Source: an uncultured Erysipelotrichaceae bacterium (GTDB taxonomy: Bacteria > Bacillota_I > Bacilli_A > RFN20 > CAG-826). Taken from it: a stretch of DNA of 58,738 bases. Positions 1-58,738 of this stretch are shown in pieces (positions within the stretch are counted from its first letter, which is position 1; each line of letters starts with the position of its first letter). A model generated the notes under the pieces. It was not told the origin of the DNA, made no database searches, and was given only the letters and a program-made list of their open reading frames with translations. Position numbers and translations under genes: made by a program. The DNA lies in contig CACYCS010000046.1 in NCBI GenBank assembly GCA_902773005.1, positions 1 to 58,738 of the forward strand, in the 5' to 3' direction.

Positions 1-2001
1 GGCCTTGTCGTCGGAGGTGTCCGCTTCCGCGGTCGCGCCGAGGAAGTAATTGGTTCCGCTCTTCTTAACAACGTAGGCTTCGAATTCGTATTCGTCTTCC
101 GTGGTTTTGCCAGATTCGAGCGCCTTGCCAGCGGTAATGACTTCAGCGAAGGTCGCCGAAATCACTTGGGATTCCTGAGGGGCAGGAATCTCTCCCCATT
201 CAAGCACTTTGCCGTTAACGAGCTCAGGAGTATGGGATTCATCGTGGGATTCATCGGCACTCTTGTAATAGTTCTGGAGGTTGCCGCCAACGGTGAGCTG
301 CGCGCCAACAACGATCTTATCCTTGTCGGCCTCGGGGACGTTGAGCTTGTAGACGGTGAGCACTTCCGTGGCCTCAGCGGTCGCGCCGAGGGTGATGCTA
401 GCGGTGCCATTGGACCAAGCATAGGTGACGGCGATGATGTAGCCGGACACTTTGTAAAGCTCGGTAGAGGTCGCACCATTACCGAGGGCTAAAGCCGCTG
501 CGATCGCACCAGCGACGGTGACTTCGGTGTAGTTCACAACCCAAGGTTCGCCGGCTTCGACGACGGTGATGGTAAGAGTGGCATCGCCAGCGTCTTCGAC
601 CTGGGTGTTGTAGTTCTTGATCTTGGTCTTGACGGTGACCTTGGCACCCTTGAGGAGTTTGGCCTGGTTCGCTTCGGAGGCCTTGTAGATCTCGAAGAGG
701 GCCTTGTCGTCGGAAGTGTCCGCATCGGCGGTCGCGGCAAGGAAGTAGTTGGTGCCGGAATTCTTTACGACATAAGCGTCGAAGACGTAGTAGTCGTAGC
801 TGGACTCGCCGGAAGCGAGGGCCTTACCTGCAGTGATGACTTCGGCGAAGGTCGCGTTGATTTCGATTGGATCGGCCGGGGCTTCGCCTTCGGTCACTTT
901 GGTGACGGTCGCGAGGGAGATCTGCGGGCCGCTATACCAGTTGAGGATACCATTGACTTCGAGGATATCGCCAGCGCTGATCTTGTCGCCAAGGGTCGCA
1001 ACGCCAGCCGCGTCATAGCTCACGCCCCAAGACGCCATCATCTCTTGGCCGGCATAGCGGTCTTCGATGCGGAGGGTAAGCTTCTTGGTGCCGTCTTTGC
1101 CATCGGCGAGGACGGTGCCCTGAACGTAGTAATAGCCTGAGGAGGAGCTATGGCCAAGGGAGATTTCCTTGACGTAGAGGTTGGTCGCGGAGAAGATGCG
1201 GCCACCGACGGCTTTCGCGTCGGCGATGTTGGTGTCGGCGCCGAGAACGACGTTCACGGGATCGACGACGCCATTAGCGCCATCAAGGATGACGACGCCA
1301 CCTTCGGCGTTCGGCTTAATTTCATAGAGGCCGTTGTAAACGCTGATGACGCCAGCGACTTCAACATAATCGCCGACTTTGACGCCCCAATCAGCAGAGG
1401 TATAGACCTCGGTGCCAGCTTCGCCATCCTGCATGAAGAAGGACTTGCCATACATCGCGGTGATCTTGCCGCGAGAGGTGACGGCATCGCCGTCCTTCAT
1501 ATCCCAGATCGCGGAGAGTTTGACGATCGCGAGGGCGCCAACCCTGACGTTGAGCGAATGGGTGGCATAGGCGGTTCCGCCAAATTTGACGGTGACGGTG
1601 ACCGCATTGAGGAAGCGATGGTCTTCCGCATCGGGAGTGACGACGAGCTTACCGCCCTCAATCTTGAGGTAATCCTTTGCTTCGTCGGAAATCGCGTATT
1701 CGATGACGAACTTAACGCCGTCGACGGTGGTCTCGAGATAGATTGTCTGATCGTTAGTGATTCCAGCGGCCCAGTCTTCATAGGTCGCGGAGATCTGCTG
1801 ATAGGCGCGCTCGGCAAGGGCGGCGTAATCGACAGCCGGGGTCGAAGGCTCAACGGAGGGGTCTTCGCTAACAGGGGTAACGCTCCCCGGTACAGAGGGC
1901 TCGACGCTCGCGGGGGTGGAACTCGCGTTATTATTGCCACCGCAGGAGGCGAGGCCCATCAAAAGGGCAGCGGACAAAGTGAGTAGGTTCAGTTTTTTCA
2001 T
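1..2001 (-). CDS. Secreted lipoprotein with tandem OB-fold-like repeats (3' end beyond window)
   Basis: The reading frame is open from the ATG at 2001 to the window edge (667 codons), so the C-terminus is missing. It starts with a lipoprotein signal (MKKLNLLTLSAALLMGLASC then GGNNN) and a Ser/Pro/Thr-rich linker, so it is probably anchored outside the membrane. A short all-beta segment follows, then successive domains of about 110 residues with a GKITAMYGKSFFMQDG or AYVVKNSGTNYFLAAT pattern, which resembles the OB-fold units of YhcR-type nucleases. The AYVV unit recurs 233 codons later, near the left edge, with strong nucleotide similarity. The nearest AAGGAG lies about 15 nt from the ATG, farther than usual. 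It is the last visible gene of the unit holding two solute-binding proteins and a nuclease. A role in binding nucleic acid or glycan is inference. Confidence 0.75.
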   Translation of the reverse strand, partial: MKKLNLLTLSAALLMGLASCGGNNNASSTPASVEPSVPGSVTPVSEDPSVEPSTPAVDYAALAERAYQQISATYEDWAAGITNDQTIYLETTVDGVKFVIEYAISDEAKDYLKIEGGKLVVTPDAEDHRFLNAVTVTVKFGGTAYATHSLNVRVGALAIVKLSAIWDMKDGDAVTSRGKITAMYGKSFFMQDGEAGTEVYTSADWGVKVGDYVEVAGVISVYNGLYEIKPNAEGGVVILDGANGVVDPVNVVLGADTNIADAKAVGGRIFSATNLYVKEISLGHSSSSGYYYVQGTVLADGKDGTKKLTLRIEDRYAGQEMMASWGVSYDAAGVATLGDKISAGDILEVNGILNWYSGPQISLATVTKVTEGEAPADPIEINATFAEVITAGKALASGESSYDYYVFDAYVVKNSGTNYFLAATADADTSDDKALFEIYKASEANQAKLLKGAKVTVKTKIKNYNTQVEDAGDATLTITVVEAGEPWVVNYTEVTVAGAIAAALALGNGATSTELYKVSGYIIAVTYAWSNGTASITLGATAEATEVLTVYKLNVPEADKDKIVVGAQLTVGGNLQNYYKSADESHDESHTPELVNGKVLEWGEIPAPQESQVISATFAEVITAGKALESGKTTEDEYEFEAYVVKKSGTNYFLGATAEADTSDDKA

Positions 2002-2074
2002 GGTGATGTGACAATGCTCCTTTCTGAAACTTAACTCTTTTTTTGATAATCAATTTAAGGATGAAGATGGGGGA

Positions 2075-3520
2075 TTAGGCCGGAACCTGTCCTCCGGTTA
2101 CGGTAATCCCCATTCTGTTGCATAGCTTGATCTGGTATCTACCGTAATATGTAACCATCGCTCCGGTGATGGAGATCGAGGTTGCACTCTTGAAGTAATC
2201 GACGCTCGTGATGCGTCCCTGGGCGTTGTCGCCACCCGGCATATCGCCAGGATAGACGGCGGTTCCGTCATCGATGCGGATGTTGATTTCCTCGCCATTC
2301 GCGTCGTGGCAATACAAGGTGAAGGCATAAGCGCTCTTCGCCGCGGTATCCTGCACCGCTTTCCCGCCTGTGCAGACGAGGTTATCGACGCTAACGATGA
2401 CGTTGACGTTCTCGGGTTTTTTGAGATCTGCGAGGTTTCCGGTGAGCGGGTCCATCTGGACGCCAGTCTCAAGGACCTCGATCTCGCCCTCTTCATGCCA
2501 AGGAGAATATTGAGCGTCGACAAGCTGAAGCGCGCCTTCATCGGTTGCGCCGCCAGTTTCTTCGCCGTCCTCGGTTCCGCCGAAGCGGGTCACGGTGCCA
2601 GTGATGTTGATGCGGTTGCCAACCTTGGTGAGCGGGTCGAGCTTGCGGTATTGGGTGAAGACGTAGATGCCATAGCGCACCCCATCGATGTCTTCATTGA
2701 GGTAGCAGGCGCCGGTGTCGGGGCCAGTCGCGACGACGGTCGCATCGAAGCAGGCTTTGGAGCCGGCCCAATCGAACTTCTCGCCCTCGGTATTGTAGCC
2801 GGTGACGATCTGCTTGAGGTCGCACTTCTTCGCCCCTTCGTAATTGAAGTCGGGGTCGGGGTCGGGTGACCAGAGTTTCAGTTTATTCTGCATCGCCTGT
2901 GTGTTGGCGCTTAGGAACGCTTGGGCAAAATCCTTGCCAGAAGCGCCTTTCTGCTTCGACCAGCCCTCTTGGACGAGGACGAGATTTACGAGGCGGAACT
3001 TATCGACGGTCGGGGCTTCTTCGTCACTCACCCAGATATAGGTAAGATAGCGTCCGCCAGTCGAATCAAGAACTGGTCCGCTTTCACCCTTTTGATCGGT
3101 TGAGTCGGTCGAGAGGATGATGGTTTTCGCGTTGGCAAGCAGTTCGCCATTGCGCTCGGAGGCGCCATGCCCCCAAGGTTCGAGCATGCCGGTGGATTCC
3201 GGGGTGTCGATGCAGTTGTAGCGCGATTTGATGAGGTTGGTCTTCGTGCCATGGACGTAGAAATGGGCGGTGTCGCCATCGATCTTGCGAACGAGGTCGA
3301 CGCGGCCATAGCCATCGGTTAGGAAGTTCTTGCTCGCATAGTCATTGTATTTCGCATCGAGGTGGGTCGAGGCGGCGTAATCAACGAGCGAGGGGGCTTC
3401 CGAAGAGACCACCTCAGGGGCACTGGAAGACGGAACTGCGCTAGAAGCGGGCGTAGTGCCGCAGGAAGCGAGGACCATCGCCATGGCGGCGAGGGTGATT
3501 AGATTGGCTTTCCTTTTCAT
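2075..3520 (-). CDS. Thermonuclease (SNase-like) lipoprotein with C-terminal OB-fold-like region
   Basis: Predicted secreted lipoprotein (lipobox LASC, Cys20) with a staphylococcal-nuclease domain at about residues 70-200. The residues that form the active site in that family are all visible: Asp in KIDGDT (Asp81, Asp83), Arg100, then IDTPES with Asp105, Thr106 and Glu108, and the second Arg in GGRYLTYIW (Arg157). Known family members cleave DNA and RNA in a calcium-dependent way. The remaining 280 residues look like two OB-fold modules (VTGTVTRFGG and ITGAMVTYYGRYQIK). The upstream gene stop overlaps an earlier ATG at 3526 as TGATG, but AGGAG is only 3 nt from that ATG and 9 nt from the one at 3520, which I prefer. 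It probably acts with the OB-fold lipoprotein directly downstream. Confidence 0.85.
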   Translation of the reverse strand: MKRKANLITLAAMAMVLASCGTTPASSAVPSSSAPEVVSSEAPSLVDYAASTHLDAKYNDYASKNFLTDGYGRVDLVRKIDGDTAHFYVHGTKTNLIKSRYNCIDTPESTGMLEPWGHGASERNGELLANAKTIILSTDSTDQKGESGPVLDSTGGRYLTYIWVSDEEAPTVDKFRLVNLVLVQEGWSKQKGASGKDFAQAFLSANTQAMQNKLKLWSPDPDPDFNYEGAKKCDLKQIVTGYNTEGEKFDWAGSKACFDATVVATGPDTGACYLNEDIDGVRYGIYVFTQYRKLDPLTKVGNRINITGTVTRFGGTEDGEETGGATDEGALQLVDAQYSPWHEEGEIEVLETGVQMDPLTGNLADLKKPENVNVIVSVDNLVCTGGKAVQDTAAKSAYAFTLYCHDANGEEINIRIDDGTAVYPGDMPGGDNAQGRITSVDYFKSATSISITGAMVTYYGRYQIKLCNRMGITVTGGQVPA

Positions 3521-3525
3521 TGACA

Positions 3526-4950
3526 TCAGCTCCTTTGCCTCACGGAATTGACGCAGGTCGACAAGGCGTCGTCAAGAGCCTTATCTATGGTCTTTTCGCC
3601 AAGAAGGACAGACGCGAGAGCAGCGCCAACTTCGTTTCTAGCAGTCGCGGAGCCGAGGAACACAGGGCTAGTGAAATAGGATTCCTGAAGTCCTTGGCAA
3701 AGGATTGCGACTTTCTTCATGAGGTCGTCGTCATCGGTCGAATCGAGGAACTTTGAATAGGCATCGCTCTCATAAGAGCTATAGCGAACGGGCTGGTAGC
3801 CAGTCGCTAGTCCATAGGAAGCGTTGTTTCCGGCTGAAGAGATGTAACGGTAGAACTCCCAAGCGACCTTTAGCTCAGCTTGGCTTGAGCGATTGTAGAA
3901 GCAGATGTCGGGTCCTTGTGAGACGAATGCAGGTTCCTCGCGGTCAACGCAAGGCAAAGACGCGACCCCGACGGTGAAGTTATCGGTATCCTGATAGGTC
4001 GTGCCACCAGTCGAGCCGATCGACATGAGGATATCGCCGGCGGTGAAGGCGCTTGAGGTATAGGTGCTATTGGCGGTTGTGCCCTTGGTTTTGAAAAGGG
4101 CATCGTCATAATAGCCTTTGAGTTCAGAGAGCATTCCCTTCACATCATCGTTATTGAAGATGAAATGGGAACGATGAGCCTCGAGGTCGTTAGTCGTGTA
4201 GTCGAAGCCATTCTGCTCGCAAAGGGTGATGAAGAGATTCTCATCGGAGTCATACCCAAGCGGATAGACCTTGTAATCGTTCGTCTTCTGATCCTTATCG
4301 GGGAAGTCGTTGCGAATCGTGCGGCAGAGTTCCCACATCTCCTGCCATGTGGTAGGAACGGAGTAGCCCATCGCGTCGAATTTATCCTTATTATAGAACA
4401 AGGCTTCGGTCGATTTGGAGAACGGGACGCAGAACTGCCCCTCGGTCTCGAATTCGTGACCTTCGTCCCAGAACGCAGGCAGGAAGTCGTCGGCGCCGAC
4501 GCGCTTATTGCCGCGCGCATCGGTCGAAGCGCCATCGGAATCTTTGAAACCTACCTCGGCATCGCTGAGGTAAGGGGTCATGTCGACTACGATGTTTCTG
4601 TCAAGGTATTCCGCGACGTTGTCGGGATAGCAGAAAGACATGGTCGGAAGACCGCCGGTGGCGGAATTCGTGAGGATCATGGACTGGAGGTCGTCGTAGC
4701 TCCCAGTGACCTGAGAGCATACGACTTCCACGTTTTCATGTTCCTTATTGAATTTGCTCGCAAGGTTATCGAGGTAGCCCGCCTTGACGTCGCCAAGCGT
4801 GTGCCAGAAGACGACGCGAACGGTATCGGAGGAAGGGGTGCTCGTTCCACTGTCAGCGGACTTAGCGGGAGTGCCCTGGCCACCGCAGGCGGTCAGAATC
4901 AAGCTGGCCACCGAAAGCGGAAGCATCATCGATTTGCGAAATTTCATCAT
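3526..4950 (-). CDS. ABC transporter extracellular solute-binding lipoprotein (family 1), paralogue A
   Basis: 474-residue sugar-type solute-binding protein: lipobox LTAC with Cys22, then GGQGTPAKS linker and a periplasmic-binding-protein fold opening with VRVVFWHTLGD. Typical family-1 features include LPTMSFCYPDNVAEYLD and a late ...DICFYNRSSQAELKVAWEFYRYISS helix. It is clearly a paralogue of the next upstream gene: both end in FTSP.F.GSATARN..........LGEKT.DKA.DDAL. Binding substrate is not deducible; family-1 members usually bind oligosaccharides. RBS AAGGAG precedes the ATG well. It is translated from the same unit as the other binding protein and the nuclease. Confidence 0.9.
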   Translation of the reverse strand: MMKFRKSMMLPLSVASLILTACGGQGTPAKSADSGTSTPSSDTVRVVFWHTLGDVKAGYLDNLASKFNKEHENVEVVCSQVTGSYDDLQSMILTNSATGGLPTMSFCYPDNVAEYLDRNIVVDMTPYLSDAEVGFKDSDGASTDARGNKRVGADDFLPAFWDEGHEFETEGQFCVPFSKSTEALFYNKDKFDAMGYSVPTTWQEMWELCRTIRNDFPDKDQKTNDYKVYPLGYDSDENLFITLCEQNGFDYTTNDLEAHRSHFIFNNDDVKGMLSELKGYYDDALFKTKGTTANSTYTSSAFTAGDILMSIGSTGGTTYQDTDNFTVGVASLPCVDREEPAFVSQGPDICFYNRSSQAELKVAWEFYRYISSAGNNASYGLATGYQPVRYSSYESDAYSKFLDSTDDDDLMKKVAILCQGLQESYFTSPVFLGSATARNEVGAALASVLLGEKTIDKALDDALSTCVNSVRQRS

Positions 4951-5004
4951 ATTAATCTCCTTCTTCCTTCAATGAGGAAATGGGGGAATCGGATCGGATT
5001 CGGA

Positions 5005-6462
5005 TTAAGCCTGGAAGATGCACTCCTGCAATGCATCGTCGAACGCTTTGTCGACGGTCTTCTCGCCGAGCATGACGGCGGGGAGGAGGTCATCCATTTG
5101 GTTACGGGCGGTCGCGGAGCCTTTGAACGCCGGGGAGGTGAAGAAGGCATCGGTGTATCCGCTGGCTTCGGAAGCAATGAAGGCGGTCGCCTGAGCGATG
5201 AGGCCGTCGGATCCTTCGGTCGCGTTCATGGTGCTAGTGTAGACGTCATCGCTATACGAGGTGACGCGAACGGGGTTATAGCCAGATTTGGTTGCCCAAT
5301 AAGCGGAGTTGGTGGTGTTGGTGATGAATTTGTAGAAGAGCCAAGCCGCGGTGGTCTGGGCTTTGGTCGCACGGTTGAAGAAGCAGATCGAAGGGCCCTG
5401 AGAAATGACTTTCTTGGCGTTGAGGTCAGCCTGCGGGACGGAGGCGACGCCGACTTCGAATTCACCGCCGGAAGGATACTGGTGGCTCGTTCCGCCGGAA
5501 GAGCCGATCGAGATCATGCAGGATTCCTTGACGAAGAGGTTGGAGGTGTAGCCGCCCGAGATGCCCTGGGTGGTGAAATAGCCTTTGTCGTATTGGGTCT
5601 TGAGCTTGCTCACAAGCGCTTTGGCTTGGGCGTTATTGAAGAGGAAGTTGGATCCGCCAGCAGCGGGTTTGGCAGTGGTATAGGGGATGCCCATCTGCTC
5701 GAAGTTCGAGATCAGCCAGTTCGCGTCGGAGTCATAGCCAACAGGGATGAATCCCTCGGCTTGCCCAAGCGCGGAGCTCTTCATGGTTCCGCAGAGTTCC
5801 CAAAGTTCGTCCCAAGTCCGAGGAACCGTCCAACCGTTGGCATCGAACTTGGTCTTGTTGTAGAACATGAGCTCGGTCGACTTAGAATACGGGAAGGAAT
5901 AGTAGCCATCCACGGAATAATCGTCTCCGGAGAGGTAGCCTTCGACAAAGTCAGAGTAATCGCCATCGCCGAGGTCATATCCCTCGGGGTTATGGCCAAA
6001 GCCGTACTTGGCATCGTTGATGTAGCTCGACATATCGAGGACAGCGCCCTTGTCGAGGTAGGTGGCGACATGGTCTTCATAGCAATAGGCCATGGTCGGG
6101 ATCGCACCGGTGGCGATGCCATTCTTGACGTTCTTCAAGACATCGTCATAGCCGCCTTGCGGAGATTCTTCAATGGTGATGTTCGGATAAATCCTGTTGA
6201 AGCGGGTGATGAAGGCCTTGAGCTCCTCCTCAAGGCCTTTGCCCATCGAATGCCAGAAGCTGATGGTGACGGGTTTGCTCGGATCGAATTCCTCATCCGC
6301 GGCTGGAGCTGATGTCTCAGCGGATTTTTCGGAGTTGGATGCTGGCGTAGAAGCCGGATTGGAGGCTGGCGTAGAAGCCGGATTGGACGCGACCGGGCCG
6401 CCGCACGCAGAAAGGGCGGTCAACGCGGATAGCGCAAAGACGAGATTGAATTTTTTCGACAT
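5005..6462 (-). CDS. ABC transporter extracellular solute-binding lipoprotein (family 1), paralogue B
   Basis: 485 residues from the ATG at 6462, chosen because TAAGGAG lies 7 nt upstream and a typical lipoprotein signal follows (MSKKFNLVFALSALTALSAC, Cys20). Upstream in-frame codons would add a non-signal-like leader. The linker has a repeated SNPASTPA unit, then a family-1 binding fold starting VTISFWHSMGKG. First gene of its unit, separated from the permease genes by a terminator and its own putative promoter and cre-like site. It likely delivers substrate to the permeases encoded upstream (6622-8767). Two binding proteins with one permease pair may widen substrate range. Confidence 0.92.
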   Translation of the reverse strand: MSKKFNLVFALSALTALSACGGPVASNPASTPASNPASTPASNSEKSAETSAPAADEEFDPSKPVTISFWHSMGKGLEEELKAFITRFNRIYPNITIEESPQGGYDDVLKNVKNGIATGAIPTMAYCYEDHVATYLDKGAVLDMSSYINDAKYGFGHNPEGYDLGDGDYSDFVEGYLSGDDYSVDGYYSFPYSKSTELMFYNKTKFDANGWTVPRTWDELWELCGTMKSSALGQAEGFIPVGYDSDANWLISNFEQMGIPYTTAKPAAGGSNFLFNNAQAKALVSKLKTQYDKGYFTTQGISGGYTSNLFVKESCMISIGSSGGTSHQYPSGGEFEVGVASVPQADLNAKKVISQGPSICFFNRATKAQTTAAWLFYKFITNTTNSAYWATKSGYNPVRVTSYSDDVYTSTMNATEGSDGLIAQATAFIASEASGYTDAFFTSPAFKGSATARNQMDDLLPAVMLGEKTVDKAFDDALQECIFQA

Positions 6463-6502
6463 AATTTGCTCCTTACTAGGTTTGCTTGTCGCTTGACGCC
6501 CC

Positions 6503-6511
6503 ATAATAACA
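6503..6511 (-). promoter_or_regulatory. Putative extended -10 promoter for the solute-binding protein unit
   Basis: On the minus strand the bases read TGTTATTAT, an extended -10 element (TGnTATAAT-like), about 40 nt before the ATG at 6462. There is no good -35 match. It lies after the terminator of the permease operon, so it would allow separate expression of the binding proteins. Confidence 0.4.
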
Positions 6512-6554
6512 CACTTGCATGCGTTAAGGAACATCAAAAAAGGAATATTTACTT

Positions 6555-6570
6555 TGTAAAAGCGCTTTCT
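6555..6570 (-). promoter_or_regulatory. cre-like operator (CcpA/LacI family)
   Basis: Minus-strand AGAAAGCGCTTTTACA is close to the Bacillota catabolite-responsive element TGAAAGCGCTTTCA, with the central AAAGCGCTTT intact. It sits about 45 bp upstream of the putative -10 of the binding-protein unit and just past the terminator of the permease unit. Carbon catabolite control by CcpA or control by a local LacI-type protein would both fit. No regulator gene of that family is in the window. Confidence 0.5.
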
Positions 6571-6579
6571 TTGGAGGAC

Positions 6580-6605
6580 AAAAAAGAGGGTTTTCGGCCC
6601 TCTTT
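6580..6605 (-). terminator. Rho-independent terminator after the permease genes
   Basis: Minus-strand hairpin with 8-bp stem AAAGAGGG/CCCTCTTT, loop CCGAAAA, followed by a T run. It lies 17 nt after the stop of the MalG-type gene and splits the transporter locus into two units. Confidence 0.85.
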
Positions 6606-6621
6606 CGAATGTTTTTTGGTA

Positions 6622-7689
6622 TTAGCCCTTGATACCTGCGCGCCCCACTCCTCGCATGATGTATTTGCGGAAGAAGATGAAGAGCAATAGCAGCGGCACG
6701 GTGACGAGGATGGTGGCAGCCATCTGGATGCCATATTCCGGGTCGCCGCTAGAATTGGTGAACGATCCACGAAGTGCGTTCGTGACCAAGCGCCAACTCT
6801 GGTTCTGGGTCGTAACGAGGTTAGGCCACACATAGGAGTTCCATGCGCCCATGAGTTTCAAGATGAAGATTGAGATCAAGGTCGGCATCGCAAGCGGGAC
6901 CATGACCCTCCATAGATACTGCCAATCGCTCTTGCCGTCGACTTTGGCGGCGAGGTAGAGCTCGTTGGGGATCTGCTTGAAGTTCTGGCGGAGCAAGTAA
7001 ATGTAGAAGACCGAGACCCAGAACGGGACGATCATCGCCGCGAAGACGGAGTCCTTATTCTGGAGCCATCCTTCCTTCAGGCCCTCGCCAAATTCGAACC
7101 ATGGCAATCGCGATACGGTGATGTAGTTTGTGATGACCATCATTTCGCCCGGGATCATCATGGTCGCGAGCAAGATCGCGAACAGGACCTCTTTTCCGAC
7201 GAAGTTGAGCCTAGCGAATGCGAAGGCCGCGAAGATTGTGGTGATCAAGGTGCCTAGCGTCGAGATGACGCCGACGATCAAAGTATTGCCGACGTAAGTG
7301 ATGAAGTCGAACGAATTGAAGACGGTGATGTAGTTCGCCCACAAGACGTTCTGCGGGAAGAAGGTCTGGTGGAGCGAGCGGATTTCGGTCGTGGATTTGA
7401 GGGAGGTGATGATCATCCAGTAGAACGGGAAGAGGACCACGATCGACATGAAGATGAGGAATGCGTAGGTGATGACGAGGAAGAGGATGCGGCCGAAGCT
7501 CTGCGCTTTGGCAAGCTGATCGGCGTTCTTGGCCCTGTCTTTGAGGACGAGTTGCATCTTGGAGGTATCGATGGCCTGATATTCGGCAGAGGCCTCACGC
7601 TCTTTCTGCTTTTCTGCTTTGCCCTTCATGCGAAAAAGCTTCTGGAAGAAATTGCGGTCATCGTATGTCTTATTCACTTGGTTTGCCAT
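6622..7689 (-). CDS. Carbohydrate ABC transporter permease, MalG type
   Basis: 355-residue inner-membrane permease with six predicted spans after a charged N-terminal tail of about 65 residues. The EAA-type coupling loop reads YLAAKVDGKSDWQYLWRVMVP, which contacts the ATPase in this family. Ends in a conserved KGIxxGRxG-like tail (YIMRGVGRAGIKG). The ATG follows the TAA of the MalF-type gene by one base (TACTAATATGG), so translation is probably coupled. Last gene of the three-gene ABC unit, followed by a strong terminator. Confidence 0.93.
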   Translation of the reverse strand: MANQVNKTYDDRNFFQKLFRMKGKAEKQKEREASAEYQAIDTSKMQLVLKDRAKNADQLAKAQSFGRILFLVITYAFLIFMSIVVLFPFYWMIITSLKSTTEIRSLHQTFFPQNVLWANYITVFNSFDFITYVGNTLIVGVISTLGTLITTIFAAFAFARLNFVGKEVLFAILLATMMIPGEMMVITNYITVSRLPWFEFGEGLKEGWLQNKDSVFAAMIVPFWVSVFYIYLLRQNFKQIPNELYLAAKVDGKSDWQYLWRVMVPLAMPTLISIFILKLMGAWNSYVWPNLVTTQNQSWRLVTNALRGSFTNSSGDPEYGIQMAATILVTVPLLLLFIFFRKYIMRGVGRAGIKG

Positions 7690-7690
7690 A

Positions 7691-8767
7691 TTAGTAATGA
7701 ACCCTCGTCTTGGACACTTTGAACTGGATCGCGGTGAAAATCATGATGACGATGAAGAGCAAGACCGCCGCAGCCGCGCCGTATTGAACGTTCGAGTTGA
7801 CCATATCGTAAATGTAATAGACAACCGTGTACATGTTGTAGCTTCCTGGGCTAGTGCCCTGACGCCCGAACAAGCCTACGACGGAAGTGTATTCCTTGAA
7901 GGAGCTGATGAACGAAGTGATCATGATGTAGAGGATCTGCGGGGAAAGCAACGGGACGGTGACGTTCATCATCGTCTTGAACTTGCCCGCGCAGTCGATC
8001 TTGGCTGCATCATAGTACTGCTTATCAATGTTCTGGAGGCCGGAGAGGAAGATGAGAATCTTGAATGGCAAGCTATGCCAAATGATGTAGACACACAAAG
8101 CGATCATGCCTCGCCAAGCCGGGGCAGCTTGGTCGATCCAGGTGAGCTCTCCTAAGCCTAGCAAGTAGTTCAAGATACCTTGATAGTCGAACAAGACGGC
8201 GAACACCATGCCGACGGCGATGGCGTTAGTGACGTAAGGGATGAAGAAGATCGTCTGGAAGAGCTTCTTGAAGGCCGGGATCGAATTGAGGCCAATCGAA
8301 ATAAGAAGCGCGATGATGATCGATAGCGGAACGGTGATGAAGGTGATGAGCAGGGTATTCGGGAAAGCGTAGCGAATGACGTTCATCGTGAAGTACGCTT
8401 TTTGCGGTATACCGTTGGCGTCCATATAAATTCCCACGACTCCGTCCGATTCAAACGAGGTGCAATTCCAACGGAAGATGCTTGCCGCGCCCTGGGCGTT
8501 CGGTCGGCCGACCAAACCCAAGACGACGCCGAAATTCTCAAGGGTGAAGCCCTCGTGGGTCTGCTTGATGTAGTCGTAATTCTTAAGGAAGGCGATGACG
8601 ATGGTGTTGATGAGGGGGTAGAACGTGAAGACCGCCATCAAAATGATGGTAGGCGCGAGGTAAAGCCAGGCCTTCCAGTTGTTGCGTTCGCCCGCATCGG
8701 CGGACACCCTCTCCTTTCTTTTGAAAAGGGGGCGCTTTTTTGTTTTTGAAGTCTGTTTGGCTTCCAT
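7691..8767 (-). CDS. Carbohydrate ABC transporter permease, MalF type
   Basis: 358-residue membrane permease. One N-terminal span (about residues 32-54) is followed by an external segment of some 70 residues containing FRWNCTSFESDG, then five spans. The EAA loop reads YYDAAKIDCAGKFKTMMNVTVP. It pairs with the MalG-type subunit to form the channel. The gene starts 3 nt after the stop of the ATPase gene. The AGGAG-type site is not obvious, so coupling to the upstream gene is likely. Confidence 0.92.
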   Translation of the reverse strand: MEAKQTSKTKKRPLFKRKERVSADAGERNNWKAWLYLAPTIILMAVFTFYPLINTIVIAFLKNYDYIKQTHEGFTLENFGVVLGLVGRPNAQGAASIFRWNCTSFESDGVVGIYMDANGIPQKAYFTMNVIRYAFPNTLLITFITVPLSIIIALLISIGLNSIPAFKKLFQTIFFIPYVTNAIAVGMVFAVLFDYQGILNYLLGLGELTWIDQAAPAWRGMIALCVYIIWHSLPFKILIFLSGLQNIDKQYYDAAKIDCAGKFKTMMNVTVPLLSPQILYIMITSFISSFKEYTSVVGLFGRQGTSPGSYNMYTVVYYIYDMVNSNVQYGAAAAVLLFIVIMIFTAIQFKVSKTRVHY

Positions 8768-8770
8768 GGC

Positions 8771-9964
8771 TTAAATGAGCCTCTGCTCCCCTTCTTCTAG
8801 GCTGAATACGAAGCACTTGTGCGGCTTCACCTCGGCCTGAACCTCGCCTACGGAGACCTTTGTGAAGGCGTCGATGACGAATTTGGTATCGGAAAGGCGG
8901 AATTCCTGATCGGACATGAGCATGATGTCGCGGCCCATGGTCAGGATGCGGTCGACGCGGAAATGGAAGTTGTTCTTCGCGTCGTCGGAAATAATGATGC
9001 CCTCGGGACGGATGCCGACGGTGACTTCTTGATCGGCGAGATTGCGGCCATCTTTTTCGGCCTCGGCTGCCTCTTCGTCGGTGATGAGACGGACGCAATC
9101 GTCTCCAACCATGACCTTGCGGCCCTCGATCCTGCCTTTGAAGAGGTTGATCGGTGGGGTGCCAAGGAAGTTCGCGACGAATTTGTTGCAGGGGTTGTTG
9201 TAAACGTCCTGTGGGACGCCCTCCTGCTGCTTCACGCCGAGGCGCATGACAACGATTTTATCGGAGATGGACATCGCCTCTTCTTGGTCATGGGTGACGA
9301 AGACGGTGGTGATGCCGGTGGATTGCTGGATGTGGCGGATTTCCTCACGGGTCTGAAGACGAAGACGCGCGTCGAGGTTCGATAGCGGTTCGTCCAAAAG
9401 GAGGACTTTCGGCTTCTTTACAAGGGCCCTCGCAATAGCGACGCGCTGCTGCTGGCCGCCGGAGAGCTGATTGGGTTTGCGTTCTAGGTATTGTTCGATC
9501 TGGACGATTTTCGCGGTTTCGCGGACGACTTTGTCAATCTCGTCTTTGGTGAGCTTGCGCTTCTTAAATTCAGGCTTCCCATCAATGTCGAGCATGGGCT
9601 GCCCTTTCTCGTCGACGACAGGCTCGGAAATACGGAGGTTTGTGAGCGGGAAGGCGACGTTTTTGTAGACAGTCATATGCGGATAAAGCGCATAGTTTTG
9701 GAAAACGAGGCCAATGCCGCGCTTTTCCGGCGCGAGGTCGGTAACGTCCTCGTCACCAAACCAAATCTCGCCTTCGGACGGCTCCAATAGGCCGGCGATC
9801 ATGTAGAGGGTCGTTGATTTGCCACAGCCAGATGGCCCAAGAAGGCCGACAAGCTGTCCGTCTGGAACAAGAATGTTCAAATCATCGACAGCACGTGTGT
9901 CGGGAATGCCTTTTTTGGGGTTGCCGGGGAAAATCTTGGTCAAATTCTTAATGCGAATTTCCAT
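8771..9964 (-). CDS. Sugar ABC transporter ATP-binding protein (MsmK/UgpC type)
   Basis: 397-residue ATPase that energises the importer. Visible motifs: Walker [10 protein letters not shown] (43-51), Q-loop [13 protein letters not shown] (87-99), signature [10 protein letters not shown] (166-175), Walker B VLLLDEP (Asp190, Glu191) and H-loop VFVTHD (His224), then a C-terminal TOBE/regulatory region ending in [19 protein letters not shown]. An insert of about 25 residues ([20 protein letters not shown]...) between the Q-loop and the signature is not found in typical MalK, but is reminiscent of Mollicute homologues. First gene of the ABC unit, with a clear sigma-A promoter upstream. It could serve more than one transporter, as MsmK does. 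Confidence 0.94.
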
Positions 9965-9993
9965 GTCGTGGAACTCCTAGATTACGTTACACG

Positions 9994-10022
9994 ATTATAA
10001 AATGTTTCTCCGCTTTTCACAA
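9994..10022 (-). promoter_or_regulatory. Sigma-A promoter for the sugar ABC operon
   Basis: Minus strand: -35 TTGTGA (10017-10022), 17-nt spacer, -10 TATAAT (9994-9999). It lies about 30 nt upstream of the ATPase ATG, which has TAGGAG as its ribosome binding site. Confidence 0.8.
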
Positions 10023-10042
10023 CAGGCGCAAGCCTAACGCGA

Positions 10043-10076
10043 GGGGGCATATAAGAAAAATCGATACACGTCCCCC
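10043..10076 (-). repeat. Copy of the interspersed ACGTGTAT intergenic element
   Basis: Minus strand GGGGGACGTGTAT, a CGATTTTTC block, then TTATATGCCCCC. The outer GGGGG and CCCCC can pair, giving a hairpin. The same core recurs at 26397, 37291, 52271 and 57057 (a weaker version at 49158). Here it lies about 20 bp upstream of the ABC operon -35. The surrounding 9965-10167 stretch otherwise holds only the promoter. Confidence 0.5.
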
Positions 10077-10167
10077 ACCGATTTCGAAAAACTCACAATT
10101 AATTTGCATTGTCGCCTCGCTTCTTGCGATCGCGCCTTCCGCGCGAGTTGCGATTATTTAAATGGAA

Positions 10168-10413
10168 TTAGCGTGCCTTCAGGCTATCGATAGTTAAAAG
10201 AAACAGCTCTTTTTTCCAGAGCATTAAGCCATCCTTATCACGAATAAAGGCGGAGACATCTTCTTCTGTCGATCCATAGTCAACGGTTTCGAATTTTGCG
10301 CGAAAGGACCAGCACTCTTCACTTATTTGGCTGAAATTAGGGATCAATATCGTAACACAGGGGAGGCATGCATCGAAATTTGATGAAAGGCGAGCCCCTG
10401 ACTGTTGATCAAA
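10168..10413 (-). other. In-frame open stretch directly after the RDD stop codon
   Basis: After the TAA of the RDD gene (10414-10416) the same frame stays open for 81 codons to a TAA at 10168. It reads FDQQSGARLSSNFDACLPC... and ends ...WKKELFLLTIDSLKAR. Codon choice looks coding-like, but there is no ATG near its start and no ribosome binding site; a TTG at 10347 is the only plausible initiator. It may be a decayed small gene, a readthrough extension, or chance. I do not recognise the sequence. Confidence 0.3.
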
Positions 10414-11463
10414 TTATTTCTTATCCTCGTCTTCTGGATGGATTTCGCGAGGCGGAAGCATATCGGGATCTTTGTACCATGACGTGAGATATGGACGCTT
10501 TGAAGTTCCTCTCGCCTGCTCTTGCAGGTCAAGATATTCTTGTCTGGAGAAATAGATGCTTTGGTCAGACCCATCGACCATGTATGTCCCGAATAGGAAA
10601 TCGTGAAGGGCCTGCCCGTCTTTTCGGATAAACATCATGCCAATGGTGACGAAAAGCGGAACACCGAAGGTCATAAGCGATGCCAAGAGTTCGACCACCA
10701 GCATGAACAGGAACCGAAATAAGAATGTACGGAATCTTGGCACCACCGCTTCGCCAGTCAGCAAAGCCAAATGGAAAACCGCCATGCCGATCGTCTTATA
10801 GCCGCGACGGAAGAAAAGCAGCGGGAAGAGCAATTCAAACAATGCAAACGAAATTGCTAGAGATAATGGAATCAAAAGCAAGTTGATGGTCTGGGATAAC
10901 GTCCGCTTAGCGTTAACGTAACTCTCGGAGCGATTAAGATATTCAATAGCCGATATCGTGGCTTGCTCATAGAACCCGAGCAACGCATTCGAAGACACGA
11001 TCGATTGGGGCTCTCCCGAGGAATTCAAAGCAAAATAAGGGGACCCATCTGCTTGTTTATAGGCATTTGCCCCCACTTTTTCCGCATCATAGATGCGCTT
11101 GCCTTCCCCGGGTTCGAAGATCCCGATCGGATCATCAACGTAGAAATAATAGATTCTGGATTCGAGGTAGCTCACTTTCTGGTCGTCGGAAGTGAAGGTA
11201 CCTTTCGCATACGTATCGATTTGAACCAGATTGTCCTCGGTCTCCTTATATACATAGAGCCTAGAAGACGAGGATACCTCCACGTAGGTCTCAAAGGCGC
11301 CGCGATACCAATCGGTATTCTCAACTAGAAGACGTGAAACCCAAAACAAGCCCAGGGCAAGCGTAAAGATCATGATCGCGTCGATGAAGAAAGCGATAAC
11401 GCGCTTCGTCAAAGGGGCCTTGGGATAGGTCAGAGTGATCGGTTCATTCGCCGTCGCTTCCAC
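10414..11463 (-). CDS. RDD family membrane protein (349 aa)
   Basis: Four predicted membrane segments with the RDD hallmark near the N-terminus (PLTKRVIAFFIDAIMIF: Arg and Asp in the first span). An external region of about 120 residues with Tyr-rich sequence (YYFYVDDPIGIFEP) lies between spans one and two. Then follows SLAISFALFELLFPLLFFRRGYKTIGMAVF and a span pair ending ...FIRKDGQALHDFLFGTYMVDG. The cytoplasmic tail carries SIYFSRQEYLDLQEQ. RDD proteins are poorly characterised; some have been linked to ion transport. The start overlaps the upstream RDD gene by 20 bp, which indicates an operon. Related to the 57108-58235 protein. Confidence 0.85.
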   Translation of the reverse strand: MEATANEPITLTYPKAPLTKRVIAFFIDAIMIFTLALGLFWVSRLLVENTDWYRGAFETYVEVSSSSRLYVYKETEDNLVQIDTYAKGTFTSDDQKVSYLESRIYYFYVDDPIGIFEPGEGKRIYDAEKVGANAYKQADGSPYFALNSSGEPQSIVSSNALLGFYEQATISAIEYLNRSESYVNAKRTLSQTINLLLIPLSLAISFALFELLFPLLFFRRGYKTIGMAVFHLALLTGEAVVPRFRTFLFRFLFMLVVELLASLMTFGVPLFVTIGMMFIRKDGQALHDFLFGTYMVDGSDQSIYFSRQEYLDLQEQARGTSKRPYLTSWYKDPDMLPPREIHPEDEDKK

Positions 11464-12775
11464 GTTCAGCCTCCTCCTTCATCTTCGCTTTGAGTTCCGC
11501 TTGGGCGTTTCTGATCGAGACGGGGTCAGCGGTGATGACCCAAGTGCCTCCTGCAAGATCGGTCAGGGCACGGTTATCTTTTCTAGCGATTGCAAAAACA
11601 AGCGAGACAATGCTTAAGATCAATCCCGCTATGAAGAAAATAGATAGCTGCGCGACAACGGGTCCAGCAACAAGGAACGGCACCGTCATCGAATCGAATC
11701 CATAGATGAATAGTCCGCATAAAGGAATCAAGAAGCAGCTTAGAAGCATTTCGATCGCTCCGCGGATGAAAATCGAAGCAAGGGTAATCGGCTTCCCGTC
11801 AAGCATCACGGGCTCAATATGCAGGATTTTCTTTCCGAATGTCGTCCCCCGCTTCTTGATCGCGGGAATCAAAAGAAAGCAAATGGCAGAGGACAGGAAA
11901 TAGCATCCGATATGCACCCCGCCGATTGCAACGTAGTAGGCGGTGGCCTTGGCCATATATTCATTCAGCATGCCAACATAGGGCTCTGCTTCACGGAACT
12001 GCTTCCACGCTGCGTCATGGGCAGCGCTATAGAAATCGACGATAGCCTTATGGAGGTTAATGCCTTCCGCGGTCTTATCGATTGAGTAATAGTTATCTAG
12101 AAACACGACGTTCTCGGGCTTTAGAACCGCGTATTCCCCATGCAACTCAAAGAAGCTATCGGCATCGTCTATTTTCAGGATATTCTTATTGAAATCCGAT
12201 ACAGGTATCGCTTCTTTTCCCTTGGAGACATAAACGCAATAGTATTGGAAGAGCTCGTCTTTCGGCTGCTCGGATCCATCATATCCGTAAATTGCCTTTA
12301 CATAGCGTTCCGAGCGAACTAGGTCAGTTTCGGCTGCGCCTTCAGCCGTGTAATGGATGAGTGAAGAAGCGATGGCCTCATCTTGCATCGACTTAGCAAG
12401 GGTACCTAGTTCCTTGGACAAACCGCCATTAATGAGAATCTGAATTCCGGCCGTAAAAGCGATTAGCGCAATCAGCCAAGCCAAAAGGATGTCGGCGGCG
12501 TAAGCGAGGAGCCTTGTGCCCATCTTGGCATCGACTCGTCCTTCGGAGATGTTCTTACGATAGTATGCTAAGCGATCTTGGTCCCGAGTATCCATCAGGG
12601 CATATTTTAGACGAGTTGAAGCCACGGTGCATTCATTACCGCCGCAAACTCTGAAAACATAAGAGGAAAAGTTTAATCCTAAGCATTCGTGACAACATGC
12701 GTCGACGCACTCTAAAGAATCGGCTAAGACGCGTTTCTTTCTCGTCAAATCAGCGATTACTTCTCGTTTGAACAT
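11444..12775 (-). CDS. RDD family membrane protein with Cys-rich N-terminus (443 aa)
   Basis: The RDD part starts around residue 80 (KMGTRLLAYAADILLAWLIALIAF), followed by a large external loop, paired spans, and the motif RGTTFGKKILHIEPVMLDGKPITLASIFIRG, then DNRALTDLAGGTWVI. The first 60 residues hold a cysteine cluster, C-x3-CC-x2-C and C-x4-C (ECVDACCHECLGLNF, VCGGNEC), which looks like a zinc knuckle. The start is uncertain: neither ATG has a clear ribosome binding site. An alternative ATG at 12595 (MDTRDQ) follows a TAAAAT by 8 nt, which would suit a leaderless mRNA and drop the Cys cluster. Overlaps the next RDD gene. Confidence 0.75.
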   Translation of the reverse strand: MFKREVIADLTRKKRVLADSLECVDACCHECLGLNFSSYVFRVCGGNECTVASTRLKYALMDTRDQDRLAYYRKNISEGRVDAKMGTRLLAYAADILLAWLIALIAFTAGIQILINGGLSKELGTLAKSMQDEAIASSLIHYTAEGAAETDLVRSERYVKAIYGYDGSEQPKDELFQYYCVYVSKGKEAIPVSDFNKNILKIDDADSFFELHGEYAVLKPENVVFLDNYYSIDKTAEGINLHKAIVDFYSAAHDAAWKQFREAEPYVGMLNEYMAKATAYYVAIGGVHIGCYFLSSAICFLLIPAIKKRGTTFGKKILHIEPVMLDGKPITLASIFIRGAIEMLLSCFLIPLCGLFIYGFDSMTVPFLVAGPVVAQLSIFFIAGLILSIVSLVFAIARKDNRALTDLAGGTWVITADPVSIRNAQAELKAKMKEEAERGSDGE

Positions 12776-13093
12776 GATGATTAAAAAGCAATAACTTGAA
12801 ATTTATCCGATGCCTTCGCATTTTCTTTCTTTCCAATCATTTCTCGTCAATGAAGAGAAAGAATTTTCCTTTCTCGTCACTGACGAGTAAGAAGGCTATG
12901 CGGATGCTAGTCTATCTCCGAACTTGCGAAAATTGAATCTGGCGGGGAATCGAGCTGTTCAATCCAAAGAAGTTCCGCCAAAACGTGGGCACCCCCTGCT
13001 TCGTTTTGAAGGAAAAGAACCACAAATTAAAAACGACCGATGATTCCTCGATTTCTCCGATCTTGGGAACCAACGGTTCGTTTAAGTTAACAG
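12776..13093. other. Intergenic region with operator-like repeats
   Basis: 318 bp between the RDD gene and the tRNA. The half nearest the RDD gene contains the tandem CTCGTCA palindromes listed separately. A further CTCGTCA half-site lies at 12741-12747, inside the first codons of the RDD gene as annotated. In the half nearest the tRNA I see no gene and no convincing terminator. Confidence 0.5.
12843..12887. promoter_or_regulatory. Tandem palindromic operator-like sites
   Basis: Two 15-bp sites: CTCGTCAATGAAGAG (12843-12857) and CTCGTCACTGACGAG (12873-12887). The second is a perfect inverted repeat around one base. Their centres are 30 bp apart, close to three helical turns, so two dimers would lie on the same DNA face. 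They sit 68-112 bp upstream of the ATG at 12775. The regulator is unknown. Confidence 0.55.
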
Positions 13094-13170
13094 TGGTGGA
13101 CCTTGAGGGACTCGAACCCGCGACCCACTGATTAAGAGTCAGTTGCTCTACCAACTGAGCTAAAGGTCCA
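13094..13170 (-). tRNA. tRNA-Lys (anticodon CTT)
   Basis: Minus strand reads TGGACCTTTAGCTCAGTTGG... with a canonical D-arm (AGCTCAGTTGGTAGAGC), anticodon arm ACTGA-CTCTTAA-TCAGT giving anticodon CTT, T-arm CGGGTTCGAGTCC, acceptor TGGACCT/AGGTCCA and an encoded CCA end. It decodes AAG. Confidence 0.97.
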
Positions 13171-13179
13171 GCGCGTGTA

Positions 13180-13208
13180 AGTATATGCTAACTCAGTGGG
13201 TCGCGCAA
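13180..13208 (-). promoter_or_regulatory. Promoter of tRNA-Lys
   Basis: Minus strand: -35 TTGCGC (13203-13208), 17-nt spacer, -10 TATACT (13180-13185), with 9 nt to the first base of the mature tRNA. Confidence 0.7.
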
Positions 13209-13240
13209 CACTTTTCTTTCACGAGCGCGAACACGTTCGT

Positions 13241-13735
13241 TTATCCCCTTCCCTTGATTTTTCCCTCGAGACAAAGAGAGGCAAATCCCTGCTGTCGGAG
13301 CGCTTCATACGCCCCCACCGCAACCGCATTCGAAAGGTTTAGACTGCGCAGCCCTTCCCTCATAGGGATTCTGACGGAGTGATCGAAATTGGCCAGAATC
13401 AATTCTTCGGGCAGGCCTTTCGTCTCCTTTCCAAACATCAGATAGACGCCCTCGGGATAGGGAACATCCGTGTATGTATGCGCGGCTTTCTTCGAGTAGA
13501 AATAGATCAGGACTCCCTCGTTTCTGGAAAAGAAGTCATCCAGCGACTCATAGACGAGAACATCCAGCTTATCCCAATAATCAAGGCCCGCCCGTTTCAT
13601 GTATTTGTCCTCGAGAGAGAAGCCTAAGGGCTTAATGAGGTGAAGCCTTGCCCCGATTGCGGCGCATGTCCTAGCGATATTTCCGGTATTCTGAGGAATC
13701 TCCGGCTCATGCAAAACGATGTTGATTGGTTCCAT
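13241..13735 (-). CDS. trmL: tRNA (cytidine(34)-2'-O)-methyltransferase
   Basis: 164-residue SpoU/TrmD-type (SPOUT) methyltransferase, the size expected for TrmL, which 2'-O-methylates the wobble base of tRNA-Leu. Signature segments: IVLHEPEIPQNTGNIARTC near the N-terminus, LMFGKETKGLPEEL, and the knot-forming IPMREGLRSLNLSNAVAVGAYEALRQ. The start at 13735 (MEPINIVL) matches family N-termini. There is no ribosome binding site, but a promoter lies so close that the mRNA would start about 2 nt before the ATG. Divergent from the GH3 gene at 13904. Confidence 0.93.
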   Translation of the reverse strand: MEPINIVLHEPEIPQNTGNIARTCAAIGARLHLIKPLGFSLEDKYMKRAGLDYWDKLDVLVYESLDDFFSRNEGVLIYFYSKKAAHTYTDVPYPEGVYLMFGKETKGLPEELILANFDHSVRIPMREGLRSLNLSNAVAVGAYEALRQQGFASLCLEGKIKGRG

Positions 13736-13744
13736 ATACGCCAA

Positions 13745-13773
13745 ATGATAAGGTTCGATTCGCTGTTTCGCAA
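13745..13773 (-). promoter_or_regulatory. Promoter giving a nearly leaderless trmL mRNA
   Basis: Minus strand: -35 TTGCGA (13768-13773), 17-nt spacer, -10 TATCAT (13745-13750), then only 9 nt to the ATG. A transcript started 7 nt after the -10 would have a leader of about 2 nt. Confidence 0.55.
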
Positions 13774-13903
13774 AGGCAATCTCGCTACGCGCGCACGCTA
13801 TACCAATATAAATTTGCGTCATCATAGCGAAAGGTAGCGCCAAAACGGATGCCACGGACAAGGAAAGCCGTAACATGGAGGAAAGCTACGAAAGGACACG
13901 ATT

Positions 13904-16900
13904 ATGAAAAGAATCATTTTGCGAGTGATTTCCTCAGCGGTCCTTGCCGGCGTAGGGGTCGGATTATTCATCGGAAACAAAATCGCCCTCGTCGATCAAG
14001 AGAGGAACCTCGCGTCGCTTCTAACGCCTCCCATTGTCATGCAGGACGCCGTCCAAGAGAGCCGCGCTTCCGGTCAAAAGATGTCCAAACGGATCGTTGA
14101 GGAAGGCTCCGTTTTGCTCAAAAACAATGGCACGCTCCCCCTGAAAAAGGAAAAAGCCGATTTCGTGAACGTCTTCGGGTGGGCATCAATCGACTGGGCG
14201 TATGGAGCAAATTCCGCCTCTTGCTCCGGCCGAGTCATGGCCGAAGACGATACCCGCGCATCCTTATTGGATTTCTATGACGCGCTCACTTCATATGGCA
14301 TCGAATACAATCAGGGCCTCAAGGCGATGTACAACCACTTTGCCTCGCCTTATGTTTACGCCACCAAGACGCCTGACGCCATCAACAATAGCAACGTCAT
14401 CACCCTCCATGAGCCGAATATCGAGGACAGGAATTACTATTCCGAGGAACTTTTGCAAGAGGCGTTAGACTATTCCGACACCGCTTTCGTCGTCATCGTG
14501 CGCAACGCCGGCGAAGACATCCCGGCAGATCGAGCGATGTCAAAAGCGGGAGCTGGGGCAACGAGTGAGCCAGGCAAGATCTACCTAGACCTCTCGATTG
14601 AAGAGGAGAAGCTTTTGACCTATGTCGGCGAGAACTACGATAACGTCGTCGTCCTCATCAACTCTCCAGCCGCGATGGACCTGTCTTTCCTAAATGAGAT
14701 TTCAGGCATCGATGCCGCGATGCAGGTCGGCTTTACCGGAACCCAAGGGGCAGAAAAGATCCCCGAACTCCTCTATGGTGAGGTATCGCCTTCTGGAAGA
14801 TTGGTCGATACCTACGCCTATGACCGCAACTACTCCTTCGCTTACAAAGCCAAGAACGCCGTGAATTTCTCCTCTGGCCTAACGGATAAACGCTTCTTCG
14901 ACTACATCGAGAACATCTACGTCGGATACAAATGGTATGAGACCGCTGACAAGGAAGGCTATTGGGATTCGTATTCTCGCGAAGTGCTTGACGCCCAAGA
15001 CCAGGAAATCACAGTCGAGGGATTTGACGCCGTCGTCCAATATCCGTTCGGATATGGCCTGAGCTATTCGACGTTCTCCTATGAGTTAGTTGAAGTAAGC
15101 CACACGAAAGACGGGCAAGCCATTGACCATTTCGATAAGGATGGCGAGATGCATTTCCGCGTCAAAGTCACCAATACGGGCAACGTTCCAGCCAAAGACG
15201 TCGTGCAGATTTATCTCGAAGCGCCCTATGTCGCAGGCGGAATCGAGAAGAGTTCCAAGAATCTCGTCGGGTATGAGAAAACCGTTACGCTAAACGCCGG
15301 GATCTCCCAAGTTCTAGATATTGAAGTCCAAAGTCGCGACCTCGCATCCTATGATTGCTACGACAAAAACGAGGATGGGCATACGGGCTACGAAATCGAA
15401 AGCGGCCACTACCTCTTCCATATCGCTTCCGACTCCCATCGCGATCTAGCTATCGCCTCCTCGCTTCCAGAGTTTCATGGCGGAGTATATGACTTTGAGA
15501 TAAGCAGCAAGATCAATATCGACAAAGACAAATACACCGGAGCCGATGTCGATAACCTCTTCACGGGAGAGGATGCTCGCGATGGCTATCCGCTTGACGC
15601 CATTGAAGGCGGAACCTCACCCGAGTATCTCTCGCGCGAAGAATTCCCAGATCTAGAGGCATTCGAAGGCGTGAAGCCGCGCCCTGCGACCCAAAAGCTT
15701 CAGGACACCTATTTCTTCACCCGCGCCAAAGGCAATGCGTGGGATTCGAGCGATGAGGATTTCTTCGGCGAGCCAATCGACGATACTCCCGTCATCTGGG
15801 GCGAAGAAAATGGCCTGAGCATTTATGAGGATAACGCCGTGACGGACCTTGGCTTCCGCCTTGGCGCAGATTACGATGCCCCCGAATGGGAAGAACTCCT
15901 TGAGCAAGTAAGCGTCAACGATGCGCTCAACACCATCAACAAATCCTATGGCACGCCTGCCCTGAATTCGATTGGAAAACCCAAATGCAACGAGGTCGAT
16001 GGCCCCGCTCAGATCAAGTGCTACTATCAATCCAAACCGCGCGGAACAGGTTATCCTGACGCGGTCGTGCTCGCCCAAACCTGGAATAAGGACCTCGCCG
16101 TCGAATTCGGCCTCTCCTTCGCTCAGGATATGATCAGCGTTGGCATCCACGGCCTTTGGGGTTGGGGATGCAACCTCCACCGCACGCCAGTGGGAGGGAG
16201 GAATTGGGAGTATTTCTCTGAGGACCCCTATCTCTCTGGCAGCGTCTTATCCAAAGCCTGCTCTGGGTTACTAAAAGGCGGACGCTACTCCTACATCAAG
16301 CATTTCTGCCTCAACGAAAGCGAAACGGCCAAGGTCGAAGGCTTCACCTTCACAACCGAGCAAGCCTATCGCGAAGCTTATCTCAAGCCATTCCAGATGG
16401 CGATTGAAGAGGGCGGCGCGGTTGGCGTCATGACGAGTTTCAACCGCATCGGCGCCGTATATTCCGGCGGCTCTGAAGCCTCAATCACCGGTGTGCTCCG
16501 CGGCGAATGGGGATTCAAGGGATCCATCATCACCGACTGGGCCAATAATGGCGGCTACATGTCGATCGACCACCAGCTCCGCGCCGGAGGAGATCTCGGC
16601 ATGAACAACAACCTGAACGGCTATTCGGGCGCGACCTTCGATTATTCCGCCAACGGACCGATCAGGCTGCAAAGAAGGATGAAGGATGCCGTGCATCACG
16701 TCGTTTATACCTTCCTTCGCTCGCAATACCTCAACAAGGAATACAACGAGAACCCCGATACCGATTCCAAGATCGTCCAGGTGGCCTCGATCGAATCCTT
16801 TGCCTGGTGGAAGATGCTCATCGTCGACATCGATATCCTCTTAGGAGGCGGGGCGCTGCTATTCTTCGTGCTCACGATGTTGCCGGCTGAGAAAAAGGAA

Positions 16901-16912
16901 ATGGGGGCTTAA
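13904..16912 (+). CDS. Membrane-anchored glycoside hydrolase family 3 (permuted), GH3-1
   Basis: 1002 residues with an uncleaved N-terminal span (about 5-24) and a C-terminal span (about 970-993), so the catalytic part should lie outside, tethered at both ends. Domain order is permuted relative to classical GH3. The alpha/beta-sandwich comes first (EEGSVLLKNNGTLPL, about 65-330), then YPFGYGLSYSTFSY and a fibronectin-III-like domain (about 390-530), then the TIM barrel (about 650-940). The barrel contains NLHRTPVGGRNWEYFSEDPYLSG, KHFCLNESE and the nucleophile in IITDW (Asp878). GH3 enzymes remove terminal beta-linked glucose, xylose or related sugars; the substrate is not deducible. AAAGGA precedes the ATG by 7 nt. 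Followed after 3 nt by a tiny membrane peptide gene. Confidence 0.92.
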   Translation: MKRIILRVISSAVLAGVGVGLFIGNKIALVDQERNLASLLTPPIVMQDAVQESRASGQKMSKRIVEEGSVLLKNNGTLPLKKEKADFVNVFGWASIDWAYGANSASCSGRVMAEDDTRASLLDFYDALTSYGIEYNQGLKAMYNHFASPYVYATKTPDAINNSNVITLHEPNIEDRNYYSEELLQEALDYSDTAFVVIVRNAGEDIPADRAMSKAGAGATSEPGKIYLDLSIEEEKLLTYVGENYDNVVVLINSPAAMDLSFLNEISGIDAAMQVGFTGTQGAEKIPELLYGEVSPSGRLVDTYAYDRNYSFAYKAKNAVNFSSGLTDKRFFDYIENIYVGYKWYETADKEGYWDSYSREVLDAQDQEITVEGFDAVVQYPFGYGLSYSTFSYELVEVSHTKDGQAIDHFDKDGEMHFRVKVTNTGNVPAKDVVQIYLEAPYVAGGIEKSSKNLVGYEKTVTLNAGISQVLDIEVQSRDLASYDCYDKNEDGHTGYEIESGHYLFHIASDSHRDLAIASSLPEFHGGVYDFEISSKINIDKDKYTGADVDNLFTGEDARDGYPLDAIEGGTSPEYLSREEFPDLEAFEGVKPRPATQKLQDTYFFTRAKGNAWDSSDEDFFGEPIDDTPVIWGEENGLSIYEDNAVTDLGFRLGADYDAPEWEELLEQVSVNDALNTINKSYGTPALNSIGKPKCNEVDGPAQIKCYYQSKPRGTGYPDAVVLAQTWNKDLAVEFGLSFAQDMISVGIHGLWGWGCNLHRTPVGGRNWEYFSEDPYLSGSVLSKACSGLLKGGRYSYIKHFCLNESETAKVEGFTFTTEQAYREAYLKPFQMAIEEGGAVGVMTSFNRIGAVYSGGSEASITGVLRGEWGFKGSIITDWANNGGYMSIDHQLRAGGDLGMNNNLNGYSGATFDYSANGPIRLQRRMKDAVHHVVYTFLRSQYLNKEYNENPDTDSKIVQVASIESFAWWKMLIVDIDILLGGGALLFFVLTMLPAEKKEMGA

Positions 16913-16915
16913 ACG

Positions 16916-17056
16916 ATGAAGAAAGCACGCAGATTCATCATCATCGGATTCGTGGCCGCGATCGTCATCGCGATCGGCGTCTACTCCTTGGTGAGCTACC
17001 TGAATTACATGTCTTACTACAACCAAATGATGTCGACCCTCCTCGCCCTTTGGTGA
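16916..17056 (+). CDS. 46-residue single-span membrane peptide
   Basis: The ATG lies 3 nt after the GH3-1 stop, with a purine-rich GGGGG 8 nt upstream. The product begins MKKARRFIIIGFVAAIVIAIG and ends YYNQMMSTLLALW: a short basic N-terminus, one hydrophobic helix of about 20 residues, and an aromatic/Met-rich tail. No known family is recognised. Tight linkage to GH3-1 and the terminator 21 nt later suggest co-expression and possibly a partner role for the anchored enzyme (inference). A second peptide of this kind follows GH3-5. Confidence 0.7.
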   Translation: MKKARRFIIIGFVAAIVIAIGVYSLVSYLNYMSYYNQMMSTLLALW

Positions 17057-17077
17057 ACTAGATCGACTCTCCTCATG

Positions 17078-17107
17078 GGAAGCTTTCTCCGGAAGGCTTC
17101 CTTTTTT
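17078..17107 (+). terminator. Terminator of the GH3-1 unit
   Basis: Hairpin GGAAGC...GCTTCC with inner TTC/GAA pairing, followed by TTTTTT at 17102-17107. Confidence 0.85.
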
Positions 17108-17120
17108 GCGCAACTTTTCC
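17108..17120 (+). promoter_or_regulatory. GCGCAACTTTTCC motif
   Basis: Identical, in reverse orientation, to GGAAAAGTTGCGC at 32359-32371. Related sequences occur at 23973-23998 and 37218-37229, all upstream of exported glycan-related genes. A binding site for an unknown regulator is inference. Confidence 0.35.
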
Positions 17121-17171
17121 GATTTCGGGCGTAGATTTTGCCCTCCAACCGGCAAAAATAGGGGATGCAGA

Positions 17172-17180
17172 TGGTAAAAT
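17172..17180 (+). promoter_or_regulatory. Extended -10 promoter for the beta-helix lipoprotein
   Basis: TGGTAAAAT fits TGnTATAAT; the -35 match is poor. The ATG at 17197 follows 16 nt later with no Shine-Dalgarno, so the leader would be about 9 nt. Confidence 0.4.
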
Positions 17181-17196
17181 ATCAGGGATCAAAACC

Positions 17197-19257
17197 ATGA
17201 AGAACAATCGTCTTGCCTTTGCCTTATTCCTTGCATTTCCCGTTCTTTTCGCCTGCGCCTCTTCTTCTTCAATCGAAGAAAGCAAAAGCGAAGAAATAGA
17301 AGAGAGGCTCGAGGAGAACGAGACGCGCGTCAAGGTCGAAAGCGGCAAAGCAAAAGTCTATTGGAATGCCTCGGGCTATGACGGATTCGAGGTCTATGGC
17401 TCCGAGAGCAAGTACGGGAACTATCGCTTAATCAGCGGAGACGTCCCAATTAAGGAAAGCCATTTCGTCACGCCGTCTTACCGCTATGGCTATTACAAAG
17501 TCCTCGGCGTAAAGGGCTCGGAAAAGATCGAATTTGGCGGCACGTCCTCCGTATTTGGCGATGAAACCCTCATCGTTTCTAGCGGCGATGACATGGCAAA
17601 AGTCCAAGCGGAAATCGAGGAACGCCACTCACACCTAGAAAGCTCTTGGGAGGGCCAATTCTCCTCCTCTAGGTTCGCAGCCTTATTCTACCCAGGCGCC
17701 TATCCCGATATCGAAATGAAGCTAGGCTACTATTCCTCCGCCCTTGGCCTTGGAGCCACGCCCTATGCAACCGAGCTAGGAAGCCTATATGTCTCGACTG
17801 AGATTCTAAGCAACAACAACTCGACCTGCACCTTCTGGCGCAACGCGATGAATCTATCCTTCCCCGAATCGACGCAATTCGCCGTTTCGCAAGCTACTTC
17901 TCTCCGCAGATGCCATTTCGCGAAGAATCTATACCTCTCCCATCCATCGGGATGGAGCTCAGGCGGATTCCTCGCCGATAGCGTCATCGAAGGGCGAATC
18001 GAATCGCGCACCCAGCAGCAATGGATGAGTCGAAACGACGAATTCGCCTCTTGGGTCGGAGCAAGCCATAACTATGTGTTTTCAGGATGCGCTGGCGGAG
18101 TTCCTTCTAGCGCATGGTCCGAGCGCACATCCCGCACTTCCGTGGAAGAGAAATGCGACAAAATCGCCGAGTCACCATTCCTATATGACGGGGAATCCGG
18201 GCTAAGCGTTTTCGTGCCCTCTATTCGCGAAAACGCGACAGGGGTTAGCTATTCTAGGGAAAACATGGGCCAAGGCAAGGTTATTTCCTTAGACGATTTC
18301 CATATCGCTTCCCCGCTTCGCGACAATGCGGCAACCCTCAACAAAGCCCTCGCCGATGGACGCCATATCCTATTTGCCCCAGGCATCTATAGCCTGGAGG
18401 CGCCGCTTCATATCACTAAGCCCAACACCATCGTGATGGGAATTGGATACGCCACCTTGCAGATTGCTAACGGAAGAGGCGGGGTCGAAATCGATGACGT
18501 CGATGGGGTTAGGCTATCGCAACTGCTCGTCGACGCGGGAGAAGGGTCGCATTTCATGGTCCGCGCAGGGTTAGAGAAAAGCGAGCTACGCCACGAGAAG
18601 AACCCCACTGTCCTAAGCGATTTGTTCTGCCGAATCGGCGGGAAAGAGAACGCCCATACCGAATGCGACGTATCCGTGATCATCAACTCAAACGACGTGA
18701 TCGGCGATAATTTCTGGCTATGGAGGGCCGACCACTCTAGAGGAGTCGCATGGGATGACGTAGATAACGGCAGGGACGGCATCAATTATGGAAATCCCGC
18801 CGCGAACGGTTTGCTCGTCGAAGGGGATCATGTAACTTGCTATGGCCTCATGGTCGAGCATTTCGAATCCTATCAAACCCTTTGGAAAGGGGAATATGGG
18901 AAAGTCGTGATGTATCAATGCGAAGTCCCATATAACGTCCCATCGCAGGATCATTGGAAAAGCGAATCGGGCGAGCGCGATGGGTGCGCAGCCTATAAGG
19001 TCGACCCATCGGTCAAAAACCATTATGGCCTTGGATTAGGCGTCTATTGGGTGCACTACTCCTATGATTTCCTCGAGAACGCTTTCGAGTGCCCCGATGC
19101 AGAAGGCGTGAAACTAGAGCACCTTGTCACCACCACTTTCTCCGGCAGCGGCAATGGCGGCATCCGCCACGTGGTAAATGGCTTCGGAGGCGCGGTCGGC
19201 GAAGGCGGGTCCTCTAGGTCGCTAGTCGAAATCTATCCTGCGCCTGCGCAAGAATAA
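17197..19257 (+). CDS. Lipoprotein with right-handed beta-helix, GH55-like
   Basis: 686 residues. Lipoprotein signal with lipobox LFAC (Cys20), a Glu-rich linker, a small fibronectin-like segment (about 45-110), then a long pectate-lyase-type parallel beta-helix. Several segments match a family related to GH55 beta-1,3-glucanases, often annotated as coagulation factor 5/8 type proteins: GWSSGGFLADSVIEG then TQQQWMSRND around residues 250-278, ILFAPGIYSLEAPLHITKPN, and ANGLLVEGDHVTCYGLMVEHFESYQTLWKGE. I infer a secreted glucan-acting enzyme, but the exact reaction is unproven and no catalytic acid can be assigned by eye. It precedes a GH5 gene by 67 nt, consistent with a shared polysaccharide target such as beta-glucan. 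Confidence 0.7.
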   Translation: MKNNRLAFALFLAFPVLFACASSSSIEESKSEEIEERLEENETRVKVESGKAKVYWNASGYDGFEVYGSESKYGNYRLISGDVPIKESHFVTPSYRYGYYKVLGVKGSEKIEFGGTSSVFGDETLIVSSGDDMAKVQAEIEERHSHLESSWEGQFSSSRFAALFYPGAYPDIEMKLGYYSSALGLGATPYATELGSLYVSTEILSNNNSTCTFWRNAMNLSFPESTQFAVSQATSLRRCHFAKNLYLSHPSGWSSGGFLADSVIEGRIESRTQQQWMSRNDEFASWVGASHNYVFSGCAGGVPSSAWSERTSRTSVEEKCDKIAESPFLYDGESGLSVFVPSIRENATGVSYSRENMGQGKVISLDDFHIASPLRDNAATLNKALADGRHILFAPGIYSLEAPLHITKPNTIVMGIGYATLQIANGRGGVEIDDVDGVRLSQLLVDAGEGSHFMVRAGLEKSELRHEKNPTVLSDLFCRIGGKENAHTECDVSVIINSNDVIGDNFWLWRADHSRGVAWDDVDNGRDGINYGNPAANGLLVEGDHVTCYGLMVEHFESYQTLWKGEYGKVVMYQCEVPYNVPSQDHWKSESGERDGCAAYKVDPSVKNHYGLGLGVYWVHYSYDFLENAFECPDAEGVKLEHLVTTTFSGSGNGGIRHVVNGFGGAVGEGGSSRSLVEIYPAPAQE

Positions 19258-19292
19258 GAAGGCTTTTTGAAAGGTTAGGCAAAAAAATCGGC

Positions 19293-19317
19293 TTTTCCTT
19301 TCAAGGAAAACTATATT
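19293..19317 (+). promoter_or_regulatory. Perfect inverted repeat overlapping a TATATT -10
   Basis: TTTTCCTT-TC-AAGGAAAA (19293-19310) is immediately followed by TATATT (19312-19317), then 7 nt to the ATG at 19325. The repeat fills the -35/-10 spacer, so a bound repressor would block the promoter. CCTTTCAA within it can alternatively pair with TTGAAAGG at 19267-19274. A -35 hexamer is not clear. Confidence 0.45.
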
Positions 19318-19324
19318 GGCCTCA

Positions 19325-20716
19325 ATGAAGAGGAATCGTTTTTCGGTATCGCTTTGCATCGCTTCTTTGGCGTTAGTGGGCTGTAGCTCCGCCTCCACCA
19401 CATCTATTAGCGATGCTTTGGACGCTTCTTCGGATGAGGCTTCTTCCTTCGTCTCGACGAGAAAAGGATACGTATCGGCCAAGGGGAATCTGCTTTATGA
19501 CGGCGATGGGAAGCCCCTATTGCTTCAGGGCACCAATATCGGAGGGCTCTTCTTCCAAGAAAGGTGGATGTCTTTGACCGATGGGGTAGATACCCTCACC
19601 ACCTTCAACACGCTGACCACCCGCTTCTCCAAGGAAGATGCTTGGGACCTATTCGACGAATATCAGGATAACTTCTTCACCACGGAGGACTTCGATAACC
19701 TGCAAAGGCTAGGCATCAATTGCATCCGCCTCCCCATCTCCTACATGGACGTCTACGATTGCGACTTCCAATTGCTCAAGAAAGACGATCCCACAGCCGA
19801 GGAAATCCTCTCCATGAAGATGTCGCTCCGCAAATCGCACCTTGAGAAGATCGATGGCCTCATCAACTCCGCCGAATCCCATGGGATGTATGTCGTATTG
19901 GACCTGCATGGGGCGTTCGGATCGCAAAACGGGAACGACCATTCCCTCGACGCTAGAAGCAGGGATTGGCTATGGAAGCAAGACGAGCTTGGAGATGCTT
20001 ACCGCGAACTCACCCTCGAAGTTTGGGAGCTGCTCGCGGAACGCTACAAGGACTACAAGAACATCGCGGGCTACGACATTCTGAACGAGCCGGCAGGCGA
20101 TAATGGCGATCCGGAAGGCATCACCTACGTCACCACGAAGATCCAATGGGATTACTTCAATAGACTCTACAAAGCGATCCGCAAAATCGATCCGAATCAC
20201 ATCGTGATCATGGAGTCCTGCTGGGGCGCCGAGAACATGCCTCGCCCTGAGGAATATGGCTGGCAGAACGTCGTCTACGAGTTCCACCACTACGAAAGCG
20301 AGTGGGGCGACGAATCGCAGCTCATCTCCTTCCAGAGGCGAATCGATAACATCGTTAGCGCGAACTTAAACATCCCCCTCTATATGGGCGAATTCTGCGT
20401 ACACGCCTCCTACGAAATCTGGAAAACCGTGATTGAGGAATTCCAAGCCAACGACATCTCCTGGACCAGCTGGACCTATAAGGTCAAGGGCGAAAGCGAA
20501 TGGGGTCTATACCTCATCCGCATCCAAAACGAGGAAGGCGAGAACCTGCCGATCTCCGAAACGCCCCATATCTCCAGGGGCAACGACTCCTTTGATGAAA
20601 TCCTCCGCAAATGGGGCAAAGCCCAGCGGGCGGGAGTCCACCAAAACGAAGCCCTCTGCTCCGTCTTCACCGAATGCCTCAAGACGCCTTACGCGCCTAA
20701 GACATCTTCCAACTAG
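19325..20716 (+). CDS. Glycoside hydrolase family 5 lipoprotein
   Basis: 463 residues from the ATG. Lipobox LVGC (Cys20), Ser/Ala linker, then a TIM-barrel GH5 domain from about residue 45. Recognisable pieces: LLLQGTNIGGLFFQERWM, CIRLPISYMDV, YVVLDLHGAFGSQNG, GYDILNEP with the acid/base Glu255, VYEFHHYESEW, and IPLYMGEFCV with the nucleophile Glu356. The GTNIGG.FFQE.WM opening recalls exo/endo-1,3-glucanase-like GH5 members, which would suit the GH55-like neighbour, but specificity is inferred. A TTG at 19316 with AAGGA 8 nt upstream is an alternative start adding MAS. I prefer the ATG because TATATT lies 7 nt upstream, a leaderless arrangement seen at other genes here. Confidence 0.9.
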   Translation: MKRNRFSVSLCIASLALVGCSSASTTSISDALDASSDEASSFVSTRKGYVSAKGNLLYDGDGKPLLLQGTNIGGLFFQERWMSLTDGVDTLTTFNTLTTRFSKEDAWDLFDEYQDNFFTTEDFDNLQRLGINCIRLPISYMDVYDCDFQLLKKDDPTAEEILSMKMSLRKSHLEKIDGLINSAESHGMYVVLDLHGAFGSQNGNDHSLDARSRDWLWKQDELGDAYRELTLEVWELLAERYKDYKNIAGYDILNEPAGDNGDPEGITYVTTKIQWDYFNRLYKAIRKIDPNHIVIMESCWGAENMPRPEEYGWQNVVYEFHHYESEWGDESQLISFQRRIDNIVSANLNIPLYMGEFCVHASYEIWKTVIEEFQANDISWTSWTYKVKGESEWGLYLIRIQNEEGENLPISETPHISRGNDSFDEILRKWGKAQRAGVHQNEALCSVFTECLKTPYAPKTSSN

Positions 20717-20780
20717 GGAATTGGCCGAATCGTAACGATCGGCATCCAAATAAATGCCAAAAGAAAGGAATGCAAAAAAA

Positions 20781-22712
20781 ATGAAAAAGACAAATCTAAT
20801 GGCAACCATTCTACTGTCCCTGTCGTCCATGGCCCTATTAGCGGCCTGCGGCGGAGGCAACGGAGGTGGGACTAGCACCCCCGCATCCCAATCCGAAGCG
20901 GTGACTTACTCCATCACCCTCGATGCCGCCGAAGGCATCACCGTCACCGGGCTTCCCGAGAAGGCCGCCGAGGGAGACCGCGTCTCCTTCACCGTCAGCG
21001 CAGCCGAAGGAAAAGTCGTCGACAAAGTAACCTTCAACGGCGAAGAAATCACTTCCACCACGAGCCGCTATCGCTTCACGATGCCCGCAGCCGCCGTCAC
21101 CGTCAAGATCACGGTCTCCGCGCTCTCTAGCATCACCGCCAACGCCTCCGGCGCAAGGACCGCTTTCTTCGTCGGCAATACCTTCGAATATGAAGGTCTC
21201 GTCGTGAACGCCGTCATCGGCGGCACAGAAAAGCCCATCGCCTCTGGCTACACCGTCTCTACCCCCGACATGACGACCGAGGGAAAGAAGACCGTCACCG
21301 TCACCTATTCCGGCCTAACCGCGACCTATGAGATCATGGTCGGCACCATCGCCGGCAACGATATCGACATCATCGATAAGGATGGCGTCCCCTATTTCGT
21401 TATCTCCGGAACCTACTCCGGCTATGCCGATGTCGCAGCCCTCACCGCAGCGGCGAAGGGCATGGTCAAAGTCGACCTTCAGAACAATGGCGCTTGGACC
21501 CGCTTCTGCACGAGCAGCGAGCTCACCTTCCTCGATAACGGCGAAGGCAAATTCAAAGTCGAGATCGACGTCAGCGAACTTCCTGGCAGCGCCGCCGGAA
21601 CTGGCTACATCCTCCACTTCGGCCTTCCTAACGGCAATGGCGGCACCGGAAGCTCTTCCGACATTGGCCAAGCCGGCGATATGAAGTTTGAAACCGATTC
21701 GGAGAACACCGGCAAAGAACTCGTCGTTGGCAACAGGAAGTACACCATCGCGACCAACGCCGGTTTAGATGGCCAATCCAACTTCTACGGCTGCCCGAGC
21801 CTCACCGTCGTCGATGAATCCGTCCCAACTGCGGCCATCAAGCAGGTTGTTGTCGAGGAAGGCGAAGGCAAGGTCAACGTCGTTCTCAAGGGCGAATTCA
21901 GCAACTTCGACTACACTCAAGATCCAGAACTTGACCACTTCTACCTCGATCTTGTCCAGCTTGGCGGAAGCTACACCAACATCGCTGATGAGGTTGTTTG
22001 GGAGTTCGTCGCCGAGGGAGAAGACAACACCAAGGGTACCTTCAGCGCGACGATCGACGTCACCGGAAAGATGGAGTCGAACTCCTATTACTTCTTCCAC
22101 TACATCTTCGGCGAAGGTGCGAAGACCCAGTCCACCGATGGCCATAACCTCGCTTGGAACAACAAGACCATGGAAACCATGAATCTGACCAATGCAAGCG
22201 GCTCCTATACCGTTGAGCAGATCAACAATGTTAGCGGATTCTCCTGGGCAAACGGCTTAGTCGGCATCCATTATCTCGGCGAAAACTACATCAATCTGGC
22301 CGATGTCGCGATCGCGAATGAAGAAGGCGCGGCCGTCGTCACGATCTCCGGTACCTATAATGGCATCGAGGACGCTGAGAAGTACTACGTCGACATGATG
22401 AGCTTCGACAATCAGGTCCCAGAGTTGGATGGCAAGATCTCGCTTTCGCTCGACAAGGAAGAAGGAGCAGTGAACGGCACCTTCGAGATCAAAGTCGACG
22501 TGACCGGGAAGCTCGCTGCCGAGGCGATCTACTACTTCCACTTCGGGGAAGTCGGATCTAGCGGCAACCGTCCTAACATCTACAAAACCGTTGCCGAAAC
22601 TTCTGTTGAAATCGCTGACGGAACCTATACTCTTGGCACCGCAAGCGGCTATACCGAGAATAGCGATACTTGGCGCAACGGCCTCGCGATCGTTACCTTC
22701 GTTGGGAAATAA
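20781..22712 (+). CDS. Adhesin-like lipoprotein: Ig-like domains plus three unknown beta-modules
   Basis: 643 residues with lipobox LAAC-GGG. An InlB-repeat-like domain (ITLDAAEGITVTGLP...TMPAAAVTVKITV) is followed by a bacterial Ig-like (Big_3-type) domain (SSITANASGARTAFFVGNTFEYEGLVV). Three tandem modules of roughly 150-165 residues follow, each with V.ISGTY/LKGEF, an aromatic-rich middle, G.F...IDVT and a YYFHFG-type strand, then a short ...YTL/YTV closing strand. I do not recognise this module; the same type appears in the 37397-40474 protein. Repetition, surface exposure and enzyme neighbours suggest carbohydrate binding (inference). The ATG at 20781 is preferred because it begins the signal peptide; AAGGA lies 11 nt upstream. 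It follows the GH5 gene by 64 nt and ends at a strong terminator. Confidence 0.8.
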   Translation: MKKTNLMATILLSLSSMALLAACGGGNGGGTSTPASQSEAVTYSITLDAAEGITVTGLPEKAAEGDRVSFTVSAAEGKVVDKVTFNGEEITSTTSRYRFTMPAAAVTVKITVSALSSITANASGARTAFFVGNTFEYEGLVVNAVIGGTEKPIASGYTVSTPDMTTEGKKTVTVTYSGLTATYEIMVGTIAGNDIDIIDKDGVPYFVISGTYSGYADVAALTAAAKGMVKVDLQNNGAWTRFCTSSELTFLDNGEGKFKVEIDVSELPGSAAGTGYILHFGLPNGNGGTGSSSDIGQAGDMKFETDSENTGKELVVGNRKYTIATNAGLDGQSNFYGCPSLTVVDESVPTAAIKQVVVEEGEGKVNVVLKGEFSNFDYTQDPELDHFYLDLVQLGGSYTNIADEVVWEFVAEGEDNTKGTFSATIDVTGKMESNSYYFFHYIFGEGAKTQSTDGHNLAWNNKTMETMNLTNASGSYTVEQINNVSGFSWANGLVGIHYLGENYINLADVAIANEEGAAVVTISGTYNGIEDAEKYYVDMMSFDNQVPELDGKISLSLDKEEGAVNGTFEIKVDVTGKLAAEAIYYFHFGEVGSSGNRPNIYKTVAETSVEIADGTYTLGTASGYTENSDTWRNGLAIVTFVGK

Positions 22713-22734
22713 TCTCTTCAATTCGCTTTCAGGG

Positions 22735-22763
22735 GGAGGAGCTTCGGCTCCTCCTTTTCGTTT
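22735..22763 (+). terminator. Terminator with TTCG tetraloop
   Basis: GGAGGAGC-TTCG-GCTCCTCC followed by TTTTCGTTT. It closes the beta-helix/GH5/adhesin-like unit. Confidence 0.93.
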
Positions 22764-22857
22764 GCAAAGGATATGAGCGAAAAGGCGAAGCTTGCGCCCG
22801 TAAAATGGCGAAGCGTTTTTTCCAGGCGTATCGTGACGGAAAGAAAGGACGAAGGAC

Positions 22858-23808
22858 ATGCCATACTTTTCTCGATTCACCAAAGCGATTATCCCGCTTG
22901 CTTCCCTTGCTTTGATTGCCTGCGGCGAAGGCGGAACGACTTCCGAGCCTCACCTCATCCACCAGTTCGGCGGGTGGCATAGGGAAGAAGACCGCCACTT
23001 CCGCATCTGCACCGTCTGTGGCGAAAAGGAAGAGGGAGCCCATCAAGGTGGGGTTTGCGAAGTATGCGCAGAGTTCAAAGCCCTTGGCCTAGGCTTCATC
23101 GAAGGCGGAGATGGCGCGCACGCCGATTTCGCGCAAGAGGCCAACGAATGGTTCCCGAAGATGGGAAAAGAGAATGGATTCCTTTACGATTTCTCCACCG
23201 ACTTCGGGATGCTGAACGAAGAGACGTTAGAGGATTATGACCTCGTCATGTTCCTCAATAACCTGCCCTATGTCGAAAGCCAAAGACACGCGTTTGAGGA
23301 ATATATGGAAAACGGCGGGGCGTGGATGGGATTTCACGTATGCGCCTTCACAACCGAGGCTAGTTCCTGGTCTTGGTATCACGAGAATTTCCTTGGCACC
23401 GGAAACTACCGGACAAACACCTGGAACCCAACAGCAGAAAGGCTCAAAGTCGAGACCCACGATCATCCCGCGACCAAATTCCTTGGCGACTCCATCATGT
23501 CGTCGCCTAACGAATGGTATGGCTGGGAGAATGATCTCCGCGAAAACGAGGACATTCAGATCCTGCTCTCCCTCGATGATTCGATGGAGGATTCGACTTT
23601 CCCAATCGGCGACCGCGTTGGCGAAATCTGGGACAGCGGATATTGGCCTGTCGCCTGGACGAACAAAAACTACAATATGATCTACATGAACATGGGGCAT
23701 AACCTCATGCCATACAACGACTTCGAGAAATATTCCCGCACCTTTTCCAGCGAAGAGGAAAACGAATTCATCATCGAGGGAATGTTCGGAATCGCCAATA
23801 GGCGTTGA
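22858..23808 (+). CDS. ThuA-like lipoprotein with zinc-ribbon-like segment
   Basis: 316 residues. Lipobox LIAC (Cys22), then a Cys4 segment C51-x2-C54 ... C67-x2-C70 that looks like a zinc ribbon, then a ThuA-type glutamine-amidotransferase-fold domain. The match is strong in GGAWMGFHVCAFT, WSWYHENFLGTGNYRTNTWNP, HDHPATKFLGD, NEWYGWENDLREN and IYMNMGHN. ThuA proteins are linked to trehalose or disaccharide catabolism, and related domains occur in exported sugar-acting proteins; the reaction here is unknown. An AAGGA-type site precedes the ATG by about 8 nt. It appears to be a single-gene unit. Confidence 0.85.
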   Translation: MPYFSRFTKAIIPLASLALIACGEGGTTSEPHLIHQFGGWHREEDRHFRICTVCGEKEEGAHQGGVCEVCAEFKALGLGFIEGGDGAHADFAQEANEWFPKMGKENGFLYDFSTDFGMLNEETLEDYDLVMFLNNLPYVESQRHAFEEYMENGGAWMGFHVCAFTTEASSWSWYHENFLGTGNYRTNTWNPTAERLKVETHDHPATKFLGDSIMSSPNEWYGWENDLRENEDIQILLSLDDSMEDSTFPIGDRVGEIWDSGYWPVAWTNKNYNMIYMNMGHNLMPYNDFEKYSRTFSSEEENEFIIEGMFGIANRR

Positions 23809-24130
23809 TTGAAACCAAGCCACTGCAAAAAAGCAGATTATTGTCTCGCTCTAATCATGTGCTAAAAAGGCAGTTAATGGTTTTTCTATCGAATAATGAC
23901 GCAAGGCTTTCATAAAGAATAGCCAATATTTTAGCGCGCGCATGAACCTGCATTTAATTCCACTCTCGCGATAACTTTTCCTTCACATAAAGGTTGCGTG
24001 GCAAAAAACAAAGCCTACGCCTGATTCGTTTCGCGGATTTCGAAAACGCCTTAGATTATCCGCGAAAGCCTCCATAAGTTTCCTCGCATTCCGTTGAGAC
24101 ATCGTTAAGAGGCGGAAGGGACTCCAAAAA
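23809..24130. other. Intergenic region before the CotH-like gene
   Basis: 322 bp without a gene. It holds a GGAAAAGTT-type element as an imperfect inverted repeat, AACTTTTCC (23973-23981) and AAAGGTTGCG (23989-23998). A CTGC-N6-GCAG hairpin near 23834 lacks a convincing T run, so I see no clear terminator for the ThuA-like gene. Confidence 0.4.
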
Positions 24131-26347
24131 ATGAAAAAGAGTGCATATTCCCCATTAATTCTTGCGGCAACCATGATCCTTGCTTCATGCACGGGCGCAA
24201 GTGGGTCGAGCCAAGCGATAAGCTCCGCGGATTCAAATCAAAGCGTTTCCCAAAGCGAAACCCCAGAACCCGAGCTTTCTTCCGAAGCGCCCGTAAAGGC
24301 TTCTTCCGAGGACATCGCTTCATCAGAACAAGCCCCTGTCGAAGTCTCATCCAAAGCCCCGATTGAAGATCATTCCCCTGAAACTCCAGAAGTTTCATCG
24401 GACAAGCCAATCAGTGAGGTTTCAATCCCTTCGGAGAACTCAGAAGAGCAAATTCCACCACACGTCCAAGCTCCTTTTGAATTTCCTTCCGTCCCATTTG
24501 AGAATCTCAAATCCGGTGCGGATTACTCCTTTGAACCCCAGATGCCTGAAACCCTTGCGACGATCGACATCGTCTCCGAGGATGGTCTAAACAACTTCGT
24601 GACCGAGCCGAACCGCCTCAACAAATGGGATTACACCAACTGCACGATCTCCGTTTCGGGATGCGACGATAAATATGCCTTGAGCGGAGTCACGGGCGGA
24701 GTCAAAGTCAGAGGCAACTACACCTCGAATTACAATAAGAAGCCCCTCCGCATCAAATTCGACAAAAAGCAAGGGATGCTAGGTTTAAATGGCGGCCAGA
24801 AGATGAAATCCTGGGTCCTTTTGGCAGACGTCAAAGACTCATCGATGCTTCGCAACGCCGCCGCATTCTACCTAGGGCATAAGATCCTTGGAAGCGACGG
24901 CTACTACTGCACTGATTTCCTGCCTGTCAAAGTCAACATCAACGGCACCTATTGGGGCGTTTACCTCCTTGTCGAACAGCAGCAGGTCGGCGCGGGACGC
25001 GTCGATATCAGCGAGCCAGAGGACGATTGGACCACCAACGACTTCGGCTACTTCGTCGAATACGATGGCTATTACACCGAGGAAGGGCCTGATGGTGACC
25101 CAACCTTCACGATCAATTATCTCAATAACGCAGCCCTGTCCGGCCCAAATGGCAGAAACGTCTACCCAGGGAACCGCGGCTATACCATCAAAAGCGACAT
25201 TCTCTGCGACTCCCAACGCCAGTTCGCGGCGACCTATTTGGAGAATGTCTACCGCGTCGCTTACTATGCAAGGAACGGCACCTGCTACAACATCTCTGCC
25301 GACGGGCTCTCCACCGTGGCCGCTCCAGCTGCATCCATCCAAAACCATTTGAACCGTTACATCGATCTCCAGTCGATGGTCGACACCTATATCCTGCAGG
25401 AGATCGCCTGCGACCCCGATATCGGTTGGAGTTCGTTCTATCTCGACTTCGACATGGGCGAGGGGGCTGATCATCGCCTGCGCTTCCAAGCCCCTTGGGA
25501 TTGGGATTCCGCTTTCGGAAACCGCGCAGGATATTGCGAGGACGCCAAAGGATATTACGCCTATGGCTCAAGCAACCCATGGCTCACCCTTCTCACCGGC
25601 CAGACCTTCTTCCAGAACATGGTCAAGGCCAAATGGGCGAAGCTCGTCGAGGAGAACGTCTTCCAAGGCCTCTTCGATGCGTTGCATTCCTATTCGAGCC
25701 TATATGAAGCGGATTATGCCGCGAACTTCCAAAAATGGAACCACATGGGTGGGAATTACGGCGAAACCGCTGGAGAGCTGCGCGCAGAAACCAAATCGGT
25801 CTATTCGCAAAATGACGCTAGACGCTTCCTTGAGGACTGGCTCGGCGACCGTCTCACCTACCTCTCTTCCGTCTATGGCGATGGGGCGGATCTCCATTGC
25901 GATAAAGCCCTAGTTGAAACCGCGCCAGAAGGAACGACCAAAACTCGCCTAGAAGCGGAAAGCGGAACGCTATATGGAGACGCGACCGTCAAAACCGATA
26001 ACACCTCTTCCGGCCACTCATACATTGGAAACATCGACGAAAAGACAAATGCAGGCGTTGTATGGACATATACCTCCGACGCAGCGATAAAGGGCTACGT
26101 CGCCTATGGCCTAGCCAAGCAAATCAATTCGCGCGATCCAAGCGAGATGTTCGACCTGAAGGTCAATGGAGAAACCATCATATTCCCCGAAAGGCGCAAC
26201 CCCGCCGCGACGAGCAGCAACCGCTACCACGAATGGGGCGAGATCTATATGGGCGAGATCGATCTCAATGAAGGCGAGAACACGATTGAAATCGCAAGTC
26301 GCGGATCCTCAACCAACTTTGACTATGTCGATCTCTATACATTCTGA
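24131..26347 (+). CDS. CotH kinase-like lipoprotein with C-terminal CBM6/35-like domain
   Basis: 738 residues. Lipobox LASC (Cys19), a Ser/Glu/Pro-rich linker of about 130 residues, then a CotH-type atypical kinase fold (about 150-560). Visible motifs: VKVRGNYTSNYNKKPLRIKF (near residue 191), SWVLLADVKDSSMLRNAAAFYL, VKVNINGTYWGVYLLVEQ, and APWDWDSAFGN with Asp457/Asp459, the presumed metal-binding acid. CotH of Bacillus phosphorylates spore coat proteins; exported homologues in gut Bacillota are common but uncharacterised. The last 140 residues (TRLEAESGTLYGDA ... NFDYVDLYTF) resemble a CBM6/CBM35 beta-sandwich. GGAAGGG precedes the ATG. It could phosphorylate a surface protein or glycan (inference). 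Confidence 0.87.
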   Translation: MKKSAYSPLILAATMILASCTGASGSSQAISSADSNQSVSQSETPEPELSSEAPVKASSEDIASSEQAPVEVSSKAPIEDHSPETPEVSSDKPISEVSIPSENSEEQIPPHVQAPFEFPSVPFENLKSGADYSFEPQMPETLATIDIVSEDGLNNFVTEPNRLNKWDYTNCTISVSGCDDKYALSGVTGGVKVRGNYTSNYNKKPLRIKFDKKQGMLGLNGGQKMKSWVLLADVKDSSMLRNAAAFYLGHKILGSDGYYCTDFLPVKVNINGTYWGVYLLVEQQQVGAGRVDISEPEDDWTTNDFGYFVEYDGYYTEEGPDGDPTFTINYLNNAALSGPNGRNVYPGNRGYTIKSDILCDSQRQFAATYLENVYRVAYYARNGTCYNISADGLSTVAAPAASIQNHLNRYIDLQSMVDTYILQEIACDPDIGWSSFYLDFDMGEGADHRLRFQAPWDWDSAFGNRAGYCEDAKGYYAYGSSNPWLTLLTGQTFFQNMVKAKWAKLVEENVFQGLFDALHSYSSLYEADYAANFQKWNHMGGNYGETAGELRAETKSVYSQNDARRFLEDWLGDRLTYLSSVYGDGADLHCDKALVETAPEGTTKTRLEAESGTLYGDATVKTDNTSSGHSYIGNIDEKTNAGVVWTYTSDAAIKGYVAYGLAKQINSRDPSEMFDLKVNGETIIFPERRNPAATSSNRYHEWGEIYMGEIDLNEGENTIEIASRGSSTNFDYVDLYTF

Positions 26348-26396
26348 TTTCAATGGACTATTGCCCCTTCCTCGCGGCAGGGTTTTCAATTCCAAC

Positions 26397-26420
26397 GAGT
26401 ACGTGTATTCAAATTCCATC
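26397..26420 (+). repeat. Copy of the interspersed ACGTGTAT intergenic element
   Basis: GAGTACGTGTATTCAAATTC between two convergent genes. It shares ACGTGTATTC-AATTC with the copy at 52271. Confidence 0.5.
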
Positions 26421-26446
26421 AAAAAGAGCGACATTTGCGTCGCCCT
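26421..26446 (-). terminator. Terminator of the GH88/GH105-like unit
   Basis: Minus-strand stem AGGGCGAC/GTCGCTCT (one G-T pair), loop GCAAAT, then TTTTT. It lies 22 nt past the stop at 26468. Confidence 0.8.
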
Positions 26447-26467
26447 TAGTATGGATTCTAAGTGGAA

Positions 26468-28735
26468 TCAGGAATAGTAGTACCCTTGCGCCCCAGCATC
26501 AGGAAGCAGCGGAACGGCTTCATAATCGTCGCATAGCCTCATGAAGGCGCTTGAGGCAAGCAAGAAGAGCCCCATGCCGAATTCGTTCGTGATGACCTTA
26601 GAGAACTCCTCGCTTACGTAGTTCTGCGGCTGGTAGCCAACGGTCTGCATGTATCCAAGCTGGTCGGTTCCGTTTATGAAGCAGGTCTCGTAGATCGTCT
26701 CAAATCCCTTCTCAACCATCGGAAGGTATGTCGCCTCATCGAGCACGCCTAGGGCAAGGCCCACGCAGTAGCCATAGAGGAACCCGCAGGTTCCGGTGAT
26801 CTCTTTGCCGGAATATTTATCATATGGGGTTATCGAAACGTCCCATAGGCCATCGTCCTTTTGATGCTCAGCAAGGGCTTCTGCCATCTCTAGATAATCG
26901 TTTAGATAGTCATCGTAGATCTCGTGATAATCGGCTTCGTCGAGATAGATAAGCTCTTTCGCAAGCGCAGCGAATACCCATGCGTTGCCTCTTGCCCAAT
27001 AGACTTTATGCTTGGCGCCTTCGTCTTGGGAATTCGTCAAGGAGAGCTGGGTCAAATCGCGGTGCCACAGGTGATCTTCCTGGTCGTAAAGGAATCCTTT
27101 GGCGTAGTCATAACCCGCTTTCGCGGTGGTGACGTATTTGTCTTCGCCAGTGATTTTCGACATGAGGGTGTACGAATTCAAAGCCATGTAAAGCGCGTCG
27201 CACCACCAGAAGGATAAGCGGCTCCAGTCGCGGCTATTGTCGTCGCGGTGATCGCCGCTTACTTTCGGTGGGACGTTAGGATAGGCGGCGACGTTCCAAT
27301 CGAGGTTCGATCTCGGCTGCGCGGCTTGGTAGGAAGTCGAGGCGATATCACCGAGGTTCATGAACGTCTCGCCGATTTGATAATGATCTCCATGCGGGGT
27401 ACATGTGCCGGAATTGCAGCGATATTTGGCAGCTTCGCCGATGCCTTTTAGATAGTCATAACCCGCTTGGTCGCCGGTTGTGAGGATATAATCGGACATC
27501 CCGGAATAGTAAATCGAATCCTTCCATTCGAATTCGCCGAGCTTTACCGTCTCGGTGGAATTCAAATCGTACATCGGAACTTTGAGGCTCCCTTTGTCGA
27601 GGGCATCCAAGAACCACGCGTTGGCGCGGTCTGCGTTTTCCTTCACTTCTTCCGCTGAGTAAGCGTGCGAACGAACGGCTGGGCCATTCTTGAGGTTAAA
27701 TCCTCCAACGATTCCCTGCCGCTTCGCATCAAGGTCATCCGAAGCGTCATAGCCATAGGCGGAAATCTCGGTCAATGCGGCATAGCCTTGCCCGGTCTTC
27801 GCGGATACGATATCGCGGATTCTGATGAAATCCGTGGTCACGTCCCCATCGAATTCGAATTCTTGTTCATCGCCGCTATCTTCTGGTTCAATCTCCAATT
27901 CGCCGCCATCATATTCGATGACTGCGGACGCCCAATAGGTGTCATGGTTGTTCGCTTTGTCGTGACGGAGGGTAATGCCAATCGAGGAAAGGGTTACCTC
28001 TCTGCCGAAGTATAGGGTGAAGCTCGCCTCGTCCTTTTGGTCATATCCCCATGATTGATATGGATAATCGCCGTGACCATTAGAATCGAGGTGACCATCA
28101 ATCGCGTTGCGGGCAAAGAAGCTTGCCTCGCCGCGGGTAACGACGTTCGAATAGGCATGGGGGAACATCATCTGCGTCTTGATGGACGGAGAATCTTCCG
28201 CTTGGACAACGGTTGTTCCTGACCCAGGGTATTCTTCGATGCTCATCACGTCGAAGGGATTGCAGGCAAGGTTACGGATCTCGCTTAGTTCGCTTGCACT
28301 TGGGATGCGGGCGGAAATCGTGGATTCACCTTTTGGGAGTCCGGGATAGATTGCCGCGACTTTCCCTTTCGGCACTTCGATGCGGAATTGGCCGGTCTTT
28401 GAATAGAGCAAAGTCTCTTCGTTTCCGAATGCCTCCAGCAAGATATGGGTGGAGGAAGAAAGGATTTCGATCTCGTCCCCCGCTTGGAAAGTCGCGGTGA
28501 GTTCGTCATCGCCAGATAAGATTTCTTTCTTGCGATTCTGGTTCCCTTGAACGCGAAGCAAGCGCATGGAAATGCCTTGTTTCACTTCCATGTCGACTTT
28601 CTCGTTACCAAGGACGGTGAATTCCCTTTCCTTTGGTGGCAAAGCGCTCGAATTCGCCTCACTAGACCCGCCACCGCCGCAGGCGGAAAGGACGAGGAGA
28701 GAGGTCATGGCTAGCAGGATGCTGTTCTTTTTCAT
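26468..28735 (-). CDS. GH88/GH105-like unsaturated glycuronyl hydrolase lipoprotein
   Basis: 755 residues. Lipobox LSAC-GGGG (Cys19). Residues about 30-180 form a beta-rich region. Residues about 185-300 resemble an F5/8-type-C or CBM32-like domain (NVVTRGEASFFARNAIDGHLDSNG ... SWGYDQKDEASFTLYFGREVTLSSIGI). The C-terminal 400 residues form an (alpha/alpha)6 barrel with SFWWCDALYMALNSY (Asp513, likely catalytic) and VYWARGNAWVFAAL (about 577-590), both typical of GH88/GH105. Those families hydrate unsaturated uronyl ends left by polysaccharide lyases, which suggests pectin or glycosaminoglycan breakdown. AAAGGAG sits 8 nt before the ATG. Last gene of a three-gene minus-strand unit with GH3-2. 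Confidence 0.85.
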   Translation of the reverse strand: MKKNSILLAMTSLLVLSACGGGGSSEANSSALPPKEREFTVLGNEKVDMEVKQGISMRLLRVQGNQNRKKEILSGDDELTATFQAGDEIEILSSSTHILLEAFGNEETLLYSKTGQFRIEVPKGKVAAIYPGLPKGESTISARIPSASELSEIRNLACNPFDVMSIEEYPGSGTTVVQAEDSPSIKTQMMFPHAYSNVVTRGEASFFARNAIDGHLDSNGHGDYPYQSWGYDQKDEASFTLYFGREVTLSSIGITLRHDKANNHDTYWASAVIEYDGGELEIEPEDSGDEQEFEFDGDVTTDFIRIRDIVSAKTGQGYAALTEISAYGYDASDDLDAKRQGIVGGFNLKNGPAVRSHAYSAEEVKENADRANAWFLDALDKGSLKVPMYDLNSTETVKLGEFEWKDSIYYSGMSDYILTTGDQAGYDYLKGIGEAAKYRCNSGTCTPHGDHYQIGETFMNLGDIASTSYQAAQPRSNLDWNVAAYPNVPPKVSGDHRDDNSRDWSRLSFWWCDALYMALNSYTLMSKITGEDKYVTTAKAGYDYAKGFLYDQEDHLWHRDLTQLSLTNSQDEGAKHKVYWARGNAWVFAALAKELIYLDEADYHEIYDDYLNDYLEMAEALAEHQKDDGLWDVSITPYDKYSGKEITGTCGFLYGYCVGLALGVLDEATYLPMVEKGFETIYETCFINGTDQLGYMQTVGYQPQNYVSEEFSKVITNEFGMGLFLLASSAFMRLCDDYEAVPLLPDAGAQGYYYS

Positions 28736-28753
28736 TGTCGAACTCCTTTCAAA

Positions 28754-31700
28754 TTAGGATTCTTTCTTCCGGCTCGCGATGAAATAGAACGCGGACGCGG
28801 CGGCGAATAGGCCAATGGTGATGTAGAAGGCGATATTGATGCCTTTCTGGATGCCATCTAACATCGGCATCCACTTCGGGGTCAATGCGACCATCTTGGT
28901 ATTGGATGAAATGAAATTCATCGCGTTGCTATGAGCGACGGTATAGAGGATATGGTGCGCGGATTCCCTCATTGCCCAAGCGAATTTCGGGTGGCTGGTC
29001 TCGTAGCTTTGCCACAGGGAATCGCTCATGGCTCTAGTCCCATCAGGGATATCGGTACCGTTATAGATCGCGCCGGCGAGGTTCATATAGCTCCCGGTCC
29101 ACCAGTCGGTCACGGAGATGCCATGGCTCCCCCACTCTTTTCTCATGACGGACTCGATGAAGCCTTGGTTAGAAGTCCAAAGCACGCCGATGCGGTTGAA
29201 TCCTGTCATGACGGAGGTCGCGGCTTTCGCTTCCATCACGATCTGATAGGGCTTGAGATAGATTTCGCGGATCGTTTGCTCGTTCGCCCAAACGCATACT
29301 CCCTCGCGGTAGGACTCCTGATCATTGAGGGCGAAATGCTTCAAATACGCATACACGCCCTTGCTCTTTAATCCATCGCACAGGTAGGTGCAGGATTGTC
29401 CGGAAAGGACTGGATCCTCAGAGAAGTATTCGAAGAAGCGACCGTTATAAGCGCCACGATGGATGTTTAGGCCCGGCCCATAGAGCCCAGAATAGCCAGC
29501 ATGGAGGCAATCCTCGCCCCAAGCTTTGCCGTATTCGAGGGACAGGTCTTTGTTGAAGGTCGCAGCAATCATGCCAGAACCAGGGTAGATCGTCGGATAT
29601 TGTCCGCGGTCTGGGTCATTGTTCCTTACCGCAATGCCACGGTTATTGGCCGCGTCATCGCCATAGGTCTGAACGGGGCCAGTCGCGCCGTTATGGTCTT
29701 TGGTGAGGGGCTTGCCAACCTTTTCAAGCGACCCAGTGAGGCGTAAACCGGAATTCAATAGCTCTTTGGTCTCCTTGAAGGTCAAGCTATCGAGTACTTC
29801 TTCCCAGCGCGGATCATCATAAGGAATCTCGTCGAAGCGAAGGTCGCAGATGCTGTAGCGGCTTTGGACGTCATAATCGGGGTACTCGAGGTACTCATCG
29901 TCTTCAACGGCGTTGATGTAGCTCTGCTTGACCTCTTCTTTCATTTGGGCGGTGGCGTTCAACGCAACCGCGCTTCCGGCGATTCGGTTGTAGGACGAAT
30001 CGAGGCCAAACTTCAACGTGCCCTCCCAGTCGGAGCGAGAAATATAATCGACGTGGTTATCGCCACTGCCTTCGTAACGGTTGATGTCAGCGTTGTCGAA
30101 TTGATTGACGATCTTCTCGCCAGTGGGGGCATAGTTTAGAAGCGCGAAGTCATCATTGGCGACGCGATATAATGAGGACAACGCAGAATCGCCTACGCCT
30201 CCAACGCCTTTGCGGGCGAGGATGTTGTTGATCGCGTCATGGGAATCCCTGCCGAGCGTGAAATAATAGTCGCCCTTCTCAAGGATGTAGCTTTCTGCGC
30301 CGTCGGCGTCATAGCAGCCAAGTTCGCGCAGGCTCACAGTCGTTTTAAGCGTCTGCTCTTCGCCCGAAGCGAGGAGTTTGCTCTTTTCAAAGCCCACGAG
30401 CTCAACCGCGCTCTTTTCGATGCCGTGGTCTTCGTCATAGTCGGTATATGGCTTTTGCAGATAGAACTCAGCAACCGCTTTGCCAGGGATTGCCCCATCG
30501 TTTCTAACGGTAACGCTTAACTCGAAGACGCCATCAGGATCGGTGAGGGAATCAGGCGCTTTCACCTGGAAGGAACGATACGAGAAATCGGTATAGCTTA
30601 AGCCGAAGCCAAACGGGAATTGAATCGCTTCATCGTAATCGAACTCGCCGGTTGCTGGACGTCCTAAGGCATCGTCTTCATAGCGCGTCTCAGCGTAGCG
30701 GTATCCCTCGTAGATTCCTTCTTGGTAAACGACGTAATGGTTGCTCTTGTTGTCGCTAGTGATGCCGCCGTTTCCATAGGTCCATCCCGAGTTCAAACCT
30801 CCGAAATTCGCATACACGGGGTTCATATAATGGTGACGGAAATAGATGTCGGGAAGTTTGCCGCTAGGATTCTTTTCACCGGAAAGCAAGGAAGCGACTC
30901 CACGGATTCCCGCGCTTCCCATCGTTCCAACCCACATGGCCGCATCGATGTCGTAACTTTCATCATCGAGGAAGTCGAGTTCAAGCGGAGCGGCGGAGTT
31001 CACAAGGACAACGATCTTATCGAGATCGCCCGCGTCCTTCATCTCCTTCATTCCCGCGAGCACGGAACGCTCATTGGCGTTGAACTCTAGATAGTTCCCG
31101 TGGTTCATGTCGGACTTATTGCCGGTATTGATGGCCATGTCCGCGCCTTCGCCGCTTGTCCTAGCGAGCCAGAAGATGCCGACGTCAGCATAGGATTTCG
31201 CCGATGCGGGCAAACTGTTCCAAGGCGCCTCGCGGATTGAGAAATTCGCCCCGATGTTGCCGCCGTTTAGATTCACCCTGCCATAGGTGGAGAAATTGCT
31301 CTTATACCATTGATACAATTCGGAATTGACCTCGAATCCAGCCTCGGTCAATCCATCGTAGAAGGAGATGCCAGGATCATTATTGGTGCCTGAGCTTCCG
31401 GTCCCCGCTAGAACTAGGCTAGCGGTAGAGACGCTATAGCCGTTAATGATCTCGTCGCCATGGAGCGGGAGGGCGCCATTCTCGTTCTTAAGCAATACCG
31501 CGCCTTCCTCGATGACCTTCTTATTGACGGCCATCCCGTTTTCTTTCACTTCCGCAACCGAGTCGAAATCCGAGGGGAAGTATTCCAAATCCTCGTTTGG
31601 ATCAACCTCGCCTTCGACGATTTCGAAGGTCTTCTCGTGCAGGAATCCAGAAATCGCGTCGGAGTTATCGTAGGCAATCGGAACCCCAATGGATATGACG

Positions 31701-31771
31701 CCAAATCCAATCGCGGCCACATTCAATAGGCCGAGGCTCGTCACGAATAACGCTTTAGCTAGCTTTACCAT
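28754..31771 (-). CDS. Membrane-anchored glycoside hydrolase family 3 (permuted), GH3-2
   Basis: 1005 residues from the ATG at 31771, which has AAAGGAGG about 8 nt upstream inside the end of the preceding gene. N-terminal span (about 6-32), alpha/beta domain with EEGAVLLKNENGALPL, fibronectin-III part after FPFGFGLSYTDFSYRSF, then the TIM barrel with NIHRGAYNGRFFEYFSEDPVLSG, KHFALNDQES and SVTDW (Asp889, nucleophile), and a C-terminal span (about 978-998) ending in SRKKES. The Gly-rich stretch near residues 115-145 forms the usual substrate-facing loop. Linked with the GH88/GH105-like gene, so it may act on oligosaccharides from an acidic polysaccharide (inference). Confidence 0.92.
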   Translation of the reverse strand: MVKLAKALFVTSLGLLNVAAIGFGVISIGVPIAYDNSDAISGFLHEKTFEIVEGEVDPNEDLEYFPSDFDSVAEVKENGMAVNKKVIEEGAVLLKNENGALPLHGDEIINGYSVSTASLVLAGTGSSGTNNDPGISFYDGLTEAGFEVNSELYQWYKSNFSTYGRVNLNGGNIGANFSIREAPWNSLPASAKSYADVGIFWLARTSGEGADMAINTGNKSDMNHGNYLEFNANERSVLAGMKEMKDAGDLDKIVVLVNSAAPLELDFLDDESYDIDAAMWVGTMGSAGIRGVASLLSGEKNPSGKLPDIYFRHHYMNPVYANFGGLNSGWTYGNGGITSDNKSNHYVVYQEGIYEGYRYAETRYEDDALGRPATGEFDYDEAIQFPFGFGLSYTDFSYRSFQVKAPDSLTDPDGVFELSVTVRNDGAIPGKAVAEFYLQKPYTDYDEDHGIEKSAVELVGFEKSKLLASGEEQTLKTTVSLRELGCYDADGAESYILEKGDYYFTLGRDSHDAINNILARKGVGGVGDSALSSLYRVANDDFALLNYAPTGEKIVNQFDNADINRYEGSGDNHVDYISRSDWEGTLKFGLDSSYNRIAGSAVALNATAQMKEEVKQSYINAVEDDEYLEYPDYDVQSRYSICDLRFDEIPYDDPRWEEVLDSLTFKETKELLNSGLRLTGSLEKVGKPLTKDHNGATGPVQTYGDDAANNRGIAVRNNDPDRGQYPTIYPGSGMIAATFNKDLSLEYGKAWGEDCLHAGYSGLYGPGLNIHRGAYNGRFFEYFSEDPVLSGQSCTYLCDGLKSKGVYAYLKHFALNDQESYREGVCVWANEQTIREIYLKPYQIVMEAKAATSVMTGFNRIGVLWTSNQGFIESVMRKEWGSHGISVTDWWTGSYMNLAGAIYNGTDIPDGTRAMSDSLWQSYETSHPKFAWAMRESAHHILYTVAHSNAMNFISSNTKMVALTPKWMPMLDGIQKGINIAFYITIGLFAAASAFYFIASRKKES

Positions 31772-31772
31772 C

Positions 31773-32219
31773 TTAGTTCGCCTCCTTTGCAACCGGCTCA
31801 ATTCCCTTCTTGCGGCTAGGGGCATAGATGCCAAACTCCGATAGGATGATCGAAAGGATCGACCCTAGTAACGGGTAAAGGAAGAACGGATCCATCTTGA
31901 ACAAGGCTTCTAGGCTGAACTTGCCATAGAAGGCCTCAGAGAAATAAAGGTAGCCGTCCTTGACGAGGAACAAGAACGCGACAAACACGAACGCGAATAA
32001 CGGGATGCTCGCCCAACGCGTCGCGGCCGGGAACAAAGAAAGGAGCAAAAAAGACACCCCGGCCGCGATCGCGAAGCCCGCCATCATAGGCGAGTAGTAT
32101 CGGCTCGCGGAGAAGCCGAAATAGAAAAAGCCTGAGAAAAGAGCAAGTAGCGCGCCGGCGAAAGGCAAATAAAAGCCAAGCACCGTCCTCCCCTTGAAAT
32201 ATGTTCGAAATAGATTCAT
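31773..32219 (-). CDS. Four-span membrane protein of unknown function (148 aa)
   Basis: Starts at the ATG at 32219 (MNLFRTYFKGR), which has AAAGGAG upstream. Four hydrophobic segments: VLGFYLPFAGALLALFSGFFYF, MMAGFAIAAGVSFLLLSLF, IPLFAFVFVAFLFLV and FFLYPLLGSILSIILSEFGIY, with a basic C-terminus. No family is recognised. Its TAA is one base from the GH3-2 ATG and it carries that gene's ribosome binding site, so the two products are probably made together. A role in GH3-2 membrane insertion or in oligosaccharide handling is speculation. Confidence 0.8.
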   Translation of the reverse strand: MNLFRTYFKGRTVLGFYLPFAGALLALFSGFFYFGFSASRYYSPMMAGFAIAAGVSFLLLSLFPAATRWASIPLFAFVFVAFLFLVKDGYLYFSEAFYGKFSLEALFKMDPFFLYPLLGSILSIILSEFGIYAPSRKKGIEPVAKEAN

Positions 32220-32330
32220 TCCCGTCTCCTTTCGTCCAATGACTGAAAAATCTTTCGTAGATGGCCCTAGGCTAGCAAATCCGCCCCACCCCTGCTTTTC
32301 TTTCTTCCTATCCTTTCCTTTTCCCGCCTT

Positions 32331-32371
32331 AACCTTTTCCAAAAATGAGACGAGAAAAGGAAAAGTTGCGC
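32331..32371. promoter_or_regulatory. Divergent control region with inverted AACCTTTTCC / GGAAAAGTT
   Basis: Between the minus-strand unit starting at 32219 and GH3-3 at 32458. AACCTTTTCC (32331-32340) and GGAAAAGTTGCGC (32359-32371) face each other across 18 bp. The latter repeats the 17108 motif exactly. A TAAAAT at 32402-32407 is a candidate -10 for GH3-3. Confidence 0.45.
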
Positions 32372-32457
32372 TCAATCGGAAGACGCGGGCGTGCCAATGC
32401 ATAAAATCGATTTCAACAGCAAACCATCGGGACCACCGATGGGAAAGGAAGAAAAAG

Positions 32458-35424
32458 ATGTTCCGAAAAACCAGACCTTTATGGATTGCCACCACCGCCC
32501 TTTTCGGCGTTCTCACCCTCGTCGGCGGAATCGGCTATAGCGTGACCTCGAATTACTCGGCCGCGATCAATAGCTATTTCCAAACCAAAACCTCGATGAT
32601 CGTCGAAGACCCCGATAACAAAGGGCAGATATTCTACGCCTCGGATTATGACTTCATCGAAGACGCAGACGCTGGGGAACTCCTCGCCGAGGAAGATGGT
32701 TTCATCATCGAGGAGGTTGAGCGCGAAGGCGCGGTACTCCTCAAGAACGAAAACGATGCACTGCCCCTGCTGGATGAGAAAAACATCTCGCTTTTCGGCC
32801 GCGGGTCGAGATCCATCGTCGAAACTGGATCAGGCTCTGGCTGGATTCCCTCGAATAAGCTTTCCGAAAACCTCAAGGATAGCCTCGAGAGGGTCGGCTA
32901 TCACGTGAACCCAGATCTTTGGAACTTCTACGCGAACCAGCCCCTCCGCACCGAAAGGGAATCGGCCTGCGTCGAAAACGCGACCCTCGCGGTCAATGAA
33001 ACGGCTTGGAGCTCTTACACTAGTTCCGTCAAAAACTCATTCGCTTCCTATTCGGATGCGGCGATCGTCGTTTTGTCGAGGACCGGCGGCGAATATAGCG
33101 ATCTATTGACCCACGGCTCCGACTCAATAGGCGGATCCAACAACTACTTGGCCCTTACCAAAAACGAATTGGATCTGCTCGCGAACGTCATCTCATTAAA
33201 AGATGGCGGTACCTTTGGCAAAGTCATCATCTTGCTCAATTCCGGCAACCCATTCGACATGGCCTCCTTTGAGCCCTATATGGATTCGATCGACGCGATG
33301 ATGTATATCGGCGAAGTGGGTACCACTGGCGCACGCGCAGTCGCCGACCTCATCGCTGGCGAATATTCGCCTTCTGGCCGTTTGACCGATACCTGGGCAT
33401 ATGATGGCCATTCCGCCCCAGCAACAAGCAATTCAGGCGACTACCGCTTCGCAAACGCCTCTTCCTTCCGTGACGACAAGAACAGAACCCTCGCCGAAAG
33501 GCAAAGCGAATACATGGTCTACCAAGAAGGCATCTACGAAGGCTACCGCTACTACGAGACCCGCTACGAAGATCTGATCCTTGGAAACGGCAACGCCGAT
33601 TCTAGCGCGGGCAGCCGCGATGGCGGAGAATGGGATTACGATAACGAGGTCGCCTATCCCTTTGGATATGGATTAAGCTACGCCTCCTTCTCCTATAGCG
33701 GGTTCGACGTCACAAGAATGGCAAGCGGCGATTATGAAGTCACCGTAACCGTCAAAAACGAGTCAGGGGTCGCCTCAAAAGAGGTCGTCGAGGTCTATCT
33801 CCAGAAGCCCTACACCTCCTTGGACCGCAACCTCGGCATCGAAAAGCCAGCGGTTGAGCTAGCTGGCTACGCCAAAACCGGCGCGATCGCCGCTCGCGGC
33901 GAAGCCAAAGTCACCGTGAACGTCCCAAAGAGGATGCTATTAACCTATGACGAGCATCAAAGCAAAGGCTATATCCTCGAAGGCGGCGACTTCTATTTCT
34001 CTATCGGAAGCTCCGCTCATCAGGCAATCAATAACATCTTAGCCATTAAAGGCTTTGGAACCGCGATCGGAGGCGCAAACGGCTCCCTAGCAAAGAAGGT
34101 CGTAGTCGCAGGTGACTCCGACTCCTTCAAGAAGTCGCCCTATGGCAAAAAAGTGGACGTCACTAACCGCTTCGACGCGGCTGACCTCGACTACTACGAA
34201 GGCATGGCAGACGACGAATTCGAATACCTGTCCCGCGCCGATTGGTCCGCTTTCCCCGAAACGAACGTCAAGCTCCAGATGACCGCGGAATTCGCTAGCG
34301 ACGTCACCTTCGACAAAGACTACGAAGAGGATCCTAACGCCAAGATGCCAACCTATGACGCACCGTTCCAGTTCGGCGCCATCACTCTTCGCGATCGCCC
34401 CTATGACGATCCTCTTTGGGACCAGCTCCTCGATCAGATGAGTTTCAAAGAGCAGGCGAGGATGTGCTCCAACGCCTATCATCGCATCGAAAGCGCCTCT
34501 TCCATCGCCCTGGATCAATGCATGACCGAGAATGGCCCTGTCGGACTCACCAAGCGGAGCGATTTCCCAAAGCAAAAAGGCGAGGATTATATCCACATGG
34601 CTTACCCCTGCGGCCCCGTGCAGGGATCCACTTGGAACGATAGGCTGCTAGAAGATATGGGCAAGCATATCTCCGAAGATCTCCTTTACACTGGCTACCA
34701 AGGAATCTATGGCCCTGGCTTAAACCTCCATCGCACAATGTACGGCGGAAGGGCTTGGGAATACGCCAGCGAGGACCCCTACCTCACCGGAAAAGCCGGC
34801 GCAGCCCTTTGCAAAGGCATCGAGAACAAAGGCATGACCGCTTACGTCAAGCACTTCGCGATGAATGACCTCGAGACCAATCGCCGCCACTGCGCGATCT
34901 TCGCAAACGAGCAGACGATCCGCGAGATCTATCTCCTCCCCTTCGAGCTTGTCTTCGCTTCGGAAACTGGAGACGCGGCCGCCCACGCCTGCATGAATTC
35001 CTTCACCCGCATGGGCGCCGTCTGGTGCGGCGCCTGCAAAGAGCTATTGAAGGACGTCCTCCGCGAAGAATGGGGCTGGACCGGCATCATGATCTCCGAC
35101 TGGGATTCGGGAGACACCATGTCCAAAATCGATGGCTTGCTCGGCGGAAGCGATTCCTTCGACGGCAATAACAACGAATCGGTTTACGCCGCCTACAAGA
35201 ATTCCCCGACCTTTTGCGTTGCCCTCCGCGAAGCGACCAAGCACATCGTCTTTACCACCGTCCACACCAACATCATGAATGGCGTAAGCGCCTCCTCCAA
35301 AGTCATCGGCATCGTCCCGTGGTGGCAGACCGCCTTAATCGGAATCGCCATCGGATGCGGAAGCGCAACCCTCCTCTGCGGCGCATTCCTCGTCCTCACC
35401 TTCATCAAGAACAAAAAGGAATAG
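32458..35424 (+). CDS. Membrane-anchored glycoside hydrolase family 3 (permuted), GH3-3
   Basis: 988 residues. The ATG at 32458 is chosen because GGAAAGGAAG lies just upstream and the product then begins with a basic residue cluster and a span (FRKTRPLWIATTALFGVLTLVGGIGYS). Same permuted order: VEREGAVLLKNENDALPL, then YPFGYGLSYASFSYSGF plus a fibronectin-III part, then a barrel with NLHRTMYGGRAWEYASEDPYLTG, KHFAMNDLETNRRH and MISDW (Asp881). The C-terminal span is WWQTALIGIAIGCGSATLLCGAFLVLTF with a KNKKE tail. The fibronectin and barrel loops differ from the other GH3 copies, suggesting a different substrate. Monocistronic, bounded by a terminator. Confidence 0.92.
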   Translation: MFRKTRPLWIATTALFGVLTLVGGIGYSVTSNYSAAINSYFQTKTSMIVEDPDNKGQIFYASDYDFIEDADAGELLAEEDGFIIEEVEREGAVLLKNENDALPLLDEKNISLFGRGSRSIVETGSGSGWIPSNKLSENLKDSLERVGYHVNPDLWNFYANQPLRTERESACVENATLAVNETAWSSYTSSVKNSFASYSDAAIVVLSRTGGEYSDLLTHGSDSIGGSNNYLALTKNELDLLANVISLKDGGTFGKVIILLNSGNPFDMASFEPYMDSIDAMMYIGEVGTTGARAVADLIAGEYSPSGRLTDTWAYDGHSAPATSNSGDYRFANASSFRDDKNRTLAERQSEYMVYQEGIYEGYRYYETRYEDLILGNGNADSSAGSRDGGEWDYDNEVAYPFGYGLSYASFSYSGFDVTRMASGDYEVTVTVKNESGVASKEVVEVYLQKPYTSLDRNLGIEKPAVELAGYAKTGAIAARGEAKVTVNVPKRMLLTYDEHQSKGYILEGGDFYFSIGSSAHQAINNILAIKGFGTAIGGANGSLAKKVVVAGDSDSFKKSPYGKKVDVTNRFDAADLDYYEGMADDEFEYLSRADWSAFPETNVKLQMTAEFASDVTFDKDYEEDPNAKMPTYDAPFQFGAITLRDRPYDDPLWDQLLDQMSFKEQARMCSNAYHRIESASSIALDQCMTENGPVGLTKRSDFPKQKGEDYIHMAYPCGPVQGSTWNDRLLEDMGKHISEDLLYTGYQGIYGPGLNLHRTMYGGRAWEYASEDPYLTGKAGAALCKGIENKGMTAYVKHFAMNDLETNRRHCAIFANEQTIREIYLLPFELVFASETGDAAAHACMNSFTRMGAVWCGACKELLKDVLREEWGWTGIMISDWDSGDTMSKIDGLLGGSDSFDGNNNESVYAAYKNSPTFCVALREATKHIVFTTVHTNIMNGVSASSKVIGIVPWWQTALIGIAIGCGSATLLCGAFLVLTFIKNKKE

Positions 35425-35445
35425 TCAGCTCTTCATTCTCCTTAG

Positions 35446-35476
35446 CCCATCCCTAGTCCTCCAGGGATGGGTTTTT
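35446..35476 (+). terminator. Terminator of GH3-3
   Basis: CCCATCCCT / AGGGATGGG 9-bp stem with an 8-nt loop, followed by TTTTT. Confidence 0.93.
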
Positions 35477-35591
35477 GGTAAACAGCCTTGACATATACCG
35501 CCCTCACCAACCAATCGCCCTGCCCTACCCTAAACGCGCAAAGCCACGAAGCAGGGACGCTTGATGCGACCTCCTTCTGCAGGCAATAGGA

Positions 35592-35609
35592 AAGGGGCAT
35601 GCGCCCCTT
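35592..35609 (-). terminator. Probable terminator of the phosphatase gene at 35627
   Basis: Minus-strand AAGGGGC-GCAT-GCCCCTT followed by TCCTATT. The stem is strong but the T run is weak. It lies 17 nt past the stop. Confidence 0.55.
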
Positions 35610-35626
35610 AACGATATATTTTAGGT

Positions 35627-37150
35627 TTATCCTAAACGCGGGATCAGCGTAATTCGAGCGATGTTCGCGCCGTATGCGCTTGAATTGGAGGAGGACGTAA
35701 TATTCCTGATAACAATCTCGACATCGCCTTCACGGAATTCAAGCGAAGCGAGCTTCGCCGAGACGTAGATACCTTCCGTCGCACGGCAATGGAGGTTTGA
35801 GAAGGTTTCGTGCACAACCTCGGGTTTCAGCTCATCGCAGGTGATCGCGAACGCCTGGTCCGCGTAGATGCTCAAATTCTTGGAATATAGATACACGTAT
35901 ATGTCGTATTGGCCTGGGTGGAGCACATCGACGATCGCGGAGACGAACTCATTTTTCTTCTTGTCCATGTTCACGAACGGAAGCCCGTTGTAGTTCTCTA
36001 GCGTTAAGCCATCGCTTAGTTCGAACTCGTCGGCGTTCGCGACGATCGGCCTATGGTCAAATAGCACTGGCTCCTCGCGGTTTGCCTCGAGGTTGTAGTC
36101 TATGATGAAATCGAGCTCTTCTTCCGTCATTCCCATGGCGATCAGGAAGTTATAGACGCGTTCCTGCAGCGTTTCGCCTGGGAATGCATCAATTGCATCA
36201 TAATAAAGCTGGACGTTGTTTACGCCGCTACCATGGAGGGTGCGGGTGTCTTCGATGTTGCCGAAATTTGAGAAGAGATAATCGCGGTAAATGTCTTCCT
36301 CTTCCGCGCCTAATAAGCCGAGCAGCAAATAGGTCATATACCCAGTTCTATCGGTTCCAATCCTGCAATGGTAGAAGATCGGATAATTCTCTTCGTGGGC
36401 GAATACGCGCAGGGATTTGACGACGGCTTCGCAATTGCGCTCGATGTAATTGGAATAGTCATCGTAATACATCTTGTAGTTATGGAAATTGATGTCTTCG
36501 CCGACTGGAGAGACATCGAAATTGCAATCGTTGCGGAGATCGACTTCGCTCACCATGCCAAGTCGATGCATCTCTGCGATTCCTTTCTCGGTGATGCCAT
36601 CGACATTGCCGGTGCGGTAGATGTTGCCTTGCTTAATGATGGCGCCGGACTTCGTGACCTTCCCGCCGATATCGCGGCAATTGGTGACGCCTGAGATATA
36701 GATGTTTCGCGGGCCAATCCAATCCGTCGCAAAAGATTCGATCTTGCTGCACGGAGTTTTGCCATCCTCGCTCACGGCGTAATAGTATTGGGTATCGACC
36801 TTAAGATTATAGATATCGACCGCGTTGCCATCCGCCTTAAAGGCATCTGCCCCAGCAAGGGAGGGCGATTCGCTGACCAAAACGAAATACGGGACACCCG
36901 TGTCTTCGCTTTTCCATTCCAGATGGACGGGCTTTGGCCTAGAAAGCTCGGCTTTCCCGGTCGCGTATTTCGTGACGGATTCGATCTCATCGTCAAGATA
37001 ACTGGCTTGAAGGTCGGTATGGATGCTCACGGTCGTGGGAGGATCGATGAACTCAATCGGGCCAGAGTAGGCTTCCTGTGAGGACGATGCAGAACCTCCG
37101 CACGAAAAAAGCATGGCTATAGTGGGAATAATGGTCAATACGCGCTTCAT
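35627..37150 (-). CDS. Exported tyrosine-phosphatase-family lipoprotein (507 aa)
   Basis: Start at 37150 with AAGGAGG 7 nt upstream; lipobox LFSC (Cys17). A fibronectin-like domain (about 45-140) precedes a dual-specificity/tyrosine phosphatase domain of the Y_phosphatase3 type: GVTNCRDIGGKVTKSGAIIKQGNIYRTGNVDGI, VDLRNDCN, and the P-loop HCRIGTDRTG with Cys262 and Arg268 in the CX5R arrangement. The C-terminal 110 residues are a beta-sandwich (ILHPGQYDIYVYLY-like) that may bind glycan. Secreted bacterial relatives include Listeria LipA. Possible substrates are phosphorylated surface proteins, phosphosugars or inositol phosphates; none can be chosen from sequence. The 52389 protein carries the same catalytic domain. 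Confidence 0.87.
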   Translation of the reverse strand: MKRVLTIIPTIAMLFSCGGSASSSQEAYSGPIEFIDPPTTVSIHTDLQASYLDDEIESVTKYATGKAELSRPKPVHLEWKSEDTGVPYFVLVSESPSLAGADAFKADGNAVDIYNLKVDTQYYYAVSEDGKTPCSKIESFATDWIGPRNIYISGVTNCRDIGGKVTKSGAIIKQGNIYRTGNVDGITEKGIAEMHRLGMVSEVDLRNDCNFDVSPVGEDINFHNYKMYYDDYSNYIERNCEAVVKSLRVFAHEENYPIFYHCRIGTDRTGYMTYLLLGLLGAEEEDIYRDYLFSNFGNIEDTRTLHGSGVNNVQLYYDAIDAFPGETLQERVYNFLIAMGMTEEELDFIIDYNLEANREEPVLFDHRPIVANADEFELSDGLTLENYNGLPFVNMDKKKNEFVSAIVDVLHPGQYDIYVYLYSKNLSIYADQAFAITCDELKPEVVHETFSNLHCRATEGIYVSAKLASLEFREGDVEIVIRNITSSSNSSAYGANIARITLIPRLG

Positions 37151-37217
37151 GACGATGGCCTCCTTATTGAAATAACTCACCTGTAATAAAGATAGCATAG
37201 GCGCGGTTTTCCCGTTC

Positions 37218-37229
37218 GAAAGGTTGCGC
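37218..37229 (+). promoter_or_regulatory. GAAAGGTTGCGC motif upstream of the phosphatase gene
   Basis: A variant of GGAAAAGTTGCGC about 70 bp upstream of the ATG at 37150. It lies within the probable promoter region of that minus-strand gene. Confidence 0.35.
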
Positions 37230-37290
37230 CCGTTTTTTGTCAATCTACGCAATGGGGCAATCCGCAATCTCCGTCTCAATCATTCGCCTT

Positions 37291-37320
37291 AAGCCCATGA
37301 AAACGCATGCACGTCTCCCT
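37291..37320 (-). repeat. Copy of the interspersed ACGTGTAT intergenic element
   Basis: Minus strand GGGAGACGTGCATGCG, then TTTTCATGGGC. It lies just past the terminator of the 37397-40474 gene. Confidence 0.45.
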
Positions 37321-37333
37321 TATGTTCCATTAG

Positions 37334-37376
37334 AAAAGGGCTTATCCCCCACTCGATGAGGAGTGAAGGATAAGCC
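37334..37376 (-). terminator. Terminator of the Big_2 lipoprotein gene
   Basis: GGCTTATCC / GGATAAGCC outer stem plus an inner CACTC / GAGTG stem, followed on the minus strand by CTTTTCT. Confidence 0.88.
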
Positions 37377-37396
37377 ACGGAGAAACCTGATGCGAA

Positions 37397-40300
37397 TTAG
37401 GCAGCGGGTTCGGCATCGGCGACGGTGAGGGTCGCGTTGTTGCCGTTGGAGAGGGTGTAGACTTTTCCGCCGACGGTCACTGGGCCATATTTATTGATGC
37501 CGAGGGACCAGTCATTCATCCAAGTCCAGTTGAGGCCGCGGGTCTCGTTCCCGCCGCGGGCGGCACGGCCCTCGGAGTTGACGAGGTAGAGGCGATTCGC
37601 ATTTGCGAGGCCGCTAGCGGCATTCGTGTAGCCGGTGACGTCGATCTCGAAGTCGAGAGCGCCGTATTCATCGACTCCACCAGCAGGAACTGCGACTGCG
37701 AAGTTGTCGTCGGAGTTGAGGTTATTGATAGCGAGCTTTAGTCCATCGGAAGTGTGCGATTTGGACATGACGCCGACGACGTGGAGCATTGCCTTGTCTT
37801 CTTTCTCGTAGAGTTCAAGCTGCGAGGAGGTGAAGAGCGAGTTGACGGTGGTCGCTTTGAGCCTGCCGTCTTTGTTGGTGAAGACGTAGTTGGTGTAATT
37901 GGATTCGACCTGGACGCTGATTTCGTGGAACTTGGTTTCGCTCGTGTATTGCTCACCAGGGACGAAGGAGTACTTCTTCTCAAGATCGCCGAAGGTCATG
38001 TTGAGGTAGATCGAGTAGGCCTTGCTGCTATCGTATCCACTGCCGGTATTGACTGCCATGAGGTCGGTGACATCGCGGGTAAAGTCGAAGTTGCCGGAGG
38101 CGTCGAAGGAGACGGGCGCGGTCTGCTGGTTGATTTCGATCGTTCCAGAGAGGCCCGCGAATTCTTCGTATTGGCCTTTGAGGTTGAGATTGATCTTATC
38201 GCCAGAGACGGTGTATCCGACCTCGGAGAGTTCGAGGTCGAAGACCTCTCCGATGACGAGGGAAGGAATGTTCCAGGTGGAGCTATCCCTGCGGATGGAA
38301 TAGAGGATGCCGTCTTTCTTGATGGCCTCGAAGTCATCGGCAATCGCAACTTTAAGGTCGGAGCGGTTCGGCATGCCCCAGTGGACAGTGTAGGTGCCCT
38401 GCTGATCCTTGATGCCGTCGACGTCGATGCGATACATGAACTTCGCGGTTTTGCCGTCATCGGCGATGACGACTTTGGTGGCGGTGAGGTCTTGCTTGAT
38501 GTAGTCCCATCCCGCGCCATCGATGTTCGAGTTGTGCTGGAAGTCGATGGTGTTATGTTCTTCGCCTTCTAGATCGGCTGCAGCGACGCCATCCATATTC
38601 AGCGAGGAATTGACGACGTAGTAGATGCCATCATCATCCTGCTCAAGGGTCGCGGAGGTCGCAGAGGCAAGTCCTTTGGTGCGGACGGACGGGAGGTACC
38701 AGACGGATGCGTCGGTGAAGAGCTCCCAGATCTTTCCGTCGATTACGAATTGGGCTGCGTCGTAGGTAACGCCTAGGCCGACCCAAGTCGGGGCGCCGAC
38801 CGCGTCAGCGAATTTCTGCCTATTCTCTTCGGAAAGATTGGTCGATGTAAGCGGGTTCCCCTCGCCATCATCGCCATAATGCCCGGTCGTAACGTAGTCT
38901 TCAGGAAGCACGCCATCCCAGTTATCGCCGATCTGGTTGTCTTCGATGACCACGCCAGTCACGCCATCGTGGCGATAGCGTTTATGGTCTTCGCGATGGA
39001 GGATCTTCAAATCGGTCGCGCCACTTGCGGAATCGACGTTCCAGGAGTATTTGCCCATCCAGGTATTGCCATTTCCGATATCGGTGCCATCGAGATCCCA
39101 CTGCATGACCCAAGAGCCATCGGCGTTGATGATCGGAGCCTGCGCATCGGAGTATTTGGTCGACCAGTCGCCCTGATACTTCTGGAAAGCGAGGTAAGCC
39201 CTGTTGCGGATCGTCTCGGTATCGACGCCTTTGGATTCGCCGGTAAGGGTGAAGACGGCGTGCTCACTGCCATTCACGGTCTCTTTGGTGAGGGTGACGT
39301 GGCGCGGAGTGGACCGAACGGATTCATAGACCGCTTTGTAGATGATCTTATTCGCGGACTTGGCATATGGGACGATGTCCTTGTCGAAGCCACGGAAGAT
39401 GTAGATGTTCTCGGCATCGGAAGCGCGGGCTGGGATCGCCTCGGTGTAATCGGGGATCTCGCCGACTTCGATCTCGTCTTCGCCATAAGCCTGCAGCAAG
39501 GTGCCGTCGGCGTTCTGGAATTCGATGACGGTGACCTGCGACATGACGGTGACGGCGACGGTGCCAGTCAAGGCGACGCCCTGATTATTTTTGGCGACGG
39601 TCGTGACAGTGATGACGGCTTCGCCAACGGCGTTCGCGGTGATGATGCCGTCATCGGAAACGCTTGCGACTTCCGGAGCGCTCGATTCGAAGGTCACGCC
39701 CTTCTCGCTTGCGTTGCTCGGGAGGATTTCATACTCGATCTTGGCGGTCGGATGCGGGTTGTCGTCCTGGAGGTTGAATTTGACGGTCGGCTGGGCGATG
39801 CGGAGCTCGGCGATTGGGGTCGGGATGACCTCAACGGCGATCTTCTTCTCGATGATACTGCCATCGGCCTTCTTGCCTTTGGTCTTGACGACGATGTTGG
39901 TGGTTCCGACGCTGATGCCCTTGATGAGACCGTTCTCGGTGACGGTCGCGACGGCGGCGTTTTCGGAGGCGTATTCAAGATCCTTGACGGAGGCGTTCTC
40001 CGGAGTCAAGGTCGCCCTGATCTGCTCGGTGCCGTTAATCTCAAGCTTGACGGATTCCTTGGCAAGTTCCATGCCGGTCAAGAAGACTTCGTTGACGGTG
40101 ATGGCGACGGTCTTGACGACGGGCTCGCCATCGGCTTTGGTTCCTTTGGAGGTGACGGTGATGTTCGCTTTGCCAGCCGCGACGCCGGTGACGACGCCGG
40201 TAGAGCTTACCTTGGCGATGGCTTCGTCGGAGGATTTGTACGAAATGCCGCGAGTCGTGGCATTGGATGGAGAGATGCTCGCGCTGATCTTGACTGTCTC

Positions 40301-40474
40301 ACCGATATTGACGGAGAGCTCAGCCGCTTCGAGGGTGATGTCCTGAACGTAGATGACGTTGTCAACGGAACTCGTGACACCGGAATCGGCGGGTTTGTCT
40401 CCGCCACCGCATGAAACGAGGCCCATTGATAAGACGGCGGCCAGTCCTGCTACAAGCAAAACCTTTTTCTTCAT
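37397..40474 (-). CDS. Large adhesin-like lipoprotein: three Big_2 domains plus unknown beta-modules
   Basis: 1025 residues; lipobox LVSC-GGG (Cys22). Three Big_2 Ig-like domains follow (about 45-130, 131-217, 221-310), each with the SVNIGETVKISASISPSNAT... / VATVTENGLIKGISVGTTNI pattern. An InlB-like repeat (VIEFQNADGTLLQAYGEDEIEVGE) comes next, then about 640 residues of beta-rich modules of the kind seen in the 20781 gene. Shared strands include YTVHWGMPNRSDL, FTRDVTDLM and YGALDFEIDVTG. The end is GGKVYTLSNGNNATLTVADAEPAA, with no membrane or sortase signal. AAAGGA precedes the ATG. Probably a surface binding protein for the polysaccharide degraded by the neighbours (inference). Confidence 0.82.
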   Translation of the reverse strand: MKKKVLLVAGLAAVLSMGLVSCGGGDKPADSGVTSSVDNVIYVQDITLEAAELSVNIGETVKISASISPSNATTRGISYKSSDEAIAKVSSTGVVTGVAAGKANITVTSKGTKADGEPVVKTVAITVNEVFLTGMELAKESVKLEINGTEQIRATLTPENASVKDLEYASENAAVATVTENGLIKGISVGTTNIVVKTKGKKADGSIIEKKIAVEVIPTPIAELRIAQPTVKFNLQDDNPHPTAKIEYEILPSNASEKGVTFESSAPEVASVSDDGIITANAVGEAVITVTTVAKNNQGVALTGTVAVTVMSQVTVIEFQNADGTLLQAYGEDEIEVGEIPDYTEAIPARASDAENIYIFRGFDKDIVPYAKSANKIIYKAVYESVRSTPRHVTLTKETVNGSEHAVFTLTGESKGVDTETIRNRAYLAFQKYQGDWSTKYSDAQAPIINADGSWVMQWDLDGTDIGNGNTWMGKYSWNVDSASGATDLKILHREDHKRYRHDGVTGVVIEDNQIGDNWDGVLPEDYVTTGHYGDDGEGNPLTSTNLSEENRQKFADAVGAPTWVGLGVTYDAAQFVIDGKIWELFTDASVWYLPSVRTKGLASATSATLEQDDDGIYYVVNSSLNMDGVAAADLEGEEHNTIDFQHNSNIDGAGWDYIKQDLTATKVVIADDGKTAKFMYRIDVDGIKDQQGTYTVHWGMPNRSDLKVAIADDFEAIKKDGILYSIRRDSSTWNIPSLVIGEVFDLELSEVGYTVSGDKINLNLKGQYEEFAGLSGTIEINQQTAPVSFDASGNFDFTRDVTDLMAVNTGSGYDSSKAYSIYLNMTFGDLEKKYSFVPGEQYTSETKFHEISVQVESNYTNYVFTNKDGRLKATTVNSLFTSSQLELYEKEDKAMLHVVGVMSKSHTSDGLKLAINNLNSDDNFAVAVPAGGVDEYGALDFEIDVTGYTNAASGLANANRLYLVNSEGRAARGGNETRGLNWTWMNDWSLGINKYGPVTVGGKVYTLSNGNNATLTVADAEPAA

Positions 40475-40650
40475 ATCTTTGTCCTTTCTTGGCTGCGCTC
40501 GAAATGAGTCGCTGCCTTTTTGGTTGTGAGGCCATTATGCTGAAAGGGCTTTCTTTATACTCGTTTTCATTCATAACCTTTGCATTTTCAATCGCATTCT
40601 TTATGGGAGCGGAACATTTGCGACAACCAATTATCGTGCCAATTCCGAAA

Positions 40651-40689
40651 TAAAAAAGAACCTAAGGTCTCATCGGGCTTTAGGTTCTT
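40651..40689 (-). terminator. Terminator of the GH3-5/GH3-4 unit
   Basis: Minus-strand AAGAACCTAA / TTAGGTTCTT 10-bp stem with a 14-nt loop, followed by TTTTTTA. It lies 9 nt past the GH3-4 stop. Confidence 0.92.
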
Positions 40690-40697
40690 GAATTTGA

Positions 40698-43625
40698 CTA
40701 CGCGGCGCGCTTTTTGAAGGGCACCCAGGCGAAGACGAGGAGGGCGGCTGCGCCGAGGGTGAAGACGATGCCGGTGGAGATGAATAGCGGGATCCACCAA
40801 GTCTGGTCTTCGGTCTTTTCGATCTTGCCGATCGTGATGGACTGACCATCGTCGAGCGAGGCGTCGTGGTTCTTATAATAGGAATAGGTATCCGCAACGG
40901 TGAAGAGGATGTTCTTCGCGGCGAATTTCGCGGCGTTCATGATGGCTGCGTCATTGATGTTCAGCGGAGAGCTGTGCGTTGCGGGGTTAAGCCAGAAGTC
41001 GTTTCCGCCGCGGAGGCCTTGGGTGGTGTTCATGTTTCCGCCGCCATCGGACCAGTCGGTCAATAGGCAGCCATGGAACCCCCACTCGCCGCGAAGGATT
41101 TCGTGGTTCTGCGCGCCGCAAGCGCCAGCCCACACGCCGCCGATCGAGTTGAAGGCGGTCATCATTGCGTTGGCCTTGCCCTTCTTGACGGCGATCTCGA
41201 AGGGTTTCAGATAGTTCTCGCGGAGGTTTTGCTCGGTGAGCCAGGTGTTGAGGTTGCGGGCGTTTGCGCCAGGCTCGGAAAGCGTGAAGTGCTTAAGGTA
41301 ACAAGTCAGGTTGTTCGATTTGGCGCCTTCGATGACATTCGCGGCCAGCAAGCCGGAGAAGATCGGGTCTTCGGAATAGTATTCGTAGTTGCGCCCGTTG
41401 AATGGATGGCGATGGAGGTTGACGCCAGGAGCGTACCAGCCGTTAAGCGGATCGCCCGGGGTCGCCGCGCCTTCCGCGCCCATCGATCTGCCAAGTTGCC
41501 TTGCGATGGTTTTGGAATAGGTCTGGCCGATCAAGGTTTCGGAGCAGAACGCGGTCCAGCCGCCTTTGGAGACGCCTTGGGTCGAGGTGTTGAATCCGGC
41601 AGGGCCATCGTAATTGGCCATACGGGGTTTGTCGATCGAGGCGATGCCCGCAGTCTGGAAGCCACCATTCTCGACGAGGTTCTTCCAATCCTGGCGGCTC
41701 ATCTGGGAAACAAGTTCCTCAAGCTCGTCGCCATCGTAATCGTTAGCGATCGCGAACAAGAGCTCGTCATTGAATTGTCCGTCGACGGTGAAGTGCATGT
41801 CGTTTGGCTGTTCGTATTCCGGCATCGCTAGACCTTCGTAACGCGGATCGCGGAAGTTATTCGCGGTCGAGACGGCAGAGGTCATCGAGGTGCTAGCAGA
41901 CTTAGGCCAAGTCCCCTCGAAATCGTCGCGGGAGAGATAGGTCGGGGCGGTTTGATAGGCGGTGGAGCCATCAAGCGGGACGCCAGCGTAGGCTTCTTCG
42001 CCGGTGAAACGGTTCTCCACGGCTTCGCCGGTCGTCGGATCGTCATCGAAGTCGATGATGTTCGCGACGGAATAGCCGATCGAGTTCTTCTGGCCTTCCG
42101 CCATCTTCTTGAGGTCGTGGGCGTTCTCGCGAAGGGTCAAGGTGTAGTCGCCTTTGTCGAGTTCGTAGCCAGCGTGGCCGTTGTCGTTGCGGTCATAGCA
42201 ATCGTAGGACGCCATGTCATAGGCATCGACGTAAAGCTTGATTCCGCTTTGGGTATCGCCAGGCTGAAGGAGGCCCGATTTCGCAAAATCCACAAGGATT
42301 CTAGCAGGTTTTTCGATTTCTCCGGGGATATAAGGGGCGGTCGCGTAGAGTTGGATGACGTCTTTGCCAGGGTATTCGCCGGTGTTCGTGCAGCTGAGGG
42401 TCAATTCGATTTTGCTATTGGCCTGAAGCGCGCTTCCCTCAGGAAGATTCACGGATTCGATGGCCCATTCGAAGGTCGTATAGCTTAGGCCGTGTCCGAA
42501 GGGATAAATGACCTCTTGCTCGTAATCGAAGTCGAAGTTGTTGTTCAAAGCTTCTTCATACGCGGTCTCGTAGTAGCGATATCCGAAATAGATGTCCTCG
42601 GTATAGGCGATGTTATTGCCTTTGCGGATGTAATTCACGAAGGCAGGCGATTTGGTGTAATCCCTCGCCCAGGTATCGGTCAGCCTGCCAGAGGGGGAGA
42701 ACTTCTCCTGAACCTCGACCGGCTCTTCGCCTTCCGCGGCGGCCTTCTTGACGGTTTTGTAGCCCTGCAGGATATGGGGGACGCCGAAGGTCGCGGATTG
42801 CCCGGTGATGGAGCAATTGAGGATCGCCTCGACCTTCGGGTCGTCGGCGATGCGGCCAAGCTGCATCTGGTTGGTGGAGTTGATGAGGACAATGACGTGG
42901 TCGAATCTATCCTTCGCCGCGTTGATGAGGCTCTCTTCCTCGGTTGAGATGTCGAGGTAGTTGCGGGTCGAATCCGCGGAATGGCCGGATTTCAACTTTG
43001 GCTGGTTAAGAGGGATCTCGCCGACGTTCTCGCCGCCGATGCGTGACAAAACGATCAAAGCGGTGTCGGAGAAATCGACCGCGTCCTCAAGAAGATCCTC
43101 TAGGGTCGTGCCGTTTACCTGCTCATCGAGGAAGGGCTGGATGAGTGGGATGCGGTCGGAGTTGCCAGTGCCGTATTCCCTGGTGCCATGATCATAGGCG
43201 TAATAGAAGTCGAGGATGTCCTGATTGACTTCCCATCCTTCTTCTTTAAAGGCCTGCACAAGGGTCTTGCGCTTGCTTTCCTGGATGGTCGAGGAGCCAG
43301 AGCCGATGCCACAGAAATGGAATCCGGCATCGGTCGCGTTCCAGCCAAGGAGGTTGATGCGTTTCTCGCCTTTTAGCGGGAGGGCGTTATTGAGGTTTTT
43401 GAGCAATACGATTCCCTCGTCGCCGATCTGACGGCAAAGGTCATCGCTCGCTCCAGTGGCTTCCTTGAAGTCCTGGTTCTCGATCGGAGGGCGCGAAGCC
43501 GCGGTGAGATACTGGGTGATGATTCCCCCGAATTGGGTTCCGACGATCGCTTCTGTGGCTGCGACGGAGAGCAATAGCGCGGCGCCAACGGTGGCGACGA
43601 TCTTGCCCGTTTTCTTGAATGCCAT
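40698..43625 (-). CDS. Membrane-anchored glycoside hydrolase family 3 (permuted), GH3-4
   Basis: 975 residues; AAAGGAG lies 9 nt before the ATG. N-terminal span KIVATVGAALLLSVAATEAI, alpha/beta domain with DEGIVLLKNLNNALPL, fibronectin-III part after YPFGHGLSYTTFEWAIESV, then the barrel with NLHRHPFNGRNYEYYSEDPIFSG, KHFTLSEPG and LLTDW (Asp857). The C-terminal span is WWIPLFISTGIVFTLGAAALLVFAW, ending KKRAA. It carries HFCGIGSGSSTIQE near the substrate loop. Last gene of the GH3-5, 30-residue peptide, GH3-4 unit; two GH3 enzymes made together suggests sequential trimming of mixed linkages. Confidence 0.92.
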   Translation of the reverse strand: MAFKKTGKIVATVGAALLLSVAATEAIVGTQFGGIITQYLTAASRPPIENQDFKEATGASDDLCRQIGDEGIVLLKNLNNALPLKGEKRINLLGWNATDAGFHFCGIGSGSSTIQESKRKTLVQAFKEEGWEVNQDILDFYYAYDHGTREYGTGNSDRIPLIQPFLDEQVNGTTLEDLLEDAVDFSDTALIVLSRIGGENVGEIPLNQPKLKSGHSADSTRNYLDISTEEESLINAAKDRFDHVIVLINSTNQMQLGRIADDPKVEAILNCSITGQSATFGVPHILQGYKTVKKAAAEGEEPVEVQEKFSPSGRLTDTWARDYTKSPAFVNYIRKGNNIAYTEDIYFGYRYYETAYEEALNNNFDFDYEQEVIYPFGHGLSYTTFEWAIESVNLPEGSALQANSKIELTLSCTNTGEYPGKDVIQLYATAPYIPGEIEKPARILVDFAKSGLLQPGDTQSGIKLYVDAYDMASYDCYDRNDNGHAGYELDKGDYTLTLRENAHDLKKMAEGQKNSIGYSVANIIDFDDDPTTGEAVENRFTGEEAYAGVPLDGSTAYQTAPTYLSRDDFEGTWPKSASTSMTSAVSTANNFRDPRYEGLAMPEYEQPNDMHFTVDGQFNDELLFAIANDYDGDELEELVSQMSRQDWKNLVENGGFQTAGIASIDKPRMANYDGPAGFNTSTQGVSKGGWTAFCSETLIGQTYSKTIARQLGRSMGAEGAATPGDPLNGWYAPGVNLHRHPFNGRNYEYYSEDPIFSGLLAANVIEGAKSNNLTCYLKHFTLSEPGANARNLNTWLTEQNLRENYLKPFEIAVKKGKANAMMTAFNSIGGVWAGACGAQNHEILRGEWGFHGCLLTDWSDGGGNMNTTQGLRGGNDFWLNPATHSSPLNINDAAIMNAAKFAAKNILFTVADTYSYYKNHDASLDDGQSITIGKIEKTEDQTWWIPLFISTGIVFTLGAAALLVFAWVPFKKRAA

Positions 43626-43641
43626 AGATGTTGCTCCTTTG

Positions 43642-43734
43642 CTATTTGACTAAGAGGAAGGCCAAGCCAACCCCGATGAGGGCGAGCACTGCGAGGCCGA
43701 CCACGACGATGATGTTCAGTTTTTTGCGATTCAT
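43642..43734 (-). CDS. 30-residue single-span membrane peptide
   Basis: A complete small gene with an excellent AAAGGAGG 8 nt before the ATG at 43734. It lies between GH3-5 (16 nt away) and GH3-4 (16 nt away). The product has a basic MNRKKLN N-terminus and one helix running IIVVVGLAVLALIGVGLAFL, ending VK. Too short for any family assignment. The strong ribosome binding site and its position inside the operon argue that it is translated. It may assist or tether the GH3 pair (inference). Compare the 46-residue peptide after GH3-1. Confidence 0.75.
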   Translation of the reverse strand: MNRKKLNIIVVVGLAVLALIGVGLAFLLVK

Positions 43735-43750
43735 GATTCAGCTTCCTCCT

Positions 43751-46700
43751 TTACGCGACAGGGTCCTTGAAGATGAACGGGGTGATGGCGAAGTAGAGCA
43801 TGCCGATGACGAGGGCTCCGACGATGATGTCGAGGGAGACGATCGCAGGATCGACCCAGTTATATCCCGGAATGACCTCGGTCAAGGTCGGGCGATATCC
43901 GCCATAGGGGTTCGCGGCATATTCTTTCTGCGCAAGCCTCGTGTTGCAGTACATGAAGAGGTAATGCTTCACCACTTCTTTGAGCGCATGGGCCGCTCTT
44001 CCGGTACGGTAATCGAACTTGAGGACAACGTTCATTCCGAAGTCGCCGCCAGCGCGGATCGCCTCATCGGCGTTCATGTACTGGTTGAAGTCGGAATAGT
44101 CGGTGATGACACCGCCTTTAAACCCCCATTCGCCGCGGAGGACGCCAAGCATCAAAGCTTCCGATCCGCCGCACCACTTGCTGCCAACGCGGTTATAGGC
44201 GGTCATGAGGGCGTTCACCCCGTAATCTTCGATTGCGATGCGGAAGGGCTCTAGATAGATTTCGCGCAGCGCCTGCTCGCTCATCCAAGTGTAGAGGGAG
44301 TCGCGCATCGTTTCGGTTTCAGCGGCGACGAAGTGCTTGAGCCAAGCGTACTTGCCGGTATCGCGGATGCCTTTGCAGGCATTGCCGCCGATTAGGCCAG
44401 AGAGGCGAGGATCTTCGGAATAGTATTCGTAGTTGCGGCCAGCGAAGGGCGAGCGATGGCAGTTCATGGCAGGACCATAGACGCCATTGGTGGACTTCAT
44501 GTCGCTTCCCATCGAGAGGCCCCACTCATAGGCGAGGTTCTTGTTGAAGGTCTGGGCGAGGACGGTGGCCATCGGGTAGCCGGTCCCGCGGTTTTCGACG
44601 GAAGCGAAGCTCGAGATCTGGTTCGGACCGTCGATGCTATAGGAGCCAGGAACGCCGAGGGTCGGGATAGCTGGGATGTTCGGGTGGGATTTGTCGACGA
44701 GGGATTTCGCGACGGCATAGGGGACCGTTTCGAGGATCTCTTCCCAGCGCGGATCATCGTAATTGGCAGGATCGCCAAGCTCATATCCGAGTTCGGTTGC
44801 GGTGTTGGCGTCGATGCCGAGGCTCAGATCGGGATCGGCTTCCGCGCCCCAGACGTCGCTATGGAGATCAGCGGGGTCGATGTCGTTGCCGAAGCAATCG
44901 ACGTCAGCCGAATTCCAAGCATTGGCCTTGGTCTGATCGGAGGTGTTGGAACCGGCGAAGAGGACGTTCTGCTTGGTGTTCTCGCCCATCTTTCTGCCGG
45001 TGGCGCGAGCGCCGAAGTGCGGGGCTTCTAGCGGCATGTCGGCATAGGTCATATTCTTGAAGTCGGCGCGGGAGACATAATCGATGTCATCGGCGGCGAA
45101 TTCGTCGTTCGAGCCGTCAATCGAAACTCCATCGATCGCGTCTTCGCCGGTGAAGAGGGTCTTGATTTCAACGCCGGTATGCTCGTCTTTGTCGAGGATG
45201 ATGTCATTATCGGCGGAAAGGAGGATCTCGCCATCGACGAGGGCTCCGCTTGCATTATGGACGACTTTCATATGATGGGAGTCGGTCTGTAGGCGGAGGC
45301 GATAATCGCCTTTGTCGATTTCATAGGTCGCGTGTTGATTGTGGTTCAGGTCATAGCAATCGAAGGAAGCGAGATCGCGCGCCTTGGCATTCAAGGTGAC
45401 GGTGGTCTTTCCGCCGGGCTCAAGGGTTTGGGTCTTTGCGAAGTCGACGAGATTCACATAGGCTTTCTCCACGCCGCCTGGGTTATATTGCGGGACGGAA
45501 TAGAGCTGGACGACCTCTTTGCCAGCGAAATCGCCGGTATTCTCGACGTTGACGAAAATCTCAAGGTTGGTATCGGCGGTGAGCTTAGCACCGGAATGGA
45601 CTTCCTCATGGGTATTCGCGTCGCGAATCTGGGCGAGCGTCCAATCGAAGGTCGTGTAGCTCATGCCATAGCCAAATGGAAATTGGACGACGGCGTCATA
45701 GCCTTTCTTGGTGATCATGGCGTCGTTGTCGTCGAGGGCATTTAGTGTCGCATCGGCGAACGCGCCTTCGGCATCGGCGGTCTCGAAGTAGCGATAGCCG
45801 ACGTAGACGCCTTCCACGTAATCGAGGTAAGGGAGCGAGGGGCGGGAGGAGATGCCGCCGTTAGTGGTCTGATTCACGCCATAGGGGAGATCGGTGTTGT
45901 CGTAGAAGTCGACGCCGTCATATCCGGAATACTGGAAGTAGAGGGTCTTCTGGAAATCGTAGGGAAGCGTATCGGCGAGGTGGCCGGAGAAAGTTGCTTC
46001 GCCGAAGAGGAGCTTCGGGATGGCGTTAGCGCCTTTTTCGCCAGTCGCGCCGACCATGACGCAGGCATCGATTCCAGGGATGTAATCCAAGAAATCGAGC
46101 TGGAAGGCGTTGGTGGAATTGATGACCACCACCACTTTCTCGAAGTTTTCGGCCGCGAATTCGAGAAGTTCTTCCTCAACCTCGGACACCTGCAGGCCGT
46201 GGCGGGTATTATCGACTTTCGCCGAGGGCGAGGAGAGATATTGGACGGTGCCAGGGAGATCATCGGATTCGCCACCTTGACGCGACAAGACGACGATCGC
46301 GGTGTCATTCTCATCGGCTGCGTCCATCAGGAGGTCGCTATAGTGCTGGTTGGCCGAGGGGCTAGGATCTCTGAGGCCATACATCGACGCGCCGGCGTTA
46401 TCCATGTTGTTATTGAGCGAGTTGATGTCATGCTTGATGCCACCGAGACCGCGATAGAAGGAGATCAGCTCCTGCGCGGTTTCGTTAAGGGAGATGCCGT
46501 CATTTGCGAATGCGTCGACCAGATCATCCATGTCATCCCAATTGTTGTCTTTGGTCTCCGCAAGGACGCGGCCAGAGCCGGACCCACCATAGATCCACTG
46601 GACGGCGCCGAAGCCTAGGATCGCGATGTTGTTGTTTGCGCTTGCTTTAGATAGCGGCAATACGCCTTTCTTGTTTTGAAGCAGAACTGCGCCTTCTTCT

Positions 46701-46912
46701 TCGACTTGCTCGGCGAGTTCGTGACCCGATTTCACGGTCGAGGGCTTGCTAGGCTCGCCATCGTCGACCACGCGGTAGGTGGTCGGGACGAGGACGGTCT
46801 TGATCGCCTCGGCGTTCTCGCGGTAGATGGAATTGCCGATCACGATTCCGGTCACGGCAGCCGCGGAGAGGACGCCAAGGACGGCGGCGCGAACGATTTT
46901 GCCTGTTTTCAT
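43751..46912 (-). CDS. Membrane-anchored glycoside hydrolase family 3 (permuted), GH3-5
   Basis: 1053 residues from the ATG at 46912. An earlier ATG at 46918 lies too close to GAGGAA, so the second ATG is preferred. N-terminal span (about 5-26), EEGAVLLQNKKGVLPLS, fibronectin-III part after FPFGYGMSYTTFDWTLAQI, a long linker, then the barrel with NCHRSPFAGRNYEYYSEDPRLSG and KHFVAAETE. The nucleophile lies in VITDYSDF (Asp938), where Tyr replaces the usual Trp. The C-terminal span is IVSLDIIVGALVIGMLYFAITPF. It is the largest GH3 of the set because of extra loops in the first domain (for example SSPSAKVDNTRHG). First gene of a three-gene unit. Confidence 0.92.
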   Translation of the reverse strand: MKTGKIVRAAVLGVLSAAAVTGIVIGNSIYRENAEAIKTVLVPTTYRVVDDGEPSKPSTVKSGHELAEQVEEEGAVLLQNKKGVLPLSKASANNNIAILGFGAVQWIYGGSGSGRVLAETKDNNWDDMDDLVDAFANDGISLNETAQELISFYRGLGGIKHDINSLNNNMDNAGASMYGLRDPSPSANQHYSDLLMDAADENDTAIVVLSRQGGESDDLPGTVQYLSSPSAKVDNTRHGLQVSEVEEELLEFAAENFEKVVVVINSTNAFQLDFLDYIPGIDACVMVGATGEKGANAIPKLLFGEATFSGHLADTLPYDFQKTLYFQYSGYDGVDFYDNTDLPYGVNQTTNGGISSRPSLPYLDYVEGVYVGYRYFETADAEGAFADATLNALDDNDAMITKKGYDAVVQFPFGYGMSYTTFDWTLAQIRDANTHEEVHSGAKLTADTNLEIFVNVENTGDFAGKEVVQLYSVPQYNPGGVEKAYVNLVDFAKTQTLEPGGKTTVTLNAKARDLASFDCYDLNHNQHATYEIDKGDYRLRLQTDSHHMKVVHNASGALVDGEILLSADNDIILDKDEHTGVEIKTLFTGEDAIDGVSIDGSNDEFAADDIDYVSRADFKNMTYADMPLEAPHFGARATGRKMGENTKQNVLFAGSNTSDQTKANAWNSADVDCFGNDIDPADLHSDVWGAEADPDLSLGIDANTATELGYELGDPANYDDPRWEEILETVPYAVAKSLVDKSHPNIPAIPTLGVPGSYSIDGPNQISSFASVENRGTGYPMATVLAQTFNKNLAYEWGLSMGSDMKSTNGVYGPAMNCHRSPFAGRNYEYYSEDPRLSGLIGGNACKGIRDTGKYAWLKHFVAAETETMRDSLYTWMSEQALREIYLEPFRIAIEDYGVNALMTAYNRVGSKWCGGSEALMLGVLRGEWGFKGGVITDYSDFNQYMNADEAIRAGGDFGMNVVLKFDYRTGRAAHALKEVVKHYLFMYCNTRLAQKEYAANPYGGYRPTLTEVIPGYNWVDPAIVSLDIIVGALVIGMLYFAITPFIFKDPVA

Positions 46913-47008
46913 TGTCATTTCCTCTTGGTAATGCCCTTCACTCGCCGAATACTGGTCGCGTGAAAATGGGCTCTATTTCGTTGGTTAGGATTCTAATGCT
47001 CCGCAAAA

Positions 47009-47035
47009 GAAAAAAGTCAGTGCCTTGCACAAACT
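47009..47035 (-). terminator. Probable terminator of the two-component unit
   Basis: Minus strand AGT-TT-GTGC-AAG-GCAC-TG-ACT followed by TTTTTTC: a short interrupted stem with a good T run, 26 nt past the histidine kinase stop. Confidence 0.5.
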
Positions 47036-47060
47036 TTTGATTCCCCGCCTTATTCTTGAT

Positions 47061-48410
47061 TCAGATGCTTTGGGTTTCTTCTTTGGAAGGAGGGATCGGA
47101 AGGAGGATTGAGAGGGTGAAAATCTCGCCGGTGGCGGAGATTTGCATATCTCCATCGTACTTGTTGACCATGTAGCGGATCGACTTGAGGCCATAGCCGT
47201 GGTTGATCTTGTCCTTCTTGATGGTCACGGGCAAGCCGCCAGAGAAGACCATGTTCGGGTTGTCGTATCGATTCGATTCGACGATCGAGACGAAATTCTT
47301 CTTAACTCTAACCGAGAGGCTGATGGAACGCTTCTCGGGGACTAGAGGCAAGACGGCTTCAATCGCGTTGTCCAAGATGTTCGAGAAGAGGGCGAAGGTA
47401 TCGGATTCGCTTAGGAACTCCACGGATTTGCCATCGACGATGAAGGACAAGGGGATTGAGTTCTTTTCAGCAATCAGGGCTTTCTCAGAAAGCACGAGGT
47501 CGAGGGATGGGTTGCCCGTTTGGGCGAAGGAGTCATAGATTGAGATGACTTGGTTCATCTCTTCAATCACTTCTGGCGAGAGGGATTTGCTTTTGCCGAA
47601 TTCGCGGAGCTGATGCTTCAGGTCATGGACTTTGATCTGAACTAGCTCTGCGTTCTCCTTGGAAAGGCGGTACTGCTCCCTCTCTTTGGAGCGGACGATC
47701 TTAAGAAACGCAACGTCTTCGTTGAGCTTGTTGCGGTAAGAGATCTCGAACTGGACGGCGAGCGAAAGGACGCAAAGCATGACCGACGCCGCATCGACGC
47801 AGCAAAGGACTTGGTAAGGGGCGTTGGAGGCGAATTCGATGACGAGCGAATTGATGAGGGCGTCAGAGAATACGCAGACAAGCGCCATGATGAAGATGGC
47901 GCGGGAACGGTAAGAGATGGCTTCGTTTTTCCTGATGCGTCGGCCATAGATCCAGTAGACCAGCCAATAGATGAGGAGGTAAACCGCGGCATAGATCACT
48001 AACTGAGCCGGCCCGCCGAACAAAGTGATCTTGGTCGTTTCATAGAAAGCGCCCGTGGTTTCTGCAAGGCGAGTCGAAAGAAGAATCAGGTCATAGGCCT
48101 CATAGGCAAGATGCTGAAGAGAGAAGCCCGCGAGGGCGCAGAAGGCGATCGTGATCCAGTCGGTGTCGAGGAAGATCATCGCCGCGAAGAAAGAAACGGT
48201 GAACATGCCGACGAAGGACGCGACCGACACGGCGGCGTTAGAGATGGTTGGGACGGTGAAGGACGCGCCAAGGCAAAGAACAATCGCAAGGGGCACGCGC
48301 CAAAATGCGCCTTTACGGAACTTGAGACGGTGGAAGAAAAGGAATTCCGCCACCAAAAGCTCAGCCATGAACAAAGCGTGGTAAAAGAAAAGTGAATTAA
48401 TCTCGTACAT
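47061..48410 (-). CDS. AgrC-type sensor histidine kinase (GHKL)
   Basis: 449 residues: six predicted spans in the first 225 residues, a short coiled linker, then a HPK10-type kinase. The phosphoacceptor box is VHDLKHQL (His262), the N box FSNILDNAIEA and the G box NHGYGLKSIRYMV. This architecture is typical of quorum or peptide sensors that signal to LytTR regulators, which matches the gene 3 nt upstream. No AgrB protease or AgrD peptide gene is nearby, so the ligand is unknown. It may control the adjacent GH3 genes (inference). Confidence 0.9.
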   Translation of the reverse strand: MYEINSLFFYHALFMAELLVAEFLFFHRLKFRKGAFWRVPLAIVLCLGASFTVPTISNAAVSVASFVGMFTVSFFAAMIFLDTDWITIAFCALAGFSLQHLAYEAYDLILLSTRLAETTGAFYETTKITLFGGPAQLVIYAAVYLLIYWLVYWIYGRRIRKNEAISYRSRAIFIMALVCVFSDALINSLVIEFASNAPYQVLCCVDAASVMLCVLSLAVQFEISYRNKLNEDVAFLKIVRSKEREQYRLSKENAELVQIKVHDLKHQLREFGKSKSLSPEVIEEMNQVISIYDSFAQTGNPSLDLVLSEKALIAEKNSIPLSFIVDGKSVEFLSESDTFALFSNILDNAIEAVLPLVPEKRSISLSVRVKKNFVSIVESNRYDNPNMVFSGGLPVTIKKDKINHGYGLKSIRYMVNKYDGDMQISATGEIFTLSILLPIPPSKEETQSI

Positions 48411-48413
48411 CGA

Positions 48414-49121
48414 TCAATTGCCTTTCTGGAAATACTCGTTGAGCGCTTTGACGAACCCCTTCCTTCTCGGATGGGACACGACGAGGCAAGTTGAGCCCAA
48501 ATAGGCTTCATACCCCTGAACGGAATCGACGTAGCGGAGGTTCACCAGATAGCACGAATTGCATTTGTAGAAGGATTCGCCTTCGAGGTCATCCTCCAAT
48601 TTGCGGAGGACGCCATAGGTCTCATAATCTCCGCGGGTGGTATGGTAAACGATCTTATGACCCTGGATTTCGACGTAACGGATGTCGGAAACAAGAATCG
48701 CCACATGTTGCGAGCCGGTCTTGATGAGAATCTTCTTCTCATGCCTTTGGCGGAGGCGCTCCATCAAGCGGTCCATCTTGAATTCGAGGTCTGGATAATT
48801 GACGGGCTTCACGATGAAGTCATAGGCGTTCACCTCATACCCCTTCACGGCGAATTGGGCGAGGTTCGTCACGAATATCAGCGTGATGTCGTTATCGATC
48901 TTCCTTAGGCTTTCGGCGGTTTGCATTCCAGAGAGCCCAGTCAACGCGATATCCAAGAACACGAGGTCAAAGCCTTTGCTATAGCCTTCTAGGAAGCTTT
49001 CACCGGAAGGGAAATGGGTGATCTTGAACTCCTCATTGCGCGCTGAAGAATACGAGTTGAGAGCCCTGACTAGGACAGCAAGTTCATCCGGATTGTCTTC
49101 AACGATGGCGATACGCAGCAT
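48414..49121 (-). CDS. LytTR-family response regulator (AgrA type)
   Basis: 235 residues. The receiver domain (1-120) has the acidic pair Glu8-Asp9, phosphoacceptor Asp57 in LVFLDIALTG, Thr85 and Lys105 in FIVKPV. The LytTR DNA-binding domain (about 130-235) shows IRYVEIQGHKIVYHT, YGVLRKLEDDLEGESFYKCNSCYLVNLRYV and VVSHPRRKGFVKALNEYF. First gene of the two-gene regulatory unit. Divergent from GH3-6, whose promoter region contains a short direct repeat that could be a target. Confidence 0.92.
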   Translation of the reverse strand: MLRIAIVEDNPDELAVLVRALNSYSSARNEEFKITHFPSGESFLEGYSKGFDLVFLDIALTGLSGMQTAESLRKIDNDITLIFVTNLAQFAVKGYEVNAYDFIVKPVNYPDLEFKMDRLMERLRQRHEKKILIKTGSQHVAILVSDIRYVEIQGHKIVYHTTRGDYETYGVLRKLEDDLEGESFYKCNSCYLVNLRYVDSVQGYEAYLGSTCLVVSHPRRKGFVKALNEYFQKGN

Positions 49122-49154
49122 TCCTCAAATCCCCTTGGCCAAATCGCAGAAATA

Positions 49155-49179
49155 CGCATACGTGTGTATGGCGCATACG
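49155..49179. promoter_or_regulatory. Direct repeat CGCATACG upstream of the regulator gene
   Basis: CGCATACG at 49155-49162 and again at 49172-49179 (17-bp period). It overlaps ATACGTGTGTAT (49158-49169), a weak form of the interspersed motif. It lies 34 bp upstream of the response regulator ATG. The period differs from the 21-bp spacing usual for LytTR sites, so autoregulation is only a possibility. Confidence 0.35.
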
Positions 49180-49366
49180 CTCCTGCACTTGTATAAGTAT
49201 ATTTTGCGATTTCGTTTCGCATCGGGCAAGTTTCATAATTTCAATATTGGAGATCAATCCGGGTCGATAACTCACCTTTATGGCAGCCTAAAATGTCGAA
49301 AAATCACAAGCCGAGGAAACGAAAACAAGACAGGGGTCAATTCTTTTTGCCAAATCGGCTATTTCT

Positions 49367-49395
49367 TTGACTTGTCTCTGACTCGCGGACATAAT
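49367..49395 (+). promoter_or_regulatory. Promoter giving a leaderless GH3-6 mRNA
   Basis: -35 TTGACT (49367-49372), 17-nt spacer, -10 CATAAT (49390-49395), then 7 nt to the ATG at 49403. The predicted transcription start coincides with the A of the ATG, and there is no Shine-Dalgarno. Confidence 0.65.
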
Positions 49396-49402
49396 AGTGG
49401 CC

Positions 49403-52267
49403 ATGAGCAAAGATAAGAGTCAATTGCGCTCATCCGCTTTCCACTTCTCACTCGCGGGAATTCTCGCTGGTTTTCTAGCGGTCATCAACATCGCTTGCTT
49501 CTCCTATCCAAAAGAGGTCGGTTACCTCATTTATGGCTCACCGATCCGCTTCGACGATGAGACGGCGGTCAAGGCAAGGGAATCGGGCAAGGAGCTTGCC
49601 GACAAAATCGCCGGCGAAGGCATCGTGCTCTTGAAAAACGAGAATAACGTTCTGCCTCTCAAAGACAAAGAAATCAATCTCTTTGGAATAGGGGCCACTA
49701 GCGGGGGCTTCGTCCATAGCGGCGGCGGAAGCTCATTGACGAGCTCATACGGGAGAAAGACCCTTTTCGAATCGCTGACGCTTGCTGGTTTGCAGCCCAA
49801 CGCCGAACTTGCTGAATACTATGAATCATTCAATTTTAATCGCATGTCCTCATCGTATGCCGAAAAAGCATTCCGTCTTTTCGAGGCTCCGATCGTTGAT
49901 GATGATCCCGATGCACTAGAGGCAAGCGTCAATTACAGCGACGTGGCCGTATATGTTCTCTCTCGCCCTGCGACGGAGAAACTTGACCTGCCGTTTGGCC
50001 AATATGACATAGATGGCCATTTGGATGCCACAAGGTCTTACTTAGGGCTTACGGCGCAGGAAGAGAAAACCCTGGATTACCTCAAATCCAACTTCTCGAC
50101 CCTTGTTCTCGTTTTGAATTGCGCCTCCCCGATGGAACTGCCTTTCTACGATGACCCAGAGATCGACGCCATCATCCAGCTTGCTTATCCTGGAAATACA
50201 GGCGCCGTTTCGCTTGGAAGAATCTTGACGGGCGAAATAAACCCAAGCGGAAGGACCGTCGATACGTTCGCCACGTCCATCGTTTACAACCCCACGACAG
50301 TAAATTCATCGACGAAGGGGAATCACATTTATCGCGACAAAGCCCGCTATGTTGACTACGCGGAATCGATTTACGTTGGCTATCGTTACTATGAGACAGC
50401 CCTCACCGAGGCGAACTACTCGCATGTCGTTGCCTATCCCTTTGGGCACGGCCTAAGCTACACGTCATTCTCCTGGGAGTTATCCTCCTTCGAATTCACT
50501 CCGTCTGGCAAAGCAACAGCCTCGCTATCGAACGGTTCAACATTAGCCGAAGACGGCACGATATCCCTATCGATTTGGGTGGAAAATACGGGCAACGTTT
50601 CAGGCGCGGATGTCGTTGAAATCTTTGCAGAACCCCCATATTACGATGGGGAAATCGAAAAAAGCGCTGCAAATCTAGTTGCCTTTGAGAAAACGGCGAT
50701 CCTAGAGCCGGGTAAGGGTGAGCTTGTTGAATTATCTTTCCCGCTCCGCTCCTTGGCTAGTTACGATTGCTATGACGCCAATGAAAATGGATTCATCGGC
50801 TACGAACTCGAAGATGGCGAATATGCGATTCATATACGCAAGAACGCCCACGAAGATCATCCATTGAAGGAGGGGCAATCGACCATTCGATTCAGGCTAT
50901 CGGATTCTATTCGTTACCAAAACGACGATTCGACTGGCCGTCCCATCAAAAACCTATTCACAACCTACAAGAATCCCAAGACATCCGCCGAAAGCGCAAT
51001 CGAGGAAAAGGAATCCCCATTGAGCTATTCCATCGACGGAGGCGATGCTGAACAAAACATCACTTACTTGTCTCGCGCGAACTTTAATGCCACTTTCCCA
51101 AAAGAAACGCCAACAAGAAGCATGTCCACCGAGATGTACAACAAGAACTTCGTCACCCACATCCCGACAGTCAATCTTAATGACGAACATCCACAGTTCT
51201 CCGTCCCTACAACTTTCACCATTGCTGACGGCATTGGAAAAGAATATGACGATCCCATATTTTTAAAGCTCGTCCAGCAATGCAGCAAGTCGGAGTTGAT
51301 CGATTTCATCCTCCGCGCAGGATTTGGCACCGCCGCCATCCCTTCCATCGGGAAGCCGGAATGCATCGATCTCGATGGGCCCTGCGGGCTGAACACAACC
51401 GTCTTGGCCCATACCCCAGGCGAAGCGACAAGCTATCCATGCGCCAGTTTGCTTGCAAGCAGCTACAACAAATCGCTTGCCTACCGTTTCGGGGAAGCCG
51501 TTGCCGAGGAAGCGAAGGCATTGGGCGTTAACGGATGGTACGCTCCCGCTGTTAACATCCATCGTTCCCCACTAGGCGGAAGAACGTTCGAGTATTTTAG
51601 CGAAGACCCATATCTTTCCGGCGAGCTAGCGAGTTATGTTTGCATGGCCGCTGTAGAAGGGGGCCTCTACTGCTATCTAAAGCATTTCGTCGCTGACGAG
51701 AACGAATCTGGAACCAATTCACAATACCATTGGCTAACCGAGCAAGCCCTGCGCGAAATCTATGCAAAGCCATTTGAGATTGCCATCAAGAAAGCAAACG
51801 TGAACGCGCTTATGATGTCAAAGAATCGCATTGGCTCAGTCCGTTGCAGCGGATCTACCGCTTTATTGCAATCCCTATTACGGGAAGAATGGGGCTTTAA
51901 GGGATCTGTCATCAGCGACTACTACATCGCTGGCGACACCAATGATGCCGACGAAGCGATACGCGCCGGCTGCGACCTTTCCCTCGATGGCGAAGGGTCC
52001 GCGAAATTCGATGATACAACTAGCGCAACTTTCGAGATTGCGCTCCAGACTTCCGCCGCCCATGCGATCTATACCTATTGCTCGACGATGCATCGCGCCA
52101 ACACCGCGCAAGGCCTATCCTTCAATCATTACACTGGAAAGAAAGAAGACGGGCAGAATGGATGGCGCTATATCCTCATCGCCATCGATGCTGTCGGAGC
52201 AGCCGGAATCGGGCTATACGTTTTCTTGGTAGCGTGGGCAAAAAAGCGCAAATCCATTGAAAAATAA
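49403..52267 (+). CDS. Membrane-anchored glycoside hydrolase family 3 (permuted), GH3-6
   Basis: 954 residues from the ATG at 49403 (a GTG 6 nt earlier is possible). N-terminal span HFSLAGILAGFLAVINIACF, then AGEGIVLLKNENNVLPL, fibronectin-III part after YPFGHGLSYTSFSWELSSF, barrel with NIHRSPLGGRTFEYFSEDPYLSG, KHFVADENES and VISDYYIAG (Asp839, with Tyr in place of Trp as in GH3-5). The C-terminal span is YILIAIDAVGAAGIGLYVFLVAW followed by a KKRKSIEK tail. A/T-ending codons look more frequent than in the other GH3 genes, which may reflect a different history. Divergent from the two-component unit. Confidence 0.91.
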   Translation: MSKDKSQLRSSAFHFSLAGILAGFLAVINIACFSYPKEVGYLIYGSPIRFDDETAVKARESGKELADKIAGEGIVLLKNENNVLPLKDKEINLFGIGATSGGFVHSGGGSSLTSSYGRKTLFESLTLAGLQPNAELAEYYESFNFNRMSSSYAEKAFRLFEAPIVDDDPDALEASVNYSDVAVYVLSRPATEKLDLPFGQYDIDGHLDATRSYLGLTAQEEKTLDYLKSNFSTLVLVLNCASPMELPFYDDPEIDAIIQLAYPGNTGAVSLGRILTGEINPSGRTVDTFATSIVYNPTTVNSSTKGNHIYRDKARYVDYAESIYVGYRYYETALTEANYSHVVAYPFGHGLSYTSFSWELSSFEFTPSGKATASLSNGSTLAEDGTISLSIWVENTGNVSGADVVEIFAEPPYYDGEIEKSAANLVAFEKTAILEPGKGELVELSFPLRSLASYDCYDANENGFIGYELEDGEYAIHIRKNAHEDHPLKEGQSTIRFRLSDSIRYQNDDSTGRPIKNLFTTYKNPKTSAESAIEEKESPLSYSIDGGDAEQNITYLSRANFNATFPKETPTRSMSTEMYNKNFVTHIPTVNLNDEHPQFSVPTTFTIADGIGKEYDDPIFLKLVQQCSKSELIDFILRAGFGTAAIPSIGKPECIDLDGPCGLNTTVLAHTPGEATSYPCASLLASSYNKSLAYRFGEAVAEEAKALGVNGWYAPAVNIHRSPLGGRTFEYFSEDPYLSGELASYVCMAAVEGGLYCYLKHFVADENESGTNSQYHWLTEQALREIYAKPFEIAIKKANVNALMMSKNRIGSVRCSGSTALLQSLLREEWGFKGSVISDYYIAGDTNDADEAIRAGCDLSLDGEGSAKFDDTTSATFEIALQTSAAHAIYTYCSTMHRANTAQGLSFNHYTGKKEDGQNGWRYILIAIDAVGAAGIGLYVFLVAWAKKRKSIEK

Positions 52268-52270
52268 GCG

Positions 52271-52300
52271 ATACGTGTATTCGAATTCATATTCTTTCGA
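52271..52300 (+). repeat. Copy of the interspersed ACGTGTAT intergenic element
   Basis: ATACGTGTATTCGAATTCAT, then ATTCTTTCGA, starting 4 nt after the GH3-6 stop and followed by TTTTTC. The internal TTCGAA palindrome gives weak hairpin potential. Confidence 0.5.
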
Positions 52301-52388
52301 TTTTTCGGCGCATCCTTTTCGTTTCCCGCCGCATCCAAAAGGTAAAATGAATTCAGCCAAATAAACAAGATCGCAGAGGAGGATTCCC

Positions 52389-54359
52389 ATGAAGAGAAAG
52401 CTTTTCCCAAAAGCATTGATGCTAGGCATGTTTGCCTTATGCGCCTGCGCGAATTCGAACAATTCGAACATAGAATCCATCAGCGTGGATCAAAACCCGA
52501 TTAAAGAATTGTCCTTGGCCCACGCCCCCACGAAAGCCAATTACGAGGAAGGGGAATATTTCTCCCGCTCCGGCCTCGTGATCGAGGCATTATTCAAAGA
52601 CGGAACGCGAAAGGCCGTCCATAGCTACACGCTCTCTCCAAGCGGGCCTCTATCCTCCGACGTCGATGAACTGACTGCATCCTACTCGGGCTTTGAGGTA
52701 GCCGTTCCGATTTCGGTTTCAGGCAAAAACAATGACACGGACCCTTCCTTTTCGCCACAAGCCAAGATTGAAAGCGACGAGGAAGCCCGCTACCGCGTCG
52801 AGGCGGAGAACGCCTACTACGCCACTCCTCTTTCATCCTCTCAGCTTAAAGATCACTCCACTAGAAACAAGGAGACATCAAACTTGGGTTCGGTTGGCGA
52901 ATTTGCAGTCGATAACCCGATGATAATCGCCCTCGAAAGCAAAGTCGAAGCGGATGTAAGCATCGCTTTTAGCCTCGCTTACAACGCTACCACCAGCATC
53001 GATGCAAATTATGAAGTCGTTTGGAATGGCGCTGGCCTCATCACGAATATCATCGTGGAAGCAGGAAGGGACCCTTACCCCTACTACACTTGGAAAGAAT
53101 ATGTTGTGGAGGGATTGTCGCTCCAGAAAGGGAGGAACACACTTAGCTTCGGGGTCAAGTCGAGCTCAAGCGCGAAGATCAACGTCGATTACGTGGATTT
53201 TCTTGTTTCCCCTGCTTCAGAAAAGCCATCGCCCGTTCAAGAAGAGGAAGAGTTCGCCTGGGGCTCGCTTCACGAAGACTACAAAGAAGAAGTGATCGGC
53301 AAAGCATCCACTGCCCTCGTGCCAAATGGCATCGATCATCCGGAAAACGACATCCATAGCGACCTTCAATACCGTTATCTGAGTTCGGGTTACAACACGG
53401 TCTCATCATTCGCATCAGGGTCCAAAGAAGAGAGCAAGTCGCGCGGGCTATCAATCGATTTCGATTATCTAGCCGGCGAGGAAGGCCCATATTTCATCGA
53501 AGTATCGAAATCTCCGGATTTCGCGTCCTCAGAGATATTTGAATCCGAGGAGACGGTATTCCACTACCCCAATCCATTGCTTGATCAAAATTACTACTAT
53601 CGCGTAGACACTAGCAAAGAGGGTTTGGCCTTGCAAAAAGCGGAGCTCGCCTATTCATTTTCTTTGGGGCCACGCAATCTAGATATCGACGGGATCACCA
53701 ACATCCGCGATCTCGGCGGCTATCCTTCAAAGCTCGGAGGCATGGTTAGGCAAGGGCTTTACTATCGAGGCGGAAGACTCAATAAATCGGAACAGAATAC
53801 ATTCGCGCTCGACATCACGGAAAAGGGAATAGAAGAGCTTTCATTCCGCTTAGGCGTGAATTCAGAAATCGACCTTAGGATGAACGATTCCGGAGATTTC
53901 CCGTCCCATCGCAACGAATTCGGTTTCATAGAAGACGGGATGATCGATGGAATCGCTTATCACAATTGTCCTTTGGACTGGACCCAGTCGGACATGATGA
54001 AGGAGTCGCGGCCAATGATAGGCGAGATATTCCATCTATTAGCCGATAAAGACAATTATCCCGTCTATCTCCATTGCAACATCGGGACCGACCGCACCGG
54101 CATGATTTCTTATCTGCTCGGATGTCTATTAGGCATCCCGCAAGAAGATCTGTATCGCGATTATCTTTACAGCAATTTCGGCAATATCGGCGGAAGCCGC
54201 GGTTTAAGCAACATCACCGGCAAATATCAAGCGGACTTGCTTGCCTATGGCGAAACGAACCTCTATTGGGATGCAAGAGCGTTTTTAAACGATTGCGGGG
54301 TCGAGGGCAGCGAGCTTGACGCAATCGTTGATCTCTTCATTGATTTCAGCGCAATCTAA
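52389..54359 (+). CDS. Exported tyrosine-phosphatase-family lipoprotein with CBM-like domain (656 aa)
   Basis: AGAGGAGG lies 7 nt before the ATG. Lipoprotein signal ending MFALCAC (Cys20). Domains: Big_3-like Ig segment (about 35-115), CBM6/35-like beta-sandwich (about 135-275, RVEAENAYYATPL ... NVDYVDFLVSP), a fibronectin-like segment (about 300-430), and a phosphatase domain (about 435-656). The phosphatase shows ITNIRDLGGYPSKLGGMVRQGLYYRGG, EIDLRMND and the P-loop HCNIGTDRTG (Cys563, Arg569). The carbohydrate-binding-like domain implies a glycan-bound or cell-surface phosphate ester as target (inference). The catalytic domain is homologous to the 35627 protein. Confidence 0.87.
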   Translation: MKRKLFPKALMLGMFALCACANSNNSNIESISVDQNPIKELSLAHAPTKANYEEGEYFSRSGLVIEALFKDGTRKAVHSYTLSPSGPLSSDVDELTASYSGFEVAVPISVSGKNNDTDPSFSPQAKIESDEEARYRVEAENAYYATPLSSSQLKDHSTRNKETSNLGSVGEFAVDNPMIIALESKVEADVSIAFSLAYNATTSIDANYEVVWNGAGLITNIIVEAGRDPYPYYTWKEYVVEGLSLQKGRNTLSFGVKSSSSAKINVDYVDFLVSPASEKPSPVQEEEEFAWGSLHEDYKEEVIGKASTALVPNGIDHPENDIHSDLQYRYLSSGYNTVSSFASGSKEESKSRGLSIDFDYLAGEEGPYFIEVSKSPDFASSEIFESEETVFHYPNPLLDQNYYYRVDTSKEGLALQKAELAYSFSLGPRNLDIDGITNIRDLGGYPSKLGGMVRQGLYYRGGRLNKSEQNTFALDITEKGIEELSFRLGVNSEIDLRMNDSGDFPSHRNEFGFIEDGMIDGIAYHNCPLDWTQSDMMKESRPMIGEIFHLLADKDNYPVYLHCNIGTDRTGMISYLLGCLLGIPQEDLYRDYLYSNFGNIGGSRGLSNITGKYQADLLAYGETNLYWDARAFLNDCGVEGSELDAIVDLFIDFSAI

Positions 54360-54489
54360 TCGCATATTCTTCGACGTTTCGGTGGCCTTGGATGCCCAAG
54401 TCGAACAGCAGGCTTGCCTAAGCGAGTTTTTGCATCGGGCCTTCGCTTAATTACTAATCCGTGTAAACGTCGCGAAAAAGGGGTAGACT

Positions 54490-54645
54490 ATGTCCGACAT
54501 GGCGACCTACCGAAAGAAATACAAGAAGAAACAGCCCTATAAGCGCATGACGGGCGAAGATATCGCCATGCTTCGCGAGAAGAATCGCGAAGACGGCCTC
54601 AAAGCCAATTCCTCATCCTATAAAGACAATATTGACGGAGCCTAA
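54490..54645 (+). CDS. Small basic hypothetical protein (51 aa)
   Basis: ATG at 54490 with AAGGGG 6 nt upstream, ending TAA at 54645, 24 nt before pncB. Product: MSDMATYRKKYKKKQPYKRM, then TGEDIAMLREKNREDG, and a Ser/Asp tail. Strongly basic N-terminal half, no membrane segment, no Cys. No family is recognised. Spacing to pncB suggests the two share a transcript. Confidence 0.65.
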   Translation: MSDMATYRKKYKKKQPYKRMTGEDIAMLREKNREDGLKANSSSYKDNIDGA

Positions 54646-54669
54646 AACTCAAAAAGAAGGGGACATGAC

Positions 54670-55866
54670 ATGAAATTAAAACCAATTATCACCTCATTGC
54701 TCGACACCGACCTCTATAAGTTCAACATGAACCAGGTCATCTTCCACAAGCACACCGACCTCGTTGGGGAATACTTTTTCAAGTGCCGCAACGAAGGCAT
54801 CGTCTTCACGAAGGAGATGCTTGAAGAGATCGATGAGCAGATCGACCACCTCTGCACTCTCAGGTTCCGCAAGTCCGAGCTTGATTACCTCCGCTCGATT
54901 CGTTTCCTCAAAGAGGACTATATCCAGTTCCTCCGCCTGTGGCATCCGATCAGGGATTATGTCATCACTTCGCTAAAGGAAAACGGAGAGCTTCAAATCG
55001 ACATCAAAGGGCCTCTTTTCTCCGCGATGCAGTTCGAGATCTATCTCCTTGAGATCGTGAACGAGGTTTATTTCCGCTTCCAATACGATTACGAGAGGCT
55101 TCTAGTCTCCGCTAGAGAAAGGCTCGAGCAGAAGATCAAAGATTTCAATTCCGGCAAATACACCTTCAAATTCGCCGAATTCGGCTGCAGGAGGAGATTG
55201 TCCCACGATTGGCAAGACGAGGTCGTGCGCCGTCTTGCAAACGAAACCAAAAACCTCGTTGGCACGTCTAACGTCTACCTCGCAATGAAGTATCATCTCA
55301 TGCCGATCGGAACCTATGCTCATGAATACGTTCAGATGTTCCAAGGCATCAGCAAGATCCCGCTTGCCTATACCAATTACTACGCGATGAAGGACTGGTA
55401 TGGGGAATATCGCGGCGATAACGGCACCGCGCTCACCGATACCATCACCACCGATCTATTCTTACGCGACTTCGATCGCTCAATGGTCAATAACTATTCC
55501 GGCGTCCGCCACGATTCAGGCGACCCGTATGAATGGGGGGAGAAGATTTTGAAGCACTACGCGAAATTCGACATCTATACCAAAGGCAAGACGCTTCTAT
55601 TCTCGGATTCGCTGAACTTCGACAAAGCCCAGGCGATCTACGAGTACTTCAAAGACCGCATCAAAGTCGCCTTCGGCATCGGCACCTATGTGAGCAACGA
55701 CACCGAAGTCCCGCCGCTAAACATCGTCATCAAGCTGCAATACGTCAACGGCCACCCAGTCGCAAAGCTAAGCGATGCGCCCGGCAAAGAAATGTGCGAC
55801 GACCCAAATTACTTGGCGTATCTAAAATCCTCTGTCGCTTATCGCCTAAATCAAGAAAAAGAATAA
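54670..55866 (+). CDS. pncB: Nicotinate phosphoribosyltransferase
   Basis: 398 residues, the length expected for PncB, which makes nicotinate mononucleotide from nicotinate and PRPP in the NAD salvage route. Motifs: SLLDTDLYKFNMNQVIFHKH at the N-terminus, FAEFGCRRRLSHDWQ, GTYAHEYVQMFQ with His218 (equivalent to the phosphorylated His of E. coli PncB), GVRHDSGDPYEWGEK and LFSDSLNFDKAQAIYEYF. A GAAGGGG-type site precedes the ATG. Its end faces the PfoR-like gene with only 9 bp between and no obvious terminator. Confidence 0.96.
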   Translation: MKLKPIITSLLDTDLYKFNMNQVIFHKHTDLVGEYFFKCRNEGIVFTKEMLEEIDEQIDHLCTLRFRKSELDYLRSIRFLKEDYIQFLRLWHPIRDYVITSLKENGELQIDIKGPLFSAMQFEIYLLEIVNEVYFRFQYDYERLLVSARERLEQKIKDFNSGKYTFKFAEFGCRRRLSHDWQDEVVRRLANETKNLVGTSNVYLAMKYHLMPIGTYAHEYVQMFQGISKIPLAYTNYYAMKDWYGEYRGDNGTALTDTITTDLFLRDFDRSMVNNYSGVRHDSGDPYEWGEKILKHYAKFDIYTKGKTLLFSDSLNFDKAQAIYEYFKDRIKVAFGIGTYVSNDTEVPPLNIVIKLQYVNGHPVAKLSDAPGKEMCDDPNYLAYLKSSVAYRLNQEKE

Positions 55867-55875
55867 GGGGTCCGC

Positions 55876-56988
55876 TCAAATATCGTTTTTCAGCGAGAAA
55901 TCGCCTTCTTTAAACCACCCGATTTTGCGGAAAAGCAAATCCAATAAGAATACCAAAACAGCCGGGGCCACAACGCAGAAAGCAAGGATTTCTAGTAGGA
56001 GCACCCAGTTATAATCGTTCGCGCTCAAGAAGTTCAAAGGACCGACGATTCCGCTCGTTCCCATTCCAGCGCCGACGGACAAAGTGCCAACCATTTCGGC
56101 AGCGGCGTATTCTTCTGCGGTCTTCAAAGGGAACACCATGGCTAAAGGCCCCAAAGAAGCGCTTACGACAATCGTCGGAACCCAAACTAGGGGTTTGCGG
56201 ATGATGTTTTTGAACTGAAGCATCGACGTGCCAAACCCAACGGCCAATACGGACCCCCACTTGTTATCGCGGGCGGTATGGACGGCAAATCCAACCATCT
56301 GGGTGCAGCAGCCTATTAGGGCCGCAGCAGCTGCTAGAGGGGTCTTGCCTAGCGAGATCGCAACGCAAATCGCAACACTCGATATCGGAGCCGTGAGGGC
56401 CATTCCCGTAAGCGCGCTGATCAAGATGCACATGAGCACCGGCACCACTCCAGTCGCCTCATGGATCGCGATTCCTATGCCAAGGGTGACGAAATGGACC
56501 CATTCCGCAAGAAGCAAGGAATAGACGATCGCGAATAGCAAGCCCACCAATGGAATCAAAATCAAATCCACGGGGGTCTTCTTTTTATTGATGAAGTCGA
56601 TTGCGAACACCGCGACGAGCGAAGCCAAATAGCAAGAAAGCGGATCCCCAATCGAATAGACGTTCCATTGTGCGAACCCAGGCATAAGGTCAGGATTTGG
56701 AGCCCAGATGAAGGCGTAATTGCCAACGAAGCCAGCGGCCATGATGGCAACGACCGCGACACCGCTTTTCTTTAGCGATAGCGCGACGCCTAATCCAATG
56801 CCAGCCCCCATAAGGCCCTGAATCGCCTTCGACCAAACCGCGACGAAGGATAAGCCAGGAATCTGGGAAAATAAGTTGATGATCGTCCCGATGATCAGAG
56901 TGCCGAACAAACCGATGGCCATGCCATTGGTAGTCGTCATCAGGAACTCTTTTACGGTGCGCCGCGGCGCTTTATTCACTTCTTCCAT
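55876..56988 (-). CDS. PfoR-like PTS EIIC-type membrane protein
   Basis: 370 residues with nine or ten hydrophobic segments, matching the EIIC-type family that includes the PfoR regulator of clostridial toxins: LMTTTNGMAIGLFGTLIIGTIINL, GLMGAGIGLGVALSLKK, TAPISSVAICVAISLGKTPLAAAAALIGCC, MLQFKNIIRKPLVWVPTIVVSA and GMGTSGIVGPL. It lacks IIA or IIB domains and the window has no PTS partner genes, so real transport substrate and mechanism are unknown. Its ribosome binding site (AGGTGAG) adjoins a perfect palindrome that could affect translation. Confidence 0.85.
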   Translation of the reverse strand: MEEVNKAPRRTVKEFLMTTTNGMAIGLFGTLIIGTIINLFSQIPGLSFVAVWSKAIQGLMGAGIGLGVALSLKKSGVAVVAIMAAGFVGNYAFIWAPNPDLMPGFAQWNVYSIGDPLSCYLASLVAVFAIDFINKKKTPVDLILIPLVGLLFAIVYSLLLAEWVHFVTLGIGIAIHEATGVVPVLMCILISALTGMALTAPISSVAICVAISLGKTPLAAAAALIGCCTQMVGFAVHTARDNKWGSVLAVGFGTSMLQFKNIIRKPLVWVPTIVVSASLGPLAMVFPLKTAEEYAAAEMVGTLSVGAGMGTSGIVGPLNFLSANDYNWVLLLEILAFCVVAPAVLVFLLDLLFRKIGWFKEGDFSLKNDI

Positions 56989-57000
56989 ACTTTTGTCTCA

Positions 57001-57018
57001 CCTAGGTTCAAACCTAGG
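57001..57018. promoter_or_regulatory. Perfect 18-bp palindrome beside the PfoR-like gene start
   Basis: CCTAGGTT-CA-AACCTAGG, 13 nt upstream of the ATG at 56988. In mRNA the hairpin would include the AGG of the AGGTGAG ribosome binding site. It could be an operator or a translation-control hairpin. Confidence 0.5.
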
Positions 57019-57056
57019 CCCCGTCAAATTTTATTCAGAATGCGTTTCTTGAAAAG

Positions 57057-57098
57057 AAAAAAATTAGGGAAAATACGAATTCGCATACACGTCCCCCT
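57057..57098 (-). terminator. Terminator-like hairpin built on the ACGTGTAT element
   Basis: Minus strand GGGGGACGTGTATGCGAAT, then TCGTATTTTCCC and TAATTTTTTTC. ATGCGAA pairs with TTCGTAT (one G-T) and GGG with CCC, and a T run follows, so this copy probably terminates the RDD gene ending 10 nt upstream. Confidence 0.6.
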
Positions 57099-57107
57099 TA
57101 TTTTTGA

Positions 57108-58235
57108 TCAGTGTTGCGTATCGATAGTGGCGTCGACGGCGCTAGGATCAACGAAGCTTCCTTTGCCTGCGTATTCTTCTTCCGGCGAGCCATAGACCGT
57201 GGATTCCTTGAGGTCGATGACGCGCGTGAACGAGAATGCCTCGTGGAGGGTCTGCCTCTTCTTGTTGAAACGAATCATGACCATATCAAGGACGGCAAGG
57301 GCCGCGATGATAAGCGATGAGAATCCTTGCCCAATCGGAAGGGCAAGCGGCATGAGCATGACGGAAAGGATAAAGCCATGCAGGAATATCTCCCATTTCT
57401 TGGCGCGATACCCATTCCAATCGACGACGGCCATGCGCATGAAGAACTTCGCAGGCGTTCTGCCGTATTTGTTGAACATCGGGATGGCAAGCAAAACGAT
57501 TAGAGGCGAGACGATGAACGAAGGCAAGGTCTTCAGGTACGAGGTCATCTGAAGGCTTTGCGCGTGCTCTCTATAATAGGTTTGCTTTTGCGCGTGCAAG
57601 AAGATATCGATATAAGGTCCTTCGGGATTCGCGGTATTGACGGTGAGGTTCGCCCAATAAAGGAGCAATTTCCTCGCCGCTTCATCCTTATCGCTTTCTA
57701 GCTCAGTCGAAATCGATTCGTTAAGCTCCGGCTTCTTCGTGTAGTCAATCGGGTCAGGATAAGTGTAATAAGGCTGCAAATCCTTGTTGATTGAGTCTTC
57801 ATTATTTAAATGGTACACATGCGCGTAAACCCACTTTCCGACGCTAACGGGGTCATTGATATCCCCATTGAAATCATCGGATTCAAGAAACTCCGCGCGG
57901 GGATCCTTGGCAACGAATACGGTGTAATACTTCCAGACGATGTCCTCGTATTTGGTCGCGCCGAGCTCTCCATCGTCCTCCACCGCTTTATAGACGAAAG
58001 CATATCCTTCTGGCGTCGCAAGAGCGGCATCGTCAACGAACGAGGTAATTTCTTCTCGCACACCAGACTCGTTGCGTAGCCCGCTGATCAATGTGTTGCC
58101 AAGGGCGAAGTAGAGGATGATTCCGATGGCCAGCATGAAAAAGCCATCGATCAAAAGAGCCGTAAGCCTTTTCGTTAAGGGTGAATATAAGACGGACGCG
58201 GACTCCGTGGGCCGCTCATGCGCAATGTTTTCCAT
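57108..58235 (-). CDS. RDD family membrane protein (375 aa)
   Basis: First span carries the RDD pattern (SPLTKRLTALLIDGFFMLAIGIILYF). An external loop of about 150 residues follows (EFLESDDFNGDINDPVSVGKW, YYTYPDPIDYTKKPEL), then spans SFIVSPLIVLLAIPMF, ...KWEIFLHGFILSVMLMPLALPI and FSSLIIAALAVLDMVMI. The segment KYGRTPAKFFMRMAVVDWNGY and the later NKKRQTLHEAFSFTRVIDL are typical of the family. Similar to the two RDD proteins at 10414-12775. There is no Shine-Dalgarno; a good promoter ends 6 nt before the ATG, so the mRNA is predicted to be leaderless. Confidence 0.86.
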   Translation of the reverse strand: MENIAHERPTESASVLYSPLTKRLTALLIDGFFMLAIGIILYFALGNTLISGLRNESGVREEITSFVDDAALATPEGYAFVYKAVEDDGELGATKYEDIVWKYYTVFVAKDPRAEFLESDDFNGDINDPVSVGKWVYAHVYHLNNEDSINKDLQPYYTYPDPIDYTKKPELNESISTELESDKDEAARKLLLYWANLTVNTANPEGPYIDIFLHAQKQTYYREHAQSLQMTSYLKTLPSFIVSPLIVLLAIPMFNKYGRTPAKFFMRMAVVDWNGYRAKKWEIFLHGFILSVMLMPLALPIGQGFSSLIIAALAVLDMVMIRFNKKRQTLHEAFSFTRVIDLKESTVYGSPEEEYAGKGSFVDPSAVDATIDTQH

Positions 58236-58241
58236 GAGGGA

Positions 58242-58270
58242 AATATACGCCTTAGCGGTTCGTTTGCCAA
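58242..58270 (-). promoter_or_regulatory. Promoter giving a leaderless RDD mRNA
   Basis: Minus strand: -35 TTGGCA (58265-58270), 17-nt spacer, -10 TATATT (58242-58247), then TCCCTC and the ATG at 58235. Confidence 0.65.
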
Positions 58271-58285
58271 CGCCTAAGGCATAGC

Positions 58286-58310
58286 AAAAGCCCCCGGTTG
58301 TCCGAGGGCT
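58286..58310 (-). terminator. Terminator of tuf
   Basis: Minus-strand AGCCCTCGG-ACAA-CCGGGGGCT (one G-T pair) followed by TTTGCT, 26 nt past the tuf stop. Confidence 0.85.
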
Positions 58311-58335
58311 CAGCGTTTGGATTTGGCTTCCTTAA

Positions 58336-58738
58336 TTAGTTAAGGATGTCAGCAACGGTGCCAGCACCGACGGTACGGCCACCTTCGCGGATGGAGAACT
58401 TGGTTCCCTTTTCCATAGCGATCGGGTGGATGAGGTCGACGGTGAAGGTGACGTGGTCACCAGGCATAACCATGTCGGTCCCAGCGGGGAGGGTGATGGT
58501 GCCGGTGATGTCGGTCGTCCTGAAGAAGAACTGAGGACGATAGCCGTTGAGGAAGTGAGTGTGACGGCCGCCTTCATCCTTGGTGAGGATGTAGGTGGTG
58601 GCGGTGAACTTGTTGTGCGGGACGATGGAGCCGGGCTTCGCAAGGACCTGACCACGCTCGACCTGGTCGTGGGTGATGCCACGGAGAAGCGCGCCGATGT
58701 TGTCGCCGCCCTGAGCGAAGTCGAGGGTCTTGCGGAAC
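58336..58738 (-). CDS. tuf: Elongation factor Tu (C-terminal part, 5' end beyond window)
   Basis: 133 codons to the TAA at 58336. They read [75 protein letters not shown] and end [18 protein letters not shown]. This is domain II end and domain III of EF-Tu, which brings aminoacyl-tRNA to the ribosome. The start lies beyond the window. Highly conserved and certain. Confidence 0.98.

What the first reader, a model, noticed from the sequence alone, without database searches (positions are those of the whole stretch)
13904..52267. Six permuted GH3 enzymes, each with membrane spans at both ends, in one 38-kb region
All six GH3 genes (13904, 28754, 32458, 40698, 43751, 49403) put the alpha/beta-sandwich domain first, the fibronectin-III part in the middle and the catalytic barrel last. 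Each has a hydrophobic segment near both termini with positive residues on the cytoplasmic side. Reversed domain order is known for some rumen GH3 enzymes (Ruminococcus albus, Butyrivibrio), but a clustered family of double-tethered forms suggests a membrane-surface trimming platform instead of secreted enzymes.
Basis: partly seen in the sequence, partly recalled or inferred. Interest (0 to 1): 0.6.

Follow-up and report, generated by a model that had tools for sequence, protein, structure and literature searches.

The report
Membrane-tethered sugar-trimming enzymes with paired sensors
This gut bacterium, which appears to lack a cell wall, carries many sugar-cutting enzymes held in the cell membrane at both ends, and their genes repeatedly sit beside the same kind of sensor-switch genes, which suggests self-regulated digestion at the bare cell surface; the enzyme type is known, but this scale and this conserved pairing had only been hinted at.

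Summary
All six GH3 genes are intact. Each has domain order GH3_C – Fn3 – GH3_N, an invariant acid/base Glu and nucleophile Asp, and one hydrophobic span near each end with basic residues on the predicted inside. The same genome has seven more full-length relatives; six have spans at both ends. The permuted fold is known (GlyA1), and "GH3 with a C-terminal TMH near LytTR regulators" was noted in one sentence for Butyrivibrio proteoclasticus in 2010.

Added here: (1) Membrane-anchored permuted GH3s group on one side of a tree branch and span Bacillota and Actinomycetota. (2) Their genes are repeatedly linked to AgrC-type kinase / LytTR regulator pairs: 42 of 56 such kinases in 11 congeneric genomes lie within 8 kb of a GH3; AgrB was not found. 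(3) Promoters in these loci are enriched for direct repeats at exactly 21 bp, the LytTR-site spacing. (4) No PBP transpeptidase, FtsW/RodA or sortase was found in 15 genomes of the genus, and the window's other recognisable exported proteins are lipoproteins.

The copies are scattered on the tree, so not one local duplication. Retention of the N-terminal span is likely but unproven. Best reading: membrane-surface exo-β-glycosidases under local two-component control.

The parts
13904..16912 (+). GH3 A, 1002 aa: N-terminal span 5-23, GH3_C 70-388, Fn3 432-511, GH3_N 713-884, C-terminal span 972-990
   Evidence: nearest relative 68% identical, in L044, which also carries the HK/RR pair
28754..31834 (-). 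GH3 B, 1026 aa (true start probably Met 22): spans 29-47 and 1001-1019
32458..35424 (+). GH3 C, 988 aa: spans 8-26 and 961-979; the position equivalent to TnBgl3B Asp58 is Asn
40698..43625 (-). GH3 D, 975 aa: spans 9-27 and 947-965; Fn3 below the Pfam threshold but its conserved columns present
43751..46918 (-). GH3 E, 1055 aa: spans 9-27 and 1031-1049; directly downstream of the HK, same strand (probable RR-HK-GH3 operon)
49403..52267 (+). GH3 F, 954 aa: spans 15-33 and 924-942; divergent from the RR; modelled structure
47061..48410 (-). AgrC-type sensor kinase (GHKL, PF14501), about six N-terminal membrane spans, no recognisable extracellular sensor domain
48414..49121 (-). LytTR response regulator (PF00072 + PF04397)
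49122..49402 (.). Divergent RR / GH3 F intergenic region; no 21-bp direct repeat of 8/9 found in this particular region
2075..9964 (-). Context: sugar ABC importer (two SBP_bac_8 lipoproteins, two permeases, MalK-like ATPase) and an SNase-like lipoprotein
17197..28735 (.). Context: lipoproteins with lipobox - unknown 686 aa, GH5, Ig-like/InlB-repeat, ThuA, CotH, GH88

Best explanation
The six genes encode catalytically competent, exo-acting GH3 beta-glycosidases of the permuted (GlyA1-type) order. The catalytic body sits outside the cell and is held to the cytoplasmic membrane by one helix at each end (N-in, C-in). Permutation opens the fold at the barrel-sandwich linker, so both ends leave the ectodomain at nearly the same place and can enter the same membrane. 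Where there is no wall or sortase, this keeps terminal-sugar cropping at the membrane, next to lipoprotein enzymes and importers. The enzymes belong to an old family whose genes repeatedly travel with an AgrC-type kinase and LytTR regulator. The regulator likely binds 21-bp-spaced direct repeats in the GH3 and RR promoters, so a given enzyme is induced by an external cue, probably a sugar rather than an Agr peptide. Shown by sequence: domain order, spans, catalytic residues, gene linkage, promoter repeats, missing wall genes. Inferred: outside location, retention of the N-terminal span, substrate, direct regulation, cue.
For: Domain order and spans. Acid/base Glu192 and nucleophile Asp839 (numbering of F), plus the -1-subsite Arg, Lys and His (TnBgl3B R130, K163, H164), are invariant in 47 members with spans at both ends, from two phyla. 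AlphaFold model pLDDT 85.7, pTM 0.88, with long helices at 9-34 and 916-953. Best structural matches are the permuted PDB entries 5wug/5wvp (Z 42.7/42.5) and 5k6l-o (Z 37), aligned over about residues 50-914 only, so just the two end helices are extra. Model residue 912 aligns with TnBgl3B 313 and residue 64 with 326, so both span attachment points flank what is a linker of about 12 residues in the unpermuted enzyme. Kinase linkage: 37 of 56 strong AgrC-type kinases lie within 5 kb of a GH3 against 5.2 expected, 42 of 56 within 8 kb, and no strong kinase that shares a contig with a GH3 lies farther away. 40 of 121 long GH3s but 1 of 36 short GH3s have such a neighbour. Strong kinases occur in 12 of 13 congeneric genomes with long GH3s and 0 of 18 without. 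34 of 42 kinase-GH3 pairs are on the same strand. Other taxa: 23 of 40 double-span loci carry HK or RR genes, 0 of 16 soluble ones. Promoter repeats: lag 21 bp in 9 GH3/RR promoter regions against 0.8 in shuffles, 13 against 2.1 in other promoters of the same loci, 1 against 0.8 in convergent regions; 12 against 2.4 in kinase-bearing loci of the other set. Wall loss: no PF00905, PF01098 or PF04203 match in 15 genomes. Lipobox on the other recognisable exported proteins of the window. No AgrB.
Against: The N-terminal span could be a cleaved signal peptide: signal peptidase I is present in the genus, and in B. proteoclasticus Bgl3A the segment was called a signal peptide (PMC5217386). That paper also found Bgl3A in the cytosolic and not the membrane fraction, with contamination possible. 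The window's own RR/GH3 F intergenic region lacks a 21-bp repeat of 8/9. Only about a third of long GH3s have a kinase within 5 kb. The tree gives essentially one switch between soluble and anchored forms (two changes at least), so the 23/40 against 0/16 contrast is not made of independent events. Kinase and GH3 distances correlate overall (r 0.76) but not within a genome. Substrate is unknown: TnBgl3B Arg64 is replaced in all 47 members.
Confidence: 0.72

Rival explanations
1. Type I membrane proteins: the N-terminal segment is a signal peptide that is cut off, and only the C-terminal helix anchors the enzyme. Surface trimming remains, double tethering does not.
For: Short basic N-terminus and a hydrophobic core of normal length; signal peptidase I present; signal-peptide call for Bgl3A of B. 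proteoclasticus (PMC5217386).
Against: Several relatives have two to five N-terminal spans directly before the ectodomain (G000 contigs C181 and C56), where the last span cannot be an ordinary cleaved signal. A motif right after the span is conserved (I/V/L at position 39 in 44/47, L/M/F at 44 in 41/47, G at 45 in 28/47). The modelled helix is continuous. Cleavage-like sites look poor in A, B and F but plausible in C, D and E (my reading).
Confidence: 0.25
2. The anchored GH3 is a co-sensor: it is a physical or enzymatic partner of the AgrC-type kinase (which has no external sensor domain), either binding the glycan itself or releasing the sugar that the kinase senses, in the way transporter-coupled kinases work.
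For: RR-HK-GH3 gene order recurs across genera and phyla, with HK-GH3 gaps often under 150 bp in the genus; kinases without recognisable external domains; no AgrB peptide processor.
Against: Operon linkage is equally expected for simple target-gene control. Many anchored GH3s have no kinase nearby. No within-genome co-phylogeny.
Confidence: 0.15
3. Local tandem expansion of one GH3 gene gave the cluster, with no special surface role.
For: Six copies in 38 kb.
Against: The G000 copies are interleaved with relatives from other taxa; starred branches force at least 9 changes. The paralogues are only about 25-35% identical.
Confidence: 0.04

Closest known systems
GlyA1 (rumen metagenome, PDB 5K6L-O; PMC5104943) and P. 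barengoltzii beta-glucosidase (5WUG/5WVP)
   Same: Sandwich - Fn3 - barrel order, catalytic Glu in the sandwich and Asp in the barrel, fold over residues 50-914
   Different: The GlyA1 paper reports no membrane spans. Soluble permuted relatives fall outside the anchored group on the tree (GlyA1 itself was not put on the tree)
BrGH3A (rumen; PMC11233000)
   Same: Permuted GH3, beta-glucosidase
   Different: 814 aa, no signal peptide, proposed intracellular
Butyrivibrio proteoclasticus GH3 enzymes near LytTR regulators (PMC2914790) and Bgl3A (PMC5217386); B. hungatei bgl3D, C-terminal TMH (PMC5716241)
   Same: GH3 with a C-terminal membrane helix; in B. proteoclasticus all three LytTR regulators lie near such a GH3
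   Different: One sentence, one species; N-terminus of Bgl3A treated as a signal peptide; no promoter or cross-phylum analysis; three copies rather than 13 to 20 or more
AgrC/AgrA quorum sensing
   Same: GHKL_5 kinase and LytTR regulator families, 21-bp direct-repeat spacing
   Different: No AgrB match in 11 genomes; partner gene is a glycosidase
Bacteroidota PULs with hybrid two-component regulators
   Same: Surface glycan-degrading enzymes encoded beside their own sensor-regulator (established knowledge)
   Different: Unrelated regulator type and anchoring; no SusC/SusD among the window genes annotated here

Membership tests
Glycoside hydrolase family 3 | GH3_N barrel and GH3_C sandwich domains above the Pfam cut-off | tested here: met
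   all six
Glycoside hydrolase family 3 | Nucleophile Asp and acid/base Glu at the TnBgl3B D242 / E458 positions | tested here: met
   invariant in 47 of 47
Glycoside hydrolase family 3 | Retaining beta-glycosidase activity | not testable with these tools
   needs an assay
GlyA1-type permuted GH3 (ABS-FLD-ABB) | Domain order sandwich - Fn3 - barrel | tested here: met
GlyA1-type permuted GH3 (ABS-FLD-ABB) | Structure superposes over the whole permuted body | tested here: met
   Z 37-42.7, about 730 residues, rmsd 2.5-3.0, model of GH3 F only
Double-span membrane-anchored permuted GH3 | One or more spans at both ends | tested here: met
   hydropathy, model helices
Double-span membrane-anchored permuted GH3 | N-terminal span retained in the mature protein | tested here: inconclusive
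   multi-span relatives and the juxtamembrane motif favour it; no signal-peptide predictor or proteomics available
Agr-type two-component system | GHKL_5 kinase plus LytTR regulator | tested here: met
Agr-type two-component system | AgrB/AgrD peptide signal | tested here: not met
   no PF04647 (AgrB) match in 11 genomes; the short AgrD peptide was not searched for

The most novel reading that the evidence does not exclude
A new class of enzyme-coupled signalling: a permuted GH3 held by a helix at each end is the extracellular sensor arm of an AgrC-type kinase that lacks its own sensor domain, so hydrolysis or binding of a glycan at the membrane directly switches the LytTR regulator and the enzyme's own gene. 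Wall-less rumen Bacilli would have multiplied this module into a membrane-based counterpart of Bacteroidota PULs.
Probability: 0.13. Interest if true: 0.8.

Novelty: new variant of a known kind. Interest (0 to 1): 0.5.

Why it matters
It offers a testable account of how an uncultured, wall-less gut Bacilli lineage could keep plant-glycan breakdown at its bare membrane. It also turns a one-line remark about Butyrivibrio into a cross-phylum GH3 / AgrC / LytTR module with predicted operator sites. What AgrC-type kinases without AgrB sense is often unknown; here a specific partner and a specific DNA motif can be tested.

Tried and rejected
Agr-type peptide quorum sensing: AgrB not found. Tandem duplication: disfavoured by the tree. 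Within-genome co-evolution of each kinase with its GH3: no signal; the strong overall correlation comes from orthologues. A first, unmasked promoter scan gave an inflated lag-21 peak partly due to codon periodicity, so it was repeated on intergenic DNA with convergent regions as control. The window's own RR/GH3 F intergenic region: no 21-bp repeat. Sigma-70 and terminator scans: no more sites than in shuffles. Measuring the distance between the two spans in the model was not possible (coordinates not exposed); linker alignment was used instead. The soluble/anchored contrast cannot be treated as independent events. Literature searches for a described double-anchored GH3 or a GH3/LytTR module beyond Butyrivibrio gave nothing relevant.

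Full report
WHAT WAS CHECKED. The six ORFs are present at the stated coordinates, without internal stops, 954-1055 aa. Pfam gives GH3_C then GH3_N in all six, Fn3-like in between in five; in the sixth (40698) the Fn3 columns that are invariant in 47 relatives are present. Each protein has one hydrophobic span within its first ~50 residues and one within its last ~35, none between. The N-terminus before the first span and the tail after the last are basic, predicting N-in, C-in and an external body.

CATALYSIS. The acid/base Glu (RxxxE, TnBgl3B E458) and nucleophile Asp (TnBgl3B D242) are invariant in 47 double-span members, as are R130, K163 and H164 of the -1 subsite; D58 is Asn in 10 of 47 and R64 is replaced in all. 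So the enzymes look active but probably differ in specificity from plain beta-glucosidases (inference). No substrate is assigned.

STRUCTURE. An AlphaFold model of GH3 F from 47 sequences has pLDDT 85.7 and pTM 0.88, with helices 9-34 and 916-953. The closest solved structures are the permuted enzymes 5wug/5wvp and GlyA1, aligned over about 50-914; only the two end helices are extra. In unpermuted TnBgl3B, the residues matching model positions 912 and 64 are 313 and 326. The two attachment points are thus joined by a short linker in the unpermuted fold, so permutation places both ends together. That makes a two-ended membrane anchor geometrically natural (inference; coordinates could not be measured).

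THE REST OF THE GENOME. The genome (G000, 2.30 Mb, 187 contigs, 82% complete) has 17 GH3 loci. Besides the six, seven full-length permuted ones lie elsewhere: five with one span at each end, one with four N-terminal spans plus one C-terminal, and one with two N-terminal spans and none at the C-terminus. One more is truncated at a contig end. Three non-permuted ones have no span. The genus (31 genomes) is uneven: 11 genomes have 6-27 GH3s, mostly 940-1,400 aa or longer, and the other 20 have none to six, nearly all 900 aa or shorter.

THE PARTNER GENES. In the window a GHKL (AgrC-type) kinase and a LytTR regulator lie between GH3 E (same strand) and GH3 F (divergent). This recurs. Of 56 strong PF14501 kinases in 11 genomes, 37 are within 5 kb and 42 within 8 kb of a GH3 (5.2 expected within 5 kb by uniform placement); the other 14 lie on contigs with no GH3. 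40 of 121 long GH3s but 1 of 36 short ones have such a neighbour. Strong kinases occur in 12 of the 13 genomes with long GH3s and in none of the 18 without; genomes are related, so this is not 31 independent trials. AgrB was not found.

OTHER TAXA. Of 80 relatives fetched from 85,000 species genomes, 68 permuted proteins could be scored: 41 have spans at both ends, 16 none, the rest one end only or cut by a contig end. HK or RR genes are present in 23 of 40 double-span loci and 0 of 16 soluble ones, in Lachnospiraceae, Oscillospiraceae, Bifidobacteriaceae, Atopobiaceae and Promicromonosporaceae. On the tree nearly all anchored forms lie on one side of a branch (57 rows) and the soluble ones on the other; the G000 copies are scattered, with at least nine changes forced. 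The anchored type is thus old, the contrast is largely one evolutionary event, and the window genes are not a recent local expansion. One of the six (C) was not placed on the tree because the motif used to cut out its core was not found.

PROMOTERS. LytTR regulators of the AgrA kind bind direct repeats about 21 bp apart (established knowledge). In intergenic DNA of the genus loci, 9-mers matching in 8 or more places at lag 21 occur in 9 GH3/RR promoter regions against 0.8 in shuffles (maximum 3), in 13 other promoter regions against 2.1, and in 1 convergent region against 0.8; no other lag from 10 to 45 stands out as strongly in the GH3/RR set. Kinase-bearing loci of the other set show 12 against 2.4 at lag 21 (two of these from L066, same genus); kinase-free loci show no sharp peak. 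Examples: L020 upstream of a GH3 in this genome (CACTTTTTGCCA, 21 bp apart) and L053 (CAGTTGCGG). L127 and L139 are orthologues and count once. The window's own RR / GH3 F region shows no such repeat.

CELL ENVELOPE. PBP transpeptidase, FtsW/RodA and sortase were not found in 15 genomes of the genus, including ones rated 100, 97 and 95% complete, while control genomes ring. Signal peptidase I is present. Twelve other exported proteins recognised in the window - SNase, two SBPs, 17197, GH5, InlB-repeat, ThuA, CotH, GH88, Big_2 and two tyrosine-phosphatase-like proteins - have lipobox-type signals. This fits the peptidoglycan-deficient, sortase-less RFN20 families of PMC10868615, though the family of this genome was not identified. 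In such cells the membrane is the surface, so lipid or helix anchors are the available options. The anchored GH3 itself also exists in relatives from typically walled groups, so it is not an invention of wall-less cells; what is special here is the number.

WHAT WAS KNOWN. Permuted GH3: GlyA1 (PMC5104943), BrGH3A (PMC11233000). C-terminal TMH GH3: B. hungatei bgl3D (PMC5716241), B. proteoclasticus Bgl3A (PMC5217386). [quoted passage not shown] I found no paper on the double anchor, the cross-phylum linkage, or the promoter repeats; the library holds open-licence papers only.

VERDICT. Real, mostly explained, and a variant of a known kind. The trimming-platform idea is reasonable; the regulatory pairing is the more useful lead. 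Most open: whether the N-terminal span is retained, what the substrate is, and whether the enzyme is only a target or also part of the sensor.

Noticed in passing
window 2075-54359 (non-GH3 exported genes): All twelve other recognisable exported proteins in the window carry a lipobox-type signal; none looks freely secreted.
   Followed up: yes
window 35627-37279 and 52389-54359: Two lipoproteins with tyrosine-phosphatase-like domains (Y_phosphatase3) placed among the GH3 genes; extracellular substrate unclear.
   Followed up: no
window 24131-26347: CotH-kinase-domain lipoprotein among carbohydrate-active genes.
   Followed up: no
window 17197-19257: 686-aa lipoprotein with no Pfam or NCBIfam match next to GH3 A.
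   Followed up: no
L146, L148, L152, L153, L154, L156: Giant anchored GH3s of about 1,400-1,600 aa in sister genomes, some with the RR/HK order reversed and more divergent kinases.
   Followed up: no
L019:10217-13183 and L023:48-3425: Topology variants in the same genome: a permuted GH3 with two N-terminal spans and no C-terminal one, and one with four N-terminal spans plus one C-terminal.
   Followed up: partly
L041, L043, L048, L050, L051, L056, L114: In other genera a canonical ~820-aa GH3 with a conserved basic C-terminal tail (MVNGHFF...) sits right beside the anchored permuted GH3.
   Followed up: partly
L139:686-1026, L022:12028-12134, L127:5940-6047: Similar repeat pairs (CAGTTTTTG or its complement, 21 bp apart) precede different genes in different loci and genomes, suggesting one kind of regulator with several targets.
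   Followed up: partly
window 10414-12775: Two adjacent RDD-family membrane proteins next to tRNA-Lys.
   Followed up: no
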